DNA of 64,000 nt from Aquamicrobium sp. (GTDB lineage Bacteria; Pseudomonadota; Alphaproteobacteria; Rhizobiales; Rhizobiaceae), in assembly GCA_019739225.1 (NCBI GenBank), contig JAHHDT010000005.1, positions 806,001 through 870,000 on the forward strand, written 5' to 3'. Below, piece by piece: positions 1-64,000 of this stretch; positions within the stretch are counted from its first letter, which is position 1, and each line of letters starts with the position of its first letter. The notes below the pieces were generated by a model. It saw only the letters and a list, made by a program, of their open reading frames with translations. It was not told the origin of the DNA and made no database searches. The translations under genes were made by a program, and so were the position numbers.

Positions 1-1
1 A

Positions 2-61
2 GTCGATCCGCACGCCGCGACGACCGCCGGCGGCCTGACGCCTCCGGCCTACCACCCATAA
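2..61 (+). CDS. possible 3' end of an upstream gene (partial)
   Basis: The frame starting at base 2 is open from the window edge to a TAA at 59-61 and would encode a 19-residue tail ending in PPAYHP. It lies just before the substrate-binding protein gene in the same direction, so it could be the end of another transporter or peptidase gene. The stretch is too short to recognise. I infer a gene only from the open frame and the tight spacing. Confidence 0.3.
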
Positions 62-80
62 GCCAAGAACGGGGACAGAC

Positions 81-1721
81 ATGAACACCGACAGAACAAC
101 TGCCCGCCTTCCCGAAATTCTCAACGGCTGGACGCAATCGGTCCGGGCAGGCACCGTCGATCGCCGCGAGTTCCTCGCGATTGCCAGCGCCCTTGGTGCG
201 ACGACGGCGATGGCCTACGCACTTGCGGGATTGGCCTTGCCGACGCCCGCAGCCGCGCAGGAGCCGAAGAAGGGTGGCGTCCTGAAGGTCGCCATGCTCA
301 TTCCCGGCTTCAAGGACCCGCGCACATTCGACTCTGCCGATCTCGGCAATATGGGCCGCCAGTTCCTGGAGCCCCTCGTCGCCTACACAAGGGACTTCAC
401 CTTCAAGCCGATGCTGGCGGAGCGTTGGGAGGTCAACGATGACGCCACGCGCTACACCTTCCATCTTCGCAAGGATGCGACGTGGAACAACGGCGATCCG
501 TTTACAGCCGATGATGTCGTTTTCAACTTCACCCGCTGGTGCGACGGCTCGGCTGCCGGCAATTCGATGGCGCGCCGGTTCCCTGGCCTCGTGGCCGAGG
601 ACAAGCTGCGCGATGGCGCCGTTGAAAAGGTGGACGACTACACGGTCGTGCTCAACCTGTCGGAGCCCGACGTGACGCTGGTCCCCAACCTCGCGGACTA
701 TCCGGCTCTGCTGGTCCATCCGTCACTGGACGAGAACGGCGGCGATCTGGCTGCCAGCCCGGTCGGCACGGGCGCTTTCGAGCTGGTTTCGCTGGATGTC
801 GGCCGCAGCGCGGTATTCAAGCGTCGCGAGAACGGCAAATGGTGGGGCGGCGAAGCGTTGCTCGACGGCGTGGAGATGGTCGACTACGGCGCCGATCCGA
901 ACGCGCTTGTGAGCGCGTTCGAGGCTGGTGAGGTCCACACGAACCTGGACTCCAACGGCGATTTCATTGCCATCTTCGACGATCTGGGCCTGCAGAAAAG
1001 CGAGGTGCTTTCGGCGTCGACGGTCGTTGCTCGCGTCAATTCGACCTTGGAGCCCTATACCGATCGCAACGTGCGCCGCGCCCTGCAGCTCGCCGTTGAC
1101 AACAATGCGGTCCTGCAGCTCGGCATCGCCGGAGCGGGGGAAGTCGCGGAGAACCACCACGTCTGCCGCATTCATCCCGAATATGCGGAACTTCCGCCGG
1201 TCGAGCGCGATCTCGAAGAGGCGCGCCGGCTGATGACCGAGGCCGGGCAGATCGATTTCGAACACGAGCTGATCTCTATCGACGACGACTATCGCAAGAG
1301 CACGGCCGACGTCATAGCCTCTCAGCTTCGCGAGGCAGGCTTCAAGGTCCGGCGGACCGTGCTGCCGGCGTCTACATACTGGAACGACTGGGCGAAGTTT
1401 CCGTATTCGACCACGAACTGGGCCATGCGTCCGCTCGGTGTGCAGGTTCTGGCGCTCGCCTACCGCTCGGGCGAGGCATGGAACGAGACCGGTTTCTCCT
1501 CCGGCGACTTCGACGGCAAGCTCTCTGAAGCACTGAGAACGGCCGACGTCGAAAAGCGCCGGGCGGTGATGAAGGATGTGCAGCAGATTCTTCAGGACTC
1601 GGGCGTCATCATCCAGCCCTACTGGATGAAGCTCTATTGCCACTCGGCACCCGAGGTCATGAATCGCCACGTCCACCCAACCTACGAGTTGGATCTCACC
1701 GAGGTGTGGCTGTCGGCGTAG
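81..1721 (+). CDS. ABC transporter substrate-binding protein, dipeptide/oligopeptide (SBP_bac_5) type
   Basis: This is a 546-residue periplasmic receptor of the DppA/OppA class. It would bind peptides or similar solutes and deliver them to an ABC permease that lies outside this window. The N-terminus carries a twin-arginine-like signal (DRREFL at about residues 27-32) followed by a hydrophobic stretch and an Ala-rich cleavage region ending near AAAQ at 60, so Tat export is likely. The mature part shows the family pattern, for example '[18 protein letters not shown]' and 'DDVVFNF'. GGGGA at 71-75 serves as ribosome binding site for the ATG at 81. The ligand cannot be read from the sequence. 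Confidence 0.88.
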
Positions 1722-1747
1722 AGGCGCTGAGCGAGAAGGTGGCTGCG

Positions 1748-1764
1748 CGCGGCCTCAGGCCGCG
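1748..1764. terminator. short hairpin between convergent genes
   Basis: CGCGGCC-TCA-GGCCGCG forms a 7-bp stem with a 3-nt loop. The loop is part of the stop codon of the leftward flavoprotein gene. It lies between two converging genes, so a bidirectional terminator role is possible. There is no T-run on either side, which makes intrinsic termination weak. Confidence 0.3.
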
Positions 1765-2708
1765 ATCTTGCTCTTCGCGGCCTCGTACTCGCGCGCGAGG
1801 CGGTCGACCAGTTCGGCGGCGCCCACCACGTCGCTGACCGCGCCGATGCCCTGGCCACAGCCCCAGATGTGTTTCCAGGCCTTCGTCTTGTCGCTGCCGA
1901 AATCCATCTTCGACGGGTCCGATTGCGGAAGGTTGTCCGGGTCGAGCCCGGCCGCGGTGACGGAGCCCTTGAGATAGTTGCCGTGAACGCCGGTGAAGAG
2001 GTTGGAATAGACGATGTCGGCTGCCCGTGATTCGACGATCATCGCCTTGTATTCGTCCGCCGCGCGCGCCTCGCGGGTCGCGATGAAGGGCGAGCCGATA
2101 TAGGCGAGGTCGGCGCCCATCGCCTGTGCGGCGAGGACCGCGCCACCATTGGCGATGGCGCCCGACAACAGCAGAGGGCCGTCGAACCACTGGCGGATTT
2201 CCTGAACCAGGGCGAAAGGCGACAAGGTGCCGGCATGGCCGCCGGCACCGGCCGCAACCGCTATAAGGCCGTCGGCGCCCTTTTCGATCGCCTTGCGGGC
2301 ATGCCGGTCGTGGATGATGTCGTGCAGGACGATGCCGCCATAGGAATGCACGGCCTCATTGACCTCGGGCACCGCGCCGAGCGAGGTGATGACCACGGGC
2401 ACCTTGTATTTCACGCACAGCGACAGGTCGTGCTCGAGCCGCTGATTGGATTTGTGCACGATCTGGTTGACGGCGAAGGGCGCGGCCTTTGCATCGGGGT
2501 TTTTCGCGTCGTAGGCGGCAAGATCTTCCGTGATCTCCGCCAGCCATTCGTCGAGTTGGGCTTCCGGCCGTGCGTTGAGGGCGGGGAAGGAGCCGACGAT
2601 GCCGGCCTTGCACTGCGCGAGCACCAGTGGCGGATGGGAAATGATGAAGAGCGGCGAGCCGACGACTGGAATACGAAGATTGGCCTTAAGAATGTCGGGT
2701 AGCGCCAT
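1755..2708 (-). CDS. nitronate monooxygenase-like FMN oxidoreductase (2-nitropropane dioxygenase family)
   Basis: This 317-residue TIM-barrel flavoprotein belongs to the NMO/2-nitropropane dioxygenase family. Members oxidise alkyl nitronates, and the related FabK enzymes reduce enoyl-ACP. The N-terminal 'IPVVGSPLFIISHP' segment and the FMN-site glycine and histidine run 'GAGGHAG' are typical. A longer frame reaches 2753, but its extra residues simply translate a palindromic operator. The ATG at 2708, preceded by GGAAG, is therefore chosen. The palindrome at 2733-2752 is the same element as the one before the beta-oxidation operon at 18.2 kb, which suggests co-regulation with acyl-CoA catabolism. 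The true substrate is unknown. Confidence 0.85.
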   Translation of the reverse strand: MALPDILKANLRIPVVGSPLFIISHPPLVLAQCKAGIVGSFPALNARPEAQLDEWLAEITEDLAAYDAKNPDAKAAPFAVNQIVHKSNQRLEHDLSLCVKYKVPVVITSLGAVPEVNEAVHSYGGIVLHDIIHDRHARKAIEKGADGLIAVAAGAGGHAGTLSPFALVQEIRQWFDGPLLLSGAIANGGAVLAAQAMGADLAYIGSPFIATREARAADEYKAMIVESRAADIVYSNLFTGVHGNYLKGSVTAAGLDPDNLPQSDPSKMDFGSDKTKAWKHIWGCGQGIGAVSDVVGAAELVDRLAREYEAAKSKIAA

Positions 2709-2732
2709 GAACTTCCATCCCCATCGGTTAAT

Positions 2733-2752
2733 TGACGTTTGCGTAAACGTCA
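2733..2752 (-). promoter_or_regulatory. palindromic operator, copy 1 (predicted MerR-type regulator site)
   Basis: TGACGTTT(N4)AAACGTCA has two perfect 8-nt half-sites and a 4-nt centre. Read in the direction of the flavoprotein gene the centre is ACGC, giving the same 20 bases as the operator at 18217-18236. It ends 25 bp before the predicted ATG at 2708. MerR proteins typically bind such palindromes in a long promoter spacer. The assignment to the regulator at 17.6 kb is inference. Confidence 0.7.
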
Positions 2753-2914
2753 TTTTTTAGCAGATCACCATGCGAGGGCAACCGTCGAATGATCCAACGG
2801 CTGGCGAACCGTCAGTCAGCTATTGTGTCCGACAATCGGTTCTGCGCGATTGATTGAACGGCGCTGGAAGGCTAACCATGCGTGAAGACACGAATTCTTT
2901 GCGGCGGAACGGCC

Positions 2915-3946
2915 TTGGACTCGATCGAGAAAGCGATACGAAGTGCCTTCGAGAAAGGCGACCCGAGTGAGCGGGCCTATCGCGAGAAGGTCTATCGTTC
3001 GGCGTTTGCCGCACTCGACCGTGCGCTGCAGTCGAATCCCAACGTAACGCAGGAAATGGTGGCGCGCCGCCGCCAGGCGCTGTCGGCGACTATTTCCGCG
3101 ATCGAATCGGAATTCCTGCCCGCTGTGCCGGCGGTAGAGCCGACAATGCGTGAATCCGCGCCCGTCGAGCCGCGGCCACGCCAATCGGCCGCAGCGACAG
3201 CGGAGCCGTCTTTCGAGCCGACGCTTGAAGGCGAGGAGAGGGATTCGGCATCCCGATCCGACTATGGCGACGACGAGATCGATCCGAGCGTCTACGTGCC
3301 GAACGCAAGGCCGCCACGCCGTAACCGGTCATGGGTTGCCACGCTGGTCACGATCGCGGTGGTGGCGCTGGTCGGTATCGGCGCGTGGTGGCTGCTCGCG
3401 CCTCCTGGCCCCGAATCGTTCCCGCGCCCGACCGAGGATGCCGAGGATTTCACGCCTGCGCCGGTCGAGCCGGGCGTGCCGCCCCGCGTGATCGGGGCCG
3501 ACAACCTCGACGATTGGATCGTGGTTTTCGATCCGGCCGATCCCACTACGGTGACGGCACCTGGCGATTCGAGTGCCGAGGTGATGGACGACGACGGCCA
3601 GCAGTTCATCCGCATCCGCTCGGGTTCCTCGGGGGCACCGATCCTCTTCGATGTGGGGCAGGGTGTACTTGAGCAGGTCGCCGGGCGGCGTACCGTCTTC
3701 AACGTCGAGGCGCGCGCGCAGGAAGGCGAGGAGACGCAAATCTCGGTCGACTGCAGCCTCGGCGAACTGGGTGATTGCGGTCGCAAGCGCTATGCGGTCG
3801 GCGTTACGCGCGAGGAGTTCCTGTTTGAGATCGAACTGCCCTCGGTCGATCCGGGCGCCGGTGGTACGATTGCCATCAACCCCGACATCGAAAATGGCGG
3901 CAAGGCGGTCGACATCTTCGCCATCCGCGTGACGCCCGCGCAGTAG
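2915..3946 (+). CDS. hypothetical protein with one transmembrane helix
   Basis: This is a protein of about 343 residues that I cannot name. The N-terminal part (about 100 residues) is helical and charged. It is followed by a Pro/Glu-rich linker, one membrane helix ('WVATLVTIAVVALVGIGAWWLL', written here only in part as VTIAVVALVGIGAW) and an Asp-rich C-terminal region that looks like a beta domain facing the periplasm. The start is unsure: TTG at 2915 (MDSIEKAIR) reads naturally, while a GTG at 2882 would add 11 unusual residues. It stands alone between two leftward genes. The topology suggests an inner-membrane protein with a cytoplasmic N-terminus. Confidence 0.75.
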   Translation: MDSIEKAIRSAFEKGDPSERAYREKVYRSAFAALDRALQSNPNVTQEMVARRRQALSATISAIESEFLPAVPAVEPTMRESAPVEPRPRQSAAATAEPSFEPTLEGEERDSASRSDYGDDEIDPSVYVPNARPPRRNRSWVATLVTIAVVALVGIGAWWLLAPPGPESFPRPTEDAEDFTPAPVEPGVPPRVIGADNLDDWIVVFDPADPTTVTAPGDSSAEVMDDDGQQFIRIRSGSSGAPILFDVGQGVLEQVAGRRTVFNVEARAQEGEETQISVDCSLGELGDCGRKRYAVGVTREEFLFEIELPSVDPGAGGTIAINPDIENGGKAVDIFAIRVTPAQ

Positions 3947-3952
3947 CGCCTC

Positions 3953-5548
3953 TCAGTCCAGCATCGCGGCAAGCGTTTCCAGCCGATCGGCCTCGGCCGG
4001 CGGCTTGTCCCAGCGCAGCCGCGAGATGCGCGGGAAACGCATCGCGACGCCCGATTTATGCCGCGTCGAGCGGTTGAGCCCTTCGAACGCGACTTCCAGA
4101 ACCAATCCATGATCGCGTTCAGCACGTACGGAACGCACCGGGCCGAAACGATCGACGGTATTGTCGCGCACATATTTGTCGATCTGGCGCAATTCCTCGT
4201 CGGTGAAGCCGAAATAGGCCTTGCCCACCGGCACGAGTTCCGGCTGCGTCTCCGGCCCGGTCCAGACGCCGAACGTGTAGTCGGAATAGAAGCTCGATCG
4301 TTTGCCATGGCCGCGCTGGGCATACATCAGCACGGCATCGATGATGTGCGGGTCGCGTTTCCACTTGAACCACGGCCCCTTCGGACGGCCGGGCACATAG
4401 GGCGCATCGCGGCGCTTGAGCATGATGCCCTCGATGACCGGATGCGGTGGCTCGCTGCGTAGCTGATCCAGCTCCTGCCAGTCGGTGAATGCGACGATCG
4501 GGGACAGGTCGAAACGCGCCGGATCAAGTCCGCCCACAAAGGCTTCCAGCCTTGCTCTGCGATCAGAGAAAGGAAGCGAGCGGGTGTCTTCGGCGCCGTC
4601 GAGAAGCAGGTCGTAGCAGCGCATGAACGCGGGATGGTCGCGCATCGTCTTGGCCGAAACGCTTTTGCGGTTGAGGCGCTGCTGAAGGTCGGAGAATGAA
4701 CCGGTATAGTCGGGCGGGCGGCCCACGAGCAATTCGCCGTCGAGCGCGCCGGAAAAGTCGAGCGCTTCAAGTAGATCCGGGAAAGCACCGGAAATCTCGT
4801 CGCCGGTGCGCGAATAGAGCCGCCGCAGATCGCCCTCGGAGACGGCCTGTACGCGGATGCCGTCCCATTTCCACTCGGCCACATAGTCGGCCGGGTCGAG
4901 CCGTTCGAGATCGCCATCCTGAACCGGGTTCGACAGCATGACCGGGCGGAAAAGCGCGAGGCTGCCGTGCTCGGGCTTGGCCGTCTTCCCGTCGAGCCAC
5001 GCGAACAGGTCTTCGTAGGGGGGCTCCAGCCCGTGCCAGATTTCCTCTATCTCATGCACGTCGACGGAGCCGAGATCGGCAAGCGCCTGCTTGGCGAGCC
5101 GGGCCGAGACGCCGACCCGCAAGCCACCCGTCACCAGCTTGATGATGGCGAAGCGCGAGTCCGGCTGCAATTCGTCGAGCAGGTTGGCAAGCACGGCCGG
5201 TGCATCCGAACGGCTGGCGCCGTGCAGCCGATCCACCGCCTCGGACAGCGATATGTCCTCGTCGCCGGCCGCATCGGCGCCGGGCCACACGAGTGAGATC
5301 GTTTCGGCGAGATCGCCGACATAGTCGTAGGAATAGGCGAACAGCACCGGATCCATGCGCTCGGCGATGAGCGCTCGCAGCAGGGCGGGCTTGACCGAGG
5401 CAAAGGAGAGATTCCCTGTCAGCGCTGCCAACGCAAGGCCGCGATCAGGATCGGGGACCTCGCGGAAATGGTCCGCCATCAACTTCAGCTTGGCGTTGCG
5501 CGATGGCGTCAGGAGCAGTCGGTCCAGCAGTTCGGCGAAGCGCTTCAT
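3953..5548 (-). CDS. ATP-dependent DNA ligase, ligase-associated DNA damage response type (cisplatin-class LigB/C-like)
   Basis: This 531-residue enzyme seals nicks with ATP. An N-terminal DNA-binding domain (about 1-200) precedes the nucleotidyltransferase core. The adenylated lysine is K227 in motif I (KWDGIR). Motif III (DGELLVG near 270), motif IV (EGIMLKR) and motif V (WFKWKR) are all visible, followed by an OB-fold. Length and motif context fit the family that is gene-linked to an MBL exonuclease, an Lhr-like helicase and PdeM (TIGR04120 set), and all three partners are within 7 kb. It lies downstream of the exonuclease gene on the same strand, separated by a 42-bp inverted repeat. Confidence 0.93.
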   Translation of the reverse strand: MKRFAELLDRLLLTPSRNAKLKLMADHFREVPDPDRGLALAALTGNLSFASVKPALLRALIAERMDPVLFAYSYDYVGDLAETISLVWPGADAAGDEDISLSEAVDRLHGASRSDAPAVLANLLDELQPDSRFAIIKLVTGGLRVGVSARLAKQALADLGSVDVHEIEEIWHGLEPPYEDLFAWLDGKTAKPEHGSLALFRPVMLSNPVQDGDLERLDPADYVAEWKWDGIRVQAVSEGDLRRLYSRTGDEISGAFPDLLEALDFSGALDGELLVGRPPDYTGSFSDLQQRLNRKSVSAKTMRDHPAFMRCYDLLLDGAEDTRSLPFSDRRARLEAFVGGLDPARFDLSPIVAFTDWQELDQLRSEPPHPVIEGIMLKRRDAPYVPGRPKGPWFKWKRDPHIIDAVLMYAQRGHGKRSSFYSDYTFGVWTGPETQPELVPVGKAYFGFTDEELRQIDKYVRDNTVDRFGPVRSVRAERDHGLVLEVAFEGLNRSTRHKSGVAMRFPRISRLRWDKPPAEADRLETLAAMLD

Positions 5549-5572
5549 CGCCTGCCGCCTTCAGATACGATC

Positions 5573-5705
5573 TGCGTCCTTCGAGGCTCGCTTCGCTCGC
5601 ACCTCAGGATGAGGACCGTAGTGCATTGGCGCCTACTGCGGGCGGGCTCTATCAAACCACCTCCCTCATCCTGAGGTGCGAGCGAAGCGAGCCTCGAAGG
5701 ACGCA
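5573..5705. repeat. 42-bp perfect inverted repeat (rhizobial-type intergenic palindrome)
   Basis: The left arm 5573-5614 and right arm 5664-5705 are exact reverse complements over 42 bases, separated by 49 bp. Each arm contains the smaller internal palindrome GGCTCGCTTCGCTCGC. Elements of this look are widely scattered between genes in rhizobial genomes. It fills most of the gap between the exonuclease and ligase genes and would form a strong hairpin in RNA read from either strand, possibly lowering ligase expression. Confidence 0.85.
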
Positions 5706-5752
5706 CCGATGCGCATTCGCTGGCTCTGCTGGCGCTTGAGTCGGTGAGCATC

Positions 5753-6763
5753 CTATTCCGCCTCGTCCTCGTAGCCGACAAGATGGAGCGGCCGGGCCGT
5801 AACGCCCTGCAACTCGCACCATCGCACAAGAGCTTCCTCGCGCCCGTGCGTGACCCAGACTTCCCGGGCGCCCGTTTCGGTGATGGTGCGGGTAAGTTCA
5901 TCCCAATCCGAATGGTCGGACAGTATCAGTGGCAGCTCTACGCCCCGCTGTTTCACACGCTGGCGGATGCGCATCCAGCCCGACGCGAACGCCGTGACGG
6001 GGTCCGGAAAGCGGCGTGCCCACCGGTCGGCGAAGGCCGAAGGCGGCCCCACCACGATCGCGCCGGAAAAATCCCGTTTCGCCGACCTCTCGACGGTCGC
6101 GGGTTCGAGCGGCCCGAGGTCTATGCCCTGCGTGTCGTAGTAGTCGCACAACCGAGCGAGCGCGCCGTGGATGTAGATCGGCTGGTCGTAGCCGCAATCG
6201 CGGATCAGCCTGATGACGCGCTGCGCCTTGCCGAGCGCGTAGGCGCCGACGAGATGCGCGCGTTCGGGAAACTGGCTCACGGATTTCAGGAGCCGGCCGA
6301 TTTCGTCGCGTGGGCGCGGGTGGCGGAAGACGGGCAGTCCGAAGGTCGCCTCGGTGATGAAGACGTCGCACGGCACCAGTTCGAAATCCGCGCAGGTGGG
6401 GTCCGGCGCCCGCTTGTAGTCGCCGGAGGCGACGATGCGGATACCGCCATGCTCGACCGCGATCTGCGCCGAGCCGAGCACATGGCCCGCCGGATGAAAC
6501 GAGACGCGTACGCCGTTGACGTCGATCGTCTCGCCATAGGGCGCGGCCTGTGACGAGTGCGCGAAGTCTTCGCCGTAGCGCAGAGCCATGATCTCGAGCG
6601 TCTGTTGCGTTGCCAGCACGTGACGATGGCCGGCACGCGCGTGGTCCGAATGGCCGTGAGTGATGAGCGCGCGCTCGACCGGACGCACCGGGTCGATGAA
6701 GAAATCGCCCGGAGGACAGTAAAGGCCTTCCGGCCGGGGGTGAAGCAGGTCGCGCGCTTGCAT
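5753..6763 (-). CDS. ligase-associated DNA exonuclease (metallo-beta-lactamase fold)
   Basis: This 336-residue MBL-fold nuclease belongs to the SNM1/Artemis-like branch found beside bacterial ATP-dependent ligases (TIGR04122 type). The metal site HGHSDHA lies near residue 36, and the C-terminal part has further conserved His positions, for example 'LILSDHSDW' and 'VTHG'. The start at 6763 (MQARDLLHPRPEG) is preferred over an in-frame ATG at 6871 because AGGA precedes it and family members begin there. It is transcribed away from the methyltransferase and toward the ligase. The predicted role is trimming DNA ends before ligation. Confidence 0.92.
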   Translation of the reverse strand: MQARDLLHPRPEGLYCPPGDFFIDPVRPVERALITHGHSDHARAGHRHVLATQQTLEIMALRYGEDFAHSSQAAPYGETIDVNGVRVSFHPAGHVLGSAQIAVEHGGIRIVASGDYKRAPDPTCADFELVPCDVFITEATFGLPVFRHPRPRDEIGRLLKSVSQFPERAHLVGAYALGKAQRVIRLIRDCGYDQPIYIHGALARLCDYYDTQGIDLGPLEPATVERSAKRDFSGAIVVGPPSAFADRWARRFPDPVTAFASGWMRIRQRVKQRGVELPLILSDHSDWDELTRTITETGAREVWVTHGREEALVRWCELQGVTARPLHLVGYEDEAE

Positions 6764-6869
6764 GGTCCTGAAAAGATAGGCTTTCGCGGCGTTTGTGGAA
6801 GGGCTTGCAAAATCACTGCTGACGGCGCATATGCCAGCCGCCCGCATGCACGCGGGTTCCGGACACATC

Positions 6870-7844
6870 ATGAAAATCCTTCCGCTCTCGTCCGGCGATC
6901 TCGTTGCCGATCGCCGCGCGGACTATGCCGAGATGCTGCGCGATGGTGGCGACGTTGCCGCCGCGGCCGACCTGATGCGCGATACGGTCGCGATCGCGCC
7001 GGGCTGGGTGGCGGGCTGGTATCGCCTCGGCGAGATGCTGGACGAGGCGGGCCGCCCGGGCGAGGCGGTCGATGCCTGGCGGGAAGCCCTGCGCCTCGAT
7101 CCCGCCGACAGGCTGGGTGCATCGCTGAAGCTCGAACTTGCAGGTGTCCTGGCCGTATCCGAAATGCCGCCGAGCGGTTTCGTGGAAACGCTGTTCGACC
7201 AGTATGCCGGCGAGTTCGACAGCGCCCTGGTGGAGCGGCTTGGCTATCGGGTTCCCGAGCTGATCGCAGAGGCGATCGCCGCTTCCGGCCGCACCGCCTT
7301 CGCGCACGCCGTCGATCTTGGCTGTGGCACCGGTCTGATGGGCGAGCGTCTGCGGCGCGTCGCAAGCTTCCTCGAAGGGATCGACATTTCGGCGGGCATG
7401 CTGGCCAGGGCCCGGGCGAAGGGTGTCTACGACCGTCTCGAGCAGGGCGACCTGCAAATGCTGGCTTCGGGCACAGACCGTGTCGACCTCGTCACGGCGG
7501 CCGATGTCCTGATCTATCTCGGCCGGCTCGAACGCGTGTTCGGCGCGGTGGCTGCCATGCTGGCGCCGGGCGGCCTCTTCGCCTTTTCCGTCGAGAATCA
7601 TGCCGGGCCTGAGGACCTCATCCTGCGGGAATCGAGGCGCTATGCCCATTCCCGCCGCTATGTCGCGGAGCTGCTTGAAGCGAGCGGTTTCGACGTCATC
7701 GCCATCGAGCATGCGCATCTTCGAAGCGATCGCGGCACACCGATTGCGGGATTGGTGGTACTGGCTGCGAGGCGAGGTCCTAGCCCCATCATGGTGATCG
7801 CCGGCGAAACCGGCGACGAGGCGCTTACGCCGGCGGTGCATTGA
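6870..7844 (+). CDS. TPR-containing SAM-dependent methyltransferase
   Basis: This is a 324-residue protein. The first 100 residues contain TPR-like helices ('GWYRLGEMLDEAGRPGEAVD' is typical). The rest is a class I methyltransferase with the SAM motif DLGCGTGLMG at about 149-158, a motif II-like 'VDLVTAADVLIYLG' and a C-terminal 'FSVENH' strand. This architecture resembles NodS/TPR methyltransferases annotated only by fold, and the substrate is unknown. It sits between the two arms of the ligase-associated repair cluster and is co-directional with the helicase, 67 bp upstream of it. A link to repair is suggested only by position. A longer frame begins at 6795, but ATG 6870 is the natural start. 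Confidence 0.88.
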   Translation: MKILPLSSGDLVADRRADYAEMLRDGGDVAAAADLMRDTVAIAPGWVAGWYRLGEMLDEAGRPGEAVDAWREALRLDPADRLGASLKLELAGVLAVSEMPPSGFVETLFDQYAGEFDSALVERLGYRVPELIAEAIAASGRTAFAHAVDLGCGTGLMGERLRRVASFLEGIDISAGMLARARAKGVYDRLEQGDLQMLASGTDRVDLVTAADVLIYLGRLERVFGAVAAMLAPGGLFAFSVENHAGPEDLILRESRRYAHSRRYVAELLEASGFDVIAIEHAHLRSDRGTPIAGLVVLAARRGPSPIMVIAGETGDEALTPAVH

Positions 7845-7911
7845 CGCTGCACGGTTTCCCGTCCTTGGCGATAGCCGCGCGCCGCGCTACCTGTTGGCGG
7901 TGAACAATCCG

Positions 7912-10422
7912 ATGTCCAGGGACGCGTTCGCCGCGTCGACCGTTCTGCCCGAAAGCTTCGCTCGCTGGTTCGCCAGCCGGGGCTGGGCGCCGCGCGCCCA
8001 TCAGCTCGACCTGCTGGCGCGGGCGTCAGGCGGAGCCTCGGTGCTGCTGATTGCGCCGACCGGCGCCGGCAAGACACTGGCCGGCTTCCTGCCGTCGCTG
8101 ACCGATCTGGCATCTCGGCCACAGCGCAAGCCGGGCGAGCGCTATCGCGGCATCCACACACTTTACATCTCGCCGCTGAAGGCGCTGGCCGTCGACATCG
8201 AGCGCAATCTCGGCCGGCCGGTCGCTGAGATGGAGCTGGACATCGCCGTCGAGACCCGCACCGGCGACACGCCGGCCCACAAGCGCCAGCGCCAGAAGCT
8301 GGTGCCTCCGGACATATTGCTCACGACGCCGGAGCAGCTTGCGCTGCTGATCGCATCAAAGGATGCGGAACGCTTCTTTGCCGGGCTGAAATATGTGGTT
8401 CTGGACGAACTGCATTCTCTGGTGACCTCGAAGCGCGGCCACCTGCTTGCGTTGGGTCTCGCGCGGCTGCGGCGCTTCGTGCCGGAGTTGCGGACGATCG
8501 GGCTGTCGGCAACGGTGGCCGAGCCGGACGCCCTGCGTCGATGGCTCGTTCCGCAGAGCTCTCCGGAAGCGATGGCCGATGTGATCACCGTCGAAGGCGG
8601 CGCCAAGCCGGTCATCACCATTCTCGATTCCGAGGAGAGGGTGCCGTGGGCCGGCCACTCGGCTCGTTATGCGATCGGCGAGATCTACGAGGCGATCAAG
8701 GCGCACCGCACCACGCTGCTTTTCGTCAACACGCGCTCGCAGGCCGAATTCCTGTTTCAGGAGCTGTGGCGGGTCAACGAGGATACGCTGCCGATCGCGC
8801 TGCACCACGGTTCGCTCGACGTCGCCCAGCGTCGGCGGGTGGAAAATGCGATGGAGGCCAATGCGCTGCGGGCCGTGGTGGCCACATCGACCCTCGACCT
8901 CGGCATCGACTGGGGTGACGTCGATCTCGTCGTCCACGTTGGCGCGCCGAAGGGGGCAAGCCGCCTTGCCCAGCGCATCGGGCGCTCCAACCACCGCATG
9001 GACGAACCCAGCCGCGCAATCCTCGTGCCGGCCAACCGCTTCGAGGTGCTGGAATGCCGTGCGGCACTTGAGGCGAACTACCTCGGCGCGCAGGACACGC
9101 CGCCGCTCCAGCAGGGCGCGCTCGACGTGCTGGCTCAGCACGTGATGGGCATGGCCTGCGCCGAACCGTTCGATGAGGCGGAACTGCTGGATGAGGTGAG
9201 AAGTGCCGCACCCTATGCCGAACTCGATGCCGAAACGTTCGCGCGCGTCGTCGAGTTCGTCGCAACCGGCGGCTATGCGCTCAGGAGCTATGAGCGCTAC
9301 GCGCGCATCCGCAAGACCAAGGACGGGTTGTGGCGCGTCTCGCATCCGCGCTTCGCCCAGCAGTACAGGCTCAACGTCGGCACGATCATCGAATCGCCGA
9401 TGCTGAACGTGCGCATGACCCGACAGCGCGGCAAGGGCGGAAACGTGTCGGGTGGCCCGGTCCTCGGCAAGGTGGAGGAGTATTTCCTCGAAACTCTTTC
9501 GCCCGGTGACACCTTCCTGTTTGCAGGCAAGATGCTACGCTTCGAAGGCATCCGCGAAAACGAGTGCTTCGTCTCCAACGCGGCAGGGCAGGACGCGCGT
9601 GTGCCGGTCTACGCAGGCGGCAAGTTTCCGCTCTCTACCTATCTGGCTGCCGAGGTTCGATCGATGCTGGCGGATTCCGAACGCTGGCGGAAGTTGCCCG
9701 AACAGGTGGCCGACTGGCTTGCCATCCAGGCGGAAAAATCCGTGCTGCCCAAGGCAGGCGATCTGCTGGTCGAGACTTTTCCGCGCGGCAACCGCCACTA
9801 CATGGTCGCCTATCCTTTCGAAGGCAGGCTGGCGCACCAGACGCTGGGCATGCTGCTCACACGCAGGCTGGAGCGCGCCGGTGCGCATCCGCTTGGCTTC
9901 GTTGCCACCGACTATGCGCTCGCGATCTGGGCTCATCCGGATATGGGCGCCCTTTTCCGCAGCGGCGAACTGCCGCTTTCCGCCCTGTTCGACGAGGACA
10001 TGCTGGGCGACGACCTCGATGCCTGGCTGGCCGAAAGCTGGCTGCTGAAGCGCACCTTTCGCGCCTGCGCGGTGATCGCCGGGCTGATCGAGAAGCGGCA
10101 TCCCGGCCAGGAGAAGACCGGCCGGCAGGTGACGGTCTCGGCCGACCTGATTTACGATGTGCTGCGGACGCATGATCCCGACCACATCCTGCTTCGCGCC
10201 ACGCGGGCGGATGCGGCGGCCGGACTGCTCGATGTCAGCAGGCTTGCCGACATGCTCTCGCGGATCAGGGGACGAATCATGCATAAGGACCTGGAGCGAA
10301 TCTCGCCGCTCGCCGTCCCCGTCATGCTGGAGATCGGCAAGGAACGGGTGAAGGGCGAGGCCGACGAGATGCTGCTTTCGGAGGTCGAGGAAGACCTCAT
10401 CCATGAGGCCATGGGAGACTGA
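7912..10422 (+). CDS. ligase-associated DEXH-box DNA helicase (Lhr-Core type)
   Basis: This superfamily 2 helicase has about 836 residues. It has Walker A PTGAGKT near residue 49, a DELH Walker B box, SAT motif 'GLSATVA', a second RecA domain with 'ATSTLDLGIDWG' and 'QRIGRSNH', and a long winged-helix/Lhr C-terminal region. Family knowledge (TIGR04121) is that it translocates 3' to 5' on ssDNA with the ligase-associated repair set. In-frame TTG 7894 and GTG 7900 are alternative starts; ATG 7912 is chosen as the simplest. The stop overlaps the next start (ATGA), so it is translationally coupled to pdeM. Confidence 0.93.
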   Translation: MSRDAFAASTVLPESFARWFASRGWAPRAHQLDLLARASGGASVLLIAPTGAGKTLAGFLPSLTDLASRPQRKPGERYRGIHTLYISPLKALAVDIERNLGRPVAEMELDIAVETRTGDTPAHKRQRQKLVPPDILLTTPEQLALLIASKDAERFFAGLKYVVLDELHSLVTSKRGHLLALGLARLRRFVPELRTIGLSATVAEPDALRRWLVPQSSPEAMADVITVEGGAKPVITILDSEERVPWAGHSARYAIGEIYEAIKAHRTTLLFVNTRSQAEFLFQELWRVNEDTLPIALHHGSLDVAQRRRVENAMEANALRAVVATSTLDLGIDWGDVDLVVHVGAPKGASRLAQRIGRSNHRMDEPSRAILVPANRFEVLECRAALEANYLGAQDTPPLQQGALDVLAQHVMGMACAEPFDEAELLDEVRSAAPYAELDAETFARVVEFVATGGYALRSYERYARIRKTKDGLWRVSHPRFAQQYRLNVGTIIESPMLNVRMTRQRGKGGNVSGGPVLGKVEEYFLETLSPGDTFLFAGKMLRFEGIRENECFVSNAAGQDARVPVYAGGKFPLSTYLAAEVRSMLADSERWRKLPEQVADWLAIQAEKSVLPKAGDLLVETFPRGNRHYMVAYPFEGRLAHQTLGMLLTRRLERAGAHPLGFVATDYALAIWAHPDMGALFRSGELPLSALFDEDMLGDDLDAWLAESWLLKRTFRACAVIAGLIEKRHPGQEKTGRQVTVSADLIYDVLRTHDPDHILLRATRADAAAGLLDVSRLADMLSRIRGRIMHKDLERISPLAVPVMLEIGKERVKGEADEMLLSEVEEDLIHEAMGD

Positions 10423-11135
10423 TGAACGTCGCACCGGAAAGACACGGCTTTACGCGCGGCTCTGGCATGATCGCCATTGCCGGTGAGGTCGCGCTGTGCG
10501 ATCCGCGTGGCGCGCTGTTCTTTCCCGACATGCGGCTGCTTGTGGTTTCGGATCTGCATCTTGAGAAAGGCTCGGCCTTCGCGCGGCGCGGCCGGCTGCT
10601 GCCGCCCTACGATACAGGCGCGACCCTGGACCTTCTGGATACGGTGATAGCCGATCACCGCCCCACGACGGTGATCAGCCTCGGCGACAGCTTTCACGAC
10701 GGTTTCGGGGCGGAGCGTATGCCGTCCATCTATCGTGACAGGCTGCTTTCGCTGATGGCGGGCCGTGAATGGATCTGGGTCGCCGGCAACCACGATCCCG
10801 ACGCGCCGGCCGACCTTCCGGGCCTCGTCGCGGGTGAACTGGCGCTCGGCGGTCTGCGGTTCCGGCACGAGCCCCTTGCCGGCGCCGAGCCCGGAGAGAT
10901 TGCGGGTCACCTTCACCCCGGGGCGGTCGTTGTCCAGCGCGGCCGCGCCGTGCGTCGCCGCTGTTTTGCCACCGATGGCGAGCGGCTCGTCATGCCGGCC
11001 TTCGGCGCCTACACCGGCTCTCTCAATGTTCTGGACAAGGCCTATCGAGGACTGTTCCGGTGGGAGCGTTTCTTCGCCCACATGCTCGGCACCAGCCGGG
11101 TTTATGCGGTGGCTCACCACCGGCTGCACCGCTGA
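10422..11135 (+). CDS. pdeM: ligase-associated DNA damage response endonuclease PdeM
   Basis: This 237-residue metallophosphoesterase shows the expected metal ligands in order: DLHLEKG, GDSFHDG, GNHDPD and GHLHPG. The homologue from Pseudomonas putida is a Mn-dependent DNA nuclease encoded with Lhr-Core, exonuclease and ligase. Its ATG overlaps the helicase stop by one base, so the two form an operon. Its TGA (11133-11135) sits directly against the stop codon of the convergent DUF3429 gene, together making TGATCA. Confidence 0.93.
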   Translation: MNVAPERHGFTRGSGMIAIAGEVALCDPRGALFFPDMRLLVVSDLHLEKGSAFARRGRLLPPYDTGATLDLLDTVIADHRPTTVISLGDSFHDGFGAERMPSIYRDRLLSLMAGREWIWVAGNHDPDAPADLPGLVAGELALGGLRFRHEPLAGAEPGEIAGHLHPGAVVVQRGRAVRRRCFATDGERLVMPAFGAYTGSLNVLDKAYRGLFRWERFFAHMLGTSRVYAVAHHRLHR

Positions 11136-11588
11136 TCAGTTAGCTGCCACGAAAGCAACCAGCATCGCCGTGACGGCAAGGAAGGTCATGCGGCTGCGCA
11201 AACGGCCATACCATGCTGGCAGCTCTCCCTGATGGACCGCGAAAGCGTCCCACGCTCCCTGCGCCGCTAACGCGATGGCAAGCAGCACGAATGCGCCGTT
11301 GCTCGGCAACAGCGGCGACATCCAGGCGACGACGACAAGCGCTGCCGCGCCGCCTGCCGTGCGCACCGAAGGTGCGAAGCCCCAATGTGCGCCGGCGGCG
11401 AAGGTAAGCATCAGCGCGCCATAGCTCGACAGCAATGCTGCCGTCAATTCGCGCCATGGATGTGTCGCGTCGATGCTCGCAAGCCAGATTGCCAGCACCC
11501 ACATCGGCAGCAAGGCGGCATATGCGAAACGGCTGATCGAGCCGCTTTGCGGGACGTCGTTCTTGCCGTCGCCGTCCCAATCGCTCAC
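11136..11588 (-). CDS. DUF3429 domain-containing membrane protein
   Basis: This 150-residue protein has about five hydrophobic helices ('LPMWVLAIWLASI', 'SSYGALMLTFAAGAHWGF' and so on). The 'SYGALMLTFAAGAHWG' segment is the hallmark of DUF3429, an uncharacterised inner-membrane family. It lies 5 bp downstream of the TIGR02186 gene on the same strand and is probably the last gene of that operon. Function is unknown. Confidence 0.85.
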   Translation of the reverse strand: MSDWDGDGKNDVPQSGSISRFAYAALLPMWVLAIWLASIDATHPWRELTAALLSSYGALMLTFAAGAHWGFAPSVRTAGGAAALVVVAWMSPLLPSNGAFVLLAIALAAQGAWDAFAVHQGELPAWYGRLRSRMTFLAVTAMLVAFVAAN

Positions 11589-11593
11589 GCCGG

Positions 11594-12397
11594 TCAGTCC
11601 TTGCGGAAGACGACGCGCCCGACCCAGCCGGTGAGGAAGGCCAGCGCCACAGCAGCCACCCCATACAGGAAGCTGTTCTCCTGCGCCGCGCGGAACAAGC
11701 GCTGCTCGAAACCGGCCTTCTGGATCGAGAGCTGCGCGGAGCTTTCGTCGATGAAAGCGCCGTTCTTGAAAAGGAACGCGCGTGCCCTGTGGGTGCCGAC
11801 CGGAACGTTGGGCGCCAGGTGCAGCGTCGCCCGGAAAAGACTTTGCGACAGGAAATGCACGCCACCGATGCGCTCACTGAACAGCTCCGACGCCTTCTTG
11901 CGGTCGCGCAGGGCGGCGGTGAATTCGGTGATTGTTTCAGGGTCGCCCGTCTTGTTGGCCGGGATCAGGGTGATGTTGTCAGCTCCCAGCGCCATCTGGC
12001 GATAGCTCGCCGGATTGGTCACGTCCTGCCAGGCGCGTGTGGTGGCGACCGAATAGGAGACCGGAACGCTGACGAACGTCTCGGACTGGGTGTTGATCCA
12101 CATGCCGAGCACACGGTTCTTCTTGCGAACGACCACGGGGCGGGGCGGGCCTTCCAGCACCACGATGACGTCATAGCGGCCGTGCCGTGCGATGAGCGGA
12201 TCGGCGTTGTCCAGCGCGCCGAAGATGGTCAGATCAGCGCCGGAGAAGTCCGCCGTGATCGACACGCGGTCAGTCGAGAGGCCGATCTGGATATTTTCCG
12301 GATTGACCGTTTCCGGCGCCTGGGCCGCAGCCGGCGTCAGCGGCAGCAGAAGGGCTATCAGCGTTGCCATCAGGGCTGCGGGACGGACGAAGACCAT
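11594..12397 (-). CDS. TIGR02186 family protein (secreted/membrane-anchored)
   Basis: This 267-residue protein has an N-terminal signal peptide (cleavage near AAAQA at 26), a beta-rich periplasmic region beginning 'NIQIGLSTDRVSI' and a C-terminal membrane helix ('FLYGVAAVALAFLTGWVG') followed by RKD. This is the pattern of the alphaproteobacterial TIGR02186 family, which is nearly always linked to a TauE/SafE permease. That gene ends 3 bp upstream here, so the two are co-transcribed. It could be an accessory subunit of the permease; the role is not established. Confidence 0.87.
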   Translation of the reverse strand: MVFVRPAALMATLIALLLPLTPAAAQAPETVNPENIQIGLSTDRVSITADFSGADLTIFGALDNADPLIARHGRYDVIVVLEGPPRPVVVRKKNRVLGMWINTQSETFVSVPVSYSVATTRAWQDVTNPASYRQMALGADNITLIPANKTGDPETITEFTAALRDRKKASELFSERIGGVHFLSQSLFRATLHLAPNVPVGTHRARAFLFKNGAFIDESSAQLSIQKAGFEQRLFRAAQENSFLYGVAAVALAFLTGWVGRVVFRKD

Positions 12398-12400
12398 GCC

Positions 12401-13330
12401 TCAGATCCCCGACAGCGACGACAGGGAGTAAAGCGAGTTCGGACGGACGAAGAGGTCGAAGGCGAGCCTCAACGCCACTGCCACTACGAGCAGTGCGAGC
12501 AGCGCGCGCAATTGCTCGCCGCGCAGCTTCTGCCCGGCCTTTGCGCCGTATTGGGCACCGGCAACGCCGCCGATCATCAAAAGGAAGGCGAGCACCACGT
12601 CGACCGTCTGGTTGGTGGTGGCGTGGACGATGGTGGTGTAGGCGGCGGTGAAGACGATCTGGAACAGCGAGGTGCCGATGACGACGTTTGTCGGCACCTT
12701 CAGCAGGTAGATCAGGGCCGGCACCATGATGAAGCCGCCACCCACGCCCATGATGGAAGCAAGAAAGCCGATGATCGCGCCCAGGCCGAGCACGGGGATC
12801 ACGCTGACGAAAAGCTTGGAGGCGCGGAAGCGCATCTTGAGCGGCAGGCGGTGAATCCAGTTGTGCTGGCCAGGTTTTCGCAGTGATGGAGCCGCGCCGC
12901 CTGCTGCCCTGCGCATCGCCCGCACGCTCTCGATCAGCATCATGCTGCCGACCGTCCCTAGGAGCGCCACGTAGAGCAACGAGACGAACAGGTCGAGCTG
13001 GCCGACGCTGCGCAGCAGCGAGAAGACCCACACGCCCACGGTGGAGCCGACGACGCCGCCGGCCAGCAGCACAGTTCCGAGCTTGAAGTCGATGGTGCCC
13101 TTCTTGAAATGCGAAAGCGCACCCGAGATCGACGAAGCGATAACCTGATTGGCGCCGGTGGCGACGGCGATCGCAGGTGGAATGTTGTAGAAGATCAGCA
13201 GCGGCGTGATGAGGAAGCCGCCGCCCACACCGAACAGGCCCGACAGGAAGCCCACCGCAGCACCCATGGCCAGAAGCACGACCATGTTGACCGACATTTC
13301 CGCGATCGGGAGATAGATGCCCACCGCCAA
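12401..13330 (-). CDS. sulfite exporter TauE/SafE family permease
   Basis: This 309-residue polytopic protein has about eight helices. The family signature appears twice as 'GFLSGLFGVGGGFLITPLLI' and 'IMGVGGGFIMVPALIYLL', the internal duplication expected of TauE/SafE (DUF81). Such proteins export sulfite, sulfoacetate or related anions; the substrate cannot be told. The predicted start is a TTG (13330) with a nearby GTG alternative. It is first in the operon TauE - TIGR02186 - DUF3429. Confidence 0.9.
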   Translation of the reverse strand: MAVGIYLPIAEMSVNMVVLLAMGAAVGFLSGLFGVGGGFLITPLLIFYNIPPAIAVATGANQVIASSISGALSHFKKGTIDFKLGTVLLAGGVVGSTVGVWVFSLLRSVGQLDLFVSLLYVALLGTVGSMMLIESVRAMRRAAGGAAPSLRKPGQHNWIHRLPLKMRFRASKLFVSVIPVLGLGAIIGFLASIMGVGGGFIMVPALIYLLKVPTNVVIGTSLFQIVFTAAYTTIVHATTNQTVDVVLAFLLMIGGVAGAQYGAKAGQKLRGEQLRALLALLVVAVALRLAFDLFVRPNSLYSLSSLSGI

Positions 13331-13443
13331 GCTCGACTATTCGTGTCCGGACCCTGGAACCGTTCCTGCTTTCGAAGCGGACCAGGACGGTACCCCGTTC
13401 TTGCGCCGACATGTCCACGAAGTCAAACGCCAGAAGGCGATTG

Positions 13444-13465
13444 AATCCCGAAAAACTCCGGGATT
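13444..13465 (-). terminator. hairpin downstream of tauE-side promoter / after podJ-like upstream region
   Basis: AATCCCG (13444-13450) pairs with CGGGATT (13459-13465) around an 8-nt loop. It lies between the end of the leftward PodJ-like gene and the start of the leftward permease gene. No T-run follows on the minus strand, so termination would be weak. Confidence 0.3.
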
Positions 13466-13503
13466 TGAAGGTATTTGCGCTAAAGCGGCGCGCCGCGTCG
13501 CAA

Positions 13504-16500
13504 TTAGCGGCGTTCCAGCAGCGCGCGCACCGTCGGCTCGTCGACTTCGCCCGTGGCATTCATGTCGTTGTCGCCCTGGAAGGCGGCAATGGCGGCCTTG
13601 GTCTTTGCGCCCATGACGCCATCGGCGGGGCCGGCATCGTAACCGTTCTTGTTCAGGATCGTCTGGATGTTGCGGACGGCCTGCTTCATGTCGACGCTGG
13701 CCGTGACCTCGTCACCTTCGCTCCAGCTATCGGGAATCTCGACCGTGTTCGCTTCGGCGTCGACCGGCTTGGCGCGCCAGAGCTCGACCGCGGCGCGGGC
13801 ATTCTCGAGCTGCTCGGGGCGCAATGCCTTGGCAACCTCGTCGCGCTTGGCGGCGGCGTCCTTGTCGCCGGCCTTGGCGACCAGCGCGAACCACTTGTAG
13901 GCTTCCTCCAGGTTCTGCTGCATGCCGACGCCCTTGGCCGCCAGGATGCCGAGATTGAACTGGCTGTCCTGCACCCCGAACTCAGATGCCTCGGCGAACC
14001 AGCGCGCGGCTGAATCGTTGTCGGTCGTGCCGTCCGCGCCCATCGCGTTGAGCACAGCAAGATTGTGCATTGCGCTTGCGTTGCCCTGTGCTGCCGCAAG
14101 CTGGTACCAGGTCTTGGCGGCCTTCACGTCGCGTTCGACGCCAACGCCCTTCTCGTAAAGATTTCCGATGCGGTACTGCGCAGGCGCGAGGCCCTGCTCG
14201 GCCGCTCTCTGATACCACTCGGCCGCCTTGGCCATGTCTTCCTGCGTACCACGGCCTTCCGCATAGCGATTGCCGATCTGGTAGAGCGCCTTGGGATCGC
14301 CGGCGGCCGCGGCCTCGCGCAACGCCACCGGGCCTGCGTCGACCGGTATGGCGGCAAGGGCGTCTTCGGCAGCGTCGGGTATGCTCGCCGTCTCGGTCGC
14401 GATCTCGGCGTCGGGAGCTGCGCTCTCCTGGCTTGCGGTAGCCTGTGCCGCCGCTTCCTGCTGCGGCTCTTCGACCTCGACCGGCAGGGTCGTTGCGGCG
14501 TCTGCGTCAAGCCAATCGGTCGAGACCTCGTCTGCGGTCTGCGGCGGTTCGGCCATCATCGCGCGAGCGGAATCCGGCGCCGTTTCGCCAGCCATGCGTG
14601 CCGGCTTTTCGGGTGCCTCGTCCATGATCTCCGGTTCGACGGCCTGCGCCACCAGCGGCGCGGAGGTGGCGGACGGCGCCGGCGCTGCGGCGACAGGCTC
14701 GTCATTGCCGCCGCCGATTACGGTGCGGCCGATCTGCAGCCCGGCCAGGGCGATGAGAATCGCGGCGATGCCCATCAGGACCGGCTTGCGGCGGCGCTTG
14801 AGGAGACCGCCGAGGCTGAAGCCGCCGGATTTCGACTTCGTCGCCGGCCGCCGCTTCATGATCTCGGCTTCGGCAGCAGCAGCCTGGGCGGCGCGTCGCG
14901 CCGCGGCGATGAAGTCGGCCTTGGCCGTATCTGCATCGGCACCCGACTTCGGCGGCTGGCCGCGTTCGTCGCGAACCCGCTTCATGATGGCGTTGAGATC
15001 CGGCGCTCCGGAGCCCGGTTCAAGTGGCTGGTTGGCCAGTTGGGGATCGATCGGCGCATCGAGCTCGATGCTCGGTGCCGTGTTGTCGCCCTGCTTCTCG
15101 CTGGGCGTTTCGCCGGCAGGCTTCTCGCGACCGTCTTCCTCGGCGGCGATTTTGCGGCCCGAGAGTGCGCGCGTCAGGCCGCCGAGCATCGACATGCGCC
15201 CGCTGCCGGCTTTCGCGCTGGGGCCATCGGCGTCGCCACGAAGCGCATCGGCGGCGGCCTGCGCGGCTGCCGCAGCGGCGGTGCGCCTGGCCCCACGGGG
15301 CGTATCCTTTTCGCTGTCGGGCGCGACCACGTCGTCCCTGGCGGACATCGGGAAAGCCTCGTTCGAAGGCTCGAGCGATGGGGTCCGGTCGGCATCGAGA
15401 AGAGTCTGGCGCTGCGAGGCCGCAGGTGCGGTCTCGCCTGTGCCGCCTGCCTCGATCGTGCCGAGCCTTCCGACGATCTTCAGGAGCGTGTCGTGGATCG
15501 CCTCGAAAGTCTTGGCGTTGCGGTCGTCCGAGCGGCGCGTGAGCGCTTCCAGCGACTTCAGGTCGTCGACCAGACCGGCGACCAGCGGTCCGTCGTTGCC
15601 GGCTCCGGCGAAGCGGCGAACCGTCTCTTCGGCGGCCTGTCGTGCGGCCTCGATCACGTCCTGCCGACTCTGAACGATCGACTGCTCGATCTTGTCGAGG
15701 CGGGGGCGGATGTCTTCAGCGTCTTCCCCTGCCTGCGTTGGCCTGGAAAGATGCGATGTCAGATCCGCGATCTGGGATTCCAGGCTGCGGATCAGGTCCT
15801 TGTCCAGGCCGGGCTGAAGCAGGGAGGATTCGAGCTTGCTCGACATTGTATCCATGCGGGCTTCTAGCGAACGGATGGCCTGTTCGTCCGCCGGTGCGGG
15901 GGGCTGCTGCTCCAGCCGCGCGGCGAGGTCGGCGAAGCGCGCATCCATCGCCTCGATGAAACGGGCGTCATGGGCCGCGTCTGCGCCGCTGCCGTCGAGG
16001 CGCGATGCAACGCTTTCCAGCCGGCGCTCCAGGTCGCGGAAAAGCACCTGCCCCTGAGCGAGCGAATCCTCATGGCGCTGCTCGAGCATCGCCGAGATGG
16101 ACGCGAACCGATCCTCGAGCCCGCGGAAAACATGGTCCATGTCCGGCTGCGCCGGGGCGTGTTCGAGCCTGTCGGAGATCGTGTCGATGCGCTCGGCGAG
16201 GCGCTCGATAACCTGTTCCGGCAGATCGACGCGCTGCGAGATGTCCTCGATCCGGCTGGACAGCGCCGCAAGCTGACCCACGAGTACGCCTGAGGGGTTC
16301 TCCTCGGCGGATTCGTCGAGCTGACGGGCCAATGCCGAGATGCGCGCCTCGATGCGCTCGAACGGTTCGGGGTCGAACGCGCTTGCGCGGCTGGAACCGG
16401 AGGATGCCGCAACGGCGCGGGAAATCTCGTTGAGGCGTTCCTCGATCGCGTCGAGCGCGTCCGGTCCGATGCGGTCCTGATGATGCGCGAACTGATCGAC

Positions 16501-17172
16501 CGTCGTCGCCAGGATTTTCATCTTGTCTTCGAGCGAGCGAAGCGCAACGGAAGTCGGCAGGGCGTTCACCGCTTCGGCGATCTGCTCGAGGCGCGCGCTC
16601 AGCGCCTGCAGGGCCGGGTCGTCCGCGTTGCCGCCGCCGACATTCGCAACCTGGCTGGCGATGTTGCTCCAGCGTTGGTCGAATTCGCTCCAGCGGCGGT
16701 CGAAGGACTGAACGGTATCTTCGCGCGCCAGCTTGCCGAGCGCGTTCTTTACCTGCTCCATTTCAAGCCGCAGCATGTTGACCTGACGGTCGTCGCTCTG
16801 CTCGGCAAGCTTGTGGATCATGCCGGAGAGGCGCTCGAACTCGGCGCGGAGATCTGCGGTCTGGCTTGCCGGTCCCGAACGCTGCAAAGCGTCCTCGATT
16901 TCCTGCTTCAGCGCCGTGAATTCGTGGCGCAGGCCTGAGCCCATCTGGTCGCGCAGGTCGCGGCGAAGAGCGTTCAGTTCCGACGAAAGGTCCGCGGCGG
17001 ACGGGCGATCCTCGCGCCACGCCCGTTCGTATTGATCCGGGCGCTCGTCGTACGGGCGCCGGATCCTCGTCTCCAGATCGTCCAGGCTGCTGGCAATATC
17101 TTCCAGCGAGGTGCTCGCCCGGCGCCTGCGGCCTGCATTGATCGAATCGAGATAGGAGCGTCTGTTGTTCAT
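13504..17172 (-). CDS. PodJ-like polar localization protein (coiled coil, TM, Sel1 repeats, peptidoglycan-binding domain)
   Basis: This 1222-residue protein is predicted to span the inner membrane. Residues 20-570 are rich in coiled-coil heptads. A Glu/Ala/Pro-rich linker leads to a basic stretch and one TM helix at about 797-817. The periplasmic part has a Pro/Ala linker, Sel1/TPR-like repeats at 957-1105 ('ALYQIGNRYAEGRG', 'AQYRIGNLYEKGVG') and a C-terminal peptidoglycan-binding domain at 1163-1220 ('VRNIQTILNKNGYDAGPADG'). The order matches Caulobacter PodJ and rhizobial PodJ1, which organise the cell pole and are under cell-cycle control. Orthology is likely but not proved by eye. Confidence 0.85.
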   Translation of the reverse strand: MNNRRSYLDSINAGRRRRASTSLEDIASSLDDLETRIRRPYDERPDQYERAWREDRPSAADLSSELNALRRDLRDQMGSGLRHEFTALKQEIEDALQRSGPASQTADLRAEFERLSGMIHKLAEQSDDRQVNMLRLEMEQVKNALGKLAREDTVQSFDRRWSEFDQRWSNIASQVANVGGGNADDPALQALSARLEQIAEAVNALPTSVALRSLEDKMKILATTVDQFAHHQDRIGPDALDAIEERLNEISRAVAASSGSSRASAFDPEPFERIEARISALARQLDESAEENPSGVLVGQLAALSSRIEDISQRVDLPEQVIERLAERIDTISDRLEHAPAQPDMDHVFRGLEDRFASISAMLEQRHEDSLAQGQVLFRDLERRLESVASRLDGSGADAAHDARFIEAMDARFADLAARLEQQPPAPADEQAIRSLEARMDTMSSKLESSLLQPGLDKDLIRSLESQIADLTSHLSRPTQAGEDAEDIRPRLDKIEQSIVQSRQDVIEAARQAAEETVRRFAGAGNDGPLVAGLVDDLKSLEALTRRSDDRNAKTFEAIHDTLLKIVGRLGTIEAGGTGETAPAASQRQTLLDADRTPSLEPSNEAFPMSARDDVVAPDSEKDTPRGARRTAAAAAAQAAADALRGDADGPSAKAGSGRMSMLGGLTRALSGRKIAAEEDGREKPAGETPSEKQGDNTAPSIELDAPIDPQLANQPLEPGSGAPDLNAIMKRVRDERGQPPKSGADADTAKADFIAAARRAAQAAAAEAEIMKRRPATKSKSGGFSLGGLLKRRRKPVLMGIAAILIALAGLQIGRTVIGGGNDEPVAAAPAPSATSAPLVAQAVEPEIMDEAPEKPARMAGETAPDSARAMMAEPPQTADEVSTDWLDADAATTLPVEVEEPQQEAAAQATASQESAAPDAEIATETASIPDAAEDALAAIPVDAGPVALREAAAAGDPKALYQIGNRYAEGRGTQEDMAKAAEWYQRAAEQGLAPAQYRIGNLYEKGVGVERDVKAAKTWYQLAAAQGNASAMHNLAVLNAMGADGTTDNDSAARWFAEASEFGVQDSQFNLGILAAKGVGMQQNLEEAYKWFALVAKAGDKDAAAKRDEVAKALRPEQLENARAAVELWRAKPVDAEANTVEIPDSWSEGDEVTASVDMKQAVRNIQTILNKNGYDAGPADGVMGAKTKAAIAAFQGDNDMNATGEVDEPTVRALLERR

Positions 17173-17594
17173 CGAAACGTCCGTCGCCGCTTGGTTGCCG
17201 GCTGGCCGGCGGGTTGCTCATTCTTGTCCGAAGGGTTTCCCGGTGTTCGCCAGCGTTTGGCAGCAGTACTGGTCCCCTCGGCGGAAGGCTCCGTAAGCAA
17301 CGAAAAACAGAATAACCACGGGACTCCGTCCTGCGCACAATTCCCCGAACGTGGTAAACAAGCCGTTAACCTAAATTACCATTTCGCTTATCGCCGTTGA
17401 GCGCGCGCACCCCCTGCGGCAGGATTTCGCACTTGCGGCATAACTTATATGCGCCTATATGCGCGGCAACTGACGGGTCGGCTTGCGATCCGTTTCCGAC
17501 GTTTGGTCCACTTGATCGGATGCTTGTTCGCCCCACTCGCATCCAATCGGCGCTTCCGCGGCGAGCCGAAGCGCAGCGCACGGGGAATTTTGAA
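17173..17594. promoter_or_regulatory. divergent intergenic region between podJ-like gene and merR
   Basis: This stretch of 422 bp has no credible gene. It holds the promoters of the leftward PodJ-like gene and the rightward MerR gene. Visible elements are one GANTC (CcrM) site, GACTC at 17322-17326, a CtrA half-site-like TTAAC at 17366-17370 with an AT-rich flank, and a direct repeat near merR listed separately. Control of the PodJ-like gene by cell-cycle factors is inference. Confidence 0.5.
17446..17464 (+). repeat. short direct repeat TATATGCGC before merR
   Basis: TATATGCGC occurs at 17446-17454 and 17456-17464, one helical turn apart (10 bp) and about 130 bp before the MerR start codon. 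It could be part of the merR promoter or a regulator site. It does not resemble the TGACGTTT palindrome. Confidence 0.4.
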
Positions 17595-18032
17595 ATGATG
17601 AACATGAGGCCGGCCAGCGAAAGCATGGCCAACGCATCGGAGCTTTCCGATGGCTACATACGTATTGGCGACATGGCGAAGCAGTTCGACGTAACGCTGC
17701 GCACCCTTCGCTTCTACGAGGACAAGGGTCTGTTGAACCCGAAGCGCGAAGGCAACACCCGCCTTTATACGCAGCGCGACGTGACCCGCCTGAAGCTGAT
17801 CATGCTCGGCCGCAAGGTCGGTTTCTCGCTGCGCGAGGTCAAGCAGATCATGGATATGTACGATCCCGATTCCGGAAACGCGAAACAGCTTCGCACGCTG
17901 CTCGACAAGTCCGAGCGCCAGCTTGGCCGTCTGGAAAAGCAACGCCTCGCCCTTGAGGACGCGATCGGAGATCTCAAGAGCGCGATGAATACATGGCGTT
18001 CTGCACTTGCATTGCGGCAGGCTTCCGCCTGA
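17595..18032 (+). CDS. MerR family transcriptional regulator (LiuR-like)
   Basis: This 145-residue regulator has the MerR helix-turn-helix and wing at about 21-60 ('IRIGDMAKQFDVTLRTLRFY'), then the family helix 'KLIMLGRKVGFSLREVKQIM' and a coiled-coil dimer helix. It has no cysteine at all, which argues against metal or redox sensing. It also has no large effector domain, as in the LiuR group that governs branched-chain amino acid and acyl-CoA catabolism genes. It directly precedes the beta-oxidation operon in the same direction, separated by a terminator and a 28-bp palindrome, so it is the best candidate to bind that palindrome. ATG 17595 was chosen over upstream codons; ATG 17598 is also possible. 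Confidence 0.88.
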   Translation: MMNMRPASESMANASELSDGYIRIGDMAKQFDVTLRTLRFYEDKGLLNPKREGNTRLYTQRDVTRLKLIMLGRKVGFSLREVKQIMDMYDPDSGNAKQLRTLLDKSERQLGRLEKQRLALEDAIGDLKSAMNTWRSALALRQASA

Positions 18033-18061
18033 TCGCATTTTCATTGTAACGAGTTTCGAAG

Positions 18062-18087
18062 GGGCCGCCGTGAGCGGCCCTTTTTTT
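18062..18087 (+). terminator. intrinsic terminator of merR
   Basis: GGGCCGC (18062-18068), a 5-nt loop and GCGGCCC (18074-18080) are followed by seven T residues. It separates the merR transcript from the acyl-CoA dehydrogenase operon, which therefore needs its own promoter. Confidence 0.9.
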
Positions 18088-18212
18088 GGTTGCTGGCCCG
18101 CTGGCCTCCGTCGCATTCAAGTGTGCCCATACAGAGCAGGCGCCCGTCAGGGCGGCGTCGTGACAACCGGCCGGCAAGCAGAAGCTGTGGTGGAAAATTG
18201 CCGCAGCTTTAC

Positions 18213-18240
18213 AATTGACGTTTACGCAAACGTCAATTGT
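18213..18240 (+). promoter_or_regulatory. palindromic operator, copy 2, in the promoter of the beta-oxidation operon
   Basis: The core TGACGTTT(ACGC)AAACGTCA at 18217-18236 is extended by CAAT and ATTG to a 28-bp palindrome, imperfect only in the central four bases. TTGACG at 18216-18221 could be a -35 box and TTGATA at 18241-18246 a -10 box. The spacer would be 19 bp, the unusual length that MerR regulators act on. The first gene begins 83 bp downstream. The same 20-bp core occurs at 2733-2752. Confidence 0.78.
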
Positions 18241-18322
18241 TGATAGTGTGCCTTCCGATCCTGGCTTCGCCGTGGAACGATCCCGCGCGGCGAAGATCTG
18301 CCCGACCTCTGGAGGACTTTTC

Positions 18323-20113
18323 ATGCCGACCTACAAGGCGCCCGTCGCGGACACCCTGTTCGTTCTCAATGATGTGCTTGGCTATGAACGCTACGCCAAC
18401 CTGCCCGGCTTCTCGGATGCCGGGCCGGATGTGCTCGAGGCGATCCTCGAAGAGGCGGCAAGGCTTGCCGAGAACGTCATGCATCCGCTCAACCGCGTGG
18501 GCGATGAGCAGGGCTGCACGCGCAACGCCGACGGTTCGGTGACGACGCCCAAGGGGTTCAAGGAAGCCTACGACCAGTATCGCGAGGGCGGCTGGATGGG
18601 CCTGTCTGTGCCGGCCGAATATGGCGGCCAAGGGCTGCCTTACGCGGTTCACACCGCGCTGGGCGAATATCTGTCTTCGGCCAACATGGCGCTGATGATG
18701 TATCCGGGCCTGACACAGGGTGCGATCGCGGCGATTCTCGCCCACGGCTCGGACGAGCAAAAGCAGACCTTCGTGCCGAAGATGACCGAGGGCGTCTGGA
18801 CCGGCACGATGAACCTGACCGAGCCGCATTGCGGCACCGATCTCGGCATGCTGCGCACCAAGGCGGTGCCTGCCGGCGACGGCAGCTACAAGATTTCCGG
18901 CCAGAAGATTTTCATCTCGGCCGGCGAGCACGACATGAGCGAGAACATCATCCATCTGGTGCTGGCCCGCATCGAGGGCGCGCCGGAGGGCGTGAAGGGG
19001 ATTTCGCTGTTCATCGTGCCGAAGTTCAAGCTGGATGCCGACGGCAACCCCGGCGAGCGGAACGCGGTCTCCTGCGGCTCCATCGAGGAAAAGATGGGCA
19101 TTCACGGCAACTCGACCTGCGTGATGAACTACGACGAGGCCGAGGGCTTCCTGATCGGCCAGGAGAACGGCGGCCTCAAGGCCATGTTCGTGATGATGAA
19201 CGAGGCGCGCCTTGGCGTCGGCCTGCAGGGCCTGTCCATGGGCGAGATCGCCTATCAGAATGCCGTGGCCTACGCGAAGGAGCGTATTCAGGGCCGCTCG
19301 CTCTCGGGCCCGAAGGCGCCGGAGAAGAAGGCCGACCCGATCATCGTCCATCCGGACATCCGCCGCAAGCTGATGGTGATGCGCGCGTTCAACGAGGCCG
19401 GCCGCGCGCTGGTACTGTGGACCGCGCTCAAGTCCGACGTCGCGCATCGTTCGGGCGACGAGAACGACCGTCAGACGGCCGACGACCTGCTCGGCCTGAT
19501 GACCCCGATCATCAAGGGCGTGCTGACCGACAAGGGCTTCGAGCATGCGGTCATGGCGCAACAGGTTTTCGGCGGTCACGGCTACATCGAAGAACACGGC
19601 ATGAGCCAGTTCGTGCGCGATGCCCGCATCGCCCAGATTTACGAGGGCGCCAACGGCATCCAGGCGCTCGACCTCGTCGGTCGCAAGTTGGCGCTCAACG
19701 GTGGCCGGGCGGTGCAGGCCTTCTTCAAGGAGGTCGGCGACTTCTGCGAGGAAAACCGTGCCGACGAGAAGATGGCGCCGTTCACCAAGGCACTGAAGAA
19801 GGGGCTCAACGACCTGCAGGCGGCAACGATGTGGCTGATGCAGAACGCGATGCAGAAGCCCGACAATGCGGGTGCGGCCTCGACCGACTACCTCCACCTC
19901 TTCGGCCTCGTGGCGCTCGGCTATATGTGGGCCCGCATGGTCAAGGTCGCTCAGGAGAAGATCGACGCGGGCGCGGCCACGCCGCTGCACGAGGCCAAGC
20001 TGGTCACGGCCCGCTATTTCATGGAGCGCGTCATGCCGGAGACCGGGGCGCACCTGGCACGCATTTCGGCAGGCGCGGATTCGATGATGGCTCTTGCGGA
20101 GGACGCCTTCTAG
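18323..20113 (+). CDS. acyl-CoA dehydrogenase, long form with C-terminal domain
   Basis: This is a 596-residue flavoenzyme. It has N-terminal, middle and C-terminal acyl-CoA dehydrogenase domains, with 'MNLTEPHCGTDLGMLRTKA' in the middle domain and 'QVFGGHGYIEEHGMSQFVRDARIAQIYEGANGIQALDL' split across the FAD and catalytic region. An extra C-terminal domain of about 130 residues is typical of the AidB/DmdC-like long ACADs. The substrate could be a medium or long acyl-CoA, or methylmercaptopropionyl-CoA as in DmdC. ATG 18323 follows GGAGGA at 18311-18316. It is the first gene of a six-gene operon under the palindromic operator. Confidence 0.92.
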   Translation: MPTYKAPVADTLFVLNDVLGYERYANLPGFSDAGPDVLEAILEEAARLAENVMHPLNRVGDEQGCTRNADGSVTTPKGFKEAYDQYREGGWMGLSVPAEYGGQGLPYAVHTALGEYLSSANMALMMYPGLTQGAIAAILAHGSDEQKQTFVPKMTEGVWTGTMNLTEPHCGTDLGMLRTKAVPAGDGSYKISGQKIFISAGEHDMSENIIHLVLARIEGAPEGVKGISLFIVPKFKLDADGNPGERNAVSCGSIEEKMGIHGNSTCVMNYDEAEGFLIGQENGGLKAMFVMMNEARLGVGLQGLSMGEIAYQNAVAYAKERIQGRSLSGPKAPEKKADPIIVHPDIRRKLMVMRAFNEAGRALVLWTALKSDVAHRSGDENDRQTADDLLGLMTPIIKGVLTDKGFEHAVMAQQVFGGHGYIEEHGMSQFVRDARIAQIYEGANGIQALDLVGRKLALNGGRAVQAFFKEVGDFCEENRADEKMAPFTKALKKGLNDLQAATMWLMQNAMQKPDNAGAASTDYLHLFGLVALGYMWARMVKVAQEKIDAGAATPLHEAKLVTARYFMERVMPETGAHLARISAGADSMMALAEDAF

Positions 20114-20175
20114 GGACTATTCCACCAGTCTGTTCAAGCTTGAACGTCTTGCGGAAGAGTATCAGGGAGGTCCTC

Positions 20176-21348
20176 GTGGCGATGCAACCGGCAGAAATTC
20201 TCGGTCTTCCAAGACCCGCCTGGGCGGGCGAGGAAGTCGGCATGCTCTACGACATGGCGAACCGTTTCCTCACGGAGGAGATCGCGCCGCGTTACGAGGA
20301 GTTCGAAAAGAACGAGAAGTTCGACCGCGAGAGCTGGGAGAAGGCGGGCGCCAACGGCCTGCTCTGCGCTTCGATGCCAGAGGAATATGGCGGCTCGGGC
20401 GGAACCTTCGCACATGAGAGCGCCATCATCGAGGCGATCGGCCATGTCGGCGTCGATGGTTTCGGCATTGCCCTGCACAACGCCATAGTCGCGCCCTACA
20501 TCCTTCATTATGGCTCCGACGAGCAGAAGAAGAAGTGGCTGCCGAAGCTGGCGACCGGTGAGATGATCGGCGCTATCGCGATGACGGAACCGGGTGCTGG
20601 CTCCGACCTTCAGGGCGTCAAGACGCGCGCCGAGAAGGACGGCAACCAGTACCGCATCAACGGGTCCAAGACATTCATCACCAACGGACAGCTTGCCGAT
20701 CTCATCATCGTCGTCGCCAAGACCGACCCCGAGAAGGGTGCCAAGGGCACCTCGCTGATCGTGCTGGAAACCGCCGATGCCGACGGGTTCGAGCGCGGGC
20801 GCAACCTCGACAAGGTCGGGCTCAAGTCCAACGACACGTCGGAGCTGTTCTTCAACGATGTGCGGGTTCCGACCTCGAACCTGCTGGGTCATGAGGAAGG
20901 GCAGGGCTTCATCCAGCTCATGCAGCAGCTTCCGCAAGAGCGGCTGCTGATCGGCACGCAGGCGATCGCCATGATCGAGCGGGCGCTGGCGGTCACCATC
21001 GAGTACGTCAGGGAACGCAAGGCCTTCGGCAAAGCCGTGATCGACTTCCAGAACACCCAGTTCAAGCTGGCGGAACTCAAGACGGAGGCCACCATCGGCC
21101 GTGTCTTCTACAATGACTGCGTGGCGCGTCACCTCGAAGGCGGGCTCGACCCGGCGACCGCTTCGATGGCGAAATACTGGCTGACCGACCTGCAATGCAA
21201 GGTCGTCGACGAGTGCCTGCAGCTTCACGGCGGCTACGGCTACATGAACGAATATCCGATCGCGCGCATGTATCGCGACGCACGCGTTCAGCGCATCTAT
21301 GGCGGTACCAACGAGATCATGAAGCTGCTCATCGCGAGGGGGCTGTGA
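20176..21348 (+). CDS. acyl-CoA dehydrogenase (short form)
   Basis: This 390-residue FAD enzyme introduces the alpha-beta double bond into acyl-CoA. It carries 'AIAMTEPGAGSDLQG' in the substrate/FAD region, 'RKAFGKAVIDFQN' and the terminal 'GGYGYMNEYPIAR' and 'YGGTNEIMK', where the Glu of GTNEI is the catalytic base position. GTG 20176 is chosen because AGGGAGG at 20164-20170 is well placed; ATG 20182 would shorten it by two residues. It follows the first dehydrogenase by 62 bp, and the next gene starts 2 bp after its stop. Confidence 0.93.
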   Translation: MAMQPAEILGLPRPAWAGEEVGMLYDMANRFLTEEIAPRYEEFEKNEKFDRESWEKAGANGLLCASMPEEYGGSGGTFAHESAIIEAIGHVGVDGFGIALHNAIVAPYILHYGSDEQKKKWLPKLATGEMIGAIAMTEPGAGSDLQGVKTRAEKDGNQYRINGSKTFITNGQLADLIIVVAKTDPEKGAKGTSLIVLETADADGFERGRNLDKVGLKSNDTSELFFNDVRVPTSNLLGHEEGQGFIQLMQQLPQERLLIGTQAIAMIERALAVTIEYVRERKAFGKAVIDFQNTQFKLAELKTEATIGRVFYNDCVARHLEGGLDPATASMAKYWLTDLQCKVVDECLQLHGGYGYMNEYPIARMYRDARVQRIYGGTNEIMKLLIARGL

Positions 21349-21350
21349 AG

Positions 21351-21983
21351 ATGGGCGAATTCACGCTCTACTGCTTCTCGGAATCCGGTAATTCCTACAA
21401 GGCGGCGCTGATGCTCACGCTCTGCGGGGCTGACTGGCAGGCTCGCGGCGTCGAGTTCTTCAAGGGCGAGACGCGTTCGCCCGAATACCGCGCGGTCAAC
21501 GTGATGGGGGAGGCCCCGATCCTCGTTCACCATCGCGACGGGGGCGATTTCACGCTCAGCCAGTCGGGCGCGATCCTGCTTTATCTCGCCCGCCATTTCG
21601 GCAAGTTCGGCCACGAGACCGAAGCCGAGGAGTTCGAAATCCTGCGCTGGATCCTCTTCGACAACCACAAGCTGACCAGCTACACCGCCACCGAGCGCTT
21701 CATGCGCCATTTCCGCGGCAAGAAGGGCGATCCGGCGGCCGAATTCATCTACAGTCGCGCGCAGGATGCGTGGAAGGTGCTGGAAACGCATCTTGCGGGC
21801 CGCGAATGGGTCGCTGCCGCGCGCCCGACCATCGCCGACCTGTCTCTTTGCGGCTATCTCTTCTGGCCGCAGCAGATCGATGCCGACTGGAACGACTATC
21901 CCGCGATCGGGCGCTGGCTCGACCGCATCCGCAACCTGCCCGGCTGGGCTGCGCCCGAGGCGCTGATGCCGACCGGGCAGTAA
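21351..21983 (+). CDS. glutathione S-transferase family protein
   Basis: This 210-residue protein has a thioredoxin-like N-terminal domain ('LYCFSESGNSYKAALML', with a Ser at the GSH-activating position and 'ILVHHRDGGDFTLSQSGAILLYLA') and a helical C-terminal domain with 'RPTIADLSLCGYLFWP'. The ATG lies 2 bp after the dehydrogenase stop. In this operon it may detoxify reactive enoyl or epoxide intermediates. The substrate is not evident. Confidence 0.88.
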   Translation: MGEFTLYCFSESGNSYKAALMLTLCGADWQARGVEFFKGETRSPEYRAVNVMGEAPILVHHRDGGDFTLSQSGAILLYLARHFGKFGHETEAEEFEILRWILFDNHKLTSYTATERFMRHFRGKKGDPAAEFIYSRAQDAWKVLETHLAGREWVAAARPTIADLSLCGYLFWPQQIDADWNDYPAIGRWLDRIRNLPGWAAPEALMPTGQ

Positions 21984-22044
21984 ACCGTCAACGAAACTCC
22001 GGGCGGTGCCGCAAGGGCGCCGCCGGTCGAAAGGGAGAAAACAG

Positions 22045-23253
22045 ATGGCAGACGCATATGTCTATGATGCCGTGCGCACCCCGCGCGGACGCGGCAAGAA
22101 GGATGGCTCGCTGCACGAAGTGCCGGCGGTTCGTCTTGCGGCAAAGACGCTGGAGGCCGTGCGCGACCGCAACGGTCTCGACACGTCGACTGTCGACGAC
22201 ATCATCTTCGGCTGTGTTGATCCGGTCGGCGAAGCAGGCTCGGTGATCCCGCGCGCCGCGACCTTCGAGGCAGGCTACGCGACCGAGGCGCCCGGCATCC
22301 AGATCTCGCGCTTCTGCGCGTCCGGGCTCGATGCGATCAACCTCGGCGCGGCCAAGATCGCCGGCGGTTCCGACGACATCGTGATTGCCGGCGGCGTGGA
22401 ATCGATGAGCCGCGTCGGCATGGGCATGTCTGGCGGCGCATGGTTCATGGACCCCTCGGTCGGTCTGCCCGGCTATTTCGTGCCGCAGGGTGTTTCGGCA
22501 GACCTGATTGCCACCAAATACGGCTTCTCGCGCGACGACGTCGACGCCTATGCGGTCGAGAGCCAGAAGCGCGCTGCAAAGTCGTGGGAGAAGGGCTACT
22601 TCAAGAAGTCGGTCGTGCCGATCAAGGATCAGAACGGCATAACGATCCTCGACCACGACGAGCATATGCGGCCTTCGACCGACATGCAGTCGCTGGCGTC
22701 CCTCAACCCGTCCTTCGTGATGCCGGGCGAGATGGGCGGCTTCGATGCCGTCGCCATCCAGCGCCACCCGGAAGTAGAGGCGGTCAATCACGTGCATCAC
22801 GCTGGCAATTCGAGTGGCATCGTCGATGGTGCTGCCGCGGTGCTGCTCGGTTCCAAGAAGGCCGGCAAGACGCTGGGCCTCAAGCCGCGGGCGCGCATCC
22901 GTGCTTTCACCAACATCGGCTCGGAGCCGGCGATCATGCTGACCGGCCCGGTGGACGTGACCGAGAAGCTGCTCGCCAAGTCCAAGATGAAGCTCTCGGA
23001 CATCGATCTGTTCGAGCTGAACGAGGCCTTCGCCTCTGTGGTGCTGCGCTACATGCAGGCGTTCGACATCCCGCACGACAAGATCAACGTCAACGGCGGC
23101 GCGATCGCCATGGGCCATCCGCTGGGTGCGACCGGCGCGATGATCTTCGGCACCGTGCTGGACGAGCTGGAGCGCCGCGACCTCAACACCGCACTTGTGA
23201 CGCTATGCATCGGCGCGGGCATGGGCACCGCGACGATCATCGAGCGGGTGTGA
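22045..23253 (+). CDS. acetyl-CoA C-acyltransferase (thiolase)
   Basis: This 402-residue thiolase has the acylated Cys at 91 in '[12 protein letters not shown]', the His in '[15 protein letters not shown]' and the second catalytic Cys in '[11 protein letters not shown]'. It cleaves 3-ketoacyl-CoA in the last step of beta-oxidation. It supplies the third activity beside the dehydrogenases and the FadB/FadJ-like multifunctional enzyme. ATG 22045 follows AAGGGAG. Confidence 0.93.
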
Positions 23254-23261
23254 ACCGAACC

Positions 23262-23846
23262 ATGGCGGCTCTGGGAAAAGAAGCGGCGCTGATCCTCATC
23301 GACGTGCAGAAGGCATTTGTCGAGATGGAGGACACTGGCCGTCGGCGCAACAATCCGCAGGCGGTGGCCAACATGGCGCGCCTGCTGGAGGCCTTCAGGA
23401 ACCGGGGGCTCGCAGTTTTCCATGTCCGCCATGCGTCAAAGGAGCCAGGGTCCCTGTTGCGCCCCGAGCGCAGCGGGTACGAGGCGATCGGTGAAGCAGC
23501 CGAACGGGCCGGCGAGCCGGTTCTGGTGAAGCACGTGAATTCCGCGTTCGTCGGCACCGATCTCGAGCAGCGTTTGCGTGACGGCGGGTACGAAACGGTG
23601 GTCATCGCGGGCATCACCACCAATCACTGTGTCGAGACCACGACGCGCATGGCGGGCAATCTCGGCTTCGACGCGCGTCTTGTGGAAGACGCCTGCTACA
23701 CTTTCGACCGTGTCGGCCATTCCGGCGAAGTCGAAAGTGCGGAGGCAATCCACGCCATGACCCTTTCCAATCTCGATGGCGAATTCGCCAGGATAGAAAC
23801 GACTGAAACGGTGCTGGCGGCGCTTCGTCACAGCGCTGCGGCATGA
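23262..23846 (+). CDS. cysteine hydrolase, isochorismatase family
   Basis: This 194-residue protein shows the isochorismatase-like triad: Asp in '[11 protein letters not shown]', Lys in '[11 protein letters not shown]' and Cys in '[15 protein letters not shown]'. Such enzymes hydrolyse isochorismate, nicotinamide, ureidoacrylate or related amides. It is embedded between the thiolase and FadJ-like genes (8 bp after one, 11 bp before the other), an unusual place. No function in fatty-acid oxidation is known for it. Confidence 0.88.
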
Positions 23847-23857
23847 GGAGCAATCAG

Positions 23858-26071
23858 ATGACCTACAAGAATTTCAACGTGGAGACCGATGCCGACGGCA
23901 TCGCCCTCGTCACCTGGGACATGCCCGACAAGTCGATGAACGTCTTCACCGAGGAGGTGATGGACGAACTCGACAAGATCATCGACCAGGTCGTAGCCGA
24001 CGATGTCGTCAAGGGTGCCGTCATCACCTCCGGCAAGGACACGTTTTCCGGCGGTGCCGATCTGACCATGCTCCAGCGCATGCTCAAGATCTTCCGCGAG
24101 GAAGAGGCGCGCGACCACGACAAGGCGATCAAGATGCTGTTCGACGGCGCGGGCCGGATGAGCTGGCTCTGGCGCAAGCTGGAAACCTGCGGCAAGCCGT
24201 GGGTCTCGGCGATCAACGGCACCTGCATGGGCGGCGCGTTCGAGCTGTCGCTGGCCTGCCACGGGCGCGTGGCCGCCGACTCGGACAAGGTCAAGATGGC
24301 GCTGCCCGAGGTGAAGGTCGGTATTTTCCCGGGTGCCGGCGGTACACAGCGCGTGCCGCGCCTGACCGATCCGCAGTCCGCCCTGCAGATGCTGACCTCG
24401 GGCCAGAACCTCTCGCCGAAGAAGGCGAAGCAGATGGGCCTGATTCACGAGGTTGTCGAGCCCGCCAAGCTGATCGATGCCGCCAAGGCGATGATCGCCG
24501 CCGGCCTGAAGCCGGTGCAGCCATGGGATGAGAAGGGTTTCAAGCTGCCGGGCGGCCCCGTCTATTCGGCCGCGGGCGCCAACCTGTGGCCGCCGGCAAT
24601 CGCCATCCTGCGCCGCGAGACCTACGGCAACTATCCGGCTGCCGCGGCGATCCTGAAATGCGCCTATGAAGGCCTGCTGGTGCCTTTTGACACGGCACTG
24701 AAGATCGAGCAGCGCTACTTCACCGAAATCCTGCGCTCGACCGAAGCCGCCATGATGGTGCGTTCGCTGTTCGTCTCGCTGCAGGAGCTCAACAAGGGCG
24801 CGCGCCGCCCGCAGGGTGTGCCGGAGACGAAGTTCAGGAAGATCGGCGTCCTCGGTGCCGGCTTCATGGGCGCGGGCATCGCCTTCGTGACGGCAAAGGC
24901 CGGCATCCCGGTCGTGCTTCTCGACCGCGACATGCCGTCCGCCGAGAAGGGCAAGGCGCATTCGGCCGGCCTGATGGACGCCGCGATCAAGAAGGGCCGT
25001 GCAACGGAAGAGCAGAAGGAACAGCTCCTTTCGCTCATCACCCCGACGGTCGACTACAAGGACCTCGAAGGCTGCGACCTTGTCATCGAGGCGGTGTTCG
25101 AGGATTCGGAGGTGAAGAAGAGCGCCACCGAGCAGACGGAAGCCGTCATCGCCAAGGATGCGGTCTTCGCGTCGAACACCTCGACGATCCCGATCACCGG
25201 GCTGGCGAAGAACTCCAAGCGCCCGGATAATTTCATCGGCATCCACTTCTTCTCGCCGGTGGACAAGATGATGCTGGTCGAGATCATTCTGGGCAAGAAG
25301 ACCGGCGACAAGGCGCTGGCGACGGCAATCGACTACGTCCGCGCGATCAAGAAGACGCCGATCGTCGTCAACGATACGCGTGGCTTCTACGTCAACCGCT
25401 GCGTGCTGCGCTACATGTCGGAATCCTACCAGATGCTGATCGAGGGCGTGCCGCCGGCGATGATCGAGAACGCCGCCAAGATGGCCGGCATGCCGGTTGG
25501 CCCGCTGGCGCTCACCGACGAGACGGCCATCGACCTTGCGCAGAAGATCATGAAGCAGACCATTCGCGATCTCGGCGAGAAGGCGGTGGACCAGGACCAG
25601 TTCGCGCTCATCAACACCATGGTCGACAAGCACGGCCGCCACGGCCGCAAGAACGGCAAGGGCTTCTACGACTATCCGGAGAAGCCTGCCAAGAAGCACC
25701 TGTGGCCGGGCCTCAAGGACCTCTATCCGCAGCAGGATGCCGACAAGATCGATGTCGAGGAGCTGAAGCAGCGCTTCCTCGTGACCATCGCGCTGGAAGC
25801 GGCCCGCGTCATGGAAGAGCGCATTGTCACCGACCCGCGCGAGGCGGATGTCGGCTCGATCCTCGCTTTCGGCTTCGCGCCCTATACGGGTGGCGCGCTC
25901 TCCTACATCGAAGGCATGGGCGTGGCCGAGTTCGTCTCACTCGCCAAGAAGCTGCAGAAGAAGTACGGCGCGCAGTTCAAGGCACCCAAGCTTCTGGTCG
26001 AGATGGCGGGCAAGGACGAGACCTTCTACGAACGCTTCAACCCTTACCCGAAGGCGAAGAAGGCGGCGTGA
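23858..26071 (+). CDS. multifunctional fatty-acid oxidation enzyme, enoyl-CoA hydratase / 3-hydroxyacyl-CoA dehydrogenase (FadB/FadJ-like)
   Basis: This is a 737-residue fusion. The N-terminal crotonase domain (about 1-210) has 'ACHGRVAADS', preceded by 'INGTCMGGAFELSLA', and 'LPEVKVGIFPGAGGTQRVPR'. The NAD-binding domain starts near 330 with 'IGVLGAGFMGAGIAFVTA'. The dehydrogenase C-terminal domains follow with 'FIGIHFFSPVDKMMLVEII' and 'VNDTRGFYVNRCVL'. It carries out the hydration and oxidation steps of beta-oxidation. ATG 23858 follows GAGGAG. It is last in the operon; a rhizobial palindromic repeat follows directly. Confidence 0.94.
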   Translation: MTYKNFNVETDADGIALVTWDMPDKSMNVFTEEVMDELDKIIDQVVADDVVKGAVITSGKDTFSGGADLTMLQRMLKIFREEEARDHDKAIKMLFDGAGRMSWLWRKLETCGKPWVSAINGTCMGGAFELSLACHGRVAADSDKVKMALPEVKVGIFPGAGGTQRVPRLTDPQSALQMLTSGQNLSPKKAKQMGLIHEVVEPAKLIDAAKAMIAAGLKPVQPWDEKGFKLPGGPVYSAAGANLWPPAIAILRRETYGNYPAAAAILKCAYEGLLVPFDTALKIEQRYFTEILRSTEAAMMVRSLFVSLQELNKGARRPQGVPETKFRKIGVLGAGFMGAGIAFVTAKAGIPVVLLDRDMPSAEKGKAHSAGLMDAAIKKGRATEEQKEQLLSLITPTVDYKDLEGCDLVIEAVFEDSEVKKSATEQTEAVIAKDAVFASNTSTIPITGLAKNSKRPDNFIGIHFFSPVDKMMLVEIILGKKTGDKALATAIDYVRAIKKTPIVVNDTRGFYVNRCVLRYMSESYQMLIEGVPPAMIENAAKMAGMPVGPLALTDETAIDLAQKIMKQTIRDLGEKAVDQDQFALINTMVDKHGRHGRKNGKGFYDYPEKPAKKHLWPGLKDLYPQQDADKIDVEELKQRFLVTIALEAARVMEERIVTDPREADVGSILAFGFAPYTGGALSYIEGMGVAEFVSLAKKLQKKYGAQFKAPKLLVEMAGKDETFYERFNPYPKAKKAA

Positions 26072-26081
26072 TGACAGCGCT

Positions 26082-26207
26082 CTTCTCCCCGTTATACGGG
26101 GAGAAGATGCCGGCAGGCAGATGAGGGGCTGAGCCTGCCTCTGGTAAGCTAGCGCAGCCCCTCATCCGACGCTTCGCGCCACCTTCTCCCCGTAAACGGG
26201 GAGAAGG
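26082..26207. repeat. RIME-like rhizobial intergenic mosaic palindrome
   Basis: A nested inverted repeat of 126 bp. Small hairpins lie at both ends: CTTCTCCCCG-TTATA-CGGGGAGAAG at 26082-26106 and CCTTCTCCCCG-TAAA-CGGGGAGAAGG at 26182-26207. An inner pair is GATGAGGGGCTG (26120-26131) with CAGCCCCTCATC (26155-26166). This resembles the Rhizobium-specific intergenic mosaic elements. It fills the space between the beta-oxidation operon and the thioesterase gene and probably limits read-through. Confidence 0.85.
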
Positions 26208-26220
26208 AAGGAGCACTCCC

Positions 26221-26766
26221 ATGTATGTCTGGCTGCGACTTGCCCGCATGATGGCGACCGCCAAATCGCGCGGTCGCTATCGCATGGGCGACGAAAGCCG
26301 GTTGACCTTCCGTTGCCTGCCGACGGACATCGATTCCAACCTGCATCTCAACAATGCCCGCTACATGATGCTTGCCGATGTCGGCCGCATCGACATATTT
26401 GCGCGCGCGGGGCTTATAGCCTTGGCGCGAAAGCACCGCTGGGCGCCGATGATGGGCGGCTTGCAGGCCGTCTATGTGCGAGAGATCAGGCTCTGGAAAA
26501 AGTTCGACGTCGTTTCCACGGTCGAGACCTGGGAAGACACGCAGGTGATCGGGCGGCATCGTTTCGTGCTGGAGGACGGCCGGACGGCGGCGCTGGTGAT
26601 GACCACGGCAGGCGTCTACGATTTCGGCGCGCGGCGTTTCGTGCCGATCGACGAGGTTGTCGGAAATCTTGGCGTCGACGCGAAACCGCGCCAGCCTACC
26701 GAGGAAGAACGCACCTTCATGGCCTCGCATGGGCGCTTGCGGGAGCTTGCCAAGGGCGCGGCCTGA
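26221..26766 (+). CDS. thioesterase family protein (hot-dog fold)
   Basis: This 181-residue protein is of the 4-hydroxybenzoyl-CoA thioesterase/Them6-like group. 'LPTDIDSNLHLNNARYMMLAD' holds the Asp and the N-terminal helix motif of the family, and 'VSTVETWEDTQVIGRHRFVL' the central strands. It would hydrolyse acyl-CoA. It lies just after the beta-oxidation operon but behind a repeat element, so co-transcription is uncertain. The ATG follows GGAAGGAG. Confidence 0.85.
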   Translation: MYVWLRLARMMATAKSRGRYRMGDESRLTFRCLPTDIDSNLHLNNARYMMLADVGRIDIFARAGLIALARKHRWAPMMGGLQAVYVREIRLWKKFDVVSTVETWEDTQVIGRHRFVLEDGRTAALVMTTAGVYDFGARRFVPIDEVVGNLGVDAKPRQPTEEERTFMASHGRLRELAKGAA

Positions 26767-26899
26767 CGTTGCGTCGGCAAGCATTCGCCCATGAATCAAA
26801 ATTGCGCGATCAGGGACATGCAGTCCGCTCTCCCGGCACGTGCGGCATTGCGGGGAAGACCCGTGTCGCTAATGTGATGCAAAACGAGAAAGCTGCGCC

Positions 26900-27514
26900 A
26901 TGACCGCCATCGACTACTATTTCATCTGTTCGTCGCCCTTCGCCTATCTTGGCCACAAGGCGTTCCATGAACTCGCCGCTAGGCACGGCGCTGAAATCCG
27001 CTACAAGCCGATCAACATTGGCGGCGTCTGGGAAAAGTCCGGCTCCGTGCCGCTCGGCCAGCGCACGCCGCTGCGCCAGCGTTACCGCCGGATCGAATTG
27101 CAGCGCATCGCCGACATGCGCGGCCTGCCGCTGGAGCTCGAGCCCAAATTCTTCCCCGTCGATCCCGGCCTTGCCGATCGCTGCGTGATAGCGCTCGTCG
27201 GGCAGGGAGCCGATCCCGCAGGCTTCATCTGGCGCGCGCATCAGGGCGTATGGGCCAGAAACGAAAACATCGCCGACCCTGAACAGCTCTCAGCCTATCT
27301 TACGGCAGAGGCCCACGATGCAGACGCCGTGCTGAAGGCCGCGGGCGAGCCCGAAGCCGCTGAAACGCTTGCCCGCAACACCAGCGAAGCCGGTGATGCC
27401 GATGCGGTCGGGGCGCCGGTCTACGTGCTCAACGGCGAACCTTTCTGGGGGCAGGATCGGCTCGAGCACCTTGCCCACGCGCTGGAAACGGGGCGAGCGC
27501 CTTTCAGAGCCTGA
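26900..27514 (+). CDS. 2-hydroxychromene-2-carboxylate isomerase (DsbA-like/NahD family)
   Basis: This 204-residue thioredoxin-fold protein begins 'IDYYFICSSPFAYLGHKAF', the signature of HCCA isomerases. The active-site Ser of 'SSPFAYLG' binds glutathione. 'GAPVYVLNGEPFWGQDRLEHL' closes the fold. In naphthalene degraders the enzyme isomerises an aromatic ring-cleavage product. Here it is isolated, so a general GSH-dependent role is as likely. Confidence 0.88.
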   Translation: MTAIDYYFICSSPFAYLGHKAFHELAARHGAEIRYKPINIGGVWEKSGSVPLGQRTPLRQRYRRIELQRIADMRGLPLELEPKFFPVDPGLADRCVIALVGQGADPAGFIWRAHQGVWARNENIADPEQLSAYLTAEAHDADAVLKAAGEPEAAETLARNTSEAGDADAVGAPVYVLNGEPFWGQDRLEHLAHALETGRAPFRA

Positions 27515-27603
27515 GGAAACCGGCGGCATTGGGCTGGACAGTCCGGCGCGCAGGGATTAACTAGACGGGAAAGGTATTTTTTCCTGTCTTCGGGGAGGGC
27601 GCG

Positions 27604-28254
27604 ATGCTCTCGCATGAACGTGTCTGGGCGGCAATCGACGCGCTCGCGGCGGAGCATTCGCTGTCTGCGTCGGGACTTGCCAAGCGGGCCGGGCTCGATT
27701 CCACCGCCTTCAACAAGTCGAAGCGGCTGTCGGCTGACGGCCGGCCACGCTGGCCGTCGACGGAGTCGCTCGCAAAGATCATCGAAGCGACTGGTGTCAC
27801 GTTGGGCGACCTCTTCGCGCTGGTCGAGGAACATCCACGACGGCCCGTTGGCCGGGCGCGGCAAAGGCGTCCCGCTGTTCCGCTGCTCGGTTTCGCGCAG
27901 GCTGGCGCGGGCGGCTTTTTCGACGATGCAGGCTTCCCGGTTGGCCAGGGTTGGGAGGAGATCGAGCTTCCAGCCGGCGCGGGCGAGGGCGCCTATGCGC
28001 TGCAGGTTCAGGGCGATTCCATGCTGCCGCTCTATCGCGACGGTGACGTGTTGATCGTTGAGCCCGGCGCGCAGGTGCGCAAGGGCGACCGTGTCGTGGT
28101 CAAGATCATCAGCGGCGAGGTTACGGCGAAAGTGCTCGCAAGCCGCAGCACCGAGGCTATCGAACTCGTGTCTCTCAATCCCGCCCATCCCGATCGCACG
28201 GTGTCGACGGCCGAGATCGAATGGATGGCGCGCATCGTCTGGGCGAGCCAGTAG
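27604..28254 (+). CDS. LexA-like S24 family autoproteolytic repressor with HTH
   Basis: This is a 216-residue protein. The N-terminal helix-turn-helix of the XRE/CI type spans about 5-75 ('LSASGLAKRAGLDSTAFN'). The C-terminal S24 domain has Ser139 in 'VQGDSMLPLY' and Lys176 in 'GEVTAKVL', 37 residues apart as in E. coli LexA. An Ala-Gly cleavage site lies at 100-101 in 'FAQAGAGGFF'. All parts for self-cleavage are present, so it may respond to RecA or to stress. The next gene starts directly at its stop codon. Confidence 0.88.
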   Translation: MLSHERVWAAIDALAAEHSLSASGLAKRAGLDSTAFNKSKRLSADGRPRWPSTESLAKIIEATGVTLGDLFALVEEHPRRPVGRARQRRPAVPLLGFAQAGAGGFFDDAGFPVGQGWEEIELPAGAGEGAYALQVQGDSMLPLYRDGDVLIVEPGAQVRKGDRVVVKIISGEVTAKVLASRSTEAIELVSLNPAHPDRTVSTAEIEWMARIVWASQ

Positions 28255-28989
28255 GTGCGGCCGCTGGCGGCAATGGTCGCGCTGGCCGGGCTCGCCGGTG
28301 TGAGCGCCGCGCTCCTGTCTTCCGGCGATTTCCTGACCAGCCACAAAGACCCTGCCGCGGTCGAGACGGTTCCCGTGGAGCCCGAGGCCGTGGCACAGCC
28401 GGCCCCCGCGGTGCCGCTGCTGCCTGTTCCTTCTCGTGTCCGGCCCGTTGCACCGGATGTGGTAGCGGCACCACTCGTGGAGCAGGAAGTGCTGGAGCGG
28501 ATCGATCCGCGCGAGGCGCTGGGCATCGGCCGCGTGCGGGCCCCGTCCGAAGGGCCGCCCGCCGAAACCATGCTTCACCGGCCGGTGGCAACCGCTGCCG
28601 GCGCGTTCGAGGCACGTGGCTATCACGTCGCGCTTTCGGGCATCGAGGTCACCGGTGCGGACGAGACCTGTGGCAGCGATGGCGCATCCTGGCCGTGCGG
28701 CGTGCATGCCCGCACCGCTTTCCGCAACTGGCTGCGCGGCCGCGCGCTGTCCTGCGTCGTGCCGCCGGTTGCTCCGCAGGAAACCGTCGTGACCCAGTGC
28801 AAGCTTGGCGGACATGACGCAGCAGCCTGGCTGGTCGCGCAGGGCTGGGTGCGTGCCGTGGCCGATGGACCCTATGCCGAAATGGAGGCCGAAGCGCGGG
28901 AAAATGCGAGGGGGCTCTTCGGTGCAGCACCTTCCAGCGCCGCGCCGCCCCCGCTGACGCTCACCCTGCCTGAAACCTCAGGCGGTTAG
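28255..28989 (+). CDS. thermonuclease-like (SNase-fold) membrane-anchored protein
   Basis: This 244-residue protein has a hydrophobic N-terminal anchor (about 3-22), a Pro/Val linker and a C-terminal staphylococcal-nuclease-like domain from about 120 ('[11 protein letters not shown]', '[23 protein letters not shown]', '[11 protein letters not shown]'). The Arg normally before GIDAPE is Ala here and the Glu of that motif is displaced, so catalysis is doubtful. GTG 28255 abuts the TAG of the S24 gene, showing tight coupling. The last 12 bases overlap the convergent lysS gene. Confidence 0.75.
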
Positions 28990-30636
28990 CTCTCCGCTCA
29001 GTGCTTTCTCGATCAGCGCGCGCGTGTTGCCGATGCCGTAGAGCGCAGCAAAGGAGCCGAAGCGCGGGCCGCGTTCCTGCCCGATCAGCACCTGGTAGAT
29101 CATCTGGAAGAAGGCCACCGAGACCCCGGGGCCGCCCTCGGGGCTTTTCTTGGAGTGATCCTGATAGCGCTCGATTGCGCGGGCGACATCCAGCGCGGCG
29201 TTCTGGATCGCCTCGCCATCCGAACCGGCTGGCAACGTCGCGAGCTTGTCGGCGAGCGCCTGCAGGGCCTCTGCTTCCACCGTATCCGGCGCCCGGAACT
29301 GCTTTTGCGGCTTCACGAAGTCTTCGAAATAGCGGATCGCGTAACCTACCAGCCGGTCGAGTTCCGGATGGGTCTGCGGTGTCACGCCTGCAGCGTGGCG
29401 AGAAATGAACCCCCACAGCACCGACTTGTCGTGCGCGTTCGAAGCGCTGACGAGGTTGAGCAACAGGCCGAACGGGACCGGCATGTCGACGACGGGCGGG
29501 TTGCCGTCATGGATATGCCAGACCGGATTGCCCAGTCGCTCCTTCCAATCCTGCCGCTGATAGGCCGACAGGAACTGGTAGTATTCATCGACCGCGCGCG
29601 GAATGACGTCGAAGTAGAGTTTCTTGGCCGTGCGCGGCTTCTGGAACATGTAAAGCGCGAGGCTCTCCGTCGGGGCGTAGGTCAGCCATTCGTCGATCGT
29701 CAGGCCGTTGCCCTTCGACTTCGAGATCTTCTGCCCGTTCTCGTCGAGGAACAGCTCGTAGACGAAGTGTTCCGGTGCACGGCCGCCGAGCGCGACGCAG
29801 ATGCGGTCGTAGACGCCCATGTTCGGTCCGTGGTCCTTGCCGAACATCTCGAAATCGATGCCCAGCGCCGCCCAGCGCGCGCCGAAGTCCGGCTTCCACT
29901 GCAGTTTGACCTTGCCGCCGGTGACGGGAAGGGTCGTCTCCGTACCGTCCTCGTCGTCGAAGGTGATCGTTCCGGCCACTGCATCGACCTTCTTCATCGG
30001 GACGTAGAGCACGCGCCCCGTCTTCGGCGAGATCGGCAGAAAGGGGCTGTAGGTCGCCTGGCGTTCCTCGCCGAGCGTGGGCAGCATGATCGCCATGATC
30101 GCGTCGTAGCGTTCCGCCACGCGCTTCAGGATCGCGTCGAGGCGACCTGACTTGTAATAGTCCGTCGCGCTGGCGAACTCGTAGTCGAAGCCGAACGTGT
30201 CGAGGAAGCGGCACAGCATGGCATTGTTATGATGGCCGAAGCTCTCATAGTCGCCCCCGAAGGGGTTCGGCACCACGGTCAGCGGCTTGTGCAGATAAGG
30301 CTCCAAGAAGGAACGATCCGGCACGTTGTCCGGAATCTTGCGCATCCCGTCCATGTCGTCCGAAAAGCAGATCAGCTTGGTGGGAACCTGGTCCTCGGTC
30401 AGAATACGGAAGGCGTGACGCACCATCGATGTGCGCGCCACCTCGCCGAACGTACCGATATGCGGAAGACCAGAGGGGCCGTAGCCGGTCTCGAACAGCA
30501 CGACCTCTGGCCAGTCGCTTCCCTCGTAACGTTTGATGATCTTGCGGGCCTCCTCGAACGGCCACGCTTTGCTCTCGCGTGCCGCCGAAAGGATTTCGGG
30601 CGAAAGCATCAGCGAGTTCGATCGCGAAGTGGTCAT
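28978..30636 (-). CDS. lysK: lysine--tRNA ligase, class I
   Basis: This 552-residue class I synthetase charges tRNA-Lys. It has '[15 protein letters not shown]', which carries the HIGH-like motif, and 'KISKSKGNG' as the KMSKS loop, plus a C-terminal helical bundle. Most bacteria use the class II LysS; the archaeal-type class I enzyme is standard in alphaproteobacteria. The ATG at 30636 ([10 protein letters not shown]) is used; a longer frame reaches 30684. Its 3' end overlaps the SNase-like gene by 12 bp tail to tail. Confidence 0.95.
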
Positions 30637-30791
30637 TTCGAGTGTCCTGTGAAGATTTGCGGGCCTTCTTGCCAGCGCGCGCAACGTCTATGCGCGCTTG
30701 AGCAATGCGTCAATCGCGACCGGGGTTTTTCATTGCGGTAACGCCCGCAGCTTCCTACGTTGCGGTCTGGACAGCATCAATGGAGCAGAAC

Positions 30792-31205
30792 ATGTCGAAG
30801 CCGACCCCACAGGAAGCGATGGTCTATCTGATGGTTATCATGTCGGCGTCTGACCGCGACATGGGCGACGAGGAACTGGCGCGCATCGGCGCGATTGTCC
30901 GCACGCTTCCCATTTTCCAGGGCTTCGAACAATCGCGCACGTTGGCTGTGGCGCAGGAGTGCCAGCAACTTCTGCAGCAGGAGGACGGCTTCGCCACGGT
31001 GCTGACGCTTATCAAGACCACGCTCACGGAAGATCTGCGTGAAACCGCTTACGCGCTCGCCGTCGACATAGCGGCTGCCGACCTCTCGGTGGGTGATGAG
31101 GAAACGCGTGTGCTCGATCTGGTCAAGGATCGCTTCGGGCTGGATCCGCTGGCGGTCGCAGCAATCGAGCGCTCGGCCGCCATAAGGCACCGCACGGCCG
31201 CGTGA
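30792..31205 (+). CDS. TerB-like (tellurite resistance) family protein
   Basis: This is a 137-residue all-helical protein. 'MVIMSASDRDMGDEELARI' and 'AVDIAAADLSVGDEETRVLDLV' are the two Asp/Glu-rich metal-binding-like turns of the TerB/DjlA N-terminal fold. It stands alone, with no other ter genes, so tellurite resistance should not be assumed. ATG 30792 is preferred (GGAG at 30782-30785); ATG 30780 would add four residues. Confidence 0.82.
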   Translation: MSKPTPQEAMVYLMVIMSASDRDMGDEELARIGAIVRTLPIFQGFEQSRTLAVAQECQQLLQQEDGFATVLTLIKTTLTEDLRETAYALAVDIAAADLSVGDEETRVLDLVKDRFGLDPLAVAAIERSAAIRHRTAA

Positions 31206-31211
31206 CCCCGG

Positions 31212-32060
31212 TCAGTAGAAACTGACCGGAAAATATTTCAGGTAGAGCTCGGCAAACGTTCCCTTGACGGAGATTTCGCGGAGCGCGAAGTCGAACGCCC
31301 GCGCCAGCACCGTGTCCTCACGGTTGGCTGCGATGGCCAGACCAGCTCCGAGGAATTCCGGCGCGAGATACGGCCCACCCGCGAAACGGCAGCAGTTTTC
31401 CGACGCGGAACCGGCAAGCCAGAATGAAAGCCGCATCCCGTCGCCGAAGATGCCGTCGATCCGGCCCTCGCGCAGCGCAGCCTCCATCCATTCAGACTTC
31501 GTGAAGGTCACGGCTTTTGCGGCAGGGAAATACTGTCGCAGCATCGCTTCATGGGCGGTGCCTGCCAGTACGCCGGTGCGCTTGCCGTCGATCGCCTTGT
31601 GCAAGGGTTCGTAGAGCGTCGTGCTCTTGCGGACGACGAAACGCGCGGGAAAGCGGAGATAGGGGCGCGAGAAGAGATACCGCTCGCGAGTCTGCGCGTT
31701 GATCGGTGTTCCCGCGATCAGCGCCTCGCCTTGCCCTGCCGCCATGGCGGCATCCAGCTCGTCCCACGGCAGCCCCTGGATCTGGCAGCGGGCTACGATG
31801 TCGAGCTCACGGCACACCTCCCTTGCCAGATCGACATGGAAGCCGGCAAGCCTGCCCTGTGCATCCAGGAAGCTGAAAGGGGGAAAGTCGATCGTCGTCA
31901 GGAAGCGCAGGCGTTCGACACCGGAAAGGTCGGGCTTCGGCAGACGCTCCCGCTCGTCCCAGTAATTGGGAATGGCCGGTTCGGCCGCAAGCGCGGCTGA
32001 GCCGGACAGCGTGGCGATGATCGCCAAAGCAGACAGAAGAAGGGTCAGTGCCCGGTGCAT
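31212..32060 (-). CDS. transporter substrate-binding protein, amino-acid type (SBP_bac_3)
   Basis: This 282-residue periplasmic protein has a signal peptide (about 1-25) and the SBP_bac_3 core: 'LRFLTTIDFPPFSFLDAQGRLAGFHVDLAREV', shown here in part, then 'AMAAGQGEALIAGTPIN' and 'VLAGTAHEAMLRQYFP'. No permease or ATPase gene is adjacent, so it is an orphan receptor or feeds a distant transporter. An upstream in-frame start at 32093 would add basic residues; ATG 32060 gives a proper signal peptide. Confidence 0.85.
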   Translation of the reverse strand: MHRALTLLLSALAIIATLSGSAALAAEPAIPNYWDERERLPKPDLSGVERLRFLTTIDFPPFSFLDAQGRLAGFHVDLAREVCRELDIVARCQIQGLPWDELDAAMAAGQGEALIAGTPINAQTRERYLFSRPYLRFPARFVVRKSTTLYEPLHKAIDGKRTGVLAGTAHEAMLRQYFPAAKAVTFTKSEWMEAALREGRIDGIFGDGMRLSFWLAGSASENCCRFAGGPYLAPEFLGAGLAIAANREDTVLARAFDFALREISVKGTFAELYLKYFPVSFY

Positions 32061-32542
32061 GGAACGCCGTCGCCTATGGAACGAGATTGCCATTCGATAA
32101 CGGGTTGAAGTCGGTCTCGCAAATCGAATGTCAAAGCGCCCGCTTCGCGGGACTGCGGCGGCGTGGAGCAGACGCCGTGTCGACGACGAGCAGTCACTGC
32201 ACTTGAACCGGCGCTTCTTGGCGTGCGGCGGCGGTCAACCGGGACGCGCAAGCTGGGGGGTCTCGGTGGGAGCATCGAAATCAAGTTGAATTCCAAGGGC
32301 GCAAGGTCATCGGGGAAAATTACTGGAGATGCAGGTGTGTCAAAGCTATTGAAAAGCAAAAAAACACCAAATACATTGCAACCTGGGGTGGGGGTTCTAT
32401 GTGCTCGGTGTCTTTCGGACAGTCCGTCCGATCTGTCGATCTTTGCTGCCGGATACGCTCTTTAGCAACGAAAGGCCTTGCTGCCTTCGGTCGTATCCAG
32501 ACGGTGCGTCTGACCTGTCGCCTGGCGAGCGGAGGTTAGGCT
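32061..32542. other. intergenic region upstream of the glycosyltransferase gene
   Basis: There are 482 bp without a convincing gene. Short frames inside it have no good start signal or recognisable protein. An inverted repeat GGATACG (32451-32457) / CGTATCC (32492-32498) lies about 50 bp before the glycosyltransferase start and could be leader structure. It holds the divergent promoters for the solute-binding protein and the glycosyltransferase. Base composition is visibly more AT-rich around 32330-32390. Confidence 0.5.
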
Positions 32543-34648
32543 GTGGCTTTTTCCGGCGCGTCGCATGCTCCCCACGTAGCGCCGCCGATAGGCCCGTCAC
32601 TGTTGACCGTGGGGCGGCTGAACTCTTCGCCCGATAAGGATTCCCCCAGGGTCGCAGTCGCCGTCGGCGCGGAGGCGCCCACAGGCTCCGCAACAGCGCA
32701 AACGTCTCAGCCCACTTCTCGCGATCTGCTGATGCGCGAGTGGTTGCCGGTCATGCGGCGAACCAGGCTTGCAGCCGAAGTCGTGTTGCGCGCGCTTGAC
32801 CGGGCCTTGGCAAACGGTACCGGCTTCCTCGACGAACTGCTCGCCTCCGGCGAAATCGACGAGGCAGCGCTGTTCCACGCTATCGCCGATGAGTTGGAAC
32901 TGCCGTTCCTTCCCGGGATCGAGGCGACGAGACTGAAGGTGCCCGAGCGTTACCGCCTGGTGGCGCTGCGCCGTCAACGCGGCCTGCCGCTGGCTCTGCT
33001 CGAGCGGCCGGACGGCACTACGCTGCACGTGATCGCAACAACCGATATCGGAATTTCGGTCATGCGCGCCAGGCTGGCGGCGTCACCGGGACTGAAGACA
33101 CGTCTCGCCTTGGCGCCGCCCAGCGTCCTTCGCACGGCTATCCTTGATCTGACGAAGCGGCGATTGCTCGACGATGCGCAGCATGGTCTGTTTCTTCGCC
33201 ATACCGATTTGTCCGCGCGCATCGTGGCCAACGCCTGGCAAGGGGCATGTGTCGCGACGATCCTTGTCGTCCTGCCGCTTTGCCTCTTTATCGCGGCGAT
33301 GGAGACGATCCTTGCGTTGCATGTGGTTGCGACGGTCGCCTTTGGCGCGTGCGTTGCCCTGCGCGTCCTGGCGCTGACCGCGGCCCAGCCCTTGAGGTTG
33401 CGTCCGCCGCCGCCGGTCGATCCGGCCGCGCTGCCCGTCTATTCCGTGATGGTTGCGCTCTACCGTGAGCGGGAGGTGATCCCGCAGCTTCTTGTTGCTC
33501 TCGGCCGGCTGCAATGGCCTCGCAGCAAGCTGGAAATCAAGCTTGTCTGCGAGGAAGACGATCACGAGACGCTGGCAGCACTCCAGGAGCACAAGCTGCG
33601 TCGCTGTATCGAGATCATCAAGGTGCCCGCCGGTCTGCCCCGCACCAAGCCGAAGGCGCTGGCTTATGCGCTGCCGCTTTGCAGCGGAGAATTTGTCACC
33701 CTTTTCGATGCCGAGGATCGGCCGCACCCGCTTCAGCTCATAGAGGCATGGCAACGCTTTTGCGCCGAGGACGATACCCTTGCCTGTCTGCAGGCGCCGC
33801 TTGTCGTGACCAACGCATCAGCAAGCCCGCTGTCGCGCATGTTCGCGTTCGAATACGCAGGGCTTTTCCGGGGTGTGCTGCCATGGCTGGCAGGCCTGGG
33901 CGCGCTTCTGCCCCTGGGCGGAACCTCGAACCATTTCCGGCGATCTGCACTCGTGGAGGCCGGCGGCTGGGACGCCTACAATGTGACCGAGGACGCGGAT
34001 CTCGGGCTGAGGCTCAAACGCTTTGGCTACCGCGCCGGCGTGATCACGCATCCGACATATGAGGACGGGCCGGATGATCTCAAGACCTGGCTGCCGCAGC
34101 GTGTGCGCTGGTTCAAGGGCTGGGCGCAGACCTGGCTCGTCCATATGCGTTCGCCGCGCGCACTCTGGAAAGATCTTGGCCCGCTTTCCTTCCTTCTGAT
34201 GCAGATACTGTTTCTGGGCATGCTCGTCTCGGCTCTGGTCCACCCGGTGTTTCTGTTCACGATCCTCTACGTGATCGCGAAACTAGCCTGGGTAGGCTCG
34301 CTGCAGAACCTGGAAATCGTTCTGGTGACGATCGGCTTCGTCAACATTCTGGCAGGCTACGCCGCCTTCGTCGCCATCGGCATGGCGACGCTGACGCTCA
34401 AGGAGAAGGTGGGCATAGTCTCGATCGCCCTGCAGACGCCTTTCCACTGGATGCGGCTGTCGCTGGCGGCCTGGCTTGCGCTGTGGGAGATCTACCGTCG
34501 CCCGCATTACTGGAACAAGACGCACCATCGGCCTGCGCGCTCCTTCGTTCGCGACAGGGCCGAAAAGCCTCAGCGCAAGGCCGAGGAGGGAGCGCCGATG
34601 ATCTTGTCGTCCTCCGCGCCGATCACGTCGAGGTCGCGTCCGGCATAG
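32543..34648 (+). CDS. membrane glycosyltransferase, family 2, with N-terminal GspE-like domain
   Basis: This is a 701-residue inner-membrane enzyme. Residues 90-190 resemble the GspE/MshE N-terminal domain ('[20 protein letters not shown]'). Two TM helices (about 233-280) precede the GT2 domain with DAED at 389-392, TED at 482-484 and QRVRW at 519-523, the processive-type motifs. C-terminal TM helices follow from about 545. It would polymerise or export a cell-surface polysaccharide. GTG 32543 has GGAGG at 32531-32535. Its last 79 bases overlap the convergent ppk2 gene. Confidence 0.88.
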
Positions 34649-35466
34649 GGAATTGTGAGCAACAGGCGGCGGATGACGGTCAGACGCAGACGTCGCTTGT
34701 CGTTGGCGCGAACGACCGTCCACGGGGCATGCTCGGTGTGGGTCCGCTCGAACATCAGATCACGCGCTTTCGTGTACTCGTCCCACTTTTCCATACCTGC
34801 GACATCCATTGGCGAGAACTTCCAAGCCTTGAGCGCGCTGTGCCGACGGTCATGGAAACGGCCGAGCTGGGTTTCCTGTCCGATGGTAAGCCAGAACTTG
34901 AAGAAGCGGATGCCGTCGGCAACGATGCCTTTTTCGAACAGCGGCGCTTCCTCGAGGAATTTCTCATGCTGCTCGGGCGTGCAGAAACCCATTACGGGCT
35001 CGACGCCGGCTCTATTGTACCAGGAACGGTCGAAGGTCACGAACTCGCCGCTGGTAGGAAAATGCGCGACGTGGCGCTGGAAGTACCATTGGCCACGCTC
35101 GGTCTCCGTCGGTTTGGTCAGCGCGACGTTCCGGGCCGTGCGCGGGTTCATGTACTGTCGCGTGACGAAGATCGTGCCGCCTTTGCCAGCTGCATCGCGC
35201 CCTTCGAACAGGACCAGCAGCCGTTCTCCGCTCTTCTGCATCCAGCTTTGCAGCTTCACCAGCTCTACCTGAAGCTTTTCCAGCGTGTCCTCGTAGTCCG
35301 ATTTGTCCAACTTGCTGTCATAGGGATAGCCGCCCGCCTTCAGTTCCATGTCGTCGACCCAATCCGGGAGTTTTGGATCGTCGATGTCGAAGACACGTTT
35401 TTTGCCGTCGATGACGAGCTTGATCGGTTTGACGGGTGTCTCGAACTTCGGGGAGGGGTTGCCCAT
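34570..35466 (-). CDS. ppk2: polyphosphate kinase 2
   Basis: This 298-residue enzyme of the PPK2 class has Walker [10 protein letters not shown] at 89-97, the Asp-Arg lid '[17 protein letters not shown]' at about 145 and '[16 protein letters not shown]' near 230. It transfers phosphate from polyphosphate to a nucleoside diphosphate, or the reverse. In Sinorhizobium meliloti the homologue also borders the pho operon, as here beside phoR. The ATG at 35466 is chosen; a longer frame to 35736 overlaps phoR and is not needed. Confidence 0.93.
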
Positions 35467-35563
35467 TGAGATATTCCTGTGATGTGGAGAAACCATGCTA
35501 TTGGGTGGTCCTGCGCCGGTCCAGAGGCGAAGGGACGGCGAAGTGGAATTGCAGGGATCGTAA

Positions 35564-36622
35564 ATGGTGCAGGCGACAGAGCTGCGTATCGGCGACAGCG
35601 ACGAGATCGACATGCTATCGGCACGCGAACTGGCTGCCGCCGTTCCCGATCCGATCGTGATCTTCGATGCAAGGGGCGCCGCGCTCCACGCCAACCAGGC
35701 AGCCATTGCCGCATTTGGCCAGATCCCTCGGGGCACGCTTTTGCATCACAAATTCCGTACGCCTGAGATGCAGCAGCTTATTATCGGCCTGCTTGGCGAA
35801 CGCCGGCCGGGCGCGATCGATTACAGCGAAAGGGTGCCGATCGAGCGCGCTTTCCGCGTCTCGGCGATGCCAGTCGGCGCGCGCGGCCTGTTCGTCGTTC
35901 ATTTCAAGGATCAGAGCGAAACGCGCCGCATCGACAGAATGCGCGCCGATTTCATCGCCAATGCCAGCCACGAACTGCGCACGCCACTTGCCTCGATCGC
36001 CGGTTTCATCGAGACGCTGCGCGGCCCGGCGCGAAACGACGAGAAGGCGCGCGACAATTTCCTGCAGATCATGCACGCCCAGACCGAGCGCATGGCGCGG
36101 CTGATCGACGATCTGCTGTCGCTGTCCCGCATCGAGATGAAGCCTTACATGCGATCGGAAGCGAGGATCGACGTTGGCGAGATCGTTGCAGGAGTGGTCG
36201 AGTCGCTCGGCCATCTCGCGCGTGAAGGCGGCGTCGAGGTCTCCTACGTGCGCCCGAAGGAGCCGATCCTCATCCCCGGCAGCCGTGACGAGCTCATCCA
36301 GGTCTTCGAGAATCTGCTGGAAAATGCCTGCAAATACGGTGCCTCCGGCGGCAAGGTGGAGATCGACATCGACAGAACCCGTGCCGGGCCTACACCTGAA
36401 GTGGCTGTGACCGTGCGCGACTACGGGCCGGGGATCGCCGAGGAACACATCCCGCGCATCACCGAAAGGTTCTACCGCGTGGAGACCAGTGTGACGCGAC
36501 GCGGGACCGGGCTGGGGCTAGCGATCGTCAAACATATCCTCACCCGCCATGAAGGTCGGTTGACGGTTAAGTCAAAGCTGGGCGAAGGGTCTGCGTTTAC
36601 CGTGCATCTGCCGGCGGAGTAG
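35564..36622 (+). CDS. phoR: PhoR-like sensor histidine kinase
   Basis: This is a 352-residue kinase. A PAS domain (about 20-115, '[21 protein letters not shown]') precedes HisKA with His136 in '[16 protein letters not shown]' and the ATPase domain ('[15 protein letters not shown]', '[21 protein letters not shown]', '[13 protein letters not shown]'). The wording is typical of PhoR, which senses phosphate through PstSCAB-PhoU. It lacks the N-terminal membrane helices normal in PhoR. It is followed by a terminator and phoU, with no pst genes between. Confidence 0.88.
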
Positions 36623-36625
36623 GAG

Positions 36626-36660
36626 AGAAAGCACGCTCCCGCGCGCCGCGCTTTCTTTTT
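36626..36660 (+). terminator. intrinsic terminator between phoR and phoU
   Basis: AGAAAGC (36626-36632) pairs with GCTTTCT (36650-36656) around a GC-rich 17-nt loop and is followed by T residues. It suggests that phoR and phoU are separate transcripts. It lies exactly where pstSCAB would stand in related genomes. Confidence 0.65.
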
Positions 36661-36718
36661 CCTGTCATCCGACTACCTTAGATTCATCGTCAAGAATCGC
36701 TCCGGCAGATCGTCCGCC

Positions 36719-37447
36719 ATGAACTCGCAACACACCGTCCGCGCCTATGATGAAGAGCTCGCCACTCTGGGCAATCGCATCGCGGCCATGGGCGGTCATG
36801 CCGAGCGCATGGTCGATGAAGCGGTCGCCGCGCTGATCAACGCCGATGCGGCGCTGGCGCGTAAGGTGATCGCCGACGACGTCGTGCTCGACGAAGGGCA
36901 GCGCTGGATTGACGACCGTGCGATCGTTCTCATCGCCAAGCGCCAGCCGATGGCGGACGACCTGCGCGAAATCATCGGAACGATCCGCATCTCGGCCGAT
37001 CTCGAGCGCGTCGGCGATCTCGGCAAGAACATCGCCAAGCGTGTCGTCGCGGTAGCGGACACGCGCCAGCCGGTGCAGCTTTTCCGAGGTTTGGAAGCCC
37101 TCGCCACGCTTGCGCTGACGCAATTGAAGCAGGTGCTCGATGTTTACGCCTCGCGCTCGGTCGGCGCGATCGCGTTCATGCGCGATCGCGACGAGGAGAT
37201 CGACGCGATGTACACCTCGCTGTTCCGCGAGCTGCTCACCTACATGATGGAAGACCCCCGCAACATCTCGCCATGTACGCACCTGCTGTTCTGCGCCAAG
37301 AACATCGAGCGCATCGGTGATCACGCGACCAACATCGCCGAGACGGTCTATTACGTCGTCACCGGCGAACAACTCCCGCTGGAGCGCCCCAAGGAAGACA
37401 AGAGCCATCGGGTGGTGATGATGAACCCCGAGACGGCGCGGAACTGA
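36719..37447 (+). CDS. phoU: phosphate signalling complex protein PhoU
   Basis: This 242-residue two-fold helical-bundle protein has the PhoU metal-binding repeats 'GTIRISADLERVGDLGKNIAKR' (part shown) and 'AKNIERIGDHATNIAETVYY', both with the E/DxxRxGDxxxNI pattern. PhoU links the Pst transporter to PhoR and restrains phosphate uptake. Neither pst genes nor phoB lie next to it here, so its partners must be encoded elsewhere. Confidence 0.94.
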   Translation: MNSQHTVRAYDEELATLGNRIAAMGGHAERMVDEAVAALINADAALARKVIADDVVLDEGQRWIDDRAIVLIAKRQPMADDLREIIGTIRISADLERVGDLGKNIAKRVVAVADTRQPVQLFRGLEALATLALTQLKQVLDVYASRSVGAIAFMRDRDEEIDAMYTSLFRELLTYMMEDPRNISPCTHLLFCAKNIERIGDHATNIAETVYYVVTGEQLPLERPKEDKSHRVVMMNPETARN

Positions 37448-37584
37448 CGAGGCAGTCTCCCAGGAAATCTGCCGTTGCCGGCGATCAGTCATATAGTCGC
37501 AAAGTCCGCTCGCACCGCCGCGGTTGACCTTGGGCTCTGCGCAGGCCAAAACACGCGCCGAACCGAGCTAGCCCGGACCGTATT

Positions 37585-39489
37585 TTGACGCCCACTCTTG
37601 CCTATCGTTCCGACATTGATGGCCTGAGGGCGATCGCAGTGTTGACCGTTGTGCTTTATCACTACGGGATCGCTCCGTTTACCGGCGGTTTTATCGGCGT
37701 CGACGTATTTTTCGTGATCTCGGGCTACCTGATCACGAAGAACCTTTTCACGGATTTGTCCGGCGAAAGGTTCTCGCTGGTGCGGTTTTACGACAGGCGG
37801 TTCCGACGCATCCTTCCTGCACTTCTGGTGGTCCTGATTTTCTCCGTGGCAGCAGGCTACCTGCTGTTGTTGCCAGGAGATTTCGCCCGCCTGGGAGAGA
37901 GCGGCATGTTTGCCACGTTCGGTTTCTCAAATTTTTATTTTCTATGGAGTTCCGGCTACTTCGATCCGGCCGCCGAGATGCAGCCGCTGCTCCACACCTG
38001 GTCGTTGGCTGTGGAAGAGCAGTTCTATTTGTTCTGGCCGATAGTCATGTGGTGTGTATGGCGGTTGCGCAAGTCAGCCGTGTTCCTTCTGGCAGTGCTG
38101 GCGGTCATCGCGCTCGCAAGCTTTGTCGCATCCGTCTATTGGGTCGAAGCCGATCAGCCCGTCGCATTTTTCATGCTTCACACCAGAGCCTGGGAACTCG
38201 CTGCCGGTGCCGCTCTGGTCTTTGCAAAGCCCATCGCTTCGCGTGCCCTGGGCGAGGTCATGGGGTGGGTCGGTCTGGCACTGATTTCCTACGCTGCGGT
38301 GGCGCTGACGGCAGAGACCGCTTTTCCCGGCTGGAATGCGCTATACCCTTGCGTCGGTGCCGCATTGCTGGTCTGGCCGAAAAGTGTTCCCACTACGCCT
38401 GATCGACTGCTGAGTCTGCGCCCAGCGGTATTCATAGGTTTGATCTCCTATTCGCTATATCTCTGGCACTGGCCGATCCTGGTATTTTTTCGGCATTATG
38501 CGAACGCTGGAATGCCGACGCTGGCTGAAGCGACCATCCTCATTGCGCTCTCCATCGCAGCGGCTTGGTTGTCGCTGCATCTGGTCGAGCGTCCGGTGCG
38601 GCAGATTCGGTTCAAGTCGTGGACGCCGGGTTACACGATTGCCGCCGGCGCGCTCGCCATGGGGGCGACTGCCGCCATTGCATCGTATCCATATCTTGCC
38701 AGTGGCCTGCCGGGGCGTCTTGACGAGCAGTCACGTCACTACGCAGCGTTCGATCCATACAAACGAGAGCACGAGTACTCCGGTTGCAGTGTCCGCGAGG
38801 TGCCTGCCGACGGCAGTTTGCCGGATTGCCTGACCCGCAAGGGTGGGGAACCGCGGTTGCTTATATTGGGTGACAGCTACGCGACCCAGCTTGCCTTGCC
38901 TGTCTATCAATCCAACGACGAAGCGACGCTGATCACCATCGGCAACAACGGTTGCCGACCCGTTCTGGACAGCGTTGGCAGGCGCCCATGCACAGACCTG
39001 ATGGAGAGCACCTTCGACAGCTATCTGCGCAATGGCAACTTTGATGCAGTGATCCTCGCAGCTCGCTGGCGCAACGGAAACGATATCAGGAAGCTACGGA
39101 AAACACTTATTGAGATACTCCGCAGTGCCGATCATGTTTACGTCGTCGGCCAGCCGATCGAATACACGACCACCCTGCCTTCGTTGTTGGCGAGCGCCTC
39201 ACTCCCGCGGCGCAGCCACGAGATCCGTGCCTTCAACCGTTACGAAGAGGTCTCAGCGCTCGAGGAGGAGGTCAAGTCTGCTCTTGAGGGATTGCCCGTC
39301 ACCTATGTCTCGCCGCTGCAGGCGCTTTGCGATGCCGATGGCAACTGCCAGACGGTAACGGACGGCAATGTGCCTATCCAGTATGACTATGGACATCTGA
39401 CGCGCGAAGGCGCGCGCCTTGTCATAGATCGGCTTATTCAGCAGGGCCTTCTGGACGGTGTGGCGCGCGCGAGTGTCGCGGCCCGCTAG
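37585..39489 (+). CDS. acyltransferase 3 (OafA/YrhL type) with SGNH domain
   Basis: This is a 634-residue membrane protein. The N-terminal acyltransferase-3 domain of about ten helices starts with 'YRSDIDGLRAIAVLTVVLYH' and has 'GFIGVDVFFVISGYLI' and 'PLLHTWSLAVEEQFYLFWP'. A C-terminal SGNH hydrolase-like domain begins near 425 ('LLILGDSYATQLA'). It acetylates lipopolysaccharide or another surface glycan. TTG 37585 is the predicted start. AT-rich runs around 37925-37947 differ from its neighbours and hint at acquisition, as is usual for surface-modification genes. Confidence 0.9.
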   Translation: MTPTLAYRSDIDGLRAIAVLTVVLYHYGIAPFTGGFIGVDVFFVISGYLITKNLFTDLSGERFSLVRFYDRRFRRILPALLVVLIFSVAAGYLLLLPGDFARLGESGMFATFGFSNFYFLWSSGYFDPAAEMQPLLHTWSLAVEEQFYLFWPIVMWCVWRLRKSAVFLLAVLAVIALASFVASVYWVEADQPVAFFMLHTRAWELAAGAALVFAKPIASRALGEVMGWVGLALISYAAVALTAETAFPGWNALYPCVGAALLVWPKSVPTTPDRLLSLRPAVFIGLISYSLYLWHWPILVFFRHYANAGMPTLAEATILIALSIAAAWLSLHLVERPVRQIRFKSWTPGYTIAAGALAMGATAAIASYPYLASGLPGRLDEQSRHYAAFDPYKREHEYSGCSVREVPADGSLPDCLTRKGGEPRLLILGDSYATQLALPVYQSNDEATLITIGNNGCRPVLDSVGRRPCTDLMESTFDSYLRNGNFDAVILAARWRNGNDIRKLRKTLIEILRSADHVYVVGQPIEYTTTLPSLLASASLPRRSHEIRAFNRYEEVSALEEEVKSALEGLPVTYVSPLQALCDADGNCQTVTDGNVPIQYDYGHLTREGARLVIDRLIQQGLLDGVARASVAAR

Positions 39490-39510
39490 GACTAATGGTG
39501 CCCCAACCTC

Positions 39511-40020
39511 TCAGCGGGCGCGGCGGCGTTCTGATACTGGCTGGTATGCGACCTTGGAGTGGTAGCCGCAATACGGTCCGTTCTCACCGGCCTCGTTGCC
39601 GCAGAAGCTGAAATCCTCGCTCAAAGGATCGCCGTTCGGCCACTTGCAGGTTCGTTCGTTCAGCTCGATCAGCGCCAGCTTGCGCGAGATCGGCACGACG
39701 ACGTTTGAAGCCGGGCGCATAACCTGCCGGGCAACCGGTTCCGCATCGAATTGCGCGGCAAGCGCGGTGGCGCCAACCGTTGCCGTTACCGTCCTGGTCG
39801 GACGGCTGGGCGCCTTGGCCGCGCTGGCGCTCGCCGGAGCCTTCTTGGCGCGCGGCTGAGCAGACGAGGTGCGGCCGCGGGCTGACAGCTTGAGCCGGTG
39901 CACCTTGCCGATCACGGCATTGCGGCTCACGCCGCCGAGTTGGGTTGCGATCTGGCTGGCGCTCAGCCCATCCGCCCATAGCTTTTTAAGCAATTCTACG
40001 CGTTCGTCGGTCCAGTTCAT
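39511..40020 (-). CDS. gcrA: GcrA cell cycle regulator
   Basis: This 169-residue protein begins 'MNWTDERVELLKKLW' and continues 'GLSASQIATQLGGVSRNAVIGKVHRL', the GcrA DNA-binding helix-turn-helix. A basic/Ala linker and the C-terminal sigma70-binding region ('CKWPNGDPLSEDFSFCGN', 'PYCGYHSKVAYQP') complete it. GcrA activates promoters carrying CcrM-methylated GANTC sites. Its own upstream region holds four such sites. The ATG at 40020 has GGAG upstream. Confidence 0.95.
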   Translation of the reverse strand: MNWTDERVELLKKLWADGLSASQIATQLGGVSRNAVIGKVHRLKLSARGRTSSAQPRAKKAPASASAAKAPSRPTRTVTATVGATALAAQFDAEPVARQVMRPASNVVVPISRKLALIELNERTCKWPNGDPLSEDFSFCGNEAGENGPYCGYHSKVAYQPVSERRRAR

Positions 40021-40401
40021 GAGAACAGGCTCCTGCTTTCAAAAATTGGCGGAATCCGAATCCGTCGCCGCCTGGCCGCAGCCAGCTGGCACCACATCTA
40101 CTGGGATGATTAGATCCGCCGCACGAAATCTAGTTGTTTCTTGGGTGCAAACTACAGTATCGGCTGACTCCGTGACAAGAGTCCGGCCGCCACGCCGAAT
40201 CTGTTTTTTCGGTTTTCCCCAACTTGGCTCCGCTTCGCCGTCAATCTGTCATGGCGCAGGCCCGGGGAGGCCTCTGGGGCAATCGGTTTCATTTGACACA
40301 AGTGGCCGAACAGCCGATATAAGTTGGCCTGCGCCGCCCTTTGGGCGGCTTTTTTGATTTACTTCGCGCATCCGCACGCGACGCAGTCGACGAGGCATAT
40401 A
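40021..40401. promoter_or_regulatory. gcrA-argD divergent control region with GANTC cluster
   Basis: There are 381 bp without a gene. GANTC (CcrM methylation) sites are at 40052-40056, 40058-40062, 40166-40170 and 40197-40201. The first two lie just 32 and 38 bp from the gcrA start codon. The argD side holds a promoter-like sequence and a leader hairpin, listed separately. Methylation-dependent control of gcrA is inferred from known Caulobacter biology. Confidence 0.65.
40293..40355 (+). promoter_or_regulatory. argD promoter candidate and leader hairpin with T-run
   Basis: TTGACA at 40293-40298 and TATAAG at 40318-40323 (19-bp spacer) make a plausible promoter. About 10 bp later GCCGCCC (40333-40339) and GGGCGGC (40343-40349) form a tight hairpin followed by TTTTTT (40350-40355). 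This looks like an intrinsic terminator or 5'-end hairpin about 45 bp before the argD ATG. It may attenuate the argDF-hslO transcript, or terminate transcripts entering from the left. Confidence 0.6.
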
Positions 40402-41601
40402 ATGAACGGTTCGGCGCTTTACGAGACCTTCGCTCGCGCACCCCTGGCCTTCGAACGAGGCGAGGGAAGTTGGCTGGTGACGGACAGCGGCGAGCGCTAT
40501 CTCGATTTCGCGGGCGGCATCGCAGTCAATTCGCTTGGGCACAGCCATCCGCATCTGGTTGCCGCGCTCACCGAGCAGGCGGCGCGTCTGTGGCATGTGT
40601 CCAACCTCTACGAGATTCCCGGCCAGCGTCGCCTGGGCGAGCGGCTTGTGGACGCGACGTTCGCAGACAAGGTGTTTTTCACCAATTCGGGCGCCGAGGC
40701 GCTGGAATGTGCGATCAAGACCGCGCGTCGCTATCATTATGTAAACGGCGCGCCCGAGCGCTACCGGATCGTTACCTTCGAGGGCGCATTCCACGGCCGG
40801 ACGCTGGCAACCATCGCCGCGGGCGGGCAGCCGAAATATCTCGAGGGCTTCGGTCCCAAGGTCGAGGGTTTCGACCAGGTGCCATTCGGCGACCTCGAGG
40901 CCACCGCAAAGGCGATAGGGCCGGAGACGGCCGCGATCCTGATCGAACCCGTGCAGGGCGAGGGCGGCATCAGGCTGCTGCCGGCGGCGATGCTGCAGAA
41001 GCTGCGCGCACTCTGCGATGAGCACGGCCTTCTCTTGATCTTCGACGAGGTGCAGAGCGGTATCGGTCGCACGGGCAAGCTGTTCGCCTATGAATGGTCT
41101 GGCATCGAGCCCGACATCATGGCCATCGCCAAGGGCATCGGCGGCGGTTTCCCGGTCGGTGCATGTCTCGCGACCGACCGTGCCGCGATGGGCATGACCG
41201 CGGGCGTTCACGGCACCACCTTTGGTGGCAATCCGCTTGCCATGGCGGTCGGCAACGCCGTGCTCGACGTTGTGCTTGAAGACGGATTTCTCCAGGCCGT
41301 TCAGGACAAGGCGCTGGCTGCCAAGCAGGCGCTTGCTTCGGTCGTCGACGAATTTCCGTCGGTGTTCGAAGAAGTGCGCGGAGCTGGCCTTATGCTGGGG
41401 CTCAGGTGCAAGATGCCGAACACGGCGGTCAATGCGGCATTCCGCGATGAGCATTTCCTGGCCGTTCCTGCCGGCGACAACGTGGTGAGGCTGCTGCCGC
41501 CGCTGACGGTAACGGTCGACGAGATCCGCGACGGCGTCGAACGCATCCGTGCGGCAGCCGGCAAGCTGGCCTCGGCCAACGGTGCGGGAGGCGCGTCATG
41601 A
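40402..41601 (+). CDS. argD: acetylornithine aminotransferase (aspartate aminotransferase family)
   Basis: This 399-residue class III PLP aminotransferase makes N-acetylornithine in arginine synthesis. '[19 protein letters not shown]' and '[20 protein letters not shown]' bind PLP, and '[15 protein letters not shown]' holds the Schiff-base Lys. The ATG at 40402 has GAGG upstream. The stop overlaps the argF start by four bases (ATGA), so the two genes are coupled. Confidence 0.93.
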
Positions 41602-42515
41602 GCGGGTCGTTCCGGCATTTCACCGATCTTTCCGACATTTCGTCAAGCGAATTGAGGACGATTCTCGACGACGCGCGCGCGCGCAAGCACCGGCTGAAGT
41701 CAGGCGAGGTCGACAAGCCGCTCGCCGGCAAGGTGCTGGCGATGATCTTCGAGAAGCCGTCGACGCGCACCCGCGTGTCGTTCGATGTGGGCATGCGCCA
41801 GCTCGGTGGCGAGACGATCATGCTGACCGGAACCGAGATGCAGCTCGGGCGCTCGGAAACCATTGCCGACACCGCCAAGGTGCTGTCGCGCTATGTCGAC
41901 GCGATTATGATCCGCACGACCTCGCACGATCGCATGCTGGAACTTGCCGAACACGCGACTGTGCCAGTCATCAACGGTCTCACCGATGACACGCATCCCT
42001 GCCAGATCATGGCCGATGTGATGACCTACGAGGAGCATCGCGGGCCGGTGAAGGACAAGCTCTTTGCCTGGACCGGCGATGGCAACAACGTGCTGCATTC
42101 GCTGATGGAGGCTTCCGCGCGCTTCGATTTCCGGCTCAACATCGCGGTGCCTGAAGGCAGCGAGCCGGCTGGCCCGTTCCTGGACTGGTCAAACGGCAAT
42201 GGCGGCGTGGTCAAGGTCATGCGTTCCCCGGAGGATGCGGTTCGCGGCGCGGACTGCGTGGTCACCGATACCTGGGTTTCTATGGGGCAGGAGCACCGCG
42301 CCAGGGGGCACAATGTCTTCACGCCCTATCAGGTCAACGAGGCGTTGATGGAACATGCCCGGCCGGATGCGCTGTTCATGCACTGCCTGCCTGCCCACCG
42401 CGGCGAGGAAGTGACGGATGCGGTGATAGACGGGCCGCACTCGGTCGTCTTCGATGAAGCGGAGAACCGCCTTCATGCCCAGAAGGCGGTTCTCGCGTGG
42501 TGCTTCGGCGCTTGA
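41598..42515 (+). CDS. argF: ornithine carbamoyltransferase
   Basis: This 305-residue enzyme makes citrulline from ornithine and carbamoyl phosphate. '[15 protein letters not shown]' is the carbamoyl-phosphate site, '[12 protein letters not shown]' the second phosphate/ornithine site and '[12 protein letters not shown]' the ornithine-binding Cys loop. It is translationally coupled to argD. hslO follows 116 bp later. Confidence 0.96.
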
Positions 42516-42631
42516 TCGCGTGCGGATGCGCCCCTATCTAGTGGGCTCATCCCGACCATTGGGTATTCACAGCCGCGCATTGCCCGGCGCCGCTTACGTG
42601 CGCCGGCAGTGCCACGACAGGAAGTGTTCTG

Positions 42632-43621
42632 GTGACTGAGTCTGACATCAAGCTCGGCGAATTCGGTTTCGCCGGCGACGACCATGTGGTTCCCTTCGAG
42701 GTGGCCGCGCTCGACGCGCGTGGGCGTGTCGTGCAGCTAGGCCCGGTTCTTGACGCCATCCTGTCACGGCACGCCTATCCCGAGCCAGTGGCGCGCTTGC
42801 TGGCCGAAGCGGTCGCGCTGACGGTCCTGCTCGGCACATCGCTGAAGTTCGAAGGCAAGTTCATCCTGCAGACCCGGTCCGACGGTCCGGTGGATATGCT
42901 GGTGGCCGATTTCTCGACACCGAAGTCGCTGCGCGCCTATGCCCGGTTCGACGCAGAGCGGCTGGAGGAGGCCGTGCGCGAGGGCAAGGCATCGCCCTCG
43001 GATTTGCTCGGCGTTGGCGTACTAGCCCTGACCATCGATCAGGGCCAGTACATGCAGCGCTACCAGGGCATCGTGCAGCTTGACGGCACATCGCTGGAAG
43101 ACGCGGCGCGCACCTATTTCCGCCAATCCGAGCAAATACCGACCGAGGTTCGCCTGTCTGTCGCGCGCCAGCTCATGCGTGGCGACGACGGCGCCGTGGA
43201 GAGCTGGCGTGCCGGCGGGCTGCTCGCACAGTTTCTGCCAGAGTCGCCTGATCGGCTGCGCCTACCGGACCTGCCAGGGGGTGACGGTGACGACGGCGAC
43301 GCGCCGGACCCGACCGACGACAGCTGGAACGAGGTGAAGGCGTTGCTGGGGACCGTGGAGCTGGACGAACTGCTCGACCCGACCGTCGGGTCCGAGCGTT
43401 TGCTCTATCGGCTGTTCCATGAGCATGGCGTGCGTGTGTTTGAAGGCACTCCGGTGATCGACGATTGCTCCTGCTCGCGTCAGCGTATCCGTTCTGTGCT
43501 GGACAGCTTCACTGCCGAGGAGATCGCCGAAAGTACGGAGAATGGCGCAATCAGCGTCGCCTGCGAATTCTGCTCCAAGCAGTATGAGTTCGACCCGGCC
43601 GAATTCGTGCCCGCACAATAG
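42632..43621 (+). CDS. hslO: redox-regulated chaperone Hsp33
   Basis: This 329-residue cytoplasmic chaperone is activated by oxidation. The C-terminal zinc switch shows CSC ('DDCSCSRQRI') and CEFC, the CxC/CxxC tetrad. GTG 42632 is preceded by AGGAAG. It stands downstream of argDF, an arrangement often seen in rhizobia. A strong hairpin follows the gene. Confidence 0.94.
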   Translation: MTESDIKLGEFGFAGDDHVVPFEVAALDARGRVVQLGPVLDAILSRHAYPEPVARLLAEAVALTVLLGTSLKFEGKFILQTRSDGPVDMLVADFSTPKSLRAYARFDAERLEEAVREGKASPSDLLGVGVLALTIDQGQYMQRYQGIVQLDGTSLEDAARTYFRQSEQIPTEVRLSVARQLMRGDDGAVESWRAGGLLAQFLPESPDRLRLPDLPGGDGDDGDAPDPTDDSWNEVKALLGTVELDELLDPTVGSERLLYRLFHEHGVRVFEGTPVIDDCSCSRQRIRSVLDSFTAEEIAESTENGAISVACEFCSKQYEFDPAEFVPAQ

Positions 43622-43671
43622 CTCTTTTGGCGATCCGGGCCGGTGACTGAAGCCGTGCCGATTGCAAATAG

Positions 43672-43698
43672 CCGAAGCCCGAGTCTGCCGGGCTTCGG
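43672..43698 (+). terminator. hairpin after hslO
   Basis: CCGAAGCCCG (43672-43681), a 7-nt loop and CGGGCTTCGG (43689-43698) form a perfect 10-bp stem about 50 bp after the hslO stop. Only TT follows, so termination would rely mostly on the stem. Confidence 0.55.
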
Positions 43699-43783
43699 TT
43701 AATGGCACCCGAAAGCCTTTGTGAACCTTGTCCCTTCATGTTAATCGCGGCTTCGTGGGTGATTGGGGCACATCGGAAAGCAG

Positions 43784-43945
43784 ATGACCGTCAAGATCAT
43801 ACTCATCGCCCTTGGTGCCGCAGCCTTTGGTTGGGGCTTCTCCGCCCTGGTAGAGCATGCAGACCAGACCATCCGGCCGGAAAATCCGCCGGTTGCCTGC
43901 ACCGACCGGGCGGGTGAGGGCTGCGCGCGTTTTCCGGCGCCCTGA
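43784..43945 (+). CDS. small hypothetical membrane protein
   Basis: This is a 53-residue frame beginning 'MTVKIILIALGAAAFGWGF', a single N-terminal helix that could be a signal anchor, followed by a polar tail with two Cys ('ACTDRAGEGCARF'). GGAAAG precedes the ATG. Size, position between hslO and the next small gene, and the hydrophobic start make a real gene plausible. I do not recognise it. Confidence 0.45.
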   Translation: MTVKIILIALGAAAFGWGFSALVEHADQTIRPENPPVACTDRAGEGCARFPAP

Positions 43946-44031
43946 TCTCTTTCGCGGTCAGCCTTAATGAATAGTCAACGCATAAAGTGCAGGATTCGGC
44001 GATTCAAGGGCAGGACCAGCGGGCCGATTGC

Positions 44032-44286
44032 ATGCCGAACACAATGGCTACACGCGCCGAGATGCGCGAGGAGACAGCGCAAGCCGTGTGCGAGATCGCC
44101 ATTTGCCTGGCGCAGGCGATTCACGAACTCGATCCTTCCGCGCACCGCCGCATGAACTTCACCGCCGGCAAGGCTTACAACCGGCTGCTGGAAGAGCGGA
44201 AGGAACTGGCGGCGGACATCCTCTATCGTTTCGGGCGTGCGCTTATGGACCGCGAACTGTTTCCCGAAGGCGACGAAACCTCTTGA
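44032..44286 (+). CDS. hypothetical protein, helical, 84 residues
   Basis: This is a small helical protein ('AQAVCEIAICLAQAIHELDP', 'KAYNRLLEERKELAADILY') ending in Glu/Asp-rich sequence. The start at 44032 (MPNTMATRAEMREE) is likelier than 43987. It converges on apaG. The amphipathic helices resemble small conserved rhizobial proteins of unknown role; no catalytic motif is visible. Confidence 0.6.
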   Translation: MPNTMATRAEMREETAQAVCEIAICLAQAIHELDPSAHRRMNFTAGKAYNRLLEERKELAADILYRFGRALMDRELFPEGDETS

Positions 44287-44309
44287 GCGAACGCGATGAT
44301 CTGCCGCGT

Positions 44310-44702
44310 TCAGTTCACCGAATGGGTGCGATCGGGCAGGTCCAGCGAGAAGGCGGGTATTGCGACGTCGAAGAATTCGCCCTCGCCACTGCGCACTGTA
44401 TAGGCGCCGACCATGATGCCGGAAGGGGTGCGTAGCGGACAGCCGGACGTATACTGAAAGCTGTCGCCGGGATTGAGCTCTGGCTGCTCGCCCACAACGC
44501 CCGGTCCACGCACCTCCTCAACCCGCCCAATGCCGTCAGTGATCCGCCAGTAGCGTGCGAGAAGCTGGACGAATACGTCGGAATTATTTGCGATCGTCAC
44601 CCGGTAGCCCCAGACGTAGCGGCTGTCGTCGGGATCGGAGCGGTCGGGGAGGTAGAAGGGCTCGACCTCTACCTCGATATTTCGGGTCGTGCTGCGATAC
44701 AT
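44310..44702 (-). CDS. apaG: ApaG domain protein (Co2+/Mg2+ efflux-associated)
   Basis: This is a 130-residue ApaG of fibronectin-like fold. '[22 protein letters not shown]' and '[24 protein letters not shown]', each shown in part, and '[16 protein letters not shown]' are classic. It is linked to Co/Mg homeostasis in enterics; the biochemical role is not settled. It lies 86 bp downstream of... more exactly beyond the 3' end of metZ, on the same strand, and reads away from it. Confidence 0.93.
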
Positions 44703-44788
44703 GACTGTGGCTCGACTATGCACCCGATTCTGGTGCTGGTCTCTACACCGTCAAGGCCCGATGGCGGAAATGTGACGTCGATCAGCCC

Positions 44789-45982
44789 TCAAGCCGCCTT
44801 GCCGAGTGCCCTGTCGATATCCTCGATCAGGTCGTCGGCGTCTTCGAGTCCCACTGACAGCCGCACCGTGCCGCCGAGAATGCCCAGATCGAGACGCGCG
44901 TCCTCCGCAAGGTTCTTGTGGGTGGTTGTGGCCGGGTGCGTGATGAGGCTCTTCGCGTCGCCGAGGTTGTTGGAAATCTTCACGATGTCCAGCGCGTTGA
45001 GGAACGAAAACGCCTGCTGTTTGCCGCCCTTCACGTCGAAGCACACCAGCGTCGATCCACCCGTCATCTGCCGCGCGATGATGTCGGCCTGCGGATGATC
45101 GTTGCGGCCCGGATAGATGACGCGCTCGATGGCGGGGTGGCAGGCGAGATGGCCAGCAATGCGGCCCGCACTTTCCGTCTGCTGCTTCACGCGCAGCGGC
45201 AGCGTTTCCAGTCCCTTGAGCAGCGTCCAGGCATTGAACGGCGACAACGACGGTCCGGTGTGGCGGAAATAGTCGTGCAGGTTCTCGTCGATCCACTTCT
45301 TGTCGGAGAGGATGATGCCGCCGAGGCAGCGGCCCTGGCCGTCGATATGCTTGGTTGCCGAATAGACGACGACGTGCGCGCCGAGTTCCAGCGGCTTCTG
45401 CTGCAAAGGCGTGGCGAACACATTGTCGACGACCAGCCGTGCGCCGGCCTGGTTGGCGAGTTTGGCCACTGCGGCAATGTCGACCACTTCCAGCGTCGGG
45501 TTGGTCGGGCTTTCGAGAAAGAACAGCTTGGTGTTCGGACGGATCGCCTGTTCCCATTCGACGAGGTCGCGGCCATCGACCAGCGTCGTCTCGATTCCGT
45601 ATTGCGGCATCAGCTTCTCGACCACCCAGCGGCAGGAACCGAACAGGGCGCGCGCCGCGACCACGTGGTCGCCAGCCTTGACGCTGCACAGGAGCGCTGC
45701 CGACACTGCGGCCATGCCGGATGCCGTCGCGCGGGCATCTTCTGCACCTTCAAGTTCGCACATGCGCTTTTCGAACATGTCGACCGTAGGGTTCGCATAG
45801 CGCGAATAGATGAAGCCCGGCTCCTCGCCCTTGAAACGCGCCTCGGCGGCCTCCGCGCTGTCATAGACGAAACCCTGGGTTAGATAGAGCGCCTCGGACG
45901 TTTCGCCGAACGCGGACCTCAAGGTTCCGCCATGTACCAGCGCGGTCGCCGGCTTCCAGTTGCGCTTCGTTTCAGTCGTCAT
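44789..45982 (-). CDS. metZ: O-succinylhomoserine sulfhydrylase
   Basis: This 397-residue Cys/Met-metabolism PLP enzyme forms homocysteine from O-succinylhomoserine and sulfide. The PLP lysine is in 'YSATKHIDGQGRCLGG'; 'GFVYDSAEAAEARF' and 'LGGTVRLSVGLEDADDLIEDI' (part) are family marks. ATG 45982 is preferred over an in-frame TTG at 45988. The leader holds a SAM-II aptamer and an intrinsic terminator, so SAM should repress it. metZ rather than metB/metC fits the assignment, but MetY activity cannot be ruled out. Confidence 0.92.
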   Translation of the reverse strand: MTTETKRNWKPATALVHGGTLRSAFGETSEALYLTQGFVYDSAEAAEARFKGEEPGFIYSRYANPTVDMFEKRMCELEGAEDARATASGMAAVSAALLCSVKAGDHVVAARALFGSCRWVVEKLMPQYGIETTLVDGRDLVEWEQAIRPNTKLFFLESPTNPTLEVVDIAAVAKLANQAGARLVVDNVFATPLQQKPLELGAHVVVYSATKHIDGQGRCLGGIILSDKKWIDENLHDYFRHTGPSLSPFNAWTLLKGLETLPLRVKQQTESAGRIAGHLACHPAIERVIYPGRNDHPQADIIARQMTGGSTLVCFDVKGGKQQAFSFLNALDIVKISNNLGDAKSLITHPATTTHKNLAEDARLDLGILGGTVRLSVGLEDADDLIEDIDRALGKAA

Positions 45983-46000
45983 CGTCAAACCCCAGACACA

Positions 46001-46034
46001 AAAAAAAACCGGCCGCGAAGTCGCATGCCGGTTT
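46001..46034 (-). terminator. intrinsic terminator in the metZ leader
   Basis: On the minus strand AACCGGC (46033-46027) and GCCGGTT (46013-46007) form the stem, followed by a run of eight T. It lies 5 bases after the SAM-II aptamer and 19 bases before the metZ ATG. Its loop contains GCGACTT, complementary to AAGTCGC inside the aptamer, so an alternative antiterminator can form. Confidence 0.88.
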
Positions 46035-46038
46035 CCTC

Positions 46039-46096
46039 TCGGTCCCTTTTAGCGACTTGTTTAACGTGGCTGCAAGCCGACCGGCAAATCACCACG
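46039..46096 (-). ncRNA. SAM-II riboswitch (metA/SAM_alpha motif)
   Basis: The minus strand reads CGTGGTGATTTG, then CGGTCGGCTTGCAGCCACG, then TTAAACAAGTCGCTAAA and GGGACCG, matching the alphaproteobacterial SAM-II consensus in order. P1 is CGTGG with CCACG. The pseudoknot pairs CGGTC in the loop with GACCG at the 3' end, and CTTG with CAAG. It precedes metZ, the expected gene for this class. It binds S-adenosylmethionine. Confidence 0.92.
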
Positions 46097-46181
46097 GGAT
46101 AAACGCCCTTTACGCCGATGGCGGACTTGCGTCAATCGGCTGGCTCATTAAACCTCGCCGCACTGGAACGGGGACGCGGCA

Positions 46182-47273
46182 TTGCGCAGCACAGGCATTC
46201 TACCGGATCGCGACATCGCGGCGCTGTTCGACGCCCGCGCGCTTGCGTCCGCGGGGCCACTCGATGCCGACCAGATCCAGCCTGCGAGCCTCGACCTGCG
46301 ACTGGGCGCCAAGGCCTACCGTGTGCGCGCAAGCTTTCTGCCCGGCCCTGCGAGCACCGTGGCCGAAAAGCTCGAGCGGCTGAAGTTGCACGAGATCGAC
46401 CTCACGGCCGGCGCGGTGCTGGAGACCGGCTGCGTCTACATCGTGCCGTTGCAGGAGAGCCTTGCGCTGCCGGCGGACGTTTCCGCCTCGGCCAACCCGA
46501 AGAGCTCGACCGGCCGGCTCGACATCTTCACCCGCGTCATGGCCGATTACGGCCAGGAATTCGACAAGATGCCGGCGGGCTATAACGGGCCGCTTTTCAT
46601 CGAGGTTAGTCCGCGCACCTTCCCGATCGTGGTCAGGGCCGGCTCCCGCCTGTCTCAGATACGCTTCCGCAAGGGGCTGGCGCTTCTGTCGGAAGCCGAG
46701 CTGCAGGGTCTGCATGTCCGCGAGACGCTCGTGGCGGCGGAAGAGCCAAACATTTCCGGCGGCGGTATCGCCCTGTCGATCGACCTGCGCGGCGATGCAG
46801 ACGGGCTCATCGGCTATCGCGGCAAGCATCACACAGCGGTTGTCGACGTCGACAAGCGCGCCGCTCAGGACCTTCACGATTTCTGGGAGCCGCTGTTTGC
46901 GCGAGGGCGCAACGAGCTTATCCTCGATCCGGACGAGTTCTATATACTCGTGTCACGCGAGGCCGTCCACGTGCCGCCGGATCACGCGGCCGAGATGACG
47001 CCGTTCGATCCCCTGGTCGGCGAATTCCGCGTTCACTATGCGGGTTTCTTCGATCCCGGTTTCGGCCATTCGGCGGCGGGCGGCACCGGCAGCCGCGCGG
47101 TGCTCGAGGTTCGCAGCCACGAAGTCCCCTTCATCCTCGAGCACGGGCAGATCGTCGGCCGGCTGGTCTACGAGCATATGCTTTCGCGCCCGGACCGGCT
47201 CTATGGCGTCGACCTGAAGTCGAACTATCAGGCCCAAGGCCTGAAGCTCTCCAAGCACTTCCGCGCCGACTGA
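46182..47273 (+). CDS. dcd: 2'-deoxycytidine 5'-triphosphate deaminase (two-domain Dcd)
   Basis: This 363-residue enzyme makes dUTP from dCTP. 'QIQPASLDLRLGAKAYRV' and 'ANPKSSTGRLDIFTRVM' are the Dcd/dUTPase substrate motifs, repeated in weaker form in the second half ('IIVGRLVYEHML'-like end and 'VGEFRVHYAGFFDPGFG'). The usual Dcd is about 190 residues and trimeric; this double-length form is common in alphaproteobacteria. The start is TTG 46182. It is divergent from metZ and its riboswitch. Confidence 0.9.
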   Translation: MRSTGILPDRDIAALFDARALASAGPLDADQIQPASLDLRLGAKAYRVRASFLPGPASTVAEKLERLKLHEIDLTAGAVLETGCVYIVPLQESLALPADVSASANPKSSTGRLDIFTRVMADYGQEFDKMPAGYNGPLFIEVSPRTFPIVVRAGSRLSQIRFRKGLALLSEAELQGLHVRETLVAAEEPNISGGGIALSIDLRGDADGLIGYRGKHHTAVVDVDKRAAQDLHDFWEPLFARGRNELILDPDEFYILVSREAVHVPPDHAAEMTPFDPLVGEFRVHYAGFFDPGFGHSAAGGTGSRAVLEVRSHEVPFILEHGQIVGRLVYEHMLSRPDRLYGVDLKSNYQAQGLKLSKHFRAD

Positions 47274-47279
47274 CCGGAC

Positions 47280-48092
47280 CTACGATTTCAGCGAGCGCAC
47301 TTCCTCGCGAAGGGCGCGTATTTCGGCCAGGATCGTCTCCTGCTCGTGCTGCATGGCTGACCGCTCCTCCGAAGCCGTGCTTTCGTGCTCCTCCTGCATC
47401 GCCGAAACGATGATACCGATGAACAGGTTGAGCACGGCAAACGAGGTCAGCACGATGAACGGGATGAAGAAGACCCAGGCATAGGGGTGTACGTCCATCA
47501 CAGGGCGCACGATGCCCATGGACCAGCTTTCCAGCGTCATGATCTGGAACAGGGAATAGGCGGACTCACCGATGGAGCCGAACCATTCGGGAAAAGTTGC
47601 GGCAAAAAGCTTCGTCGCCATCACCGAGAAGACGTAGAAGACGAGCCCGAGCAGGAGAACGATCGAGCCCATGCCTGGCAGCGCCGCGATCAATCCCCCG
47701 ACCACCCTGCGAAGCGACGGCACGACACTGACGAGGCGCAGCACGCGCAGGATGCGCAGCGCACGCAGCACCGACAGATTGCCGGTGGACGGGATCAGCG
47801 CGATTGCCACGACGATCAGGTCGAACACGCGCCAGGGATCGCGAAAGAAGTCTGTGCGATAGACGGCGAAGCGCGCGGCGAGTTCGATGACGAACACGGC
47901 GAGCACGGCAACGTCGAGCGCCATCAGCAGGCCGCCGAAACGCGCCATCACCGCGGAAGACGTCTCAAGCCCCAGCGTGATGGCGTTGACGATGATGAGG
48001 GCAGTGATGACCGCTTCGAAGCGGCGCGATTCGATGAGCGTCCTGAGGGCGTCCAAGTCTGTCTCTCCGGCGAGATTGAGGCAGCGCGACAA
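47280..48092 (-). CDS. voltage-gated sodium channel, NaChBac/NavAb family
   Basis: This 270-residue protein has six TM helices. S4 at about 107-129 carries Arg every third residue ('SVLRALRILRVLRLV', R110, R113, R116, R119). The pore loop has TLESWSM at 186-192, the selectivity filter of bacterial NaV channels, with E188 as the high-field site. S6 ends in 'LNLFIGIIVSAMQEEH' and leads to a C-terminal coiled coil (about 235-268) for tetramer assembly. The start is TTG 48092, not firmly set. It is probably sodium-selective; the physiological role in bacteria is poorly known. It converges with dcd. Confidence 0.93.
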   Translation of the reverse strand: MSRCLNLAGETDLDALRTLIESRRFEAVITALIIVNAITLGLETSSAVMARFGGLLMALDVAVLAVFVIELAARFAVYRTDFFRDPWRVFDLIVVAIALIPSTGNLSVLRALRILRVLRLVSVVPSLRRVVGGLIAALPGMGSIVLLLGLVFYVFSVMATKLFAATFPEWFGSIGESAYSLFQIMTLESWSMGIVRPVMDVHPYAWVFFIPFIVLTSFAVLNLFIGIIVSAMQEEHESTASEERSAMQHEQETILAEIRALREEVRSLKS

Positions 48093-48209
48093 GAGCCGCG
48101 CCCGCGCCTTCCATAGAGTGGTGACCGGGCCGCTTCAACTGCGCTTTTGCGACACGCCGAACATGCCGCTTGACAGGCGGGCCGCCGCCCGCGATCTAAT
48201 GCGCGTGTC

Positions 48210-48283
48210 GCGGGTGTAGCTCAATGGTAGAGCAGAAGCTTCCCAAGCTTACGACGAGGGTTCGATTCCCTTCACCCGCTCCA
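48210..48283 (+). tRNA. tRNA-Gly (CCC)
   Basis: This is a 74-nt gene with encoded CCA. Acceptor GCGGGTG pairs with CACCCGC, the D arm is GCTC/GAGC and the T arm GAGGG/CCCTT with TTCGATT. The anticodon loop TTCCCAA has CCC at 48242-48244. It is very like E. coli tRNA-Gly(CCC). It lies between the channel and BCCT genes. Confidence 0.95.
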
Positions 48284-48289
48284 GAATCT

Positions 48290-48329
48290 GAAAACCGCCG
48301 CCTCGGCCAAGGCGGCGGTTTTCGTTTTT
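48290..48329. terminator. bidirectional terminator after tRNA-Gly and BCCT gene
   Basis: GAAAACCGCCGCC (48290-48302) and GGCGGCGGTTTTC (48311-48323) form a 13-bp stem with T-rich sequence on the plus side and TTTT within the stem on the minus side. It serves the tRNA and the converging transporter gene. Confidence 0.9.
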
Positions 48330-48342
48330 CATGTCGAGAAGT

Positions 48343-49938
48343 CTACTGCTGCTGTTGCCGTTCGCTCCGGAGCGCCTTGAACAGCGCGTAGGTCATGAGC
48401 AGCAGGAGGACCGCGAACGGGAAGCCGGTCGCGATGGCGCCCGCCTGCAGCGCGGCCAGCCCGCCGCCCAGCAGCAACGCGATGGCGATCAGCCCCTCGA
48501 AGGTGCACCAGAAGATGCGCTGGGCAACCGGCGCATCGACCTTGCCGCCCGCGGTGATCGTGTCGATAACCAGCGAGCCGGAATCGGACGAGGTGACGAA
48601 GAACAGGATCACCACAATGATGCCGAGAGGCGCCGTGATGCTGAACAGCGGCAGCGGCTCTAGCATGCGGAACAGCGACAGTTCGGGCACGTAGGCCACA
48701 ACCGTGTCCTGCACGCCGGCATAACCGTCGGCGAGGAACTGCGTGATCGCCGTGCCGCCGAAAGTCGTCATCCAGACGATCGACGCGATGGTCGGGATGA
48801 TGAGCACGCAGGTGACGAACTCGCGCACCGTGCGGCCGCGCGAGACGCGGGCGATGAACATGCCGACGAAGGGTGACCACGAAATCCACCACGCCCAGTA
48901 GAACGTCGTCCAGCCATGGACGAACGCATCATCTTCGCGGCCGATCCAGTTGGCCAGCACCGGCAGGTTCATGACATAGTCGGCACTGTTGGCGAAGAAG
49001 CCGGTGACGATGGTCAGCGTCGGGCCCAGAACGAGCACGAACACCAGCAGAAGCAGGGCGAGAAACAGGTTGATTTCCGACAGTCGCTTGACGCCTGCGT
49101 CGAGCCCGGCAAGCACCGAGCCGAGCGCGACGGCTGTGATGCCGACGATCAGAAGCACCTTCATATTGTCGGTGTTGGGCACGCCGTAGAGGTCGTTGAG
49201 GCCCGCCAGCGCCTGCGAAGCACCGAAGCCGAGCGACGTTGCAAGACCGAACAGCGTTGCAAAGACGGCAAGCACGTCGATGATGTGTCCGGTCCAGCCG
49301 CGAACGCTCTCGCCGAAGATCGGATAGAACGCAGACCGTACCGAAAGCGGCAGGCCGAGATTGTAAGACGCCAGCGCCAGCGACAGCGCTACAACCGCGT
49401 AGATCGCCCAGGGGTGCAGACCCCAGTGAAAGATCGTGGCGGCCATGCCCATGCGGCGTGCTTCATCGACAGCCTCCGGAACCAGCGTGCCATCGACGAC
49501 CGGGGGCGCAAGCCCCAGCGGCGGATTGTTGAAGTGGTACATCGGCTCCAGCACGCCGAAGAACATCAGGCCGATGCCCATTCCGGCAGCAAAGAGCATG
49601 GCGAACCAGCCCCAGTAGGAATAGTCCGCCGTGGCATCCTTCCCGCCGATGCGCACATTGCCAAGCGGCGTGACAATGAGCACGAGGCAGAAGAGCACGA
49701 AGACGTTCGCCGAGATCATGAACACCCAGTCGAAGGTGGTGGTCAGCCAGACCCGCAGACCGCCAAGTGCCTCGGCGGCAGCTTCGCGAAAGATCAGCGT
49801 TGCGATCACGAATGCCACGGTGAGCACGCCAGAGATGGCGAACACCGGATTGTGGATATCGAGGCCCATGAACTGGACGTTGTCCTGACCGGGCTCAAGG
49901 CCGTGATCTTCAGGCACGATGGGAGCTGTGTCGCTCAT
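48343..49938 (-). CDS. BCCT family betaine/carnitine/choline transporter
   Basis: This 531-residue carrier has about twelve TM helices. The family signature 'WTTFYWAWWISWSPFVGMF' lies near 320, with 'GWFAMLFAAGMGIGLMFFGV' near 90, the glycine-rich TM3 stretch of sodium-coupled BetP-like carriers. It imports osmoprotectants such as glycine betaine. ATG 49938 follows AGGAGG. Together with the sodium channel, MscL and the amidotransferase at the end it points to osmotic adaptation. Confidence 0.93.
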   Translation of the reverse strand: MSDTAPIVPEDHGLEPGQDNVQFMGLDIHNPVFAISGVLTVAFVIATLIFREAAAEALGGLRVWLTTTFDWVFMISANVFVLFCLVLIVTPLGNVRIGGKDATADYSYWGWFAMLFAAGMGIGLMFFGVLEPMYHFNNPPLGLAPPVVDGTLVPEAVDEARRMGMAATIFHWGLHPWAIYAVVALSLALASYNLGLPLSVRSAFYPIFGESVRGWTGHIIDVLAVFATLFGLATSLGFGASQALAGLNDLYGVPNTDNMKVLLIVGITAVALGSVLAGLDAGVKRLSEINLFLALLLLVFVLVLGPTLTIVTGFFANSADYVMNLPVLANWIGREDDAFVHGWTTFYWAWWISWSPFVGMFIARVSRGRTVREFVTCVLIIPTIASIVWMTTFGGTAITQFLADGYAGVQDTVVAYVPELSLFRMLEPLPLFSITAPLGIIVVILFFVTSSDSGSLVIDTITAGGKVDAPVAQRIFWCTFEGLIAIALLLGGGLAALQAGAIATGFPFAVLLLLMTYALFKALRSERQQQQ

Positions 49939-50114
49939 TGCATAATCCCTCCTCTGCAATGATTTCGATCCCTGGCGGCAAGCGCTGCGGACCATCTTCC
50001 TCCGCGGGGGAGCATGGAACCGGCGGCGGAAATTAAGGTGCCGATTCGCGACCAATGCTAGGTGAGTTGCGACCAAAGCCCAAACATGGCGGTGTAGAAC
50101 GAGGCTGTCGGGCG

Positions 50115-50150
50115 AAAAAAAAGCCTCCGGAGCGATTTTGCTCCGAAGGC
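50115..50150 (-). terminator. intrinsic terminator of the DUF883-like gene
   Basis: On the minus strand GCCTTCGGAGC and GCTCCGGAGGC form an 11-bp stem with one wobble and a 6-nt loop, followed by eight T. It lies about 30 bp after the stop of the small membrane protein gene. Confidence 0.88.
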
Positions 50151-50181
50151 CGTTGCACCTTCGTTACAGGCGGAATTCGCC

Positions 50182-50538
50182 TCAGTACCAGCGTCGGCTG
50201 TGGTTGTTGCTGTTGGAAACTGCCTGGCCGACCAGAAGGCCGATCAGGAAGCCGAGAAGGCCGGCGGAGGACAGGACCGTTGCCGCGGTGCCCGGATTTT
50301 CACGGATCGCCTCGGATACGGCATGCGCCTGGGTTTTCACCTGCCGGGCTGCGCCACGCGCCTGCGTCGCGGCGTTGGCATAAAGCTCGCCCGCTTCTTC
50401 CTTCGCACCTTCGTAAAGGGCCTCGCCATGCTCGGCCAGCGAAGCGCTCAGCCTGCTGACTTCACTCCTGAGGTCGGCGATCTGTTTTTCGAGGTCCTTG
50501 CGGATGCCGTCGACGTCATTCTTGTCTGAATCTGCCAT
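50182..50538 (-). CDS. DUF883-like (YqjD/ElaB) membrane-anchored protein
   Basis: This is a 118-residue protein. A long charged helix ('DLEKQIADLRSEVSRLSASL') is followed by an Ala/Gln-rich stretch and one C-terminal TM helix ('VLSSAGLLGFLIGLLVG') with a short polar end. This is the YqjD/ElaB layout, in which the C-terminal helix anchors the protein in the inner membrane and the rest may touch ribosomes in stationary phase. Confidence 0.82.
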   Translation of the reverse strand: MADSDKNDVDGIRKDLEKQIADLRSEVSRLSASLAEHGEALYEGAKEEAGELYANAATQARGAARQVKTQAHAVSEAIRENPGTAATVLSSAGLLGFLIGLLVGQAVSNSNNHSRRWY

Positions 50539-50597
50539 GGTGGCTTCTCCTGTTGCGCCGACGTTGCAACGCCGGCTTCGCGCGTCAGTTCCTGATC

Positions 50598-50744
50598 TTA
50601 GTTCTGCTCCACGGACACCCCGGACTCGTCGATACGCAACTCGACACCAGTTGGCTTGCTCTCCTCACGGAGAACATAGGCGCCAAGAGCGATGACCACG
50701 ACGACCAGCGCGCCGATAAGGAGATAGAGGTAGTTCTGCTTCAT
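50598..50744 (-). CDS. small single-pass membrane protein, 48 residues
   Basis: It begins 'MKQNYLYLLIGALVVVVIAL', one TM helix with a short N-terminus, and has a polar tail 'ELRIDESGVSVEQN'. It lies 59 bp beyond the start of the DUF883-like gene on the same strand, so the two may share a promoter. The protein is too small to name. The typical anchor and the fit between neighbours support it. Confidence 0.65.
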   Translation of the reverse strand: MKQNYLYLLIGALVVVVIALGAYVLREESKPTGVELRIDESGVSVEQN

Positions 50745-50954
50745 TTGCGCTCCGCGAATATGACGACACGTTTGAGATCGGCTAAGAACGACAGGTTGTG
50801 ACGTGCGGAAAAATTCGCGTTTGCCCCTACCCACCCAGCTTTGCTGGCCTATAACGCGCCGCACCGCTTCCGGTTGCATGCTTCGGCGTCGCAACGGCCT
50901 TGAAGTTGCCGCTTGTGACGCGTATCTGCCGCCAGTATCTCGAGGAGAGAAGGC

Positions 50955-51218
50955 ATGTCCGCCATCAATCGTTTTCTGGGTGACTCGCCCCTGCGCGTGA
51001 TCATTAAGCTGATCGTGGTGTCATTTCTGGTGGGCATCGTGATGGCTACGTTCGGCTGGTCGGCCTGGGACGTGCTCTATCGCATCGAGGATTTCTTCTT
51101 TGGCCTCTGGAATCTCGGCTTTGATGCGATCTACAGCTTCTGGGGCTATTTCCTGCTTGGTGCAGCCCTCGTCATTCCCGCGTTTCTTATTCTGCGTCTC
51201 CTCAGCTTTCGACGCTGA
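50955..51218 (+). CDS. DUF6460 domain-containing membrane protein
   Basis: This 87-residue protein has two TM helices ('IIKLIVVSFLVGIVMATFGW' and 'YFLLGAALVIPAFLILRLL'). 'FLGDSPLRVIIKLIVVS' is the mark of DUF6460, an uncharacterised alphaproteobacterial family. The ATG at 50955 is preceded by GAGGAGAG. Function is unknown. Confidence 0.85.
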   Translation: MSAINRFLGDSPLRVIIKLIVVSFLVGIVMATFGWSAWDVLYRIEDFFFGLWNLGFDAIYSFWGYFLLGAALVIPAFLILRLLSFRR

Positions 51219-51311
51219 TACGCTGGACGATGCACTTGCCGCCGGCTGGACATGGCGACGGCGGCAGGGATGCGGCATGAGATGGCCGGATGTCCAAAGA
51301 GCCCTACCAAC

Positions 51312-52658
51312 ATGACGGCAAGTGAAGGCACGGCGCCCGCCCGGAGGCCGTTCGAGGTCGACAACCGGCTGGTGCTCTCCATCGCGCTGCCGATGATGCT
51401 TGCCTATCTGACGACCCCGCTTCTGGGCATCGTCGATACGGCCGTCATCGGCAGGCTGGGGGATGCGGCCTTGCTGGGCGGTCTTGCCGCAGGCGCGATC
51501 GTCTTCGATCTCGTCTTCGCGACCTTCAATTTCCTGCGTACCGGCACCACCGGACTTGTCGCGCAGGCCTTTGGCCGTGAAGAGCCTGCCGAGGAACAGG
51601 CCGTCTTCTGGCGGGCACTCATCGTTGCCGTTGGCGCGGGCTTTGTGCTCGCCGTGGCCGCGCCTTTGGTGGTTTGGGCCGGCGCGCGCTTCATGGCGGC
51701 CGAGCCGGCGGTGACGGAGGCGATGACGTCCTACGTTGCCATCCGGTTACTGTCCGCGCCCTTCGCGCTCTCCAACTATGCGATCCTGGGATATGTGCTC
51801 GGCCGTGGCGAGTCCGGTTTCGGCCTCGGGCTCCAGCTTCTGCTCAACCTCGTCAACATGACCTTGTCGGTCGCGCTCGGCCTGTGGATGGGCTGGGGTG
51901 TCGCGGGCGTGGCGTGGGCTACCGTCGCGGCCGAAGCCGTCGCGGCTTGTGTCGGCCTCTCGTTGCTCGTCTTGCGCTTCCGGCGGCTGCCGCCGTTGGC
52001 ACCCGGTGCGCTGAGGAACGTGGCGGCGCTCAAGACCATGTTCGCGCTGAACCGCGACATCATGATCCGCTCCTTCGTGCTGCTCGGAGCCTTCGCGCTG
52101 TTCGCGCGCCAGGGAGCACAGCTTGGCACGCTGACGCTGGCTGCAAACGCCGTGCTGATGAACTTCTTCCTGCTCTCCGGCTATTTCCTCGATGGTTTCG
52201 CGACCGCAGCCGAACAGCTTGCCGGCCGTGCAGTGGGTGCGCGCTATCGCCCGGCGTTCATCCGGGCGGTTCAGCTTACGGCATTCTGGGGCTTTGCCGT
52301 GTCTGGCCTGGTTTCGGTACTTTTTCTGCTGACGGGCAATGCCCTGGTGGCGCTGATGACAACCGAACCTCAGGTCCGCGCCATGGCTGGAGACTACCTG
52401 CCATGGGCAGCGCTCACGGCGGTGACGGGCGTTCTGGCCTTTCAGATGGACGGCGTATTCATGGGCTCGACCTGGTCGCGCGACCTCCGCAACATGATGC
52501 TGCTGTCATTCGTCCTGTTCATCGCCGCGATGGCAACGCTTCCAGCGCAGTTCGGCAATACCGGCCTGTGGGTGTCGCTGCACCTGTTCCTGATCGCGCG
52601 TGGCATCAGCCTGCTCGCCATCATGCCGGTGAGGGCGCGGGCGACATTCCGCGACTAA
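51312..52658 (+). CDS. MATE family efflux transporter (DinF/NorM-like)
   Basis: This 448-residue protein has twelve predicted helices. 'VLSIALPMMLAYLTTPLLGIVD' (part) and 'IGRLGDAALLGGLA' begin the first MATE half, 'GYFLDGFATAAEQLAGRAVG' the second. It exports cationic drugs or metabolites using Na+ or H+. ATG 51312 is chosen. The stop overlaps the convergent pyrD stop by four bases. Confidence 0.9.
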   Translation: MTASEGTAPARRPFEVDNRLVLSIALPMMLAYLTTPLLGIVDTAVIGRLGDAALLGGLAAGAIVFDLVFATFNFLRTGTTGLVAQAFGREEPAEEQAVFWRALIVAVGAGFVLAVAAPLVVWAGARFMAAEPAVTEAMTSYVAIRLLSAPFALSNYAILGYVLGRGESGFGLGLQLLLNLVNMTLSVALGLWMGWGVAGVAWATVAAEAVAACVGLSLLVLRFRRLPPLAPGALRNVAALKTMFALNRDIMIRSFVLLGAFALFARQGAQLGTLTLAANAVLMNFFLLSGYFLDGFATAAEQLAGRAVGARYRPAFIRAVQLTAFWGFAVSGLVSVLFLLTGNALVALMTTEPQVRAMAGDYLPWAALTAVTGVLAFQMDGVFMGSTWSRDLRNMMLLSFVLFIAAMATLPAQFGNTGLWVSLHLFLIARGISLLAIMPVRARATFRD

Positions 52659-53743
52659 ATCGGCGCGGCTTCCCACTTGGCCAGCGCGGTGTCGCGCAAC
52701 GCGCCGAGCGAAGCGACACCTTCGCGTTGCACGATCGCCGAAAGACCGCGCACGATTCGCGCCGGCAAGGCCGGGCCGTCATAGATCATCCCGGTGTAAA
52801 GCTGCACGAGATCCGCGCCCGCGCGGATCTTCTCCGCTGCGGTTTCCGCACAGGTAACACCGCCGACGCCGACGAGAACTACCTCAGGCCCCAGCCGCCG
52901 CCGCATGCGCGCCAGCACCGCCGTCGAGCGCGCGAACAGCGGCCGTCCCGAGAGGCCGCCAGCTTCGACGGCATGGCTGCTCGCCAGTCCATGTCGCGAC
53001 AGCGTGGTGTTGGAGACGATCACGCCGTCGACCTTTTTTGCGAGCACCTGCGCCGCGACGTCGTCGAGCTCGGTTTCGCCGAGATCAGGCGCGATCTTGA
53101 GGAAGAGCGGCGTGTGCTTGTTGCTTGCCGCGTCCGAAACGGCGCGCGCCTCCGTCACCGCCTCGAGCAGTTCGGCCAGGGCTTCGCGCGCTTGCAGCGC
53201 GCGAAGCCCTGGCGTGTTCGGCGAAGAGATGTTCACCGTCAGATAGGACGCAAGGCTGGCAAAGCGCTCGACGCCCAGCCGGTAGTCGGCGACGCGGTCG
53301 CTGCTGTCCTTGTTGGCGCCGATATTGACCCCGACGATGCCCAGCCTGCCTTTCCGGGCCTGAAGCCGTGCGATACACCGTGCATGACCCTCATTGTTGA
53401 AGCCCAGCCGGTTGATGACCGCATGGTCCTGCGTGAGCCGGAAGATACGCGGCTTGGGATTGCCGGTCTGCGGCAGCGGCGTCACGGTTCCGACTTCTGT
53501 GAAGCCGAAACCGAGCCCGATGAGCGCGTCGGGCACTTCTGCGTTCTTGTCGTAGCCGGCAGCCATGCCGAGCGGATTCGGGAAGGTCAGTCCTCCCGCC
53601 TTGACTTCCAGCCGCGTGTCGCGCGCGGGCGGCCGGCAAAACCCGCTACCCGCCTTCAAGGCCGCTATCGAAAGTCCGTGAGCCGTCTCGGGATCGAACG
53701 CGAAAAGAAGCTTCTGCCCGATCCGTTCGACGCCGCCGATCAT
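52655..53743 (-). CDS. pyrD: dihydroorotate dehydrogenase (quinone), class 2
   Basis: This is a 362-residue membrane-associated FMN enzyme of pyrimidine synthesis. 'NPLGMAAGYDKNAEVPDAL' is the N-terminal FMN site, 'VNISSPNTPGLRALQ' the substrate loop and 'IVSNTTLSRHGL' a later FMN contact. The N-terminal helix is that of class 2. The start overlaps the stop of the DUF952 gene upstream (ATGA), so they are coupled. Confidence 0.95.
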   Translation of the reverse strand: MIGGVERIGQKLLFAFDPETAHGLSIAALKAGSGFCRPPARDTRLEVKAGGLTFPNPLGMAAGYDKNAEVPDALIGLGFGFTEVGTVTPLPQTGNPKPRIFRLTQDHAVINRLGFNNEGHARCIARLQARKGRLGIVGVNIGANKDSSDRVADYRLGVERFASLASYLTVNISSPNTPGLRALQAREALAELLEAVTEARAVSDAASNKHTPLFLKIAPDLGETELDDVAAQVLAKKVDGVIVSNTTLSRHGLASSHAVEAGGLSGRPLFARSTAVLARMRRRLGPEVVLVGVGGVTCAETAAEKIRAGADLVQLYTGMIYDGPALPARIVRGLSAIVQREGVASLGALRDTALAKWEAAPI

Positions 53744-54087
53744 GCCGGAAGATCCGGGAAGACATGGACGCCGTCTACGCCGAGCGGCAACGGCTTGACC
53801 CACACCACCGCGCCGAATTCGAGCGGCGCGAACAGGTGAGGGAATAGCGCTCCACCGCGAGAGACTTCGTATCTCAGCGCTGGTCCAAGCTTCTCCTCGT
53901 CGACCGCCACCAGAAGAAGGTTGTCCTGCCCGGCAAAGTGCTTCGCCGCGGTTTCGCGCGCCTGCGTTGCCGTGGAGAAGTGGACATAGCCGTCAGTGCG
54001 ATCGATCGGCGCACCGAGGAACACGCCAGCGGTCTGAGCCTCGCGCCACAAGGGCTCGGGGACGATCTTGTAGATCAGCTTGGTCAT
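53740..54087 (-). CDS. DUF952 domain-containing protein
   Basis: This 115-residue protein has 'IYKIVPEPLWREAQTAGVF', 'DGYVHFSTATQARETAAKHF' and 'LFPHLFAPLEFGAVVWVKPL', the DUF952 pattern (an ADP-ribosyltransferase-like fold). It is gene-linked to pyrD in many alphaproteobacteria. Function is unknown. Confidence 0.9.
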   Translation of the reverse strand: MTKLIYKIVPEPLWREAQTAGVFLGAPIDRTDGYVHFSTATQARETAAKHFAGQDNLLLVAVDEEKLGPALRYEVSRGGALFPHLFAPLEFGAVVWVKPLPLGVDGVHVFPDLPA

Positions 54088-54145
54088 GCGTGCGCTATAG
54101 GCGTAAAACCGGCGGAAGAAAAGCCGCCCGCAGGCTTGTCGACAT

Positions 54146-54958
54146 CTATCGAACGGCCTGCGCCGCCAGCGTCGGCCAGGCTTTCAGAAATGCGTCGCGC
54201 GCCCGCAATCCGCCGGCTCGTTTCTGGCGTTTTTCGTCTTGATCGAGCCTGGCGAAAACCACGACCGCGTCGTCTCTGGTTGCCCATCCGACGAACCAGC
54301 CCCAACCGCGTGCGCGGTTGAGCGAGCCATCCGCATTGCGCGGATAGGCCGAGCCTGTCTTTCCGGAGACGGTCCACCCGCCCTCGGTTGTCGTGCTTTC
54401 CACAACCTCGATCGTGCGATCGATGGCGGCCGCGTTGACGGGCAGCTTGCGGTTGAGAAAGTTCTGGAGAAAACCGACCTGCTCGCGTGGCGAGATCTTC
54501 AGCGACGACCCTATCCAGGAACGTTCGAGCCCGTTGTTGCGGCCGGGGTCGCCGGTGAAATCGGCGTTGCCGTAACCCAGTTTGACCCCGTAATCGGTCA
54601 TCCGCTCGGCGCCGAGGCTTTTGGCGATCTGTTGCGAATACCAGACGACGGAATATTTCATCCAGCGGGTGGGGTCGGTTGGTTGTGTCCAGTTTTCGCC
54701 GCCCCAGGAAGGGTACCCTTCCTTGAACGGCAGGACCGGACTGCGACTGTCCTGGAGATAACCGGCATCGTATCCCATGAGAGCGAGCGCTACCTTGAAG
54801 GTCGAGGCCGGCGTCACACGCGTCTGGCAATCGCCATCCTCATGAAGCACAGCGCCACTCGTCGCGTCGGCGACGATCGTACAGATGTTGCGCGCCTCGG
54901 CAGGGCGCACAGCAAGCAGGGCGAGCAGGACCATCGCGGATGGAAACACGAATTTCAT
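54146..54958 (-). CDS. class D beta-lactamase (OXA type)
   Basis: This is a 270-residue protein with a signal peptide. All class D motifs are present: S52-T-F-K55, S103-V-V105, Y129-G-N131 and K200-T-G202. W147 (in 'SWIG') sits where OXA enzymes keep the Trp that protects the carbamylated lysine. It would hydrolyse penicillins and possibly oxacillin-type drugs. No mobile element or integron is adjacent, so it is an intrinsic chromosomal gene. The spectrum cannot be told. An upstream frame to 55120 is not needed; the start is ATG 54958. Confidence 0.93.
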   Translation of the reverse strand: MKFVFPSAMVLLALLAVRPAEARNICTIVADATSGAVLHEDGDCQTRVTPASTFKVALALMGYDAGYLQDSRSPVLPFKEGYPSWGGENWTQPTDPTRWMKYSVVWYSQQIAKSLGAERMTDYGVKLGYGNADFTGDPGRNNGLERSWIGSSLKISPREQVGFLQNFLNRKLPVNAAAIDRTIEVVESTTTEGGWTVSGKTGSAYPRNADGSLNRARGWGWFVGWATRDDAVVVFARLDQDEKRQKRAGGLRARDAFLKAWPTLAAQAVR

Positions 54959-55135
54959 GGCTTGTCCTTGGCTTTCGGGGAGCATTCGAGGGATTATGGA
55001 GACAAATATCGGCGGGTCATCGGCCTGACGCGTCTTTCGGATATGCCTGTGGCGATTGCGGGGCGAATTTGCCCTCGGACGCAATTCCGGCGCAAAAAAG
55101 CGCTTCAACCGAATGCCCATTCAAAGGAGGCAGAT

Positions 55136-55564
55136 ATGCGACACGGAACGATGCTGGCGGCTGCGGCCTTGACGGTGCTGTCCGTTGCCCCGTCCGCGGC
55201 CCAGGACGTGGAGCGCTATCGGCTCGAGCGCACCGACGACGGCTATGTCCGCCTCGACACGACAACGGGTCGCACGACGCTGTGCCAGGAACGCAGCGGC
55301 CAATTGATCTGCAAGATGGCGGTCGAGGAGCGCTCGGCTTTCGAAGGCCAGATCGATGACCTCGAGGCGCGGGTCGAGGCGCTGGAGGACAGGCTGGCGA
55401 CGCTGGAGGCCGGTGGCCGGCCCGAGGAACTGCCGAGCGAGGAAGAGTTCGAGCAGACGCTCGGCTACATGGAGCGGTTCTTCCGCCGGTTCATGGGCCT
55501 TGTCGATGAGTTCGAGCGCGAGGACAAGACGACCCAGCCCGAGCCTCCTGCCGACCGCACCTGA
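55136..55564 (+). CDS. secreted hypothetical protein with coiled coil
   Basis: This 142-residue protein has a signal peptide (cleavage near SAAQ at 22), a short domain with two Cys ('TTLCQERSGQLICKMAVEE') and a coiled coil ('IDDLEARVEALEDRLATLE'). It is periplasmic or outer-membrane associated. AAGGAGG at 55124-55130 fixes the start. I recognise no family; similar two-Cys signal-peptide proteins are common in rhizobia. Confidence 0.75.
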   Translation: MRHGTMLAAAALTVLSVAPSAAQDVERYRLERTDDGYVRLDTTTGRTTLCQERSGQLICKMAVEERSAFEGQIDDLEARVEALEDRLATLEAGGRPEELPSEEEFEQTLGYMERFFRRFMGLVDEFEREDKTTQPEPPADRT

Positions 55565-55582
55565 GCCCGATGTGCCAGCGAT

Positions 55583-55984
55583 TCAGCGCGAGACGGCAAG
55601 TTCGAGGCCGGGGGTCTCCAGGCCTGTTGCGATGAGCACCACCGAAATGAAGAACATGCAGCACGCGGCCGCGAGCGATCCCGCGGCAAAGCGGCCATAG
55701 GTTTCGCGGAGCACCCCGGCAAAGCGGCGCGTGGCCTCGGGGTCGCGGGGGCGCAGGCAATCCTCGAGATAGAGCCACACCTCGGTATGTTTCGGCTTTT
55801 GCCGGCCGGCATAATGCGCCTTCAGAATAAGTATCCCGGCCATGATGAGCGCAAGCAGCGCGCCCGCTCGGAATGCGGTCGGCGGACTGAAGGCGAATGA
55901 CAGCATGATGCAGGCAATGGCCAGCGTGCCGAAGCCGACCGCGCGCGCCACGCACACGAATGCGATCTGACGGATGGTCTCCAT
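55583..55984 (-). CDS. hypothetical membrane protein, 133 residues
   Basis: Three or four TM helices are visible: 'FGTLAIACIMLSFAF', 'AGALLALIMAGILIL' and 'FAAGSLAAACCMFFISVVLI'. A charged cytoplasmic loop in the middle has 'YAGRQKPKHTEVWLYLED'. I cannot name it. It is convergent to the secreted protein gene and divergent from the response regulator. Confidence 0.65.
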   Translation of the reverse strand: METIRQIAFVCVARAVGFGTLAIACIMLSFAFSPPTAFRAGALLALIMAGILILKAHYAGRQKPKHTEVWLYLEDCLRPRDPEATRRFAGVLRETYGRFAAGSLAAACCMFFISVVLIATGLETPGLELAVSR

Positions 55985-56208
55985 GTGCGGTCTCCGCCTT
56001 TAGACCAAAGTCGAATAATGAGCGCGACCTTCCGTTGGCGGCAAGTCACATTCAGGGGAGATGGGGCAGTTGCTGGCCAGTCGTCCGCCTCATCAATCGG
56101 CGCGGCTCGCGCGGCGCGTGCTTGCAATGCGTGGGAGGGGGGGCATAATCGACGTCGCGGCGTCGGCACCTGAGGGTACAATCGGGGCGGCGATTCGGGG
56201 AGGACAGT

Positions 56209-56868
56209 TTGCCACCGGGCTTTACATTCGTCGTTGCGGACGACCATCCGCTGTTTCGCGGTGCGCTCAAGCAGGCTCTTGCCGGGGTAGGCGAAGACAG
56301 CCGCGTGCTGGAGGCCGGCGACTTCGAAGGCGTGAAGTCCTTGATCGCCGGCACCGAGGATGCGGACCTTGTCCTGCTGGACCTGACGATGCCCGGCGCG
56401 AGCGGCCTTTCCGGGCTGGTTGCCCTACGTGGCATCGATGCCACCGTGCCCATCGTCATTGTTTCGGCCCATGATGATCCTGTCACCATCCGTCGTGCGC
56501 TGGAACTGGGCGCCTCGGGCTTCATCTCGAAATCGGCGAGCATGGACGAAATCCGGCGTGCGGTGCAGACCGTCATCGAGGGTGGGGTCGCGACGCCGGA
56601 AGGCATCGATCTCGGTGAGGAAGGCGATCCGGAAATATCGGACCTGATCGCACGTCTTCAGACTTTGACGCCCCAACAGACGCGTGTTCTGGGCATGCTC
56701 GCGGAAGGCCTGCTCAACAAGCAGATCGCCTACGAACTCAGCGTCTCGGAGGCGACGATCAAGGCCCATGTTTCGGCAATCCTCCTGAAGCTGGGCGTCG
56801 ACAGCCGCACTCAGGCAGTCATTCGTCTTTCCCGTATCGCCACCGATCCCATGCCCGGCGCAAACTAG
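56209..56868 (+). CDS. LuxR/NarL-family response regulator (CrbR/ErdR-like)
   Basis: This 219-residue regulator has a receiver domain with Asp58 ('LVLLDLTMPGASG') and a LuxR-type HTH at about 150-212 ('LTPQQTRVLGMLAEGLLNKQIAYELSVSEATIKAHVS', part). TTG 56209 follows GGGGAGGA at a proper distance. It is tail to tail, 6 bp, with a hybrid SSF-histidine kinase gene. That pairing matches CrbS-CrbR (MxtR-ErdR) of Vibrio and Pseudomonas, which control acetate use. Confidence 0.88.
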   Translation: MPPGFTFVVADDHPLFRGALKQALAGVGEDSRVLEAGDFEGVKSLIAGTEDADLVLLDLTMPGASGLSGLVALRGIDATVPIVIVSAHDDPVTIRRALELGASGFISKSASMDEIRRAVQTVIEGGVATPEGIDLGEEGDPEISDLIARLQTLTPQQTRVLGMLAEGLLNKQIAYELSVSEATIKAHVSAILLKLGVDSRTQAVIRLSRIATDPMPGAN

Positions 56869-56874
56869 CCCTGC

Positions 56875-59800
56875 TCACTCCGCCGCGGAGAGCATCTTTC
56901 GGCAGCGTGTCAGCACTGTTCTCAGGCTTGCCGGTTTCACCGGCTTGTTGATGACGGTGACGTTCATCCTTGCCGCTGCCTCACGCACTTCATGCGAGCG
57001 ATCGGCGGTGACGAGAACGGCGGGCGTCTCGGCCCCATACGCGTCGCGCAACTTGGAAATCACGTCGAGCCCGTTTTCACCGCCGTCGAGATGATAGTCG
57101 GCCAGAATGATGTCCGGTCGAGTCGTGGCCTCGGAAACGGCTATATCCGGTGACCCGGATGCGGTCTCGACGCGACACCCCCACCCCTCGAGCAGCAGTC
57201 GCATGCCGCTGAGGATCGGCGCCTCGTTGTCGATGCACAGCACGCTTACCCCATCGAGCATGATGTTGTGGCGCACCGACGCGCGCACTTCGCTGACCAG
57301 TTCGATGTGAGGGGCATCGACCTTGGGCAGGATGACGGAGAAACGCGTGCCCGCACCCTTGCGCGACTGTAGCTGGATTTCGAGGCGCAGCACGCGGGCT
57401 ATGCGATCGACGATGGAAAGGCCGAGGCCGAGGCCCTGAGCTTCCCTTGCGCCTTCCTCCAGCCGGGTGAATTCGCGGAAGACCGTATTGAGCTTGTCGT
57501 CGTCGATGCCGATGCCGGTATCCCAAACCTGAAGCTCCAGCAGTTCGCCGCGTCTGCGCACGCCGACCAGCACGCGTCCCTTGCGTGTGTATTTGATCGC
57601 GTTCGAGACGAGGTTCTGTACGAGCCGCCGGAACAGGTTGCGATCGGTGTGAATGGCAAGCGTCGACGGAACGATGGTGAGCTGCAGCCCCTTTGCGGCG
57701 GCCAGCGGCTGGAAATCGGTTTCGATCTGGCGGAGCAGGCCGTCGAGCTTGAACACGCTGTCCACCGGCTTCATGGCACCGGTATCGAGCCGCGAAATGT
57801 CGAGCACCGCGCCGAGAATGGACTCGACCGACTCCAGCGAGGATTCGATGTTGCCGACGGCGTCGCCCACCTTGCCATCGCCCACCGACTCCAACAGCGC
57901 CGCGCAGTAAAGCCGCGCGGCGTTGAGCGGCTGCAGGATGTCGTGGCCGGCGGCCGCCAGAAAGCGCGTCTTGCCGAGATTGGCTTCCTCGGCCAGCATT
58001 TGCGCCAGCGCGAGTTCCTCGTTCACCCGCGTCAGTTCCGCCGTCCGGTTGGCGACGCGCTGCTCCAGCGTTTCATTGACCCGCTTGAGCGCAAGGTCGG
58101 CCTGCACGCGGGCCGTGATGTCGGTATAGGTCGCGACGATGCCGCCGTCCGGCATCGGGTTAGTGCGCAGCTCGATGATGCGGCCCGAACGCTTGAGTTC
58201 GATCGACCATACCTCGCCGAACCACGTCATCCGGTTCAGCGTCTGGTATTCGGACCCCGCGGGGATGTCGCCGCGATCGGCCAGATAGCGCAGCACCTGA
58301 TGCAGCGAGACGCCGACTCGACCCATTTCGTCGGGCAGGTCGAACAGGGCGCGGAACTGCCGGTTCCAGCAGGTCAGGCCGAAATCGCGGTCGAAGACGG
58401 TGACGCCTTCCTCCATCTGGTCGAGCGCGGTCTGGAGCAGGTCGCGGTTCTGCTGCAGCGCTTCCGTGGCGTCGTCGAGCAGTCGCAGCGTGCCGCGCGA
58501 ATTGCTGTCATTGCGCTGGAACAGCAGCGACAGGATAAGCCGCGCTGATGACGAGCCGACCGCGCTGGTGAGAAGCTGCTCGGAGAACCGGATCACCGCC
58601 ATGCTGGCAAGCTCGTTGCCGTTGATCGCGCGGCCTTCCTTCGCCTCGAAGTTCTGGAAAGAACGCTCGGTGCGCTCGACACCGAGGTAGCGGGAGATCG
58701 TGTCCTTGAGGTCGTTGACGGTGACGGCGGTGCGGAAGCGGCGCAGGTTCGGCATCGGCCCAGCATCGCGCGGCACGAACAATGCGCCCTGGATGCGCTC
58801 CAGCGGTCTGGCCGCGCGCGAGAGCGAGCCGAGCACGAAGAAAAGCGTGTTGACCGACAGGCTCCAGATCACCCCGTGATTGAGCGGCTCGCCGACCGTT
58901 CCGAAGAGTGCCTGCGGCCGTAGGGCTTCCATGCCGAATAGACCGGTGCGAAGGATCTCGGTATCCGGCGGGGCGAGCGAGGGAAAAAGCAGCGTGTAGG
59001 CCCATACGGCGATGCCGCTGGACATGCCCATCACCGCTCCGCGCCCGTTTGCGCCGCGCCAGATGAGGCCACCGATGAAGGCTGGCGCGAACTGGGCGAT
59101 CGCCGCGAACGAGATCAGGCCGATCGAGGCGAGCCGGGTATTGGTCGTCGTCTCTCGGTAATAGAGGAACGCAGCGAACAGGATGACGAAGATGGCCGCG
59201 CGGCGGACGTTCAAGATGACCTGCGACCAGTCCTCACGATCCGGCTGTCGCGACTTGAGGAGGCGTCGCATCACGAGCGGGATCACCAGGTCGTTGGAGA
59301 TCATGATCGACAGGGCGACGCTGGCGACGATGACCATCGCTGTCGCCGCCGACAGCCCGCCAATGAAGGCGAACAGCGCCAGCGCGTTCTGGCCGTAGTG
59401 AAGTGGCAGCGAGACGACATAGAGGTCGGAATTGGCGTCGGCGGGCATGATCGCGAGACCGGCAAAGGCGATCGGGATGACGAACAGGTTGATCGCCACA
59501 AGGTAGAGCGGAAACATCCAGCTCGCCTTGCGCAGTTCCTCCTCGGAGCGGTTCTCCACGACGGTGACGTAGAACTGACGCGGCAGCATGATGATCGCCA
59601 GGCCCGAGAGGACAGTCATGACGATCCAGGTGGGCAGCGAGGTGCTGTAGCCGAACGCGCTCTGCACCTGAGCATTTGCGGCGACCGTCGCGATCAGCTC
59701 GGCGGGACTGCCGAGCAGGATGAAGGTGATGGCGATGCCGACGGCAAGAAAGGCCGCGAGCTTGACCAGCGATTCCACCGCCACAGCCAGGATCAGCCCG

Positions 59801-60369
59801 TCCTGATGCTCCGTGGCATCCGCATGCCGGGTGCCGAACAGGATGGCGAACATGGCAAGCAGCAGCGCGACCGCGAGCGATATGTCTCCGATGAAGAGGT
59901 CGACCGCCGGCGGTGCGCCGTTGTAGTGCTCGACCATCAGGCTGACCGAGCCTGAGATGGCCTTCAGTTGCAGGGCTATATACGGGACGGTACCGAACAT
60001 CGCGATGACGGTCGCGATGCCGGCGACGGTGAAGCTCTTGCCGTAGCGTGCGCCGAGGAAATCCGCGATCGACGTGATCTTCTCGGACTTCGCGAGCCGG
60101 ATGATCCGCGTCAGGAACGGATAGCCGAACAGGAAGACCAGTACGGGTCCGATATAGATGGTCAGGAACTCGAAACCGCGTTCGCTCGCCAGCCCGACGG
60201 AGCCGAAAAACGTCCATGATGTGCAGTAGATCGCCAGGCTGAAGGCGTAGATGTACGGTCTGGCGCGGCCTGGACCGTGGGTCGCGGCGCGCCGGTCGCC
60301 GATGCTCGCGATCGCGAACAGCAGCGTCACATAGGCGATTGCCACGATGACGATGACCCAGCCCTGCAC
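56875..60369 (-). CDS. SSF-domain hybrid sensor kinase (CrbS/MxtR-like)
   Basis: This is a 1164-residue protein. A sodium/solute symporter-like region of about 13 TM helices (1-520) is followed by a STAC-like linker (about 545-625), a PAS domain (about 640-755), HisKA with His809 in 'AAGHDILQPLNAARL', the ATPase domain ('NLVSNAIKYTRKGRV', 'DTGIGIDDDKLNTVF') and a receiver domain with Asp1091 ('IILADYHLD'). This order is that of CrbS/CbrA kinases. GTG 60369 has GGGAGG upstream; a TTG at 60420 would add 17 residues. It likely signals to the neighbouring LuxR-type regulator. Confidence 0.92.
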   Translation of the reverse strand: MQGWVIVIVAIAYVTLLFAIASIGDRRAATHGPGRARPYIYAFSLAIYCTSWTFFGSVGLASERGFEFLTIYIGPVLVFLFGYPFLTRIIRLAKSEKITSIADFLGARYGKSFTVAGIATVIAMFGTVPYIALQLKAISGSVSLMVEHYNGAPPAVDLFIGDISLAVALLLAMFAILFGTRHADATEHQDGLILAVAVESLVKLAAFLAVGIAITFILLGSPAELIATVAANAQVQSAFGYSTSLPTWIVMTVLSGLAIIMLPRQFYVTVVENRSEEELRKASWMFPLYLVAINLFVIPIAFAGLAIMPADANSDLYVVSLPLHYGQNALALFAFIGGLSAATAMVIVASVALSIMISNDLVIPLVMRRLLKSRQPDREDWSQVILNVRRAAIFVILFAAFLYYRETTTNTRLASIGLISFAAIAQFAPAFIGGLIWRGANGRGAVMGMSSGIAVWAYTLLFPSLAPPDTEILRTGLFGMEALRPQALFGTVGEPLNHGVIWSLSVNTLFFVLGSLSRAARPLERIQGALFVPRDAGPMPNLRRFRTAVTVNDLKDTISRYLGVERTERSFQNFEAKEGRAINGNELASMAVIRFSEQLLTSAVGSSSARLILSLLFQRNDSNSRGTLRLLDDATEALQQNRDLLQTALDQMEEGVTVFDRDFGLTCWNRQFRALFDLPDEMGRVGVSLHQVLRYLADRGDIPAGSEYQTLNRMTWFGEVWSIELKRSGRIIELRTNPMPDGGIVATYTDITARVQADLALKRVNETLEQRVANRTAELTRVNEELALAQMLAEEANLGKTRFLAAAGHDILQPLNAARLYCAALLESVGDGKVGDAVGNIESSLESVESILGAVLDISRLDTGAMKPVDSVFKLDGLLRQIETDFQPLAAAKGLQLTIVPSTLAIHTDRNLFRRLVQNLVSNAIKYTRKGRVLVGVRRRGELLELQVWDTGIGIDDDKLNTVFREFTRLEEGAREAQGLGLGLSIVDRIARVLRLEIQLQSRKGAGTRFSVILPKVDAPHIELVSEVRASVRHNIMLDGVSVLCIDNEAPILSGMRLLLEGWGCRVETASGSPDIAVSEATTRPDIILADYHLDGGENGLDVISKLRDAYGAETPAVLVTADRSHEVREAAARMNVTVINKPVKPASLRTVLTRCRKMLSAAE

Positions 60370-60487
60370 CTGCCGTTCAACCTCCCATGCAGCCGGTGAC
60401 GTGTATTCGCCATGAGGCAATCACAGCTCGGCAAGGCTGTCTATTGATCTTACGGCTGGGTGAGAAGCGGTCGATGGTTGCGGCGAT

Positions 60488-60520
60488 CGCGCTTTCGCGC
60501 TTATCGCGAGCGCGCTTTTT
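60488..60520 (+). terminator. terminator-like hairpin upstream of mscL
   Basis: CGCGCT (60488-60493) pairs with AGCGCG (60509-60514) around a 15-nt loop, followed by C and five T. It could end unwanted rightward transcripts or be leader structure of mscL. The stem is short. Confidence 0.35.
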
Positions 60521-60591
60521 GCTATGGTCAACGTGGCCGGCCTCAAGCAGGCCCTCGATTCGACCACGATTCCATTCTCCAGGAGGGACGG

Positions 60592-61014
60592 ATGATCAAG
60601 GAATTCCAGGAGTTTATCGCCAAGGGCAATGTCATGGACCTAGCCGTCGGCGTCATCATCGGCGGCGCGTTCGGCCTGATCGTGTCATCGCTGGTGGACG
60701 ACATCATCATGCCGATCGTTGGTGCGATATTCGGCGGGTTCGACTTCTCCAACTACTTCCTGCCCCTGTCTTCCGAGGTGACCGCATCGACGCTTGATGC
60801 GGCACGCGAACAGGGCGCTGTCTTCGCCTACGGCAATTTCATCACCGTGGTGATCAACTTCGTCATCCTCGCCTGGATCATCTTCCTGATGGTCAAGATG
60901 GTGAACAACATGCGCCGCCGGCTCGAAAGGGAGAAGGAGGCGGCACCTGCGGCTCCCCCGCCGCCGGACGTCCAGCTTCTGACTGAAATTCGCGATCTGC
61001 TTGCCAGGAAATAG
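60592..61014 (+). CDS. mscL: large-conductance mechanosensitive channel
   Basis: This 140-residue protein has '[25 protein letters not shown]', shown in part, as the N-terminal amphipathic helix and TM1, '[20 protein letters not shown]' as TM2 and a charged C-terminal helix. It relieves osmotic downshock by opening a large pore. ATG 60592 follows AGGAGGGA. Confidence 0.96.
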
Positions 61015-61040
61015 CCTGCAAGTAAGATCATCGGTATCGA

Positions 61041-61073
61041 GACCCCGGCTTTCCATGGCCGGGGTCTTCCTTT
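61041..61073 (+). terminator. intrinsic terminator of mscL
   Basis: GACCCCGGC (61041-61049) and GCCGGGGTC (61058-61066) make a 9-bp stem with an 8-nt loop, followed by a T-rich tail. It ends the mscL transcript before the aminotransferase. Confidence 0.85.
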
Positions 61074-61086
61074 GGCGAGACAGAGC

Positions 61087-62253
61087 GTGAACCAGTTTTC
61101 CCATCTTCGTGCCGAGGCGCAACGCGCGCCCGAAAGCGGCATCGTCGCAGTCATGAGTCATGGTCGGGGCAGGGAGGGGCTGATCCCGCTCTGGGCCGGC
61201 GAAGGCGACCTGCCCACACCTGCATTTATCTCGGATGCGGCAGCCTCCTCACTTGCCGCCGGCGAGACGTTCTATACCTGGCAGCGCGGTATCCCGGAAC
61301 TGCGCGCGGCACTGGCGCGCTATTACGCTCGCCACTTCGGCCGCACGTTCGCACCGGAGGAGTTCATCGCGACGAATGGCGGCATGCATGCGATTCAGCT
61401 CGCGCTCGACGCGGTCGCCGGCCATGGCGACGAGGTGATCTACCTTTCCCCGGCATGGCCGAACTTCGCCGCCGCGGCCGGAATTGCCGGCGCCACGCCG
61501 GTGCCGGTCGTCCTTGATGCATCAGGGAATGGCTGGACCTGCGACGTCGAAAAGATCGCAGCCGCGATTACACCGTCCACCAGGGCCATTTTCGTCAACA
61601 CGCCGTCTAATCCAACCGGCTGGACCGCCGATCGGGAAACACTCGCTTCAATTCTCGATCTGGCGCGTGAACGCGGTCTCTGGATCGTCGCCGACGAGAT
61701 CTATTCGCTGTTCTATTATGGCAGCACGCGCGCACCGTCCTTCATCGACGTGATGGAGCCGGACGACCGCATCATCTTCGTCAACAGCTTCTCCAAGAAC
61801 TGGGCGATGACGGGCTGGCGCGTCGGCTGGTTGAAGATACATCCCGAACTGCAGCAGGTCTTCGAGAACCTGATGCAGTATTCGATCTCGGGTGTGCCCG
61901 CCTTCCTGCAGAAAGGCGCGGTCGCGGCACTCGACGAGGGCGATGCCTTCATCGCGGAGCAGGTAGAACGGGCGCGGGCCGCGCGCGGCATCGTCTGCGA
62001 CAGGTTGCAGGCAACGGGTCGCGTGTCGTTGTCGCCGCCTGCCGGCGCGTTCTACGCCTTCTTCAAAATCGACGGCGTGGAAGACACTACGTCGGCCGCG
62101 TTCGACATCATCGACCGGGCTAATGTCGGGCTGGCGCCCGGCACGGCGTTTGGTGTGGGTGGCGAAAGCTACTTCCGCTTTTGTTTCCACCGCCGGCTCG
62201 ACGAGGTCGAGGAGGCGGTCGAAAGGCTCGCCCGCTGGATCGAAGCGCGCTGA
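61087..62253 (+). CDS. PLP-dependent aminotransferase, class I/II
   Basis: This 388-residue fold-type I enzyme has 'NGGMHAIQLALDAVAGHGDEV' (part) for the cofactor-phosphate loop, 'NTPSNPTGWTADRE' with the conserved Asn, 'IVADEIYSLFYYG' with Asp/Tyr for the PLP ring and 'FVNSFSKNWAMTGWRVGW' with the Schiff-base Lys. The substrate is not evident; it is AspC-like. GTG 61087 is preferred, since TTG 61072 lies in the terminator tail. Its end is convergent with hemA; a small CTGAAC/GTTCAG hairpin spans both stop codons. Confidence 0.88.
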   Translation: MNQFSHLRAEAQRAPESGIVAVMSHGRGREGLIPLWAGEGDLPTPAFISDAAASSLAAGETFYTWQRGIPELRAALARYYARHFGRTFAPEEFIATNGGMHAIQLALDAVAGHGDEVIYLSPAWPNFAAAAGIAGATPVPVVLDASGNGWTCDVEKIAAAITPSTRAIFVNTPSNPTGWTADRETLASILDLARERGLWIVADEIYSLFYYGSTRAPSFIDVMEPDDRIIFVNSFSKNWAMTGWRVGWLKIHPELQQVFENLMQYSISGVPAFLQKGAVAALDEGDAFIAEQVERARAARGIVCDRLQATGRVSLSPPAGAFYAFFKIDGVEDTTSAAFDIIDRANVGLAPGTAFGVGGESYFRFCFHRRLDEVEEAVERLARWIEAR

Positions 62254-62262
62254 ACGGCCGGT

Positions 62263-63543
62263 TCAGCCGCCGGACTTGGCAACCACCAGCGGTACGATGC
62301 GGTCGGAACGCACAGGTTCCTGCGGCTGCGTCTCGTCGCGGAACGGAATGCCGAGCGCGGTCCAGGTTTCGACCAGCGCATCCTTCAGCGTACCGATCAG
62401 CGCATCGTCGTGGCACGGCGTCGGTGTGATGCGCAGGCGCTCCGTGCCGCGCGGCACGGTCGGATAGTTGATCGGCTGGATGTAGATGCCATGCTTGGCG
62501 AGCAGGCGGTCGCTGGCCATCTTGCACAGCTCCGGATCGCCGACCAGTACGGGCACGATATGCGTCTCCGACGGCATTACCGGCAGGTTGGCGGACGACA
62601 GCACGTCCTTGGTGTGCCGGGCCTGTCGCTGCTGCGCGTCGCGCTCCGCCTGCGACGTCTTCAGGTGGCGGATCGAGGCGGTCGCCGCCGCCGCGATCGA
62701 AGGCGGCAGCGCGGTAGTGAAGATAAACCCTGGCGCATAGGAGCGGACGGCGTCGATCACCTCGCGGGTGCCGGTGATGTAGCCGCCGAGCGCGCCAAAA
62801 GCCTTGGCAAGCGTACCCTCGATCACGTCGATGCGGTGGGCCAGCCCGTCACGCTCGGTAATACCGCCGCCGCGGGCGCCGTACATGCCGACGGCATGCA
62901 CTTCGTCGATATAGGTCATGGCGTTGTATTTGTCGGCGAGATCGGCAATCGCCTCGATCGGGGCGATGTCACCGTCCATCGAATAGACGCTCTCGAAGAC
63001 AATCAGCTTGGCGCGCTCGCGACCGGCCTGCTGGAGCAGGCTTTCGAGATGCGCAAGATCGTTGTGGCGGAAAATCTTCTTCTCCGCGCCGGAGCGGCGC
63101 ACGCCTTCGATCATCGAGGCGTGGTTGAGCTCGTCTGAGAGGATCAGGCAGTTCGGCAGCAGTCTGCCGATCGTGGAGATTGAGGCCTCGTTGGAAATGA
63201 AGCCCGACGTAAAGACCAGCGCGGCGTCTTTGTCGTGAAGGTCGGCCAGTTCCAGTTCAAGCTCGACCAGCGGGTGGTTGGTGCCGGAAATGTTGCGCGT
63301 GCCGCCGGCGCCGGAACCCATCGACCCGGCTGCATCCTGGGAGGCTGCGATAACCTGCGGATGCTGTCCCATGCCGAGATAGTCATTGGAACACCACACG
63401 GTGATTTCGCGGGAATCGCCGTTGGCGCGCCAGATCGCCTTGGGGAACGAACCGACGATCCGCTCCAGATCAGCAAACACCCGATAGCGCCGCTCCGCAT
63501 GGAGCTGGTCGATCGCTTCTTCGAAAAACCGCTGGTAGTTCAT
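62263..63543 (-). CDS. hemA: 5-aminolevulinate synthase
   Basis: This 426-residue alpha-oxoamine synthase makes ALA from glycine and succinyl-CoA, the alphaproteobacterial route to heme. '[16 protein letters not shown]', '[21 protein letters not shown]' (part), '[15 protein letters not shown]' and the PLP Lys in '[15 protein letters not shown]' are all present. The length matches the family exactly. Confidence 0.96.
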
Positions 63544-63823
63544 GTCGCCTTCCTGAAATTTCGGCCGGAAAATAGTCGCTGCGGCCAGATGCGTCTATGT
63601 GGTCTGGTCGGGCAAATTGCCACGCCGTGAAAGTGGCGTTTCAGATGGTTTTTGCTACGATTTCGGGCGTGGCGCGTTGATCTCGCGCAAGCATTCGCAA
63701 TTTATGTGGAACCATATCCGCCACGCCACGTTGGCGAACAGGCGGGTCACGGACGGGGGCCGGTTTCGGCTTGCCCGGTGAAACCGCTGTGTAGAAACGA
63801 CAAACGGAGGTTTTGCCCCAACC
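63544..63823. promoter_or_regulatory. divergent region between hemA and the amidotransferase gene
   Basis: There are 280 bp with no gene that I can support. GGCGTGGCG (about 63667) and CGCCACGCC (about 63720) are inverted copies that could be regulator sites or a stem. It must hold the hemA promoter and that of the amidotransferase gene. No Fnr or Irr box was recognised with confidence. Confidence 0.4.
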
Positions 63824-64000
63824 GTGTGTGGAATTTGCGGAGAAGTACGCTTCGACGGCGCCCAGCCATCGACACTCGCCCAGATCAGGATGATGGAGGC
63901 GCTGGCACCACGTGGACCGGATGGAAGCGGCCTCGTGATGCACGGGAATGCAGCCCTTGCCCATCGCCGGCTTAAGATCATCGACCTGACCGAAAAGGCC
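63824..64000 (+). CDS. glutamine-dependent amidotransferase, asparagine synthase-like (N-acetylglutaminylglutamine amide type?), partial
   Basis: The first 59 codons of a gene running off the window are present: MCGICGEVRFDG, then 'LAPRGPDGSGL' and 'HRRLKIIDLTE'. The Cys after the start is the N-terminal nucleophile of class II glutaminase domains, which requires GTG 63824 as the start. CGGAGG at 63805-63810 is the nearest ribosome binding site, with a long 13-bp gap. The MCGICGE opening is typical of the amidotransferase that makes the osmoprotectant dipeptide NAGGN, but plain AsnB cannot be excluded from this fragment. Confidence 0.8.
   Translation, partial: MCGICGEVRFDGAQPSTLAQIRMMEALAPRGPDGSGLVMHGNAALAHRRLKIIDLTEKA

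Follow-up and report, generated by a model that had tools for sequence, protein, structure and literature searches.

The main finding of this analysis is that two identical 20-bp palindromes in the window (the whole 64-kb stretch of DNA that was analysed) are, with good probability, operators of one regulon, in which a MerR repressor of putative LiuR class would co-control a β-oxidation (fad) operon and a probable acyl-CoA enzyme encoded by a gene of the nitronate monooxygenase (NMO)/FabK superfamily. Read directly from the host genome and its relatives were where the sites lie, how well they are conserved, which genes they precede, where a conserved -10-like element stands and which regulators are present or missing. 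The features discussed below are listed in Table 1.

Table 1. Positions of genes, operators and predicted promoter elements in the window
Feature	Position	Strand	Remark
NMO/FabK-superfamily flavoprotein, 317 aa	1755..2708	-	PF03060
Operator 1, 20-bp palindrome	2733..2752	-	24 bp before NMO/FabK-like gene
Predicted extended -10 (TGcTAAAAA), NMO promoter	2754..2762	-	directly upstream of operator 1
Predicted -35 (TTGCCC), NMO promoter	2776..2781	-	TT conserved (64% each) about this far upstream in 28 loci
Cysteine-free MerR-family regulator, 144 aa (fad-MerR)	17598..18032	+
Intrinsic-terminator-like hairpin and T run	18058..18084	+	between merR and operator 2; fold z-score -3.49
Operator 2	18216..18235	+	precedes β-oxidation operon
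Possible -35 (TTTACG), inside operator 2	18221..18226	+	17 bp from predicted -10
Predicted extended -10 (TGaTAGTGT), fad promoter	18241..18249	+	register not unique
β-oxidation (fad) operon	18323..26071	+
Acyl-CoA dehydrogenase 1, 596 aa	18323..20113	+	first operon gene
Acyl-CoA dehydrogenase 2	20182..21348	+	start codon inferred
Glutathione S-transferase-like protein	21345..21983	+
Acetyl-CoA C-acyltransferase (thiolase)	22045..23253	+	NF006090 above cut-off
Isochorismatase-family protein	23262..23846	+
FadJ-like hydratase/3-hydroxyacyl-CoA dehydrogenase	23858..26071	+

Results

The operator pair and its conservation

The palindrome TGACGTTTNNNNAAACGTCA occurs in exactly two copies in the window, each of which reads TGACGTTTACGCAAACGTCA when oriented toward its downstream gene. 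The sequence-only reading had described this pair correctly, except that it put the second copy at 18217-18236 instead of 18216-18235. These two copies remain alone when up to three mismatches are allowed, against 0.15 expected by shuffling, and two copies arose in one of 100 shuffles. Across the whole 5.35-Mb genome there are no other exact copies, and the inexact ones number three with two mismatches and four with three. Because the total of nine is not above the 11 found with a reversed-pattern control, the three-mismatch matches in the genome are noise. In 61 related genomes there are 76 sites with at most one mismatch, compared with three for the control pattern. A chance repeat, which the sequence-only reading had called negligible, is therefore ruled out by the shuffles, the genome scan and this control.

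Near-perfect sites are present in 45 of the 61 genomes and are not scattered at random, since 69 of the 76 precede the fad operon (44) or the NMO gene (25); the predicted link between the flavoprotein gene and acyl-CoA oxidation genes is thus a conserved one. The other seven stand before an etfB-like gene, mdh, a thioesterase-like gene, a DUF2147 gene and, in three cases, no assigned target. This split is a hand tally, with one site (G170) placed from a separate locus listing and another (G191, contig 293, at the contig end) by its merR neighbour alone, while the totals of 76 sites, 49 operon genera and 42 NMO genera were recomputed by script. Genes in some genomes were called by a codon-usage script, and AT-rich loci with failed calls were read by tblastn.

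The fad site is present in all 49 genera with an orthologous operon, with at most two mismatches in 48 and three in the other, and it is exact in 76 of 76 named merR loci with a located operon start (out of 80 loci, all close relatives retrieved via their MerR). Among the 42 genera with a full-length NMO orthologue (at least 69% identity), 32 have a site with up to three mismatches within 100 bp upstream and ten have none. The NMO site lies 15-44 bp before the gene, in varying flanks. Outside the family it was found, within three mismatches, at just one of 28 NMO loci, and three genomes of the same family with an exact fad site gave no NMO match at E 1e-60. No site with at most one mismatch was found in the 12 genomes outside the 49 operon genera; of the nine of these that were searched for the operon (all but the small G154, G155 and G192), eight had no match at E 1e-150 and one (G176) had only a 47% homologue. 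Among 25 site loci in other families of the order, there are 11 where merR lies next to the same dehydrogenase; the site precedes merR in eight of them and separates the two genes in three. The asymmetric centre, claimed to be identical toward the gene, is so in both window copies but not as a strict rule across genera: its first base is A at 44 of 47 fad sites and at 21 of 30 NMO sites, and at the remaining nine NMO sites the centre is reversed.

Weaker sites stand before fadD-like, etfB-like, ETF-QO, mdh and liu-like genes (the fadD label was checked with Pfam in two of six loci and etfB in one of two, the others being read by eye). The regulon therefore extends beyond the two targets first proposed, and it is a wider acyl-CoA regulon, probably of the known LiuR type, in which a conserved dyad operator stands in front of genes for breaking down fatty acids or branched-chain compounds.

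Candidate regulators

The gene next to the fad operon encodes a MerR-family protein (PF13411, PF00376 and PF09278 above cut-off), modelled as a MerR N-terminal winged-helix domain and a helix at residues 95-143. Its translation contains no cysteine, as had been noted; this, together with scores far below cut-off for the listed NCBIfam equivalogs, eliminates a metal or redox regulator such as CadR, CueR or ZntR. The fad-MerR group from loci in other families forms one clade (100/99, a rough bootstrap) in a tree without named LiuR sequences. The earlier proposal that this neighbour is the controller holds in part: it is the best candidate in the host genome, but adjacency does not prove which protein binds, because fad-MerR is missing (at E 1e-20, with ten genera also searched by profile) in 17 of the 49 genera that have the operon, all of which keep the site. 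Conversely, a relative of fad-MerR is present in six genera (G169, G171, G176, G185, G190 and G200) that lack both the orthologous operon and any site within one mismatch.

Each of the ten profile-searched genera lacking fad-MerR has one strong match (E 9e-32 to 2e-29, the next best being 2.5e-17 or weaker), a second LiuR-class paralogue that is also present in the host genome, on contig C1 near 76.1 kb, beyond the window. A third MerR group, found in six of these ten genera, adjoins pdxJ-like and recD-like genes (neighbours named by eye in five loci), not β-oxidation genes, and was rejected. The paralogue could itself be the true regulator of both sites, with the neighbouring MerR secondary or otherwise employed, a possibility that we consider unlikely. 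It is the sole strong match in all ten genera, which all keep the fad site and in nine of which the NMO site has at most one mismatch (three in the tenth), and a related box, TTGACTTTTACGTAAA, lies upstream of its own gene. However, that box is of the TTGACT type and differs at half-site base 6, whereas the fad and NMO sites stay TTGACG-type, and fad-MerR adjoins operon and site in all 76 named loci with a located operon start (which were retrieved by their MerR). A diverged fad-MerR goes with a diverged fad site in G172 and G189, but covariation is not clear because the sites of G165, G182 and G187 are undiverged despite a diverged fad-MerR.

The NMO/FabK-like flavoenzyme

Among solved relatives, FabK entries come first by sequence (7e-17), ahead of the best nitropropane/nitronate enzyme (6e-9) and PA4202 (3e-4), and a GGH motif is aligned between FabK and the window enzyme. 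By fold, nitroalkane/nitronate enzymes occupy ranks 8, 11 and 13 among FabK entries with equal TM-scores, and the structural comparison cannot separate the two functions. The enzyme is not a recognisable FabK equivalog either, scoring 70.3 bits against an NCBIfam cut-off of 453.1. Acyl-CoA genes lie within 1.5 kb of the NMO orthologue at 11 of 28 loci outside the family (some from one genus, with homologies of 26-48%) compared with none of 45 controls from other genomes of the window's family. The gene might nevertheless encode a true nitronate monooxygenase that detoxifies nitronates (e.g., propionate 3-nitronate) and is co-induced with lipid breakdown, in keeping with its PF03060 match and with the structural closeness of the three nitroalkane/nitronate enzymes. 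We regard this as improbable: FabK is clearly nearer by sequence and narrowly so by fold, the solved nitronate enzymes being much weaker sequence matches; one PDB entry labels TM0800 a putative nitroalkane dioxygenase, but other entries label it FabK; and acyl-CoA genes are among the neighbours outside the family. The possible nitro-lipid role once suggested for the enzyme finds no support, because proven nitronate monooxygenases are more distant from it than FabK is, clearly by sequence and narrowly by fold; an acyl-CoA role is likelier. Bearing on whether the enzyme might replace FadH, the host genome encodes three Oxidored_FMN proteins. Of the two that were scanned, one is above the salicylyl-CoA hydroxylase/oxidoreductase cut-off and the other is FadH/OYE-like but below every cut-off shown; neither stood out as a clear FadH.

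Promoter layout

In the 16 nt on either side of the operator, TGnTA is found upstream in 23 of 30 NMO loci and downstream in none; at fad it is found downstream in 23 of 47 loci and upstream in none. At the exact offset of the predicted fad -10, 22 of 47 loci have TGnTA and 32 have T..TA. These counts cover loci with a site within two (fad) or three (NMO) mismatches and, for the most part, a readable start. Neither promoter passed a simple sigma-70 scan. A conserved -10-like element that follows the operator at fad and precedes it at NMO would fit repression better than activation through a 19-bp spacer. Classical MerR activation, in which a regulator bound within an over-long spacer switches transcription on by distorting the DNA, had been suggested by TTGACG and TTGATA 19 bp apart at the fad promoter. 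This is very unlikely to be the mechanism, since the TTGATA register has a mean -10 score of only 1.57 of 6 over 47 loci, compared with 2.77-2.87 for offsets 23, 26 and 28, which score alike, and spacer distortion cannot work at NMO, whose -10-like element precedes the operator. By sequence conservation, then, the operator does not appear to be centred in a 19-20 bp spacer between -35 and -10, and LiuR, a member of the MerR family, is described as a repressor in PMC3223726. That the palindrome at 2733 is a + strand terminator, as a simple scan flags because TTTTTT comes next, has practically no chance of being right, as the gene finder gives no + strand gene ending there and the site recurs before NMO across genera in varying flanks.

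Discussion

We propose that a ligand-free MerR dimer would silence both promoters, at fad by covering the -35/spacer region and at NMO by covering the transcription start, and that a ligand, probably an acyl-CoA or enoyl-CoA, would free the two together. In the host genome the likely regulator would be fad-MerR, possibly sharing the sites with the second LiuR-class paralogue, which would have to act alone in genera without fad-MerR. The NMO product would most likely be an FMN enzyme that has an acyl- or enoyl-CoA thioester as its substrate and carries out an accessory step of β-oxidation. Binding, repression, ligand and enzyme activity enter this model as predictions from sequence.

Kazakov et al. 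(2009, J Bacteriol) reportedly found that LiuR orthologues govern the breakdown of fatty acids in alphaproteobacteria by controlling the degradation genes. The regulon described here shares with LiuR regulons a MerR-family regulator and catabolic targets, among them acyl-CoA genes and a liu-like operon, and its operator presumably resembles the LiuR motif. It appears to differ from them in including the NMO/FabK-like gene, whose site often equals that of fad in quality, and it has two LiuR-class paralogues, with the neighbouring regulator missing in 17 of 49 site-keeping genera. In the alphaproteobacterium Rhodospirillum rubrum, a LiuR assigned by BLAST rose on butyrate (PMC7238569). For the enzyme, a parallel in context is IpdC of steroid-ring catabolism, a FabK-like flavoenzyme that has a CoA thioester as its substrate and belongs to an acyl-CoA catabolic regulon under repressor control (PMC5380842). 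This likeness comes from gene context, with CoA-thioester activity predicted for the window enzyme, and unlike the steroid regulon the present one concerns general acyl-CoA. FabK (enoyl-ACP reductase II) provides the best sequence neighbours and, narrowly, the best fold neighbours, but the window enzyme is far below the family cut-off and stands in a catabolic, not a biosynthetic, context. Nitronate monooxygenases share the Pfam match and the fold superfamily, but are weaker sequence matches than FabK. In the open-access literature, which leaves most subscription papers out of scope, we found no paper that places this NMO gene in a MerR fatty-acid regulon, and the accessible portions of PMC9611204, PMC9045290, PMC3840689 and PMC3562072 contain nothing on the point.

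A more far-reaching reading, which we advance tentatively, is that β-oxidation in Rhizobiaceae-like bacteria regularly involves an FMN enzyme of the FabK/NMO superfamily that has gone unrecognised, one that might, for example, reduce or isomerise unsaturated enoyl-CoA intermediates, and that its operator may have outlived its original regulator, control having passed between two paralogous MerR repressors. Since the operator is kept while the neighbouring regulator is missing, regulator exchange between paralogues becomes directly testable. For soil and symbiotic bacteria of a large group, these findings define a fatty-acid regulon and its operator. They also give a specific, testable area of function to a flavoenzyme usually named after nitronates, which, as comparing related genera suggests, regularly takes a part in fat breakdown that is yet to be characterised.

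Results

The exact 20-bp palindrome occurs twice in the window, with the same sequence when each copy is read in the direction of its downstream gene, and the identical pair proposed in the sequence-only reading is thus borne out. There is no third exact copy in the whole genome. Three copies have two mismatches: one is flanked by thioesterase and enoyl-CoA hydratase genes, one lies upstream of ETF-ubiquinone oxidoreductase (ETF-QO), and one lies upstream of a liu-like operon (SDR, carboxyltransferase, acyl-CoA dehydrogenase, biotin carboxylase and acyl-CoA ligase). The four copies with three mismatches are no more than the control level. Because a terminator-like hairpin separates the end of merR from operator 2, this operator is unlikely to control merR in the window's organism. 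The nearest named relative returned, in a search that possibly excluded the window's own record, was Mesorhizobium sediminum (MerR 96%, first dehydrogenase 99%).

Features of the window and location of the second LiuR-class regulator
Feature	Position	Strand	Description
NMO	1755-2708	-	NMO/FabK-superfamily flavoprotein, 317 aa
Operator 1	2733-2752		Before NMO
Divergent gene	2915-3946	+	Divergent from NMO; no Pfam match
DNA-repair-like cassette	3953-11135		Between both operators; ATP-dependent DNA ligase, beta-lactamase-fold protein (probably the ligase-associated exonuclease), Lhr-type helicase, metallophosphoesterase
1222-aa protein	13504-17172	-	SbcC-like coiled-coil match, C terminus matching phage endolysin families; its relatives adjoin the fad operon in many loci seen
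fad-MerR	17598-18032	+	Cysteine-free MerR regulator
Terminator-like hairpin			Between merR 3' end and operator 2
Operator 2	18216-18235		Before the fad operon
fad operon	18323-26071	+	Two acyl-CoA dehydrogenases, GST-like protein, thiolase, isochorismatase-family protein, FadJ-like enzyme
Thioesterase-like gene			After the fad operon
Paralogue	8126-8512 of locus L109		Second LiuR-class MerR; follows a gene called MgtE-like by eye, near 76.1 kb on contig C1

Both operators are widely conserved in the family. Among 61 Rhizobiaceae genomes, one per genus, a search allowing up to one mismatch found 76 sites in 45 genomes, versus 3 with a reversed control. The motif scan of related genomes, which the sequence-only reading had proposed as its check, placed 69 of these sites at the expected genes (by hand tally, 44 upstream of the fad operon, 25 upstream of NMO and 7 elsewhere). 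The seven others include an etfB-like gene and a thioesterase-like gene (both named by eye, the latter with no Pfam match), malate dehydrogenase, a DUF2147 gene and three sites without an assigned gene. An orthologous fad operon is present in 49 genera, and its site has no mismatch in 33, one in 10, two in 5 and three in 1. In the remaining 12 genomes, no site comes within one mismatch; of the nine searched for the operon, 8 have no match at E 1e-150 and 1 has a 47% homologue. Of 80 named loci retrieved through their MerR, 76 had an operon start that could be located, all with the exact site. Full-length NMO at 69% identity or more is found in 42 genera. Within 100 bp upstream of it, 32 of these genera have a site with at most three mismatches, 25 of them with no more than one; the other 10 have no such site. 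In a shuffle control (30 upstream regions, 50 shuffles each), no shuffle came closer than three mismatches. Homologues of the gene at 2915-3946 are also divergent from NMO in several genera, and operator 1 might therefore act on that gene too.

Across Rhizobiales, 35 of 150 sampled genomes have a match. Among 25 loci with a site in other families, 11 have merR adjoining the same dehydrogenase, with the site ahead of merR in 8 and between both genes in 3; three further loci are upstream of ETF-QO, two are beside the second LiuR-class paralogue, and several have no assigned gene. With a looser pattern, a site precedes a fadD-like acyl-CoA ligase in six of seven examined genera without fad-MerR, and sites also precede ETF-QO, etfB-like, mdh and further acyl-CoA genes.

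The two operators differ in their position relative to a TGnTA element. Alignment of 44 fad promoters on the operator reveals a conserved TTTGnTA, 23-29 bases past the operator's first base. At 47 fad loci, TGnTA lies at this same offset in 22, at most 16 nt downstream of the operator in 23 and upstream in none; at 30 NMO promoters, it lies at most 16 nt upstream in 23 and downstream in none. These positions would put the operator over the predicted -35/spacer at fad and near the predicted transcription start at NMO, with several neighbouring offsets as candidates for the predicted fad -10 register. The TTGACG/TTGATA promoter with a 19-bp spacer suggested earlier fares poorly, its TTGATA register averaging 1.57 of 6 versus 2.77-2.87 for three adjacent registers. 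A simple promoter scan detected neither the fad nor the NMO promoter. A single protein acting at both operator positions would most simply be a repressor.

Discussion

Fatty-acid genes were reportedly placed under LiuR orthologues in alphaproteobacteria by Kazakov et al. in 2009. Three other papers describe LiuR as a MerR-family repressor (PMC3223726), count its regulons in more than 100 genomes (PMC5343134) and assign a LiuR to one alphaproteobacterium (PMC7238569). Since such regulons are already described, the present one most likely belongs to the known LiuR type. Our search of the open-access literature found no report of NMO as a target, of two operator positions or of regulator loss with the operator retained.

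The role of NMO is likelier to be in acyl-CoA metabolism than in nitronate chemistry. By sequence, its best match among solved structures is FabK (7e-17), ahead of nitropropane/nitronate enzymes (6e-9 and weaker). A structure model of moderate confidence (pLDDT 78) also ranks FabK first, with nitroalkane enzymes close behind at equal TM-scores. Outside the family, nearly all of 28 NMO orthologue loci lack the operator, and 11 have a homologue of a thiolase, acyl-CoA dehydrogenase or hydratase no more than 1.5 kb away, versus none in two control sets of 30 and 15 loci; at one locus (L437), NMO is flanked by thiolase-like and acyl-CoA-dehydrogenase-like genes. A precedent for a FabK-like flavoenzyme with a CoA-thioester substrate is IpdC from steroid catabolism (PMC5380842). 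Two separate loci in the window's genome (L411 and L412) encode Oxidored_FMN proteins in 764-aa open frames, and the one scanned scored over the cut-off for bifunctional salicylyl-CoA 5-hydroxylase/oxidoreductase.

Which regulator acts at these operators may vary among genera. By hand count, fad-MerR at 43% identity or more is found in 38 of 61 genera, and 6 genera have a relative of it without the orthologous operon. At E 1e-20, it is absent from 17 of the 49 genera having the operon and site. In each of the 10 of these 17 genera that were searched with a profile, the paralogue was the single strong match (E 9e-32 to 2e-29), the runner-up being 2.5e-17 or weaker. The window's genome carries both regulators, and there the paralogue's own upstream box is TTGACTTTTACGTAAATGCC. 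A TTGACT-type box precedes the paralogue in 26 of 28 genera examined. Of the genera without fad-MerR, 11 of 15 have this box within two mismatches of a full dyad, versus 2 of 13 with fad-MerR, a comparison that ignores kinship among genera. In a tree whose bootstrap was not fully settled, fad-MerR forms a separate supported clade that includes other families. A simple history, as read from these sequences, would be that the ancestor of the order already had fad-MerR and that some genera later lost it, with the paralogue possibly now serving the same operators in them.
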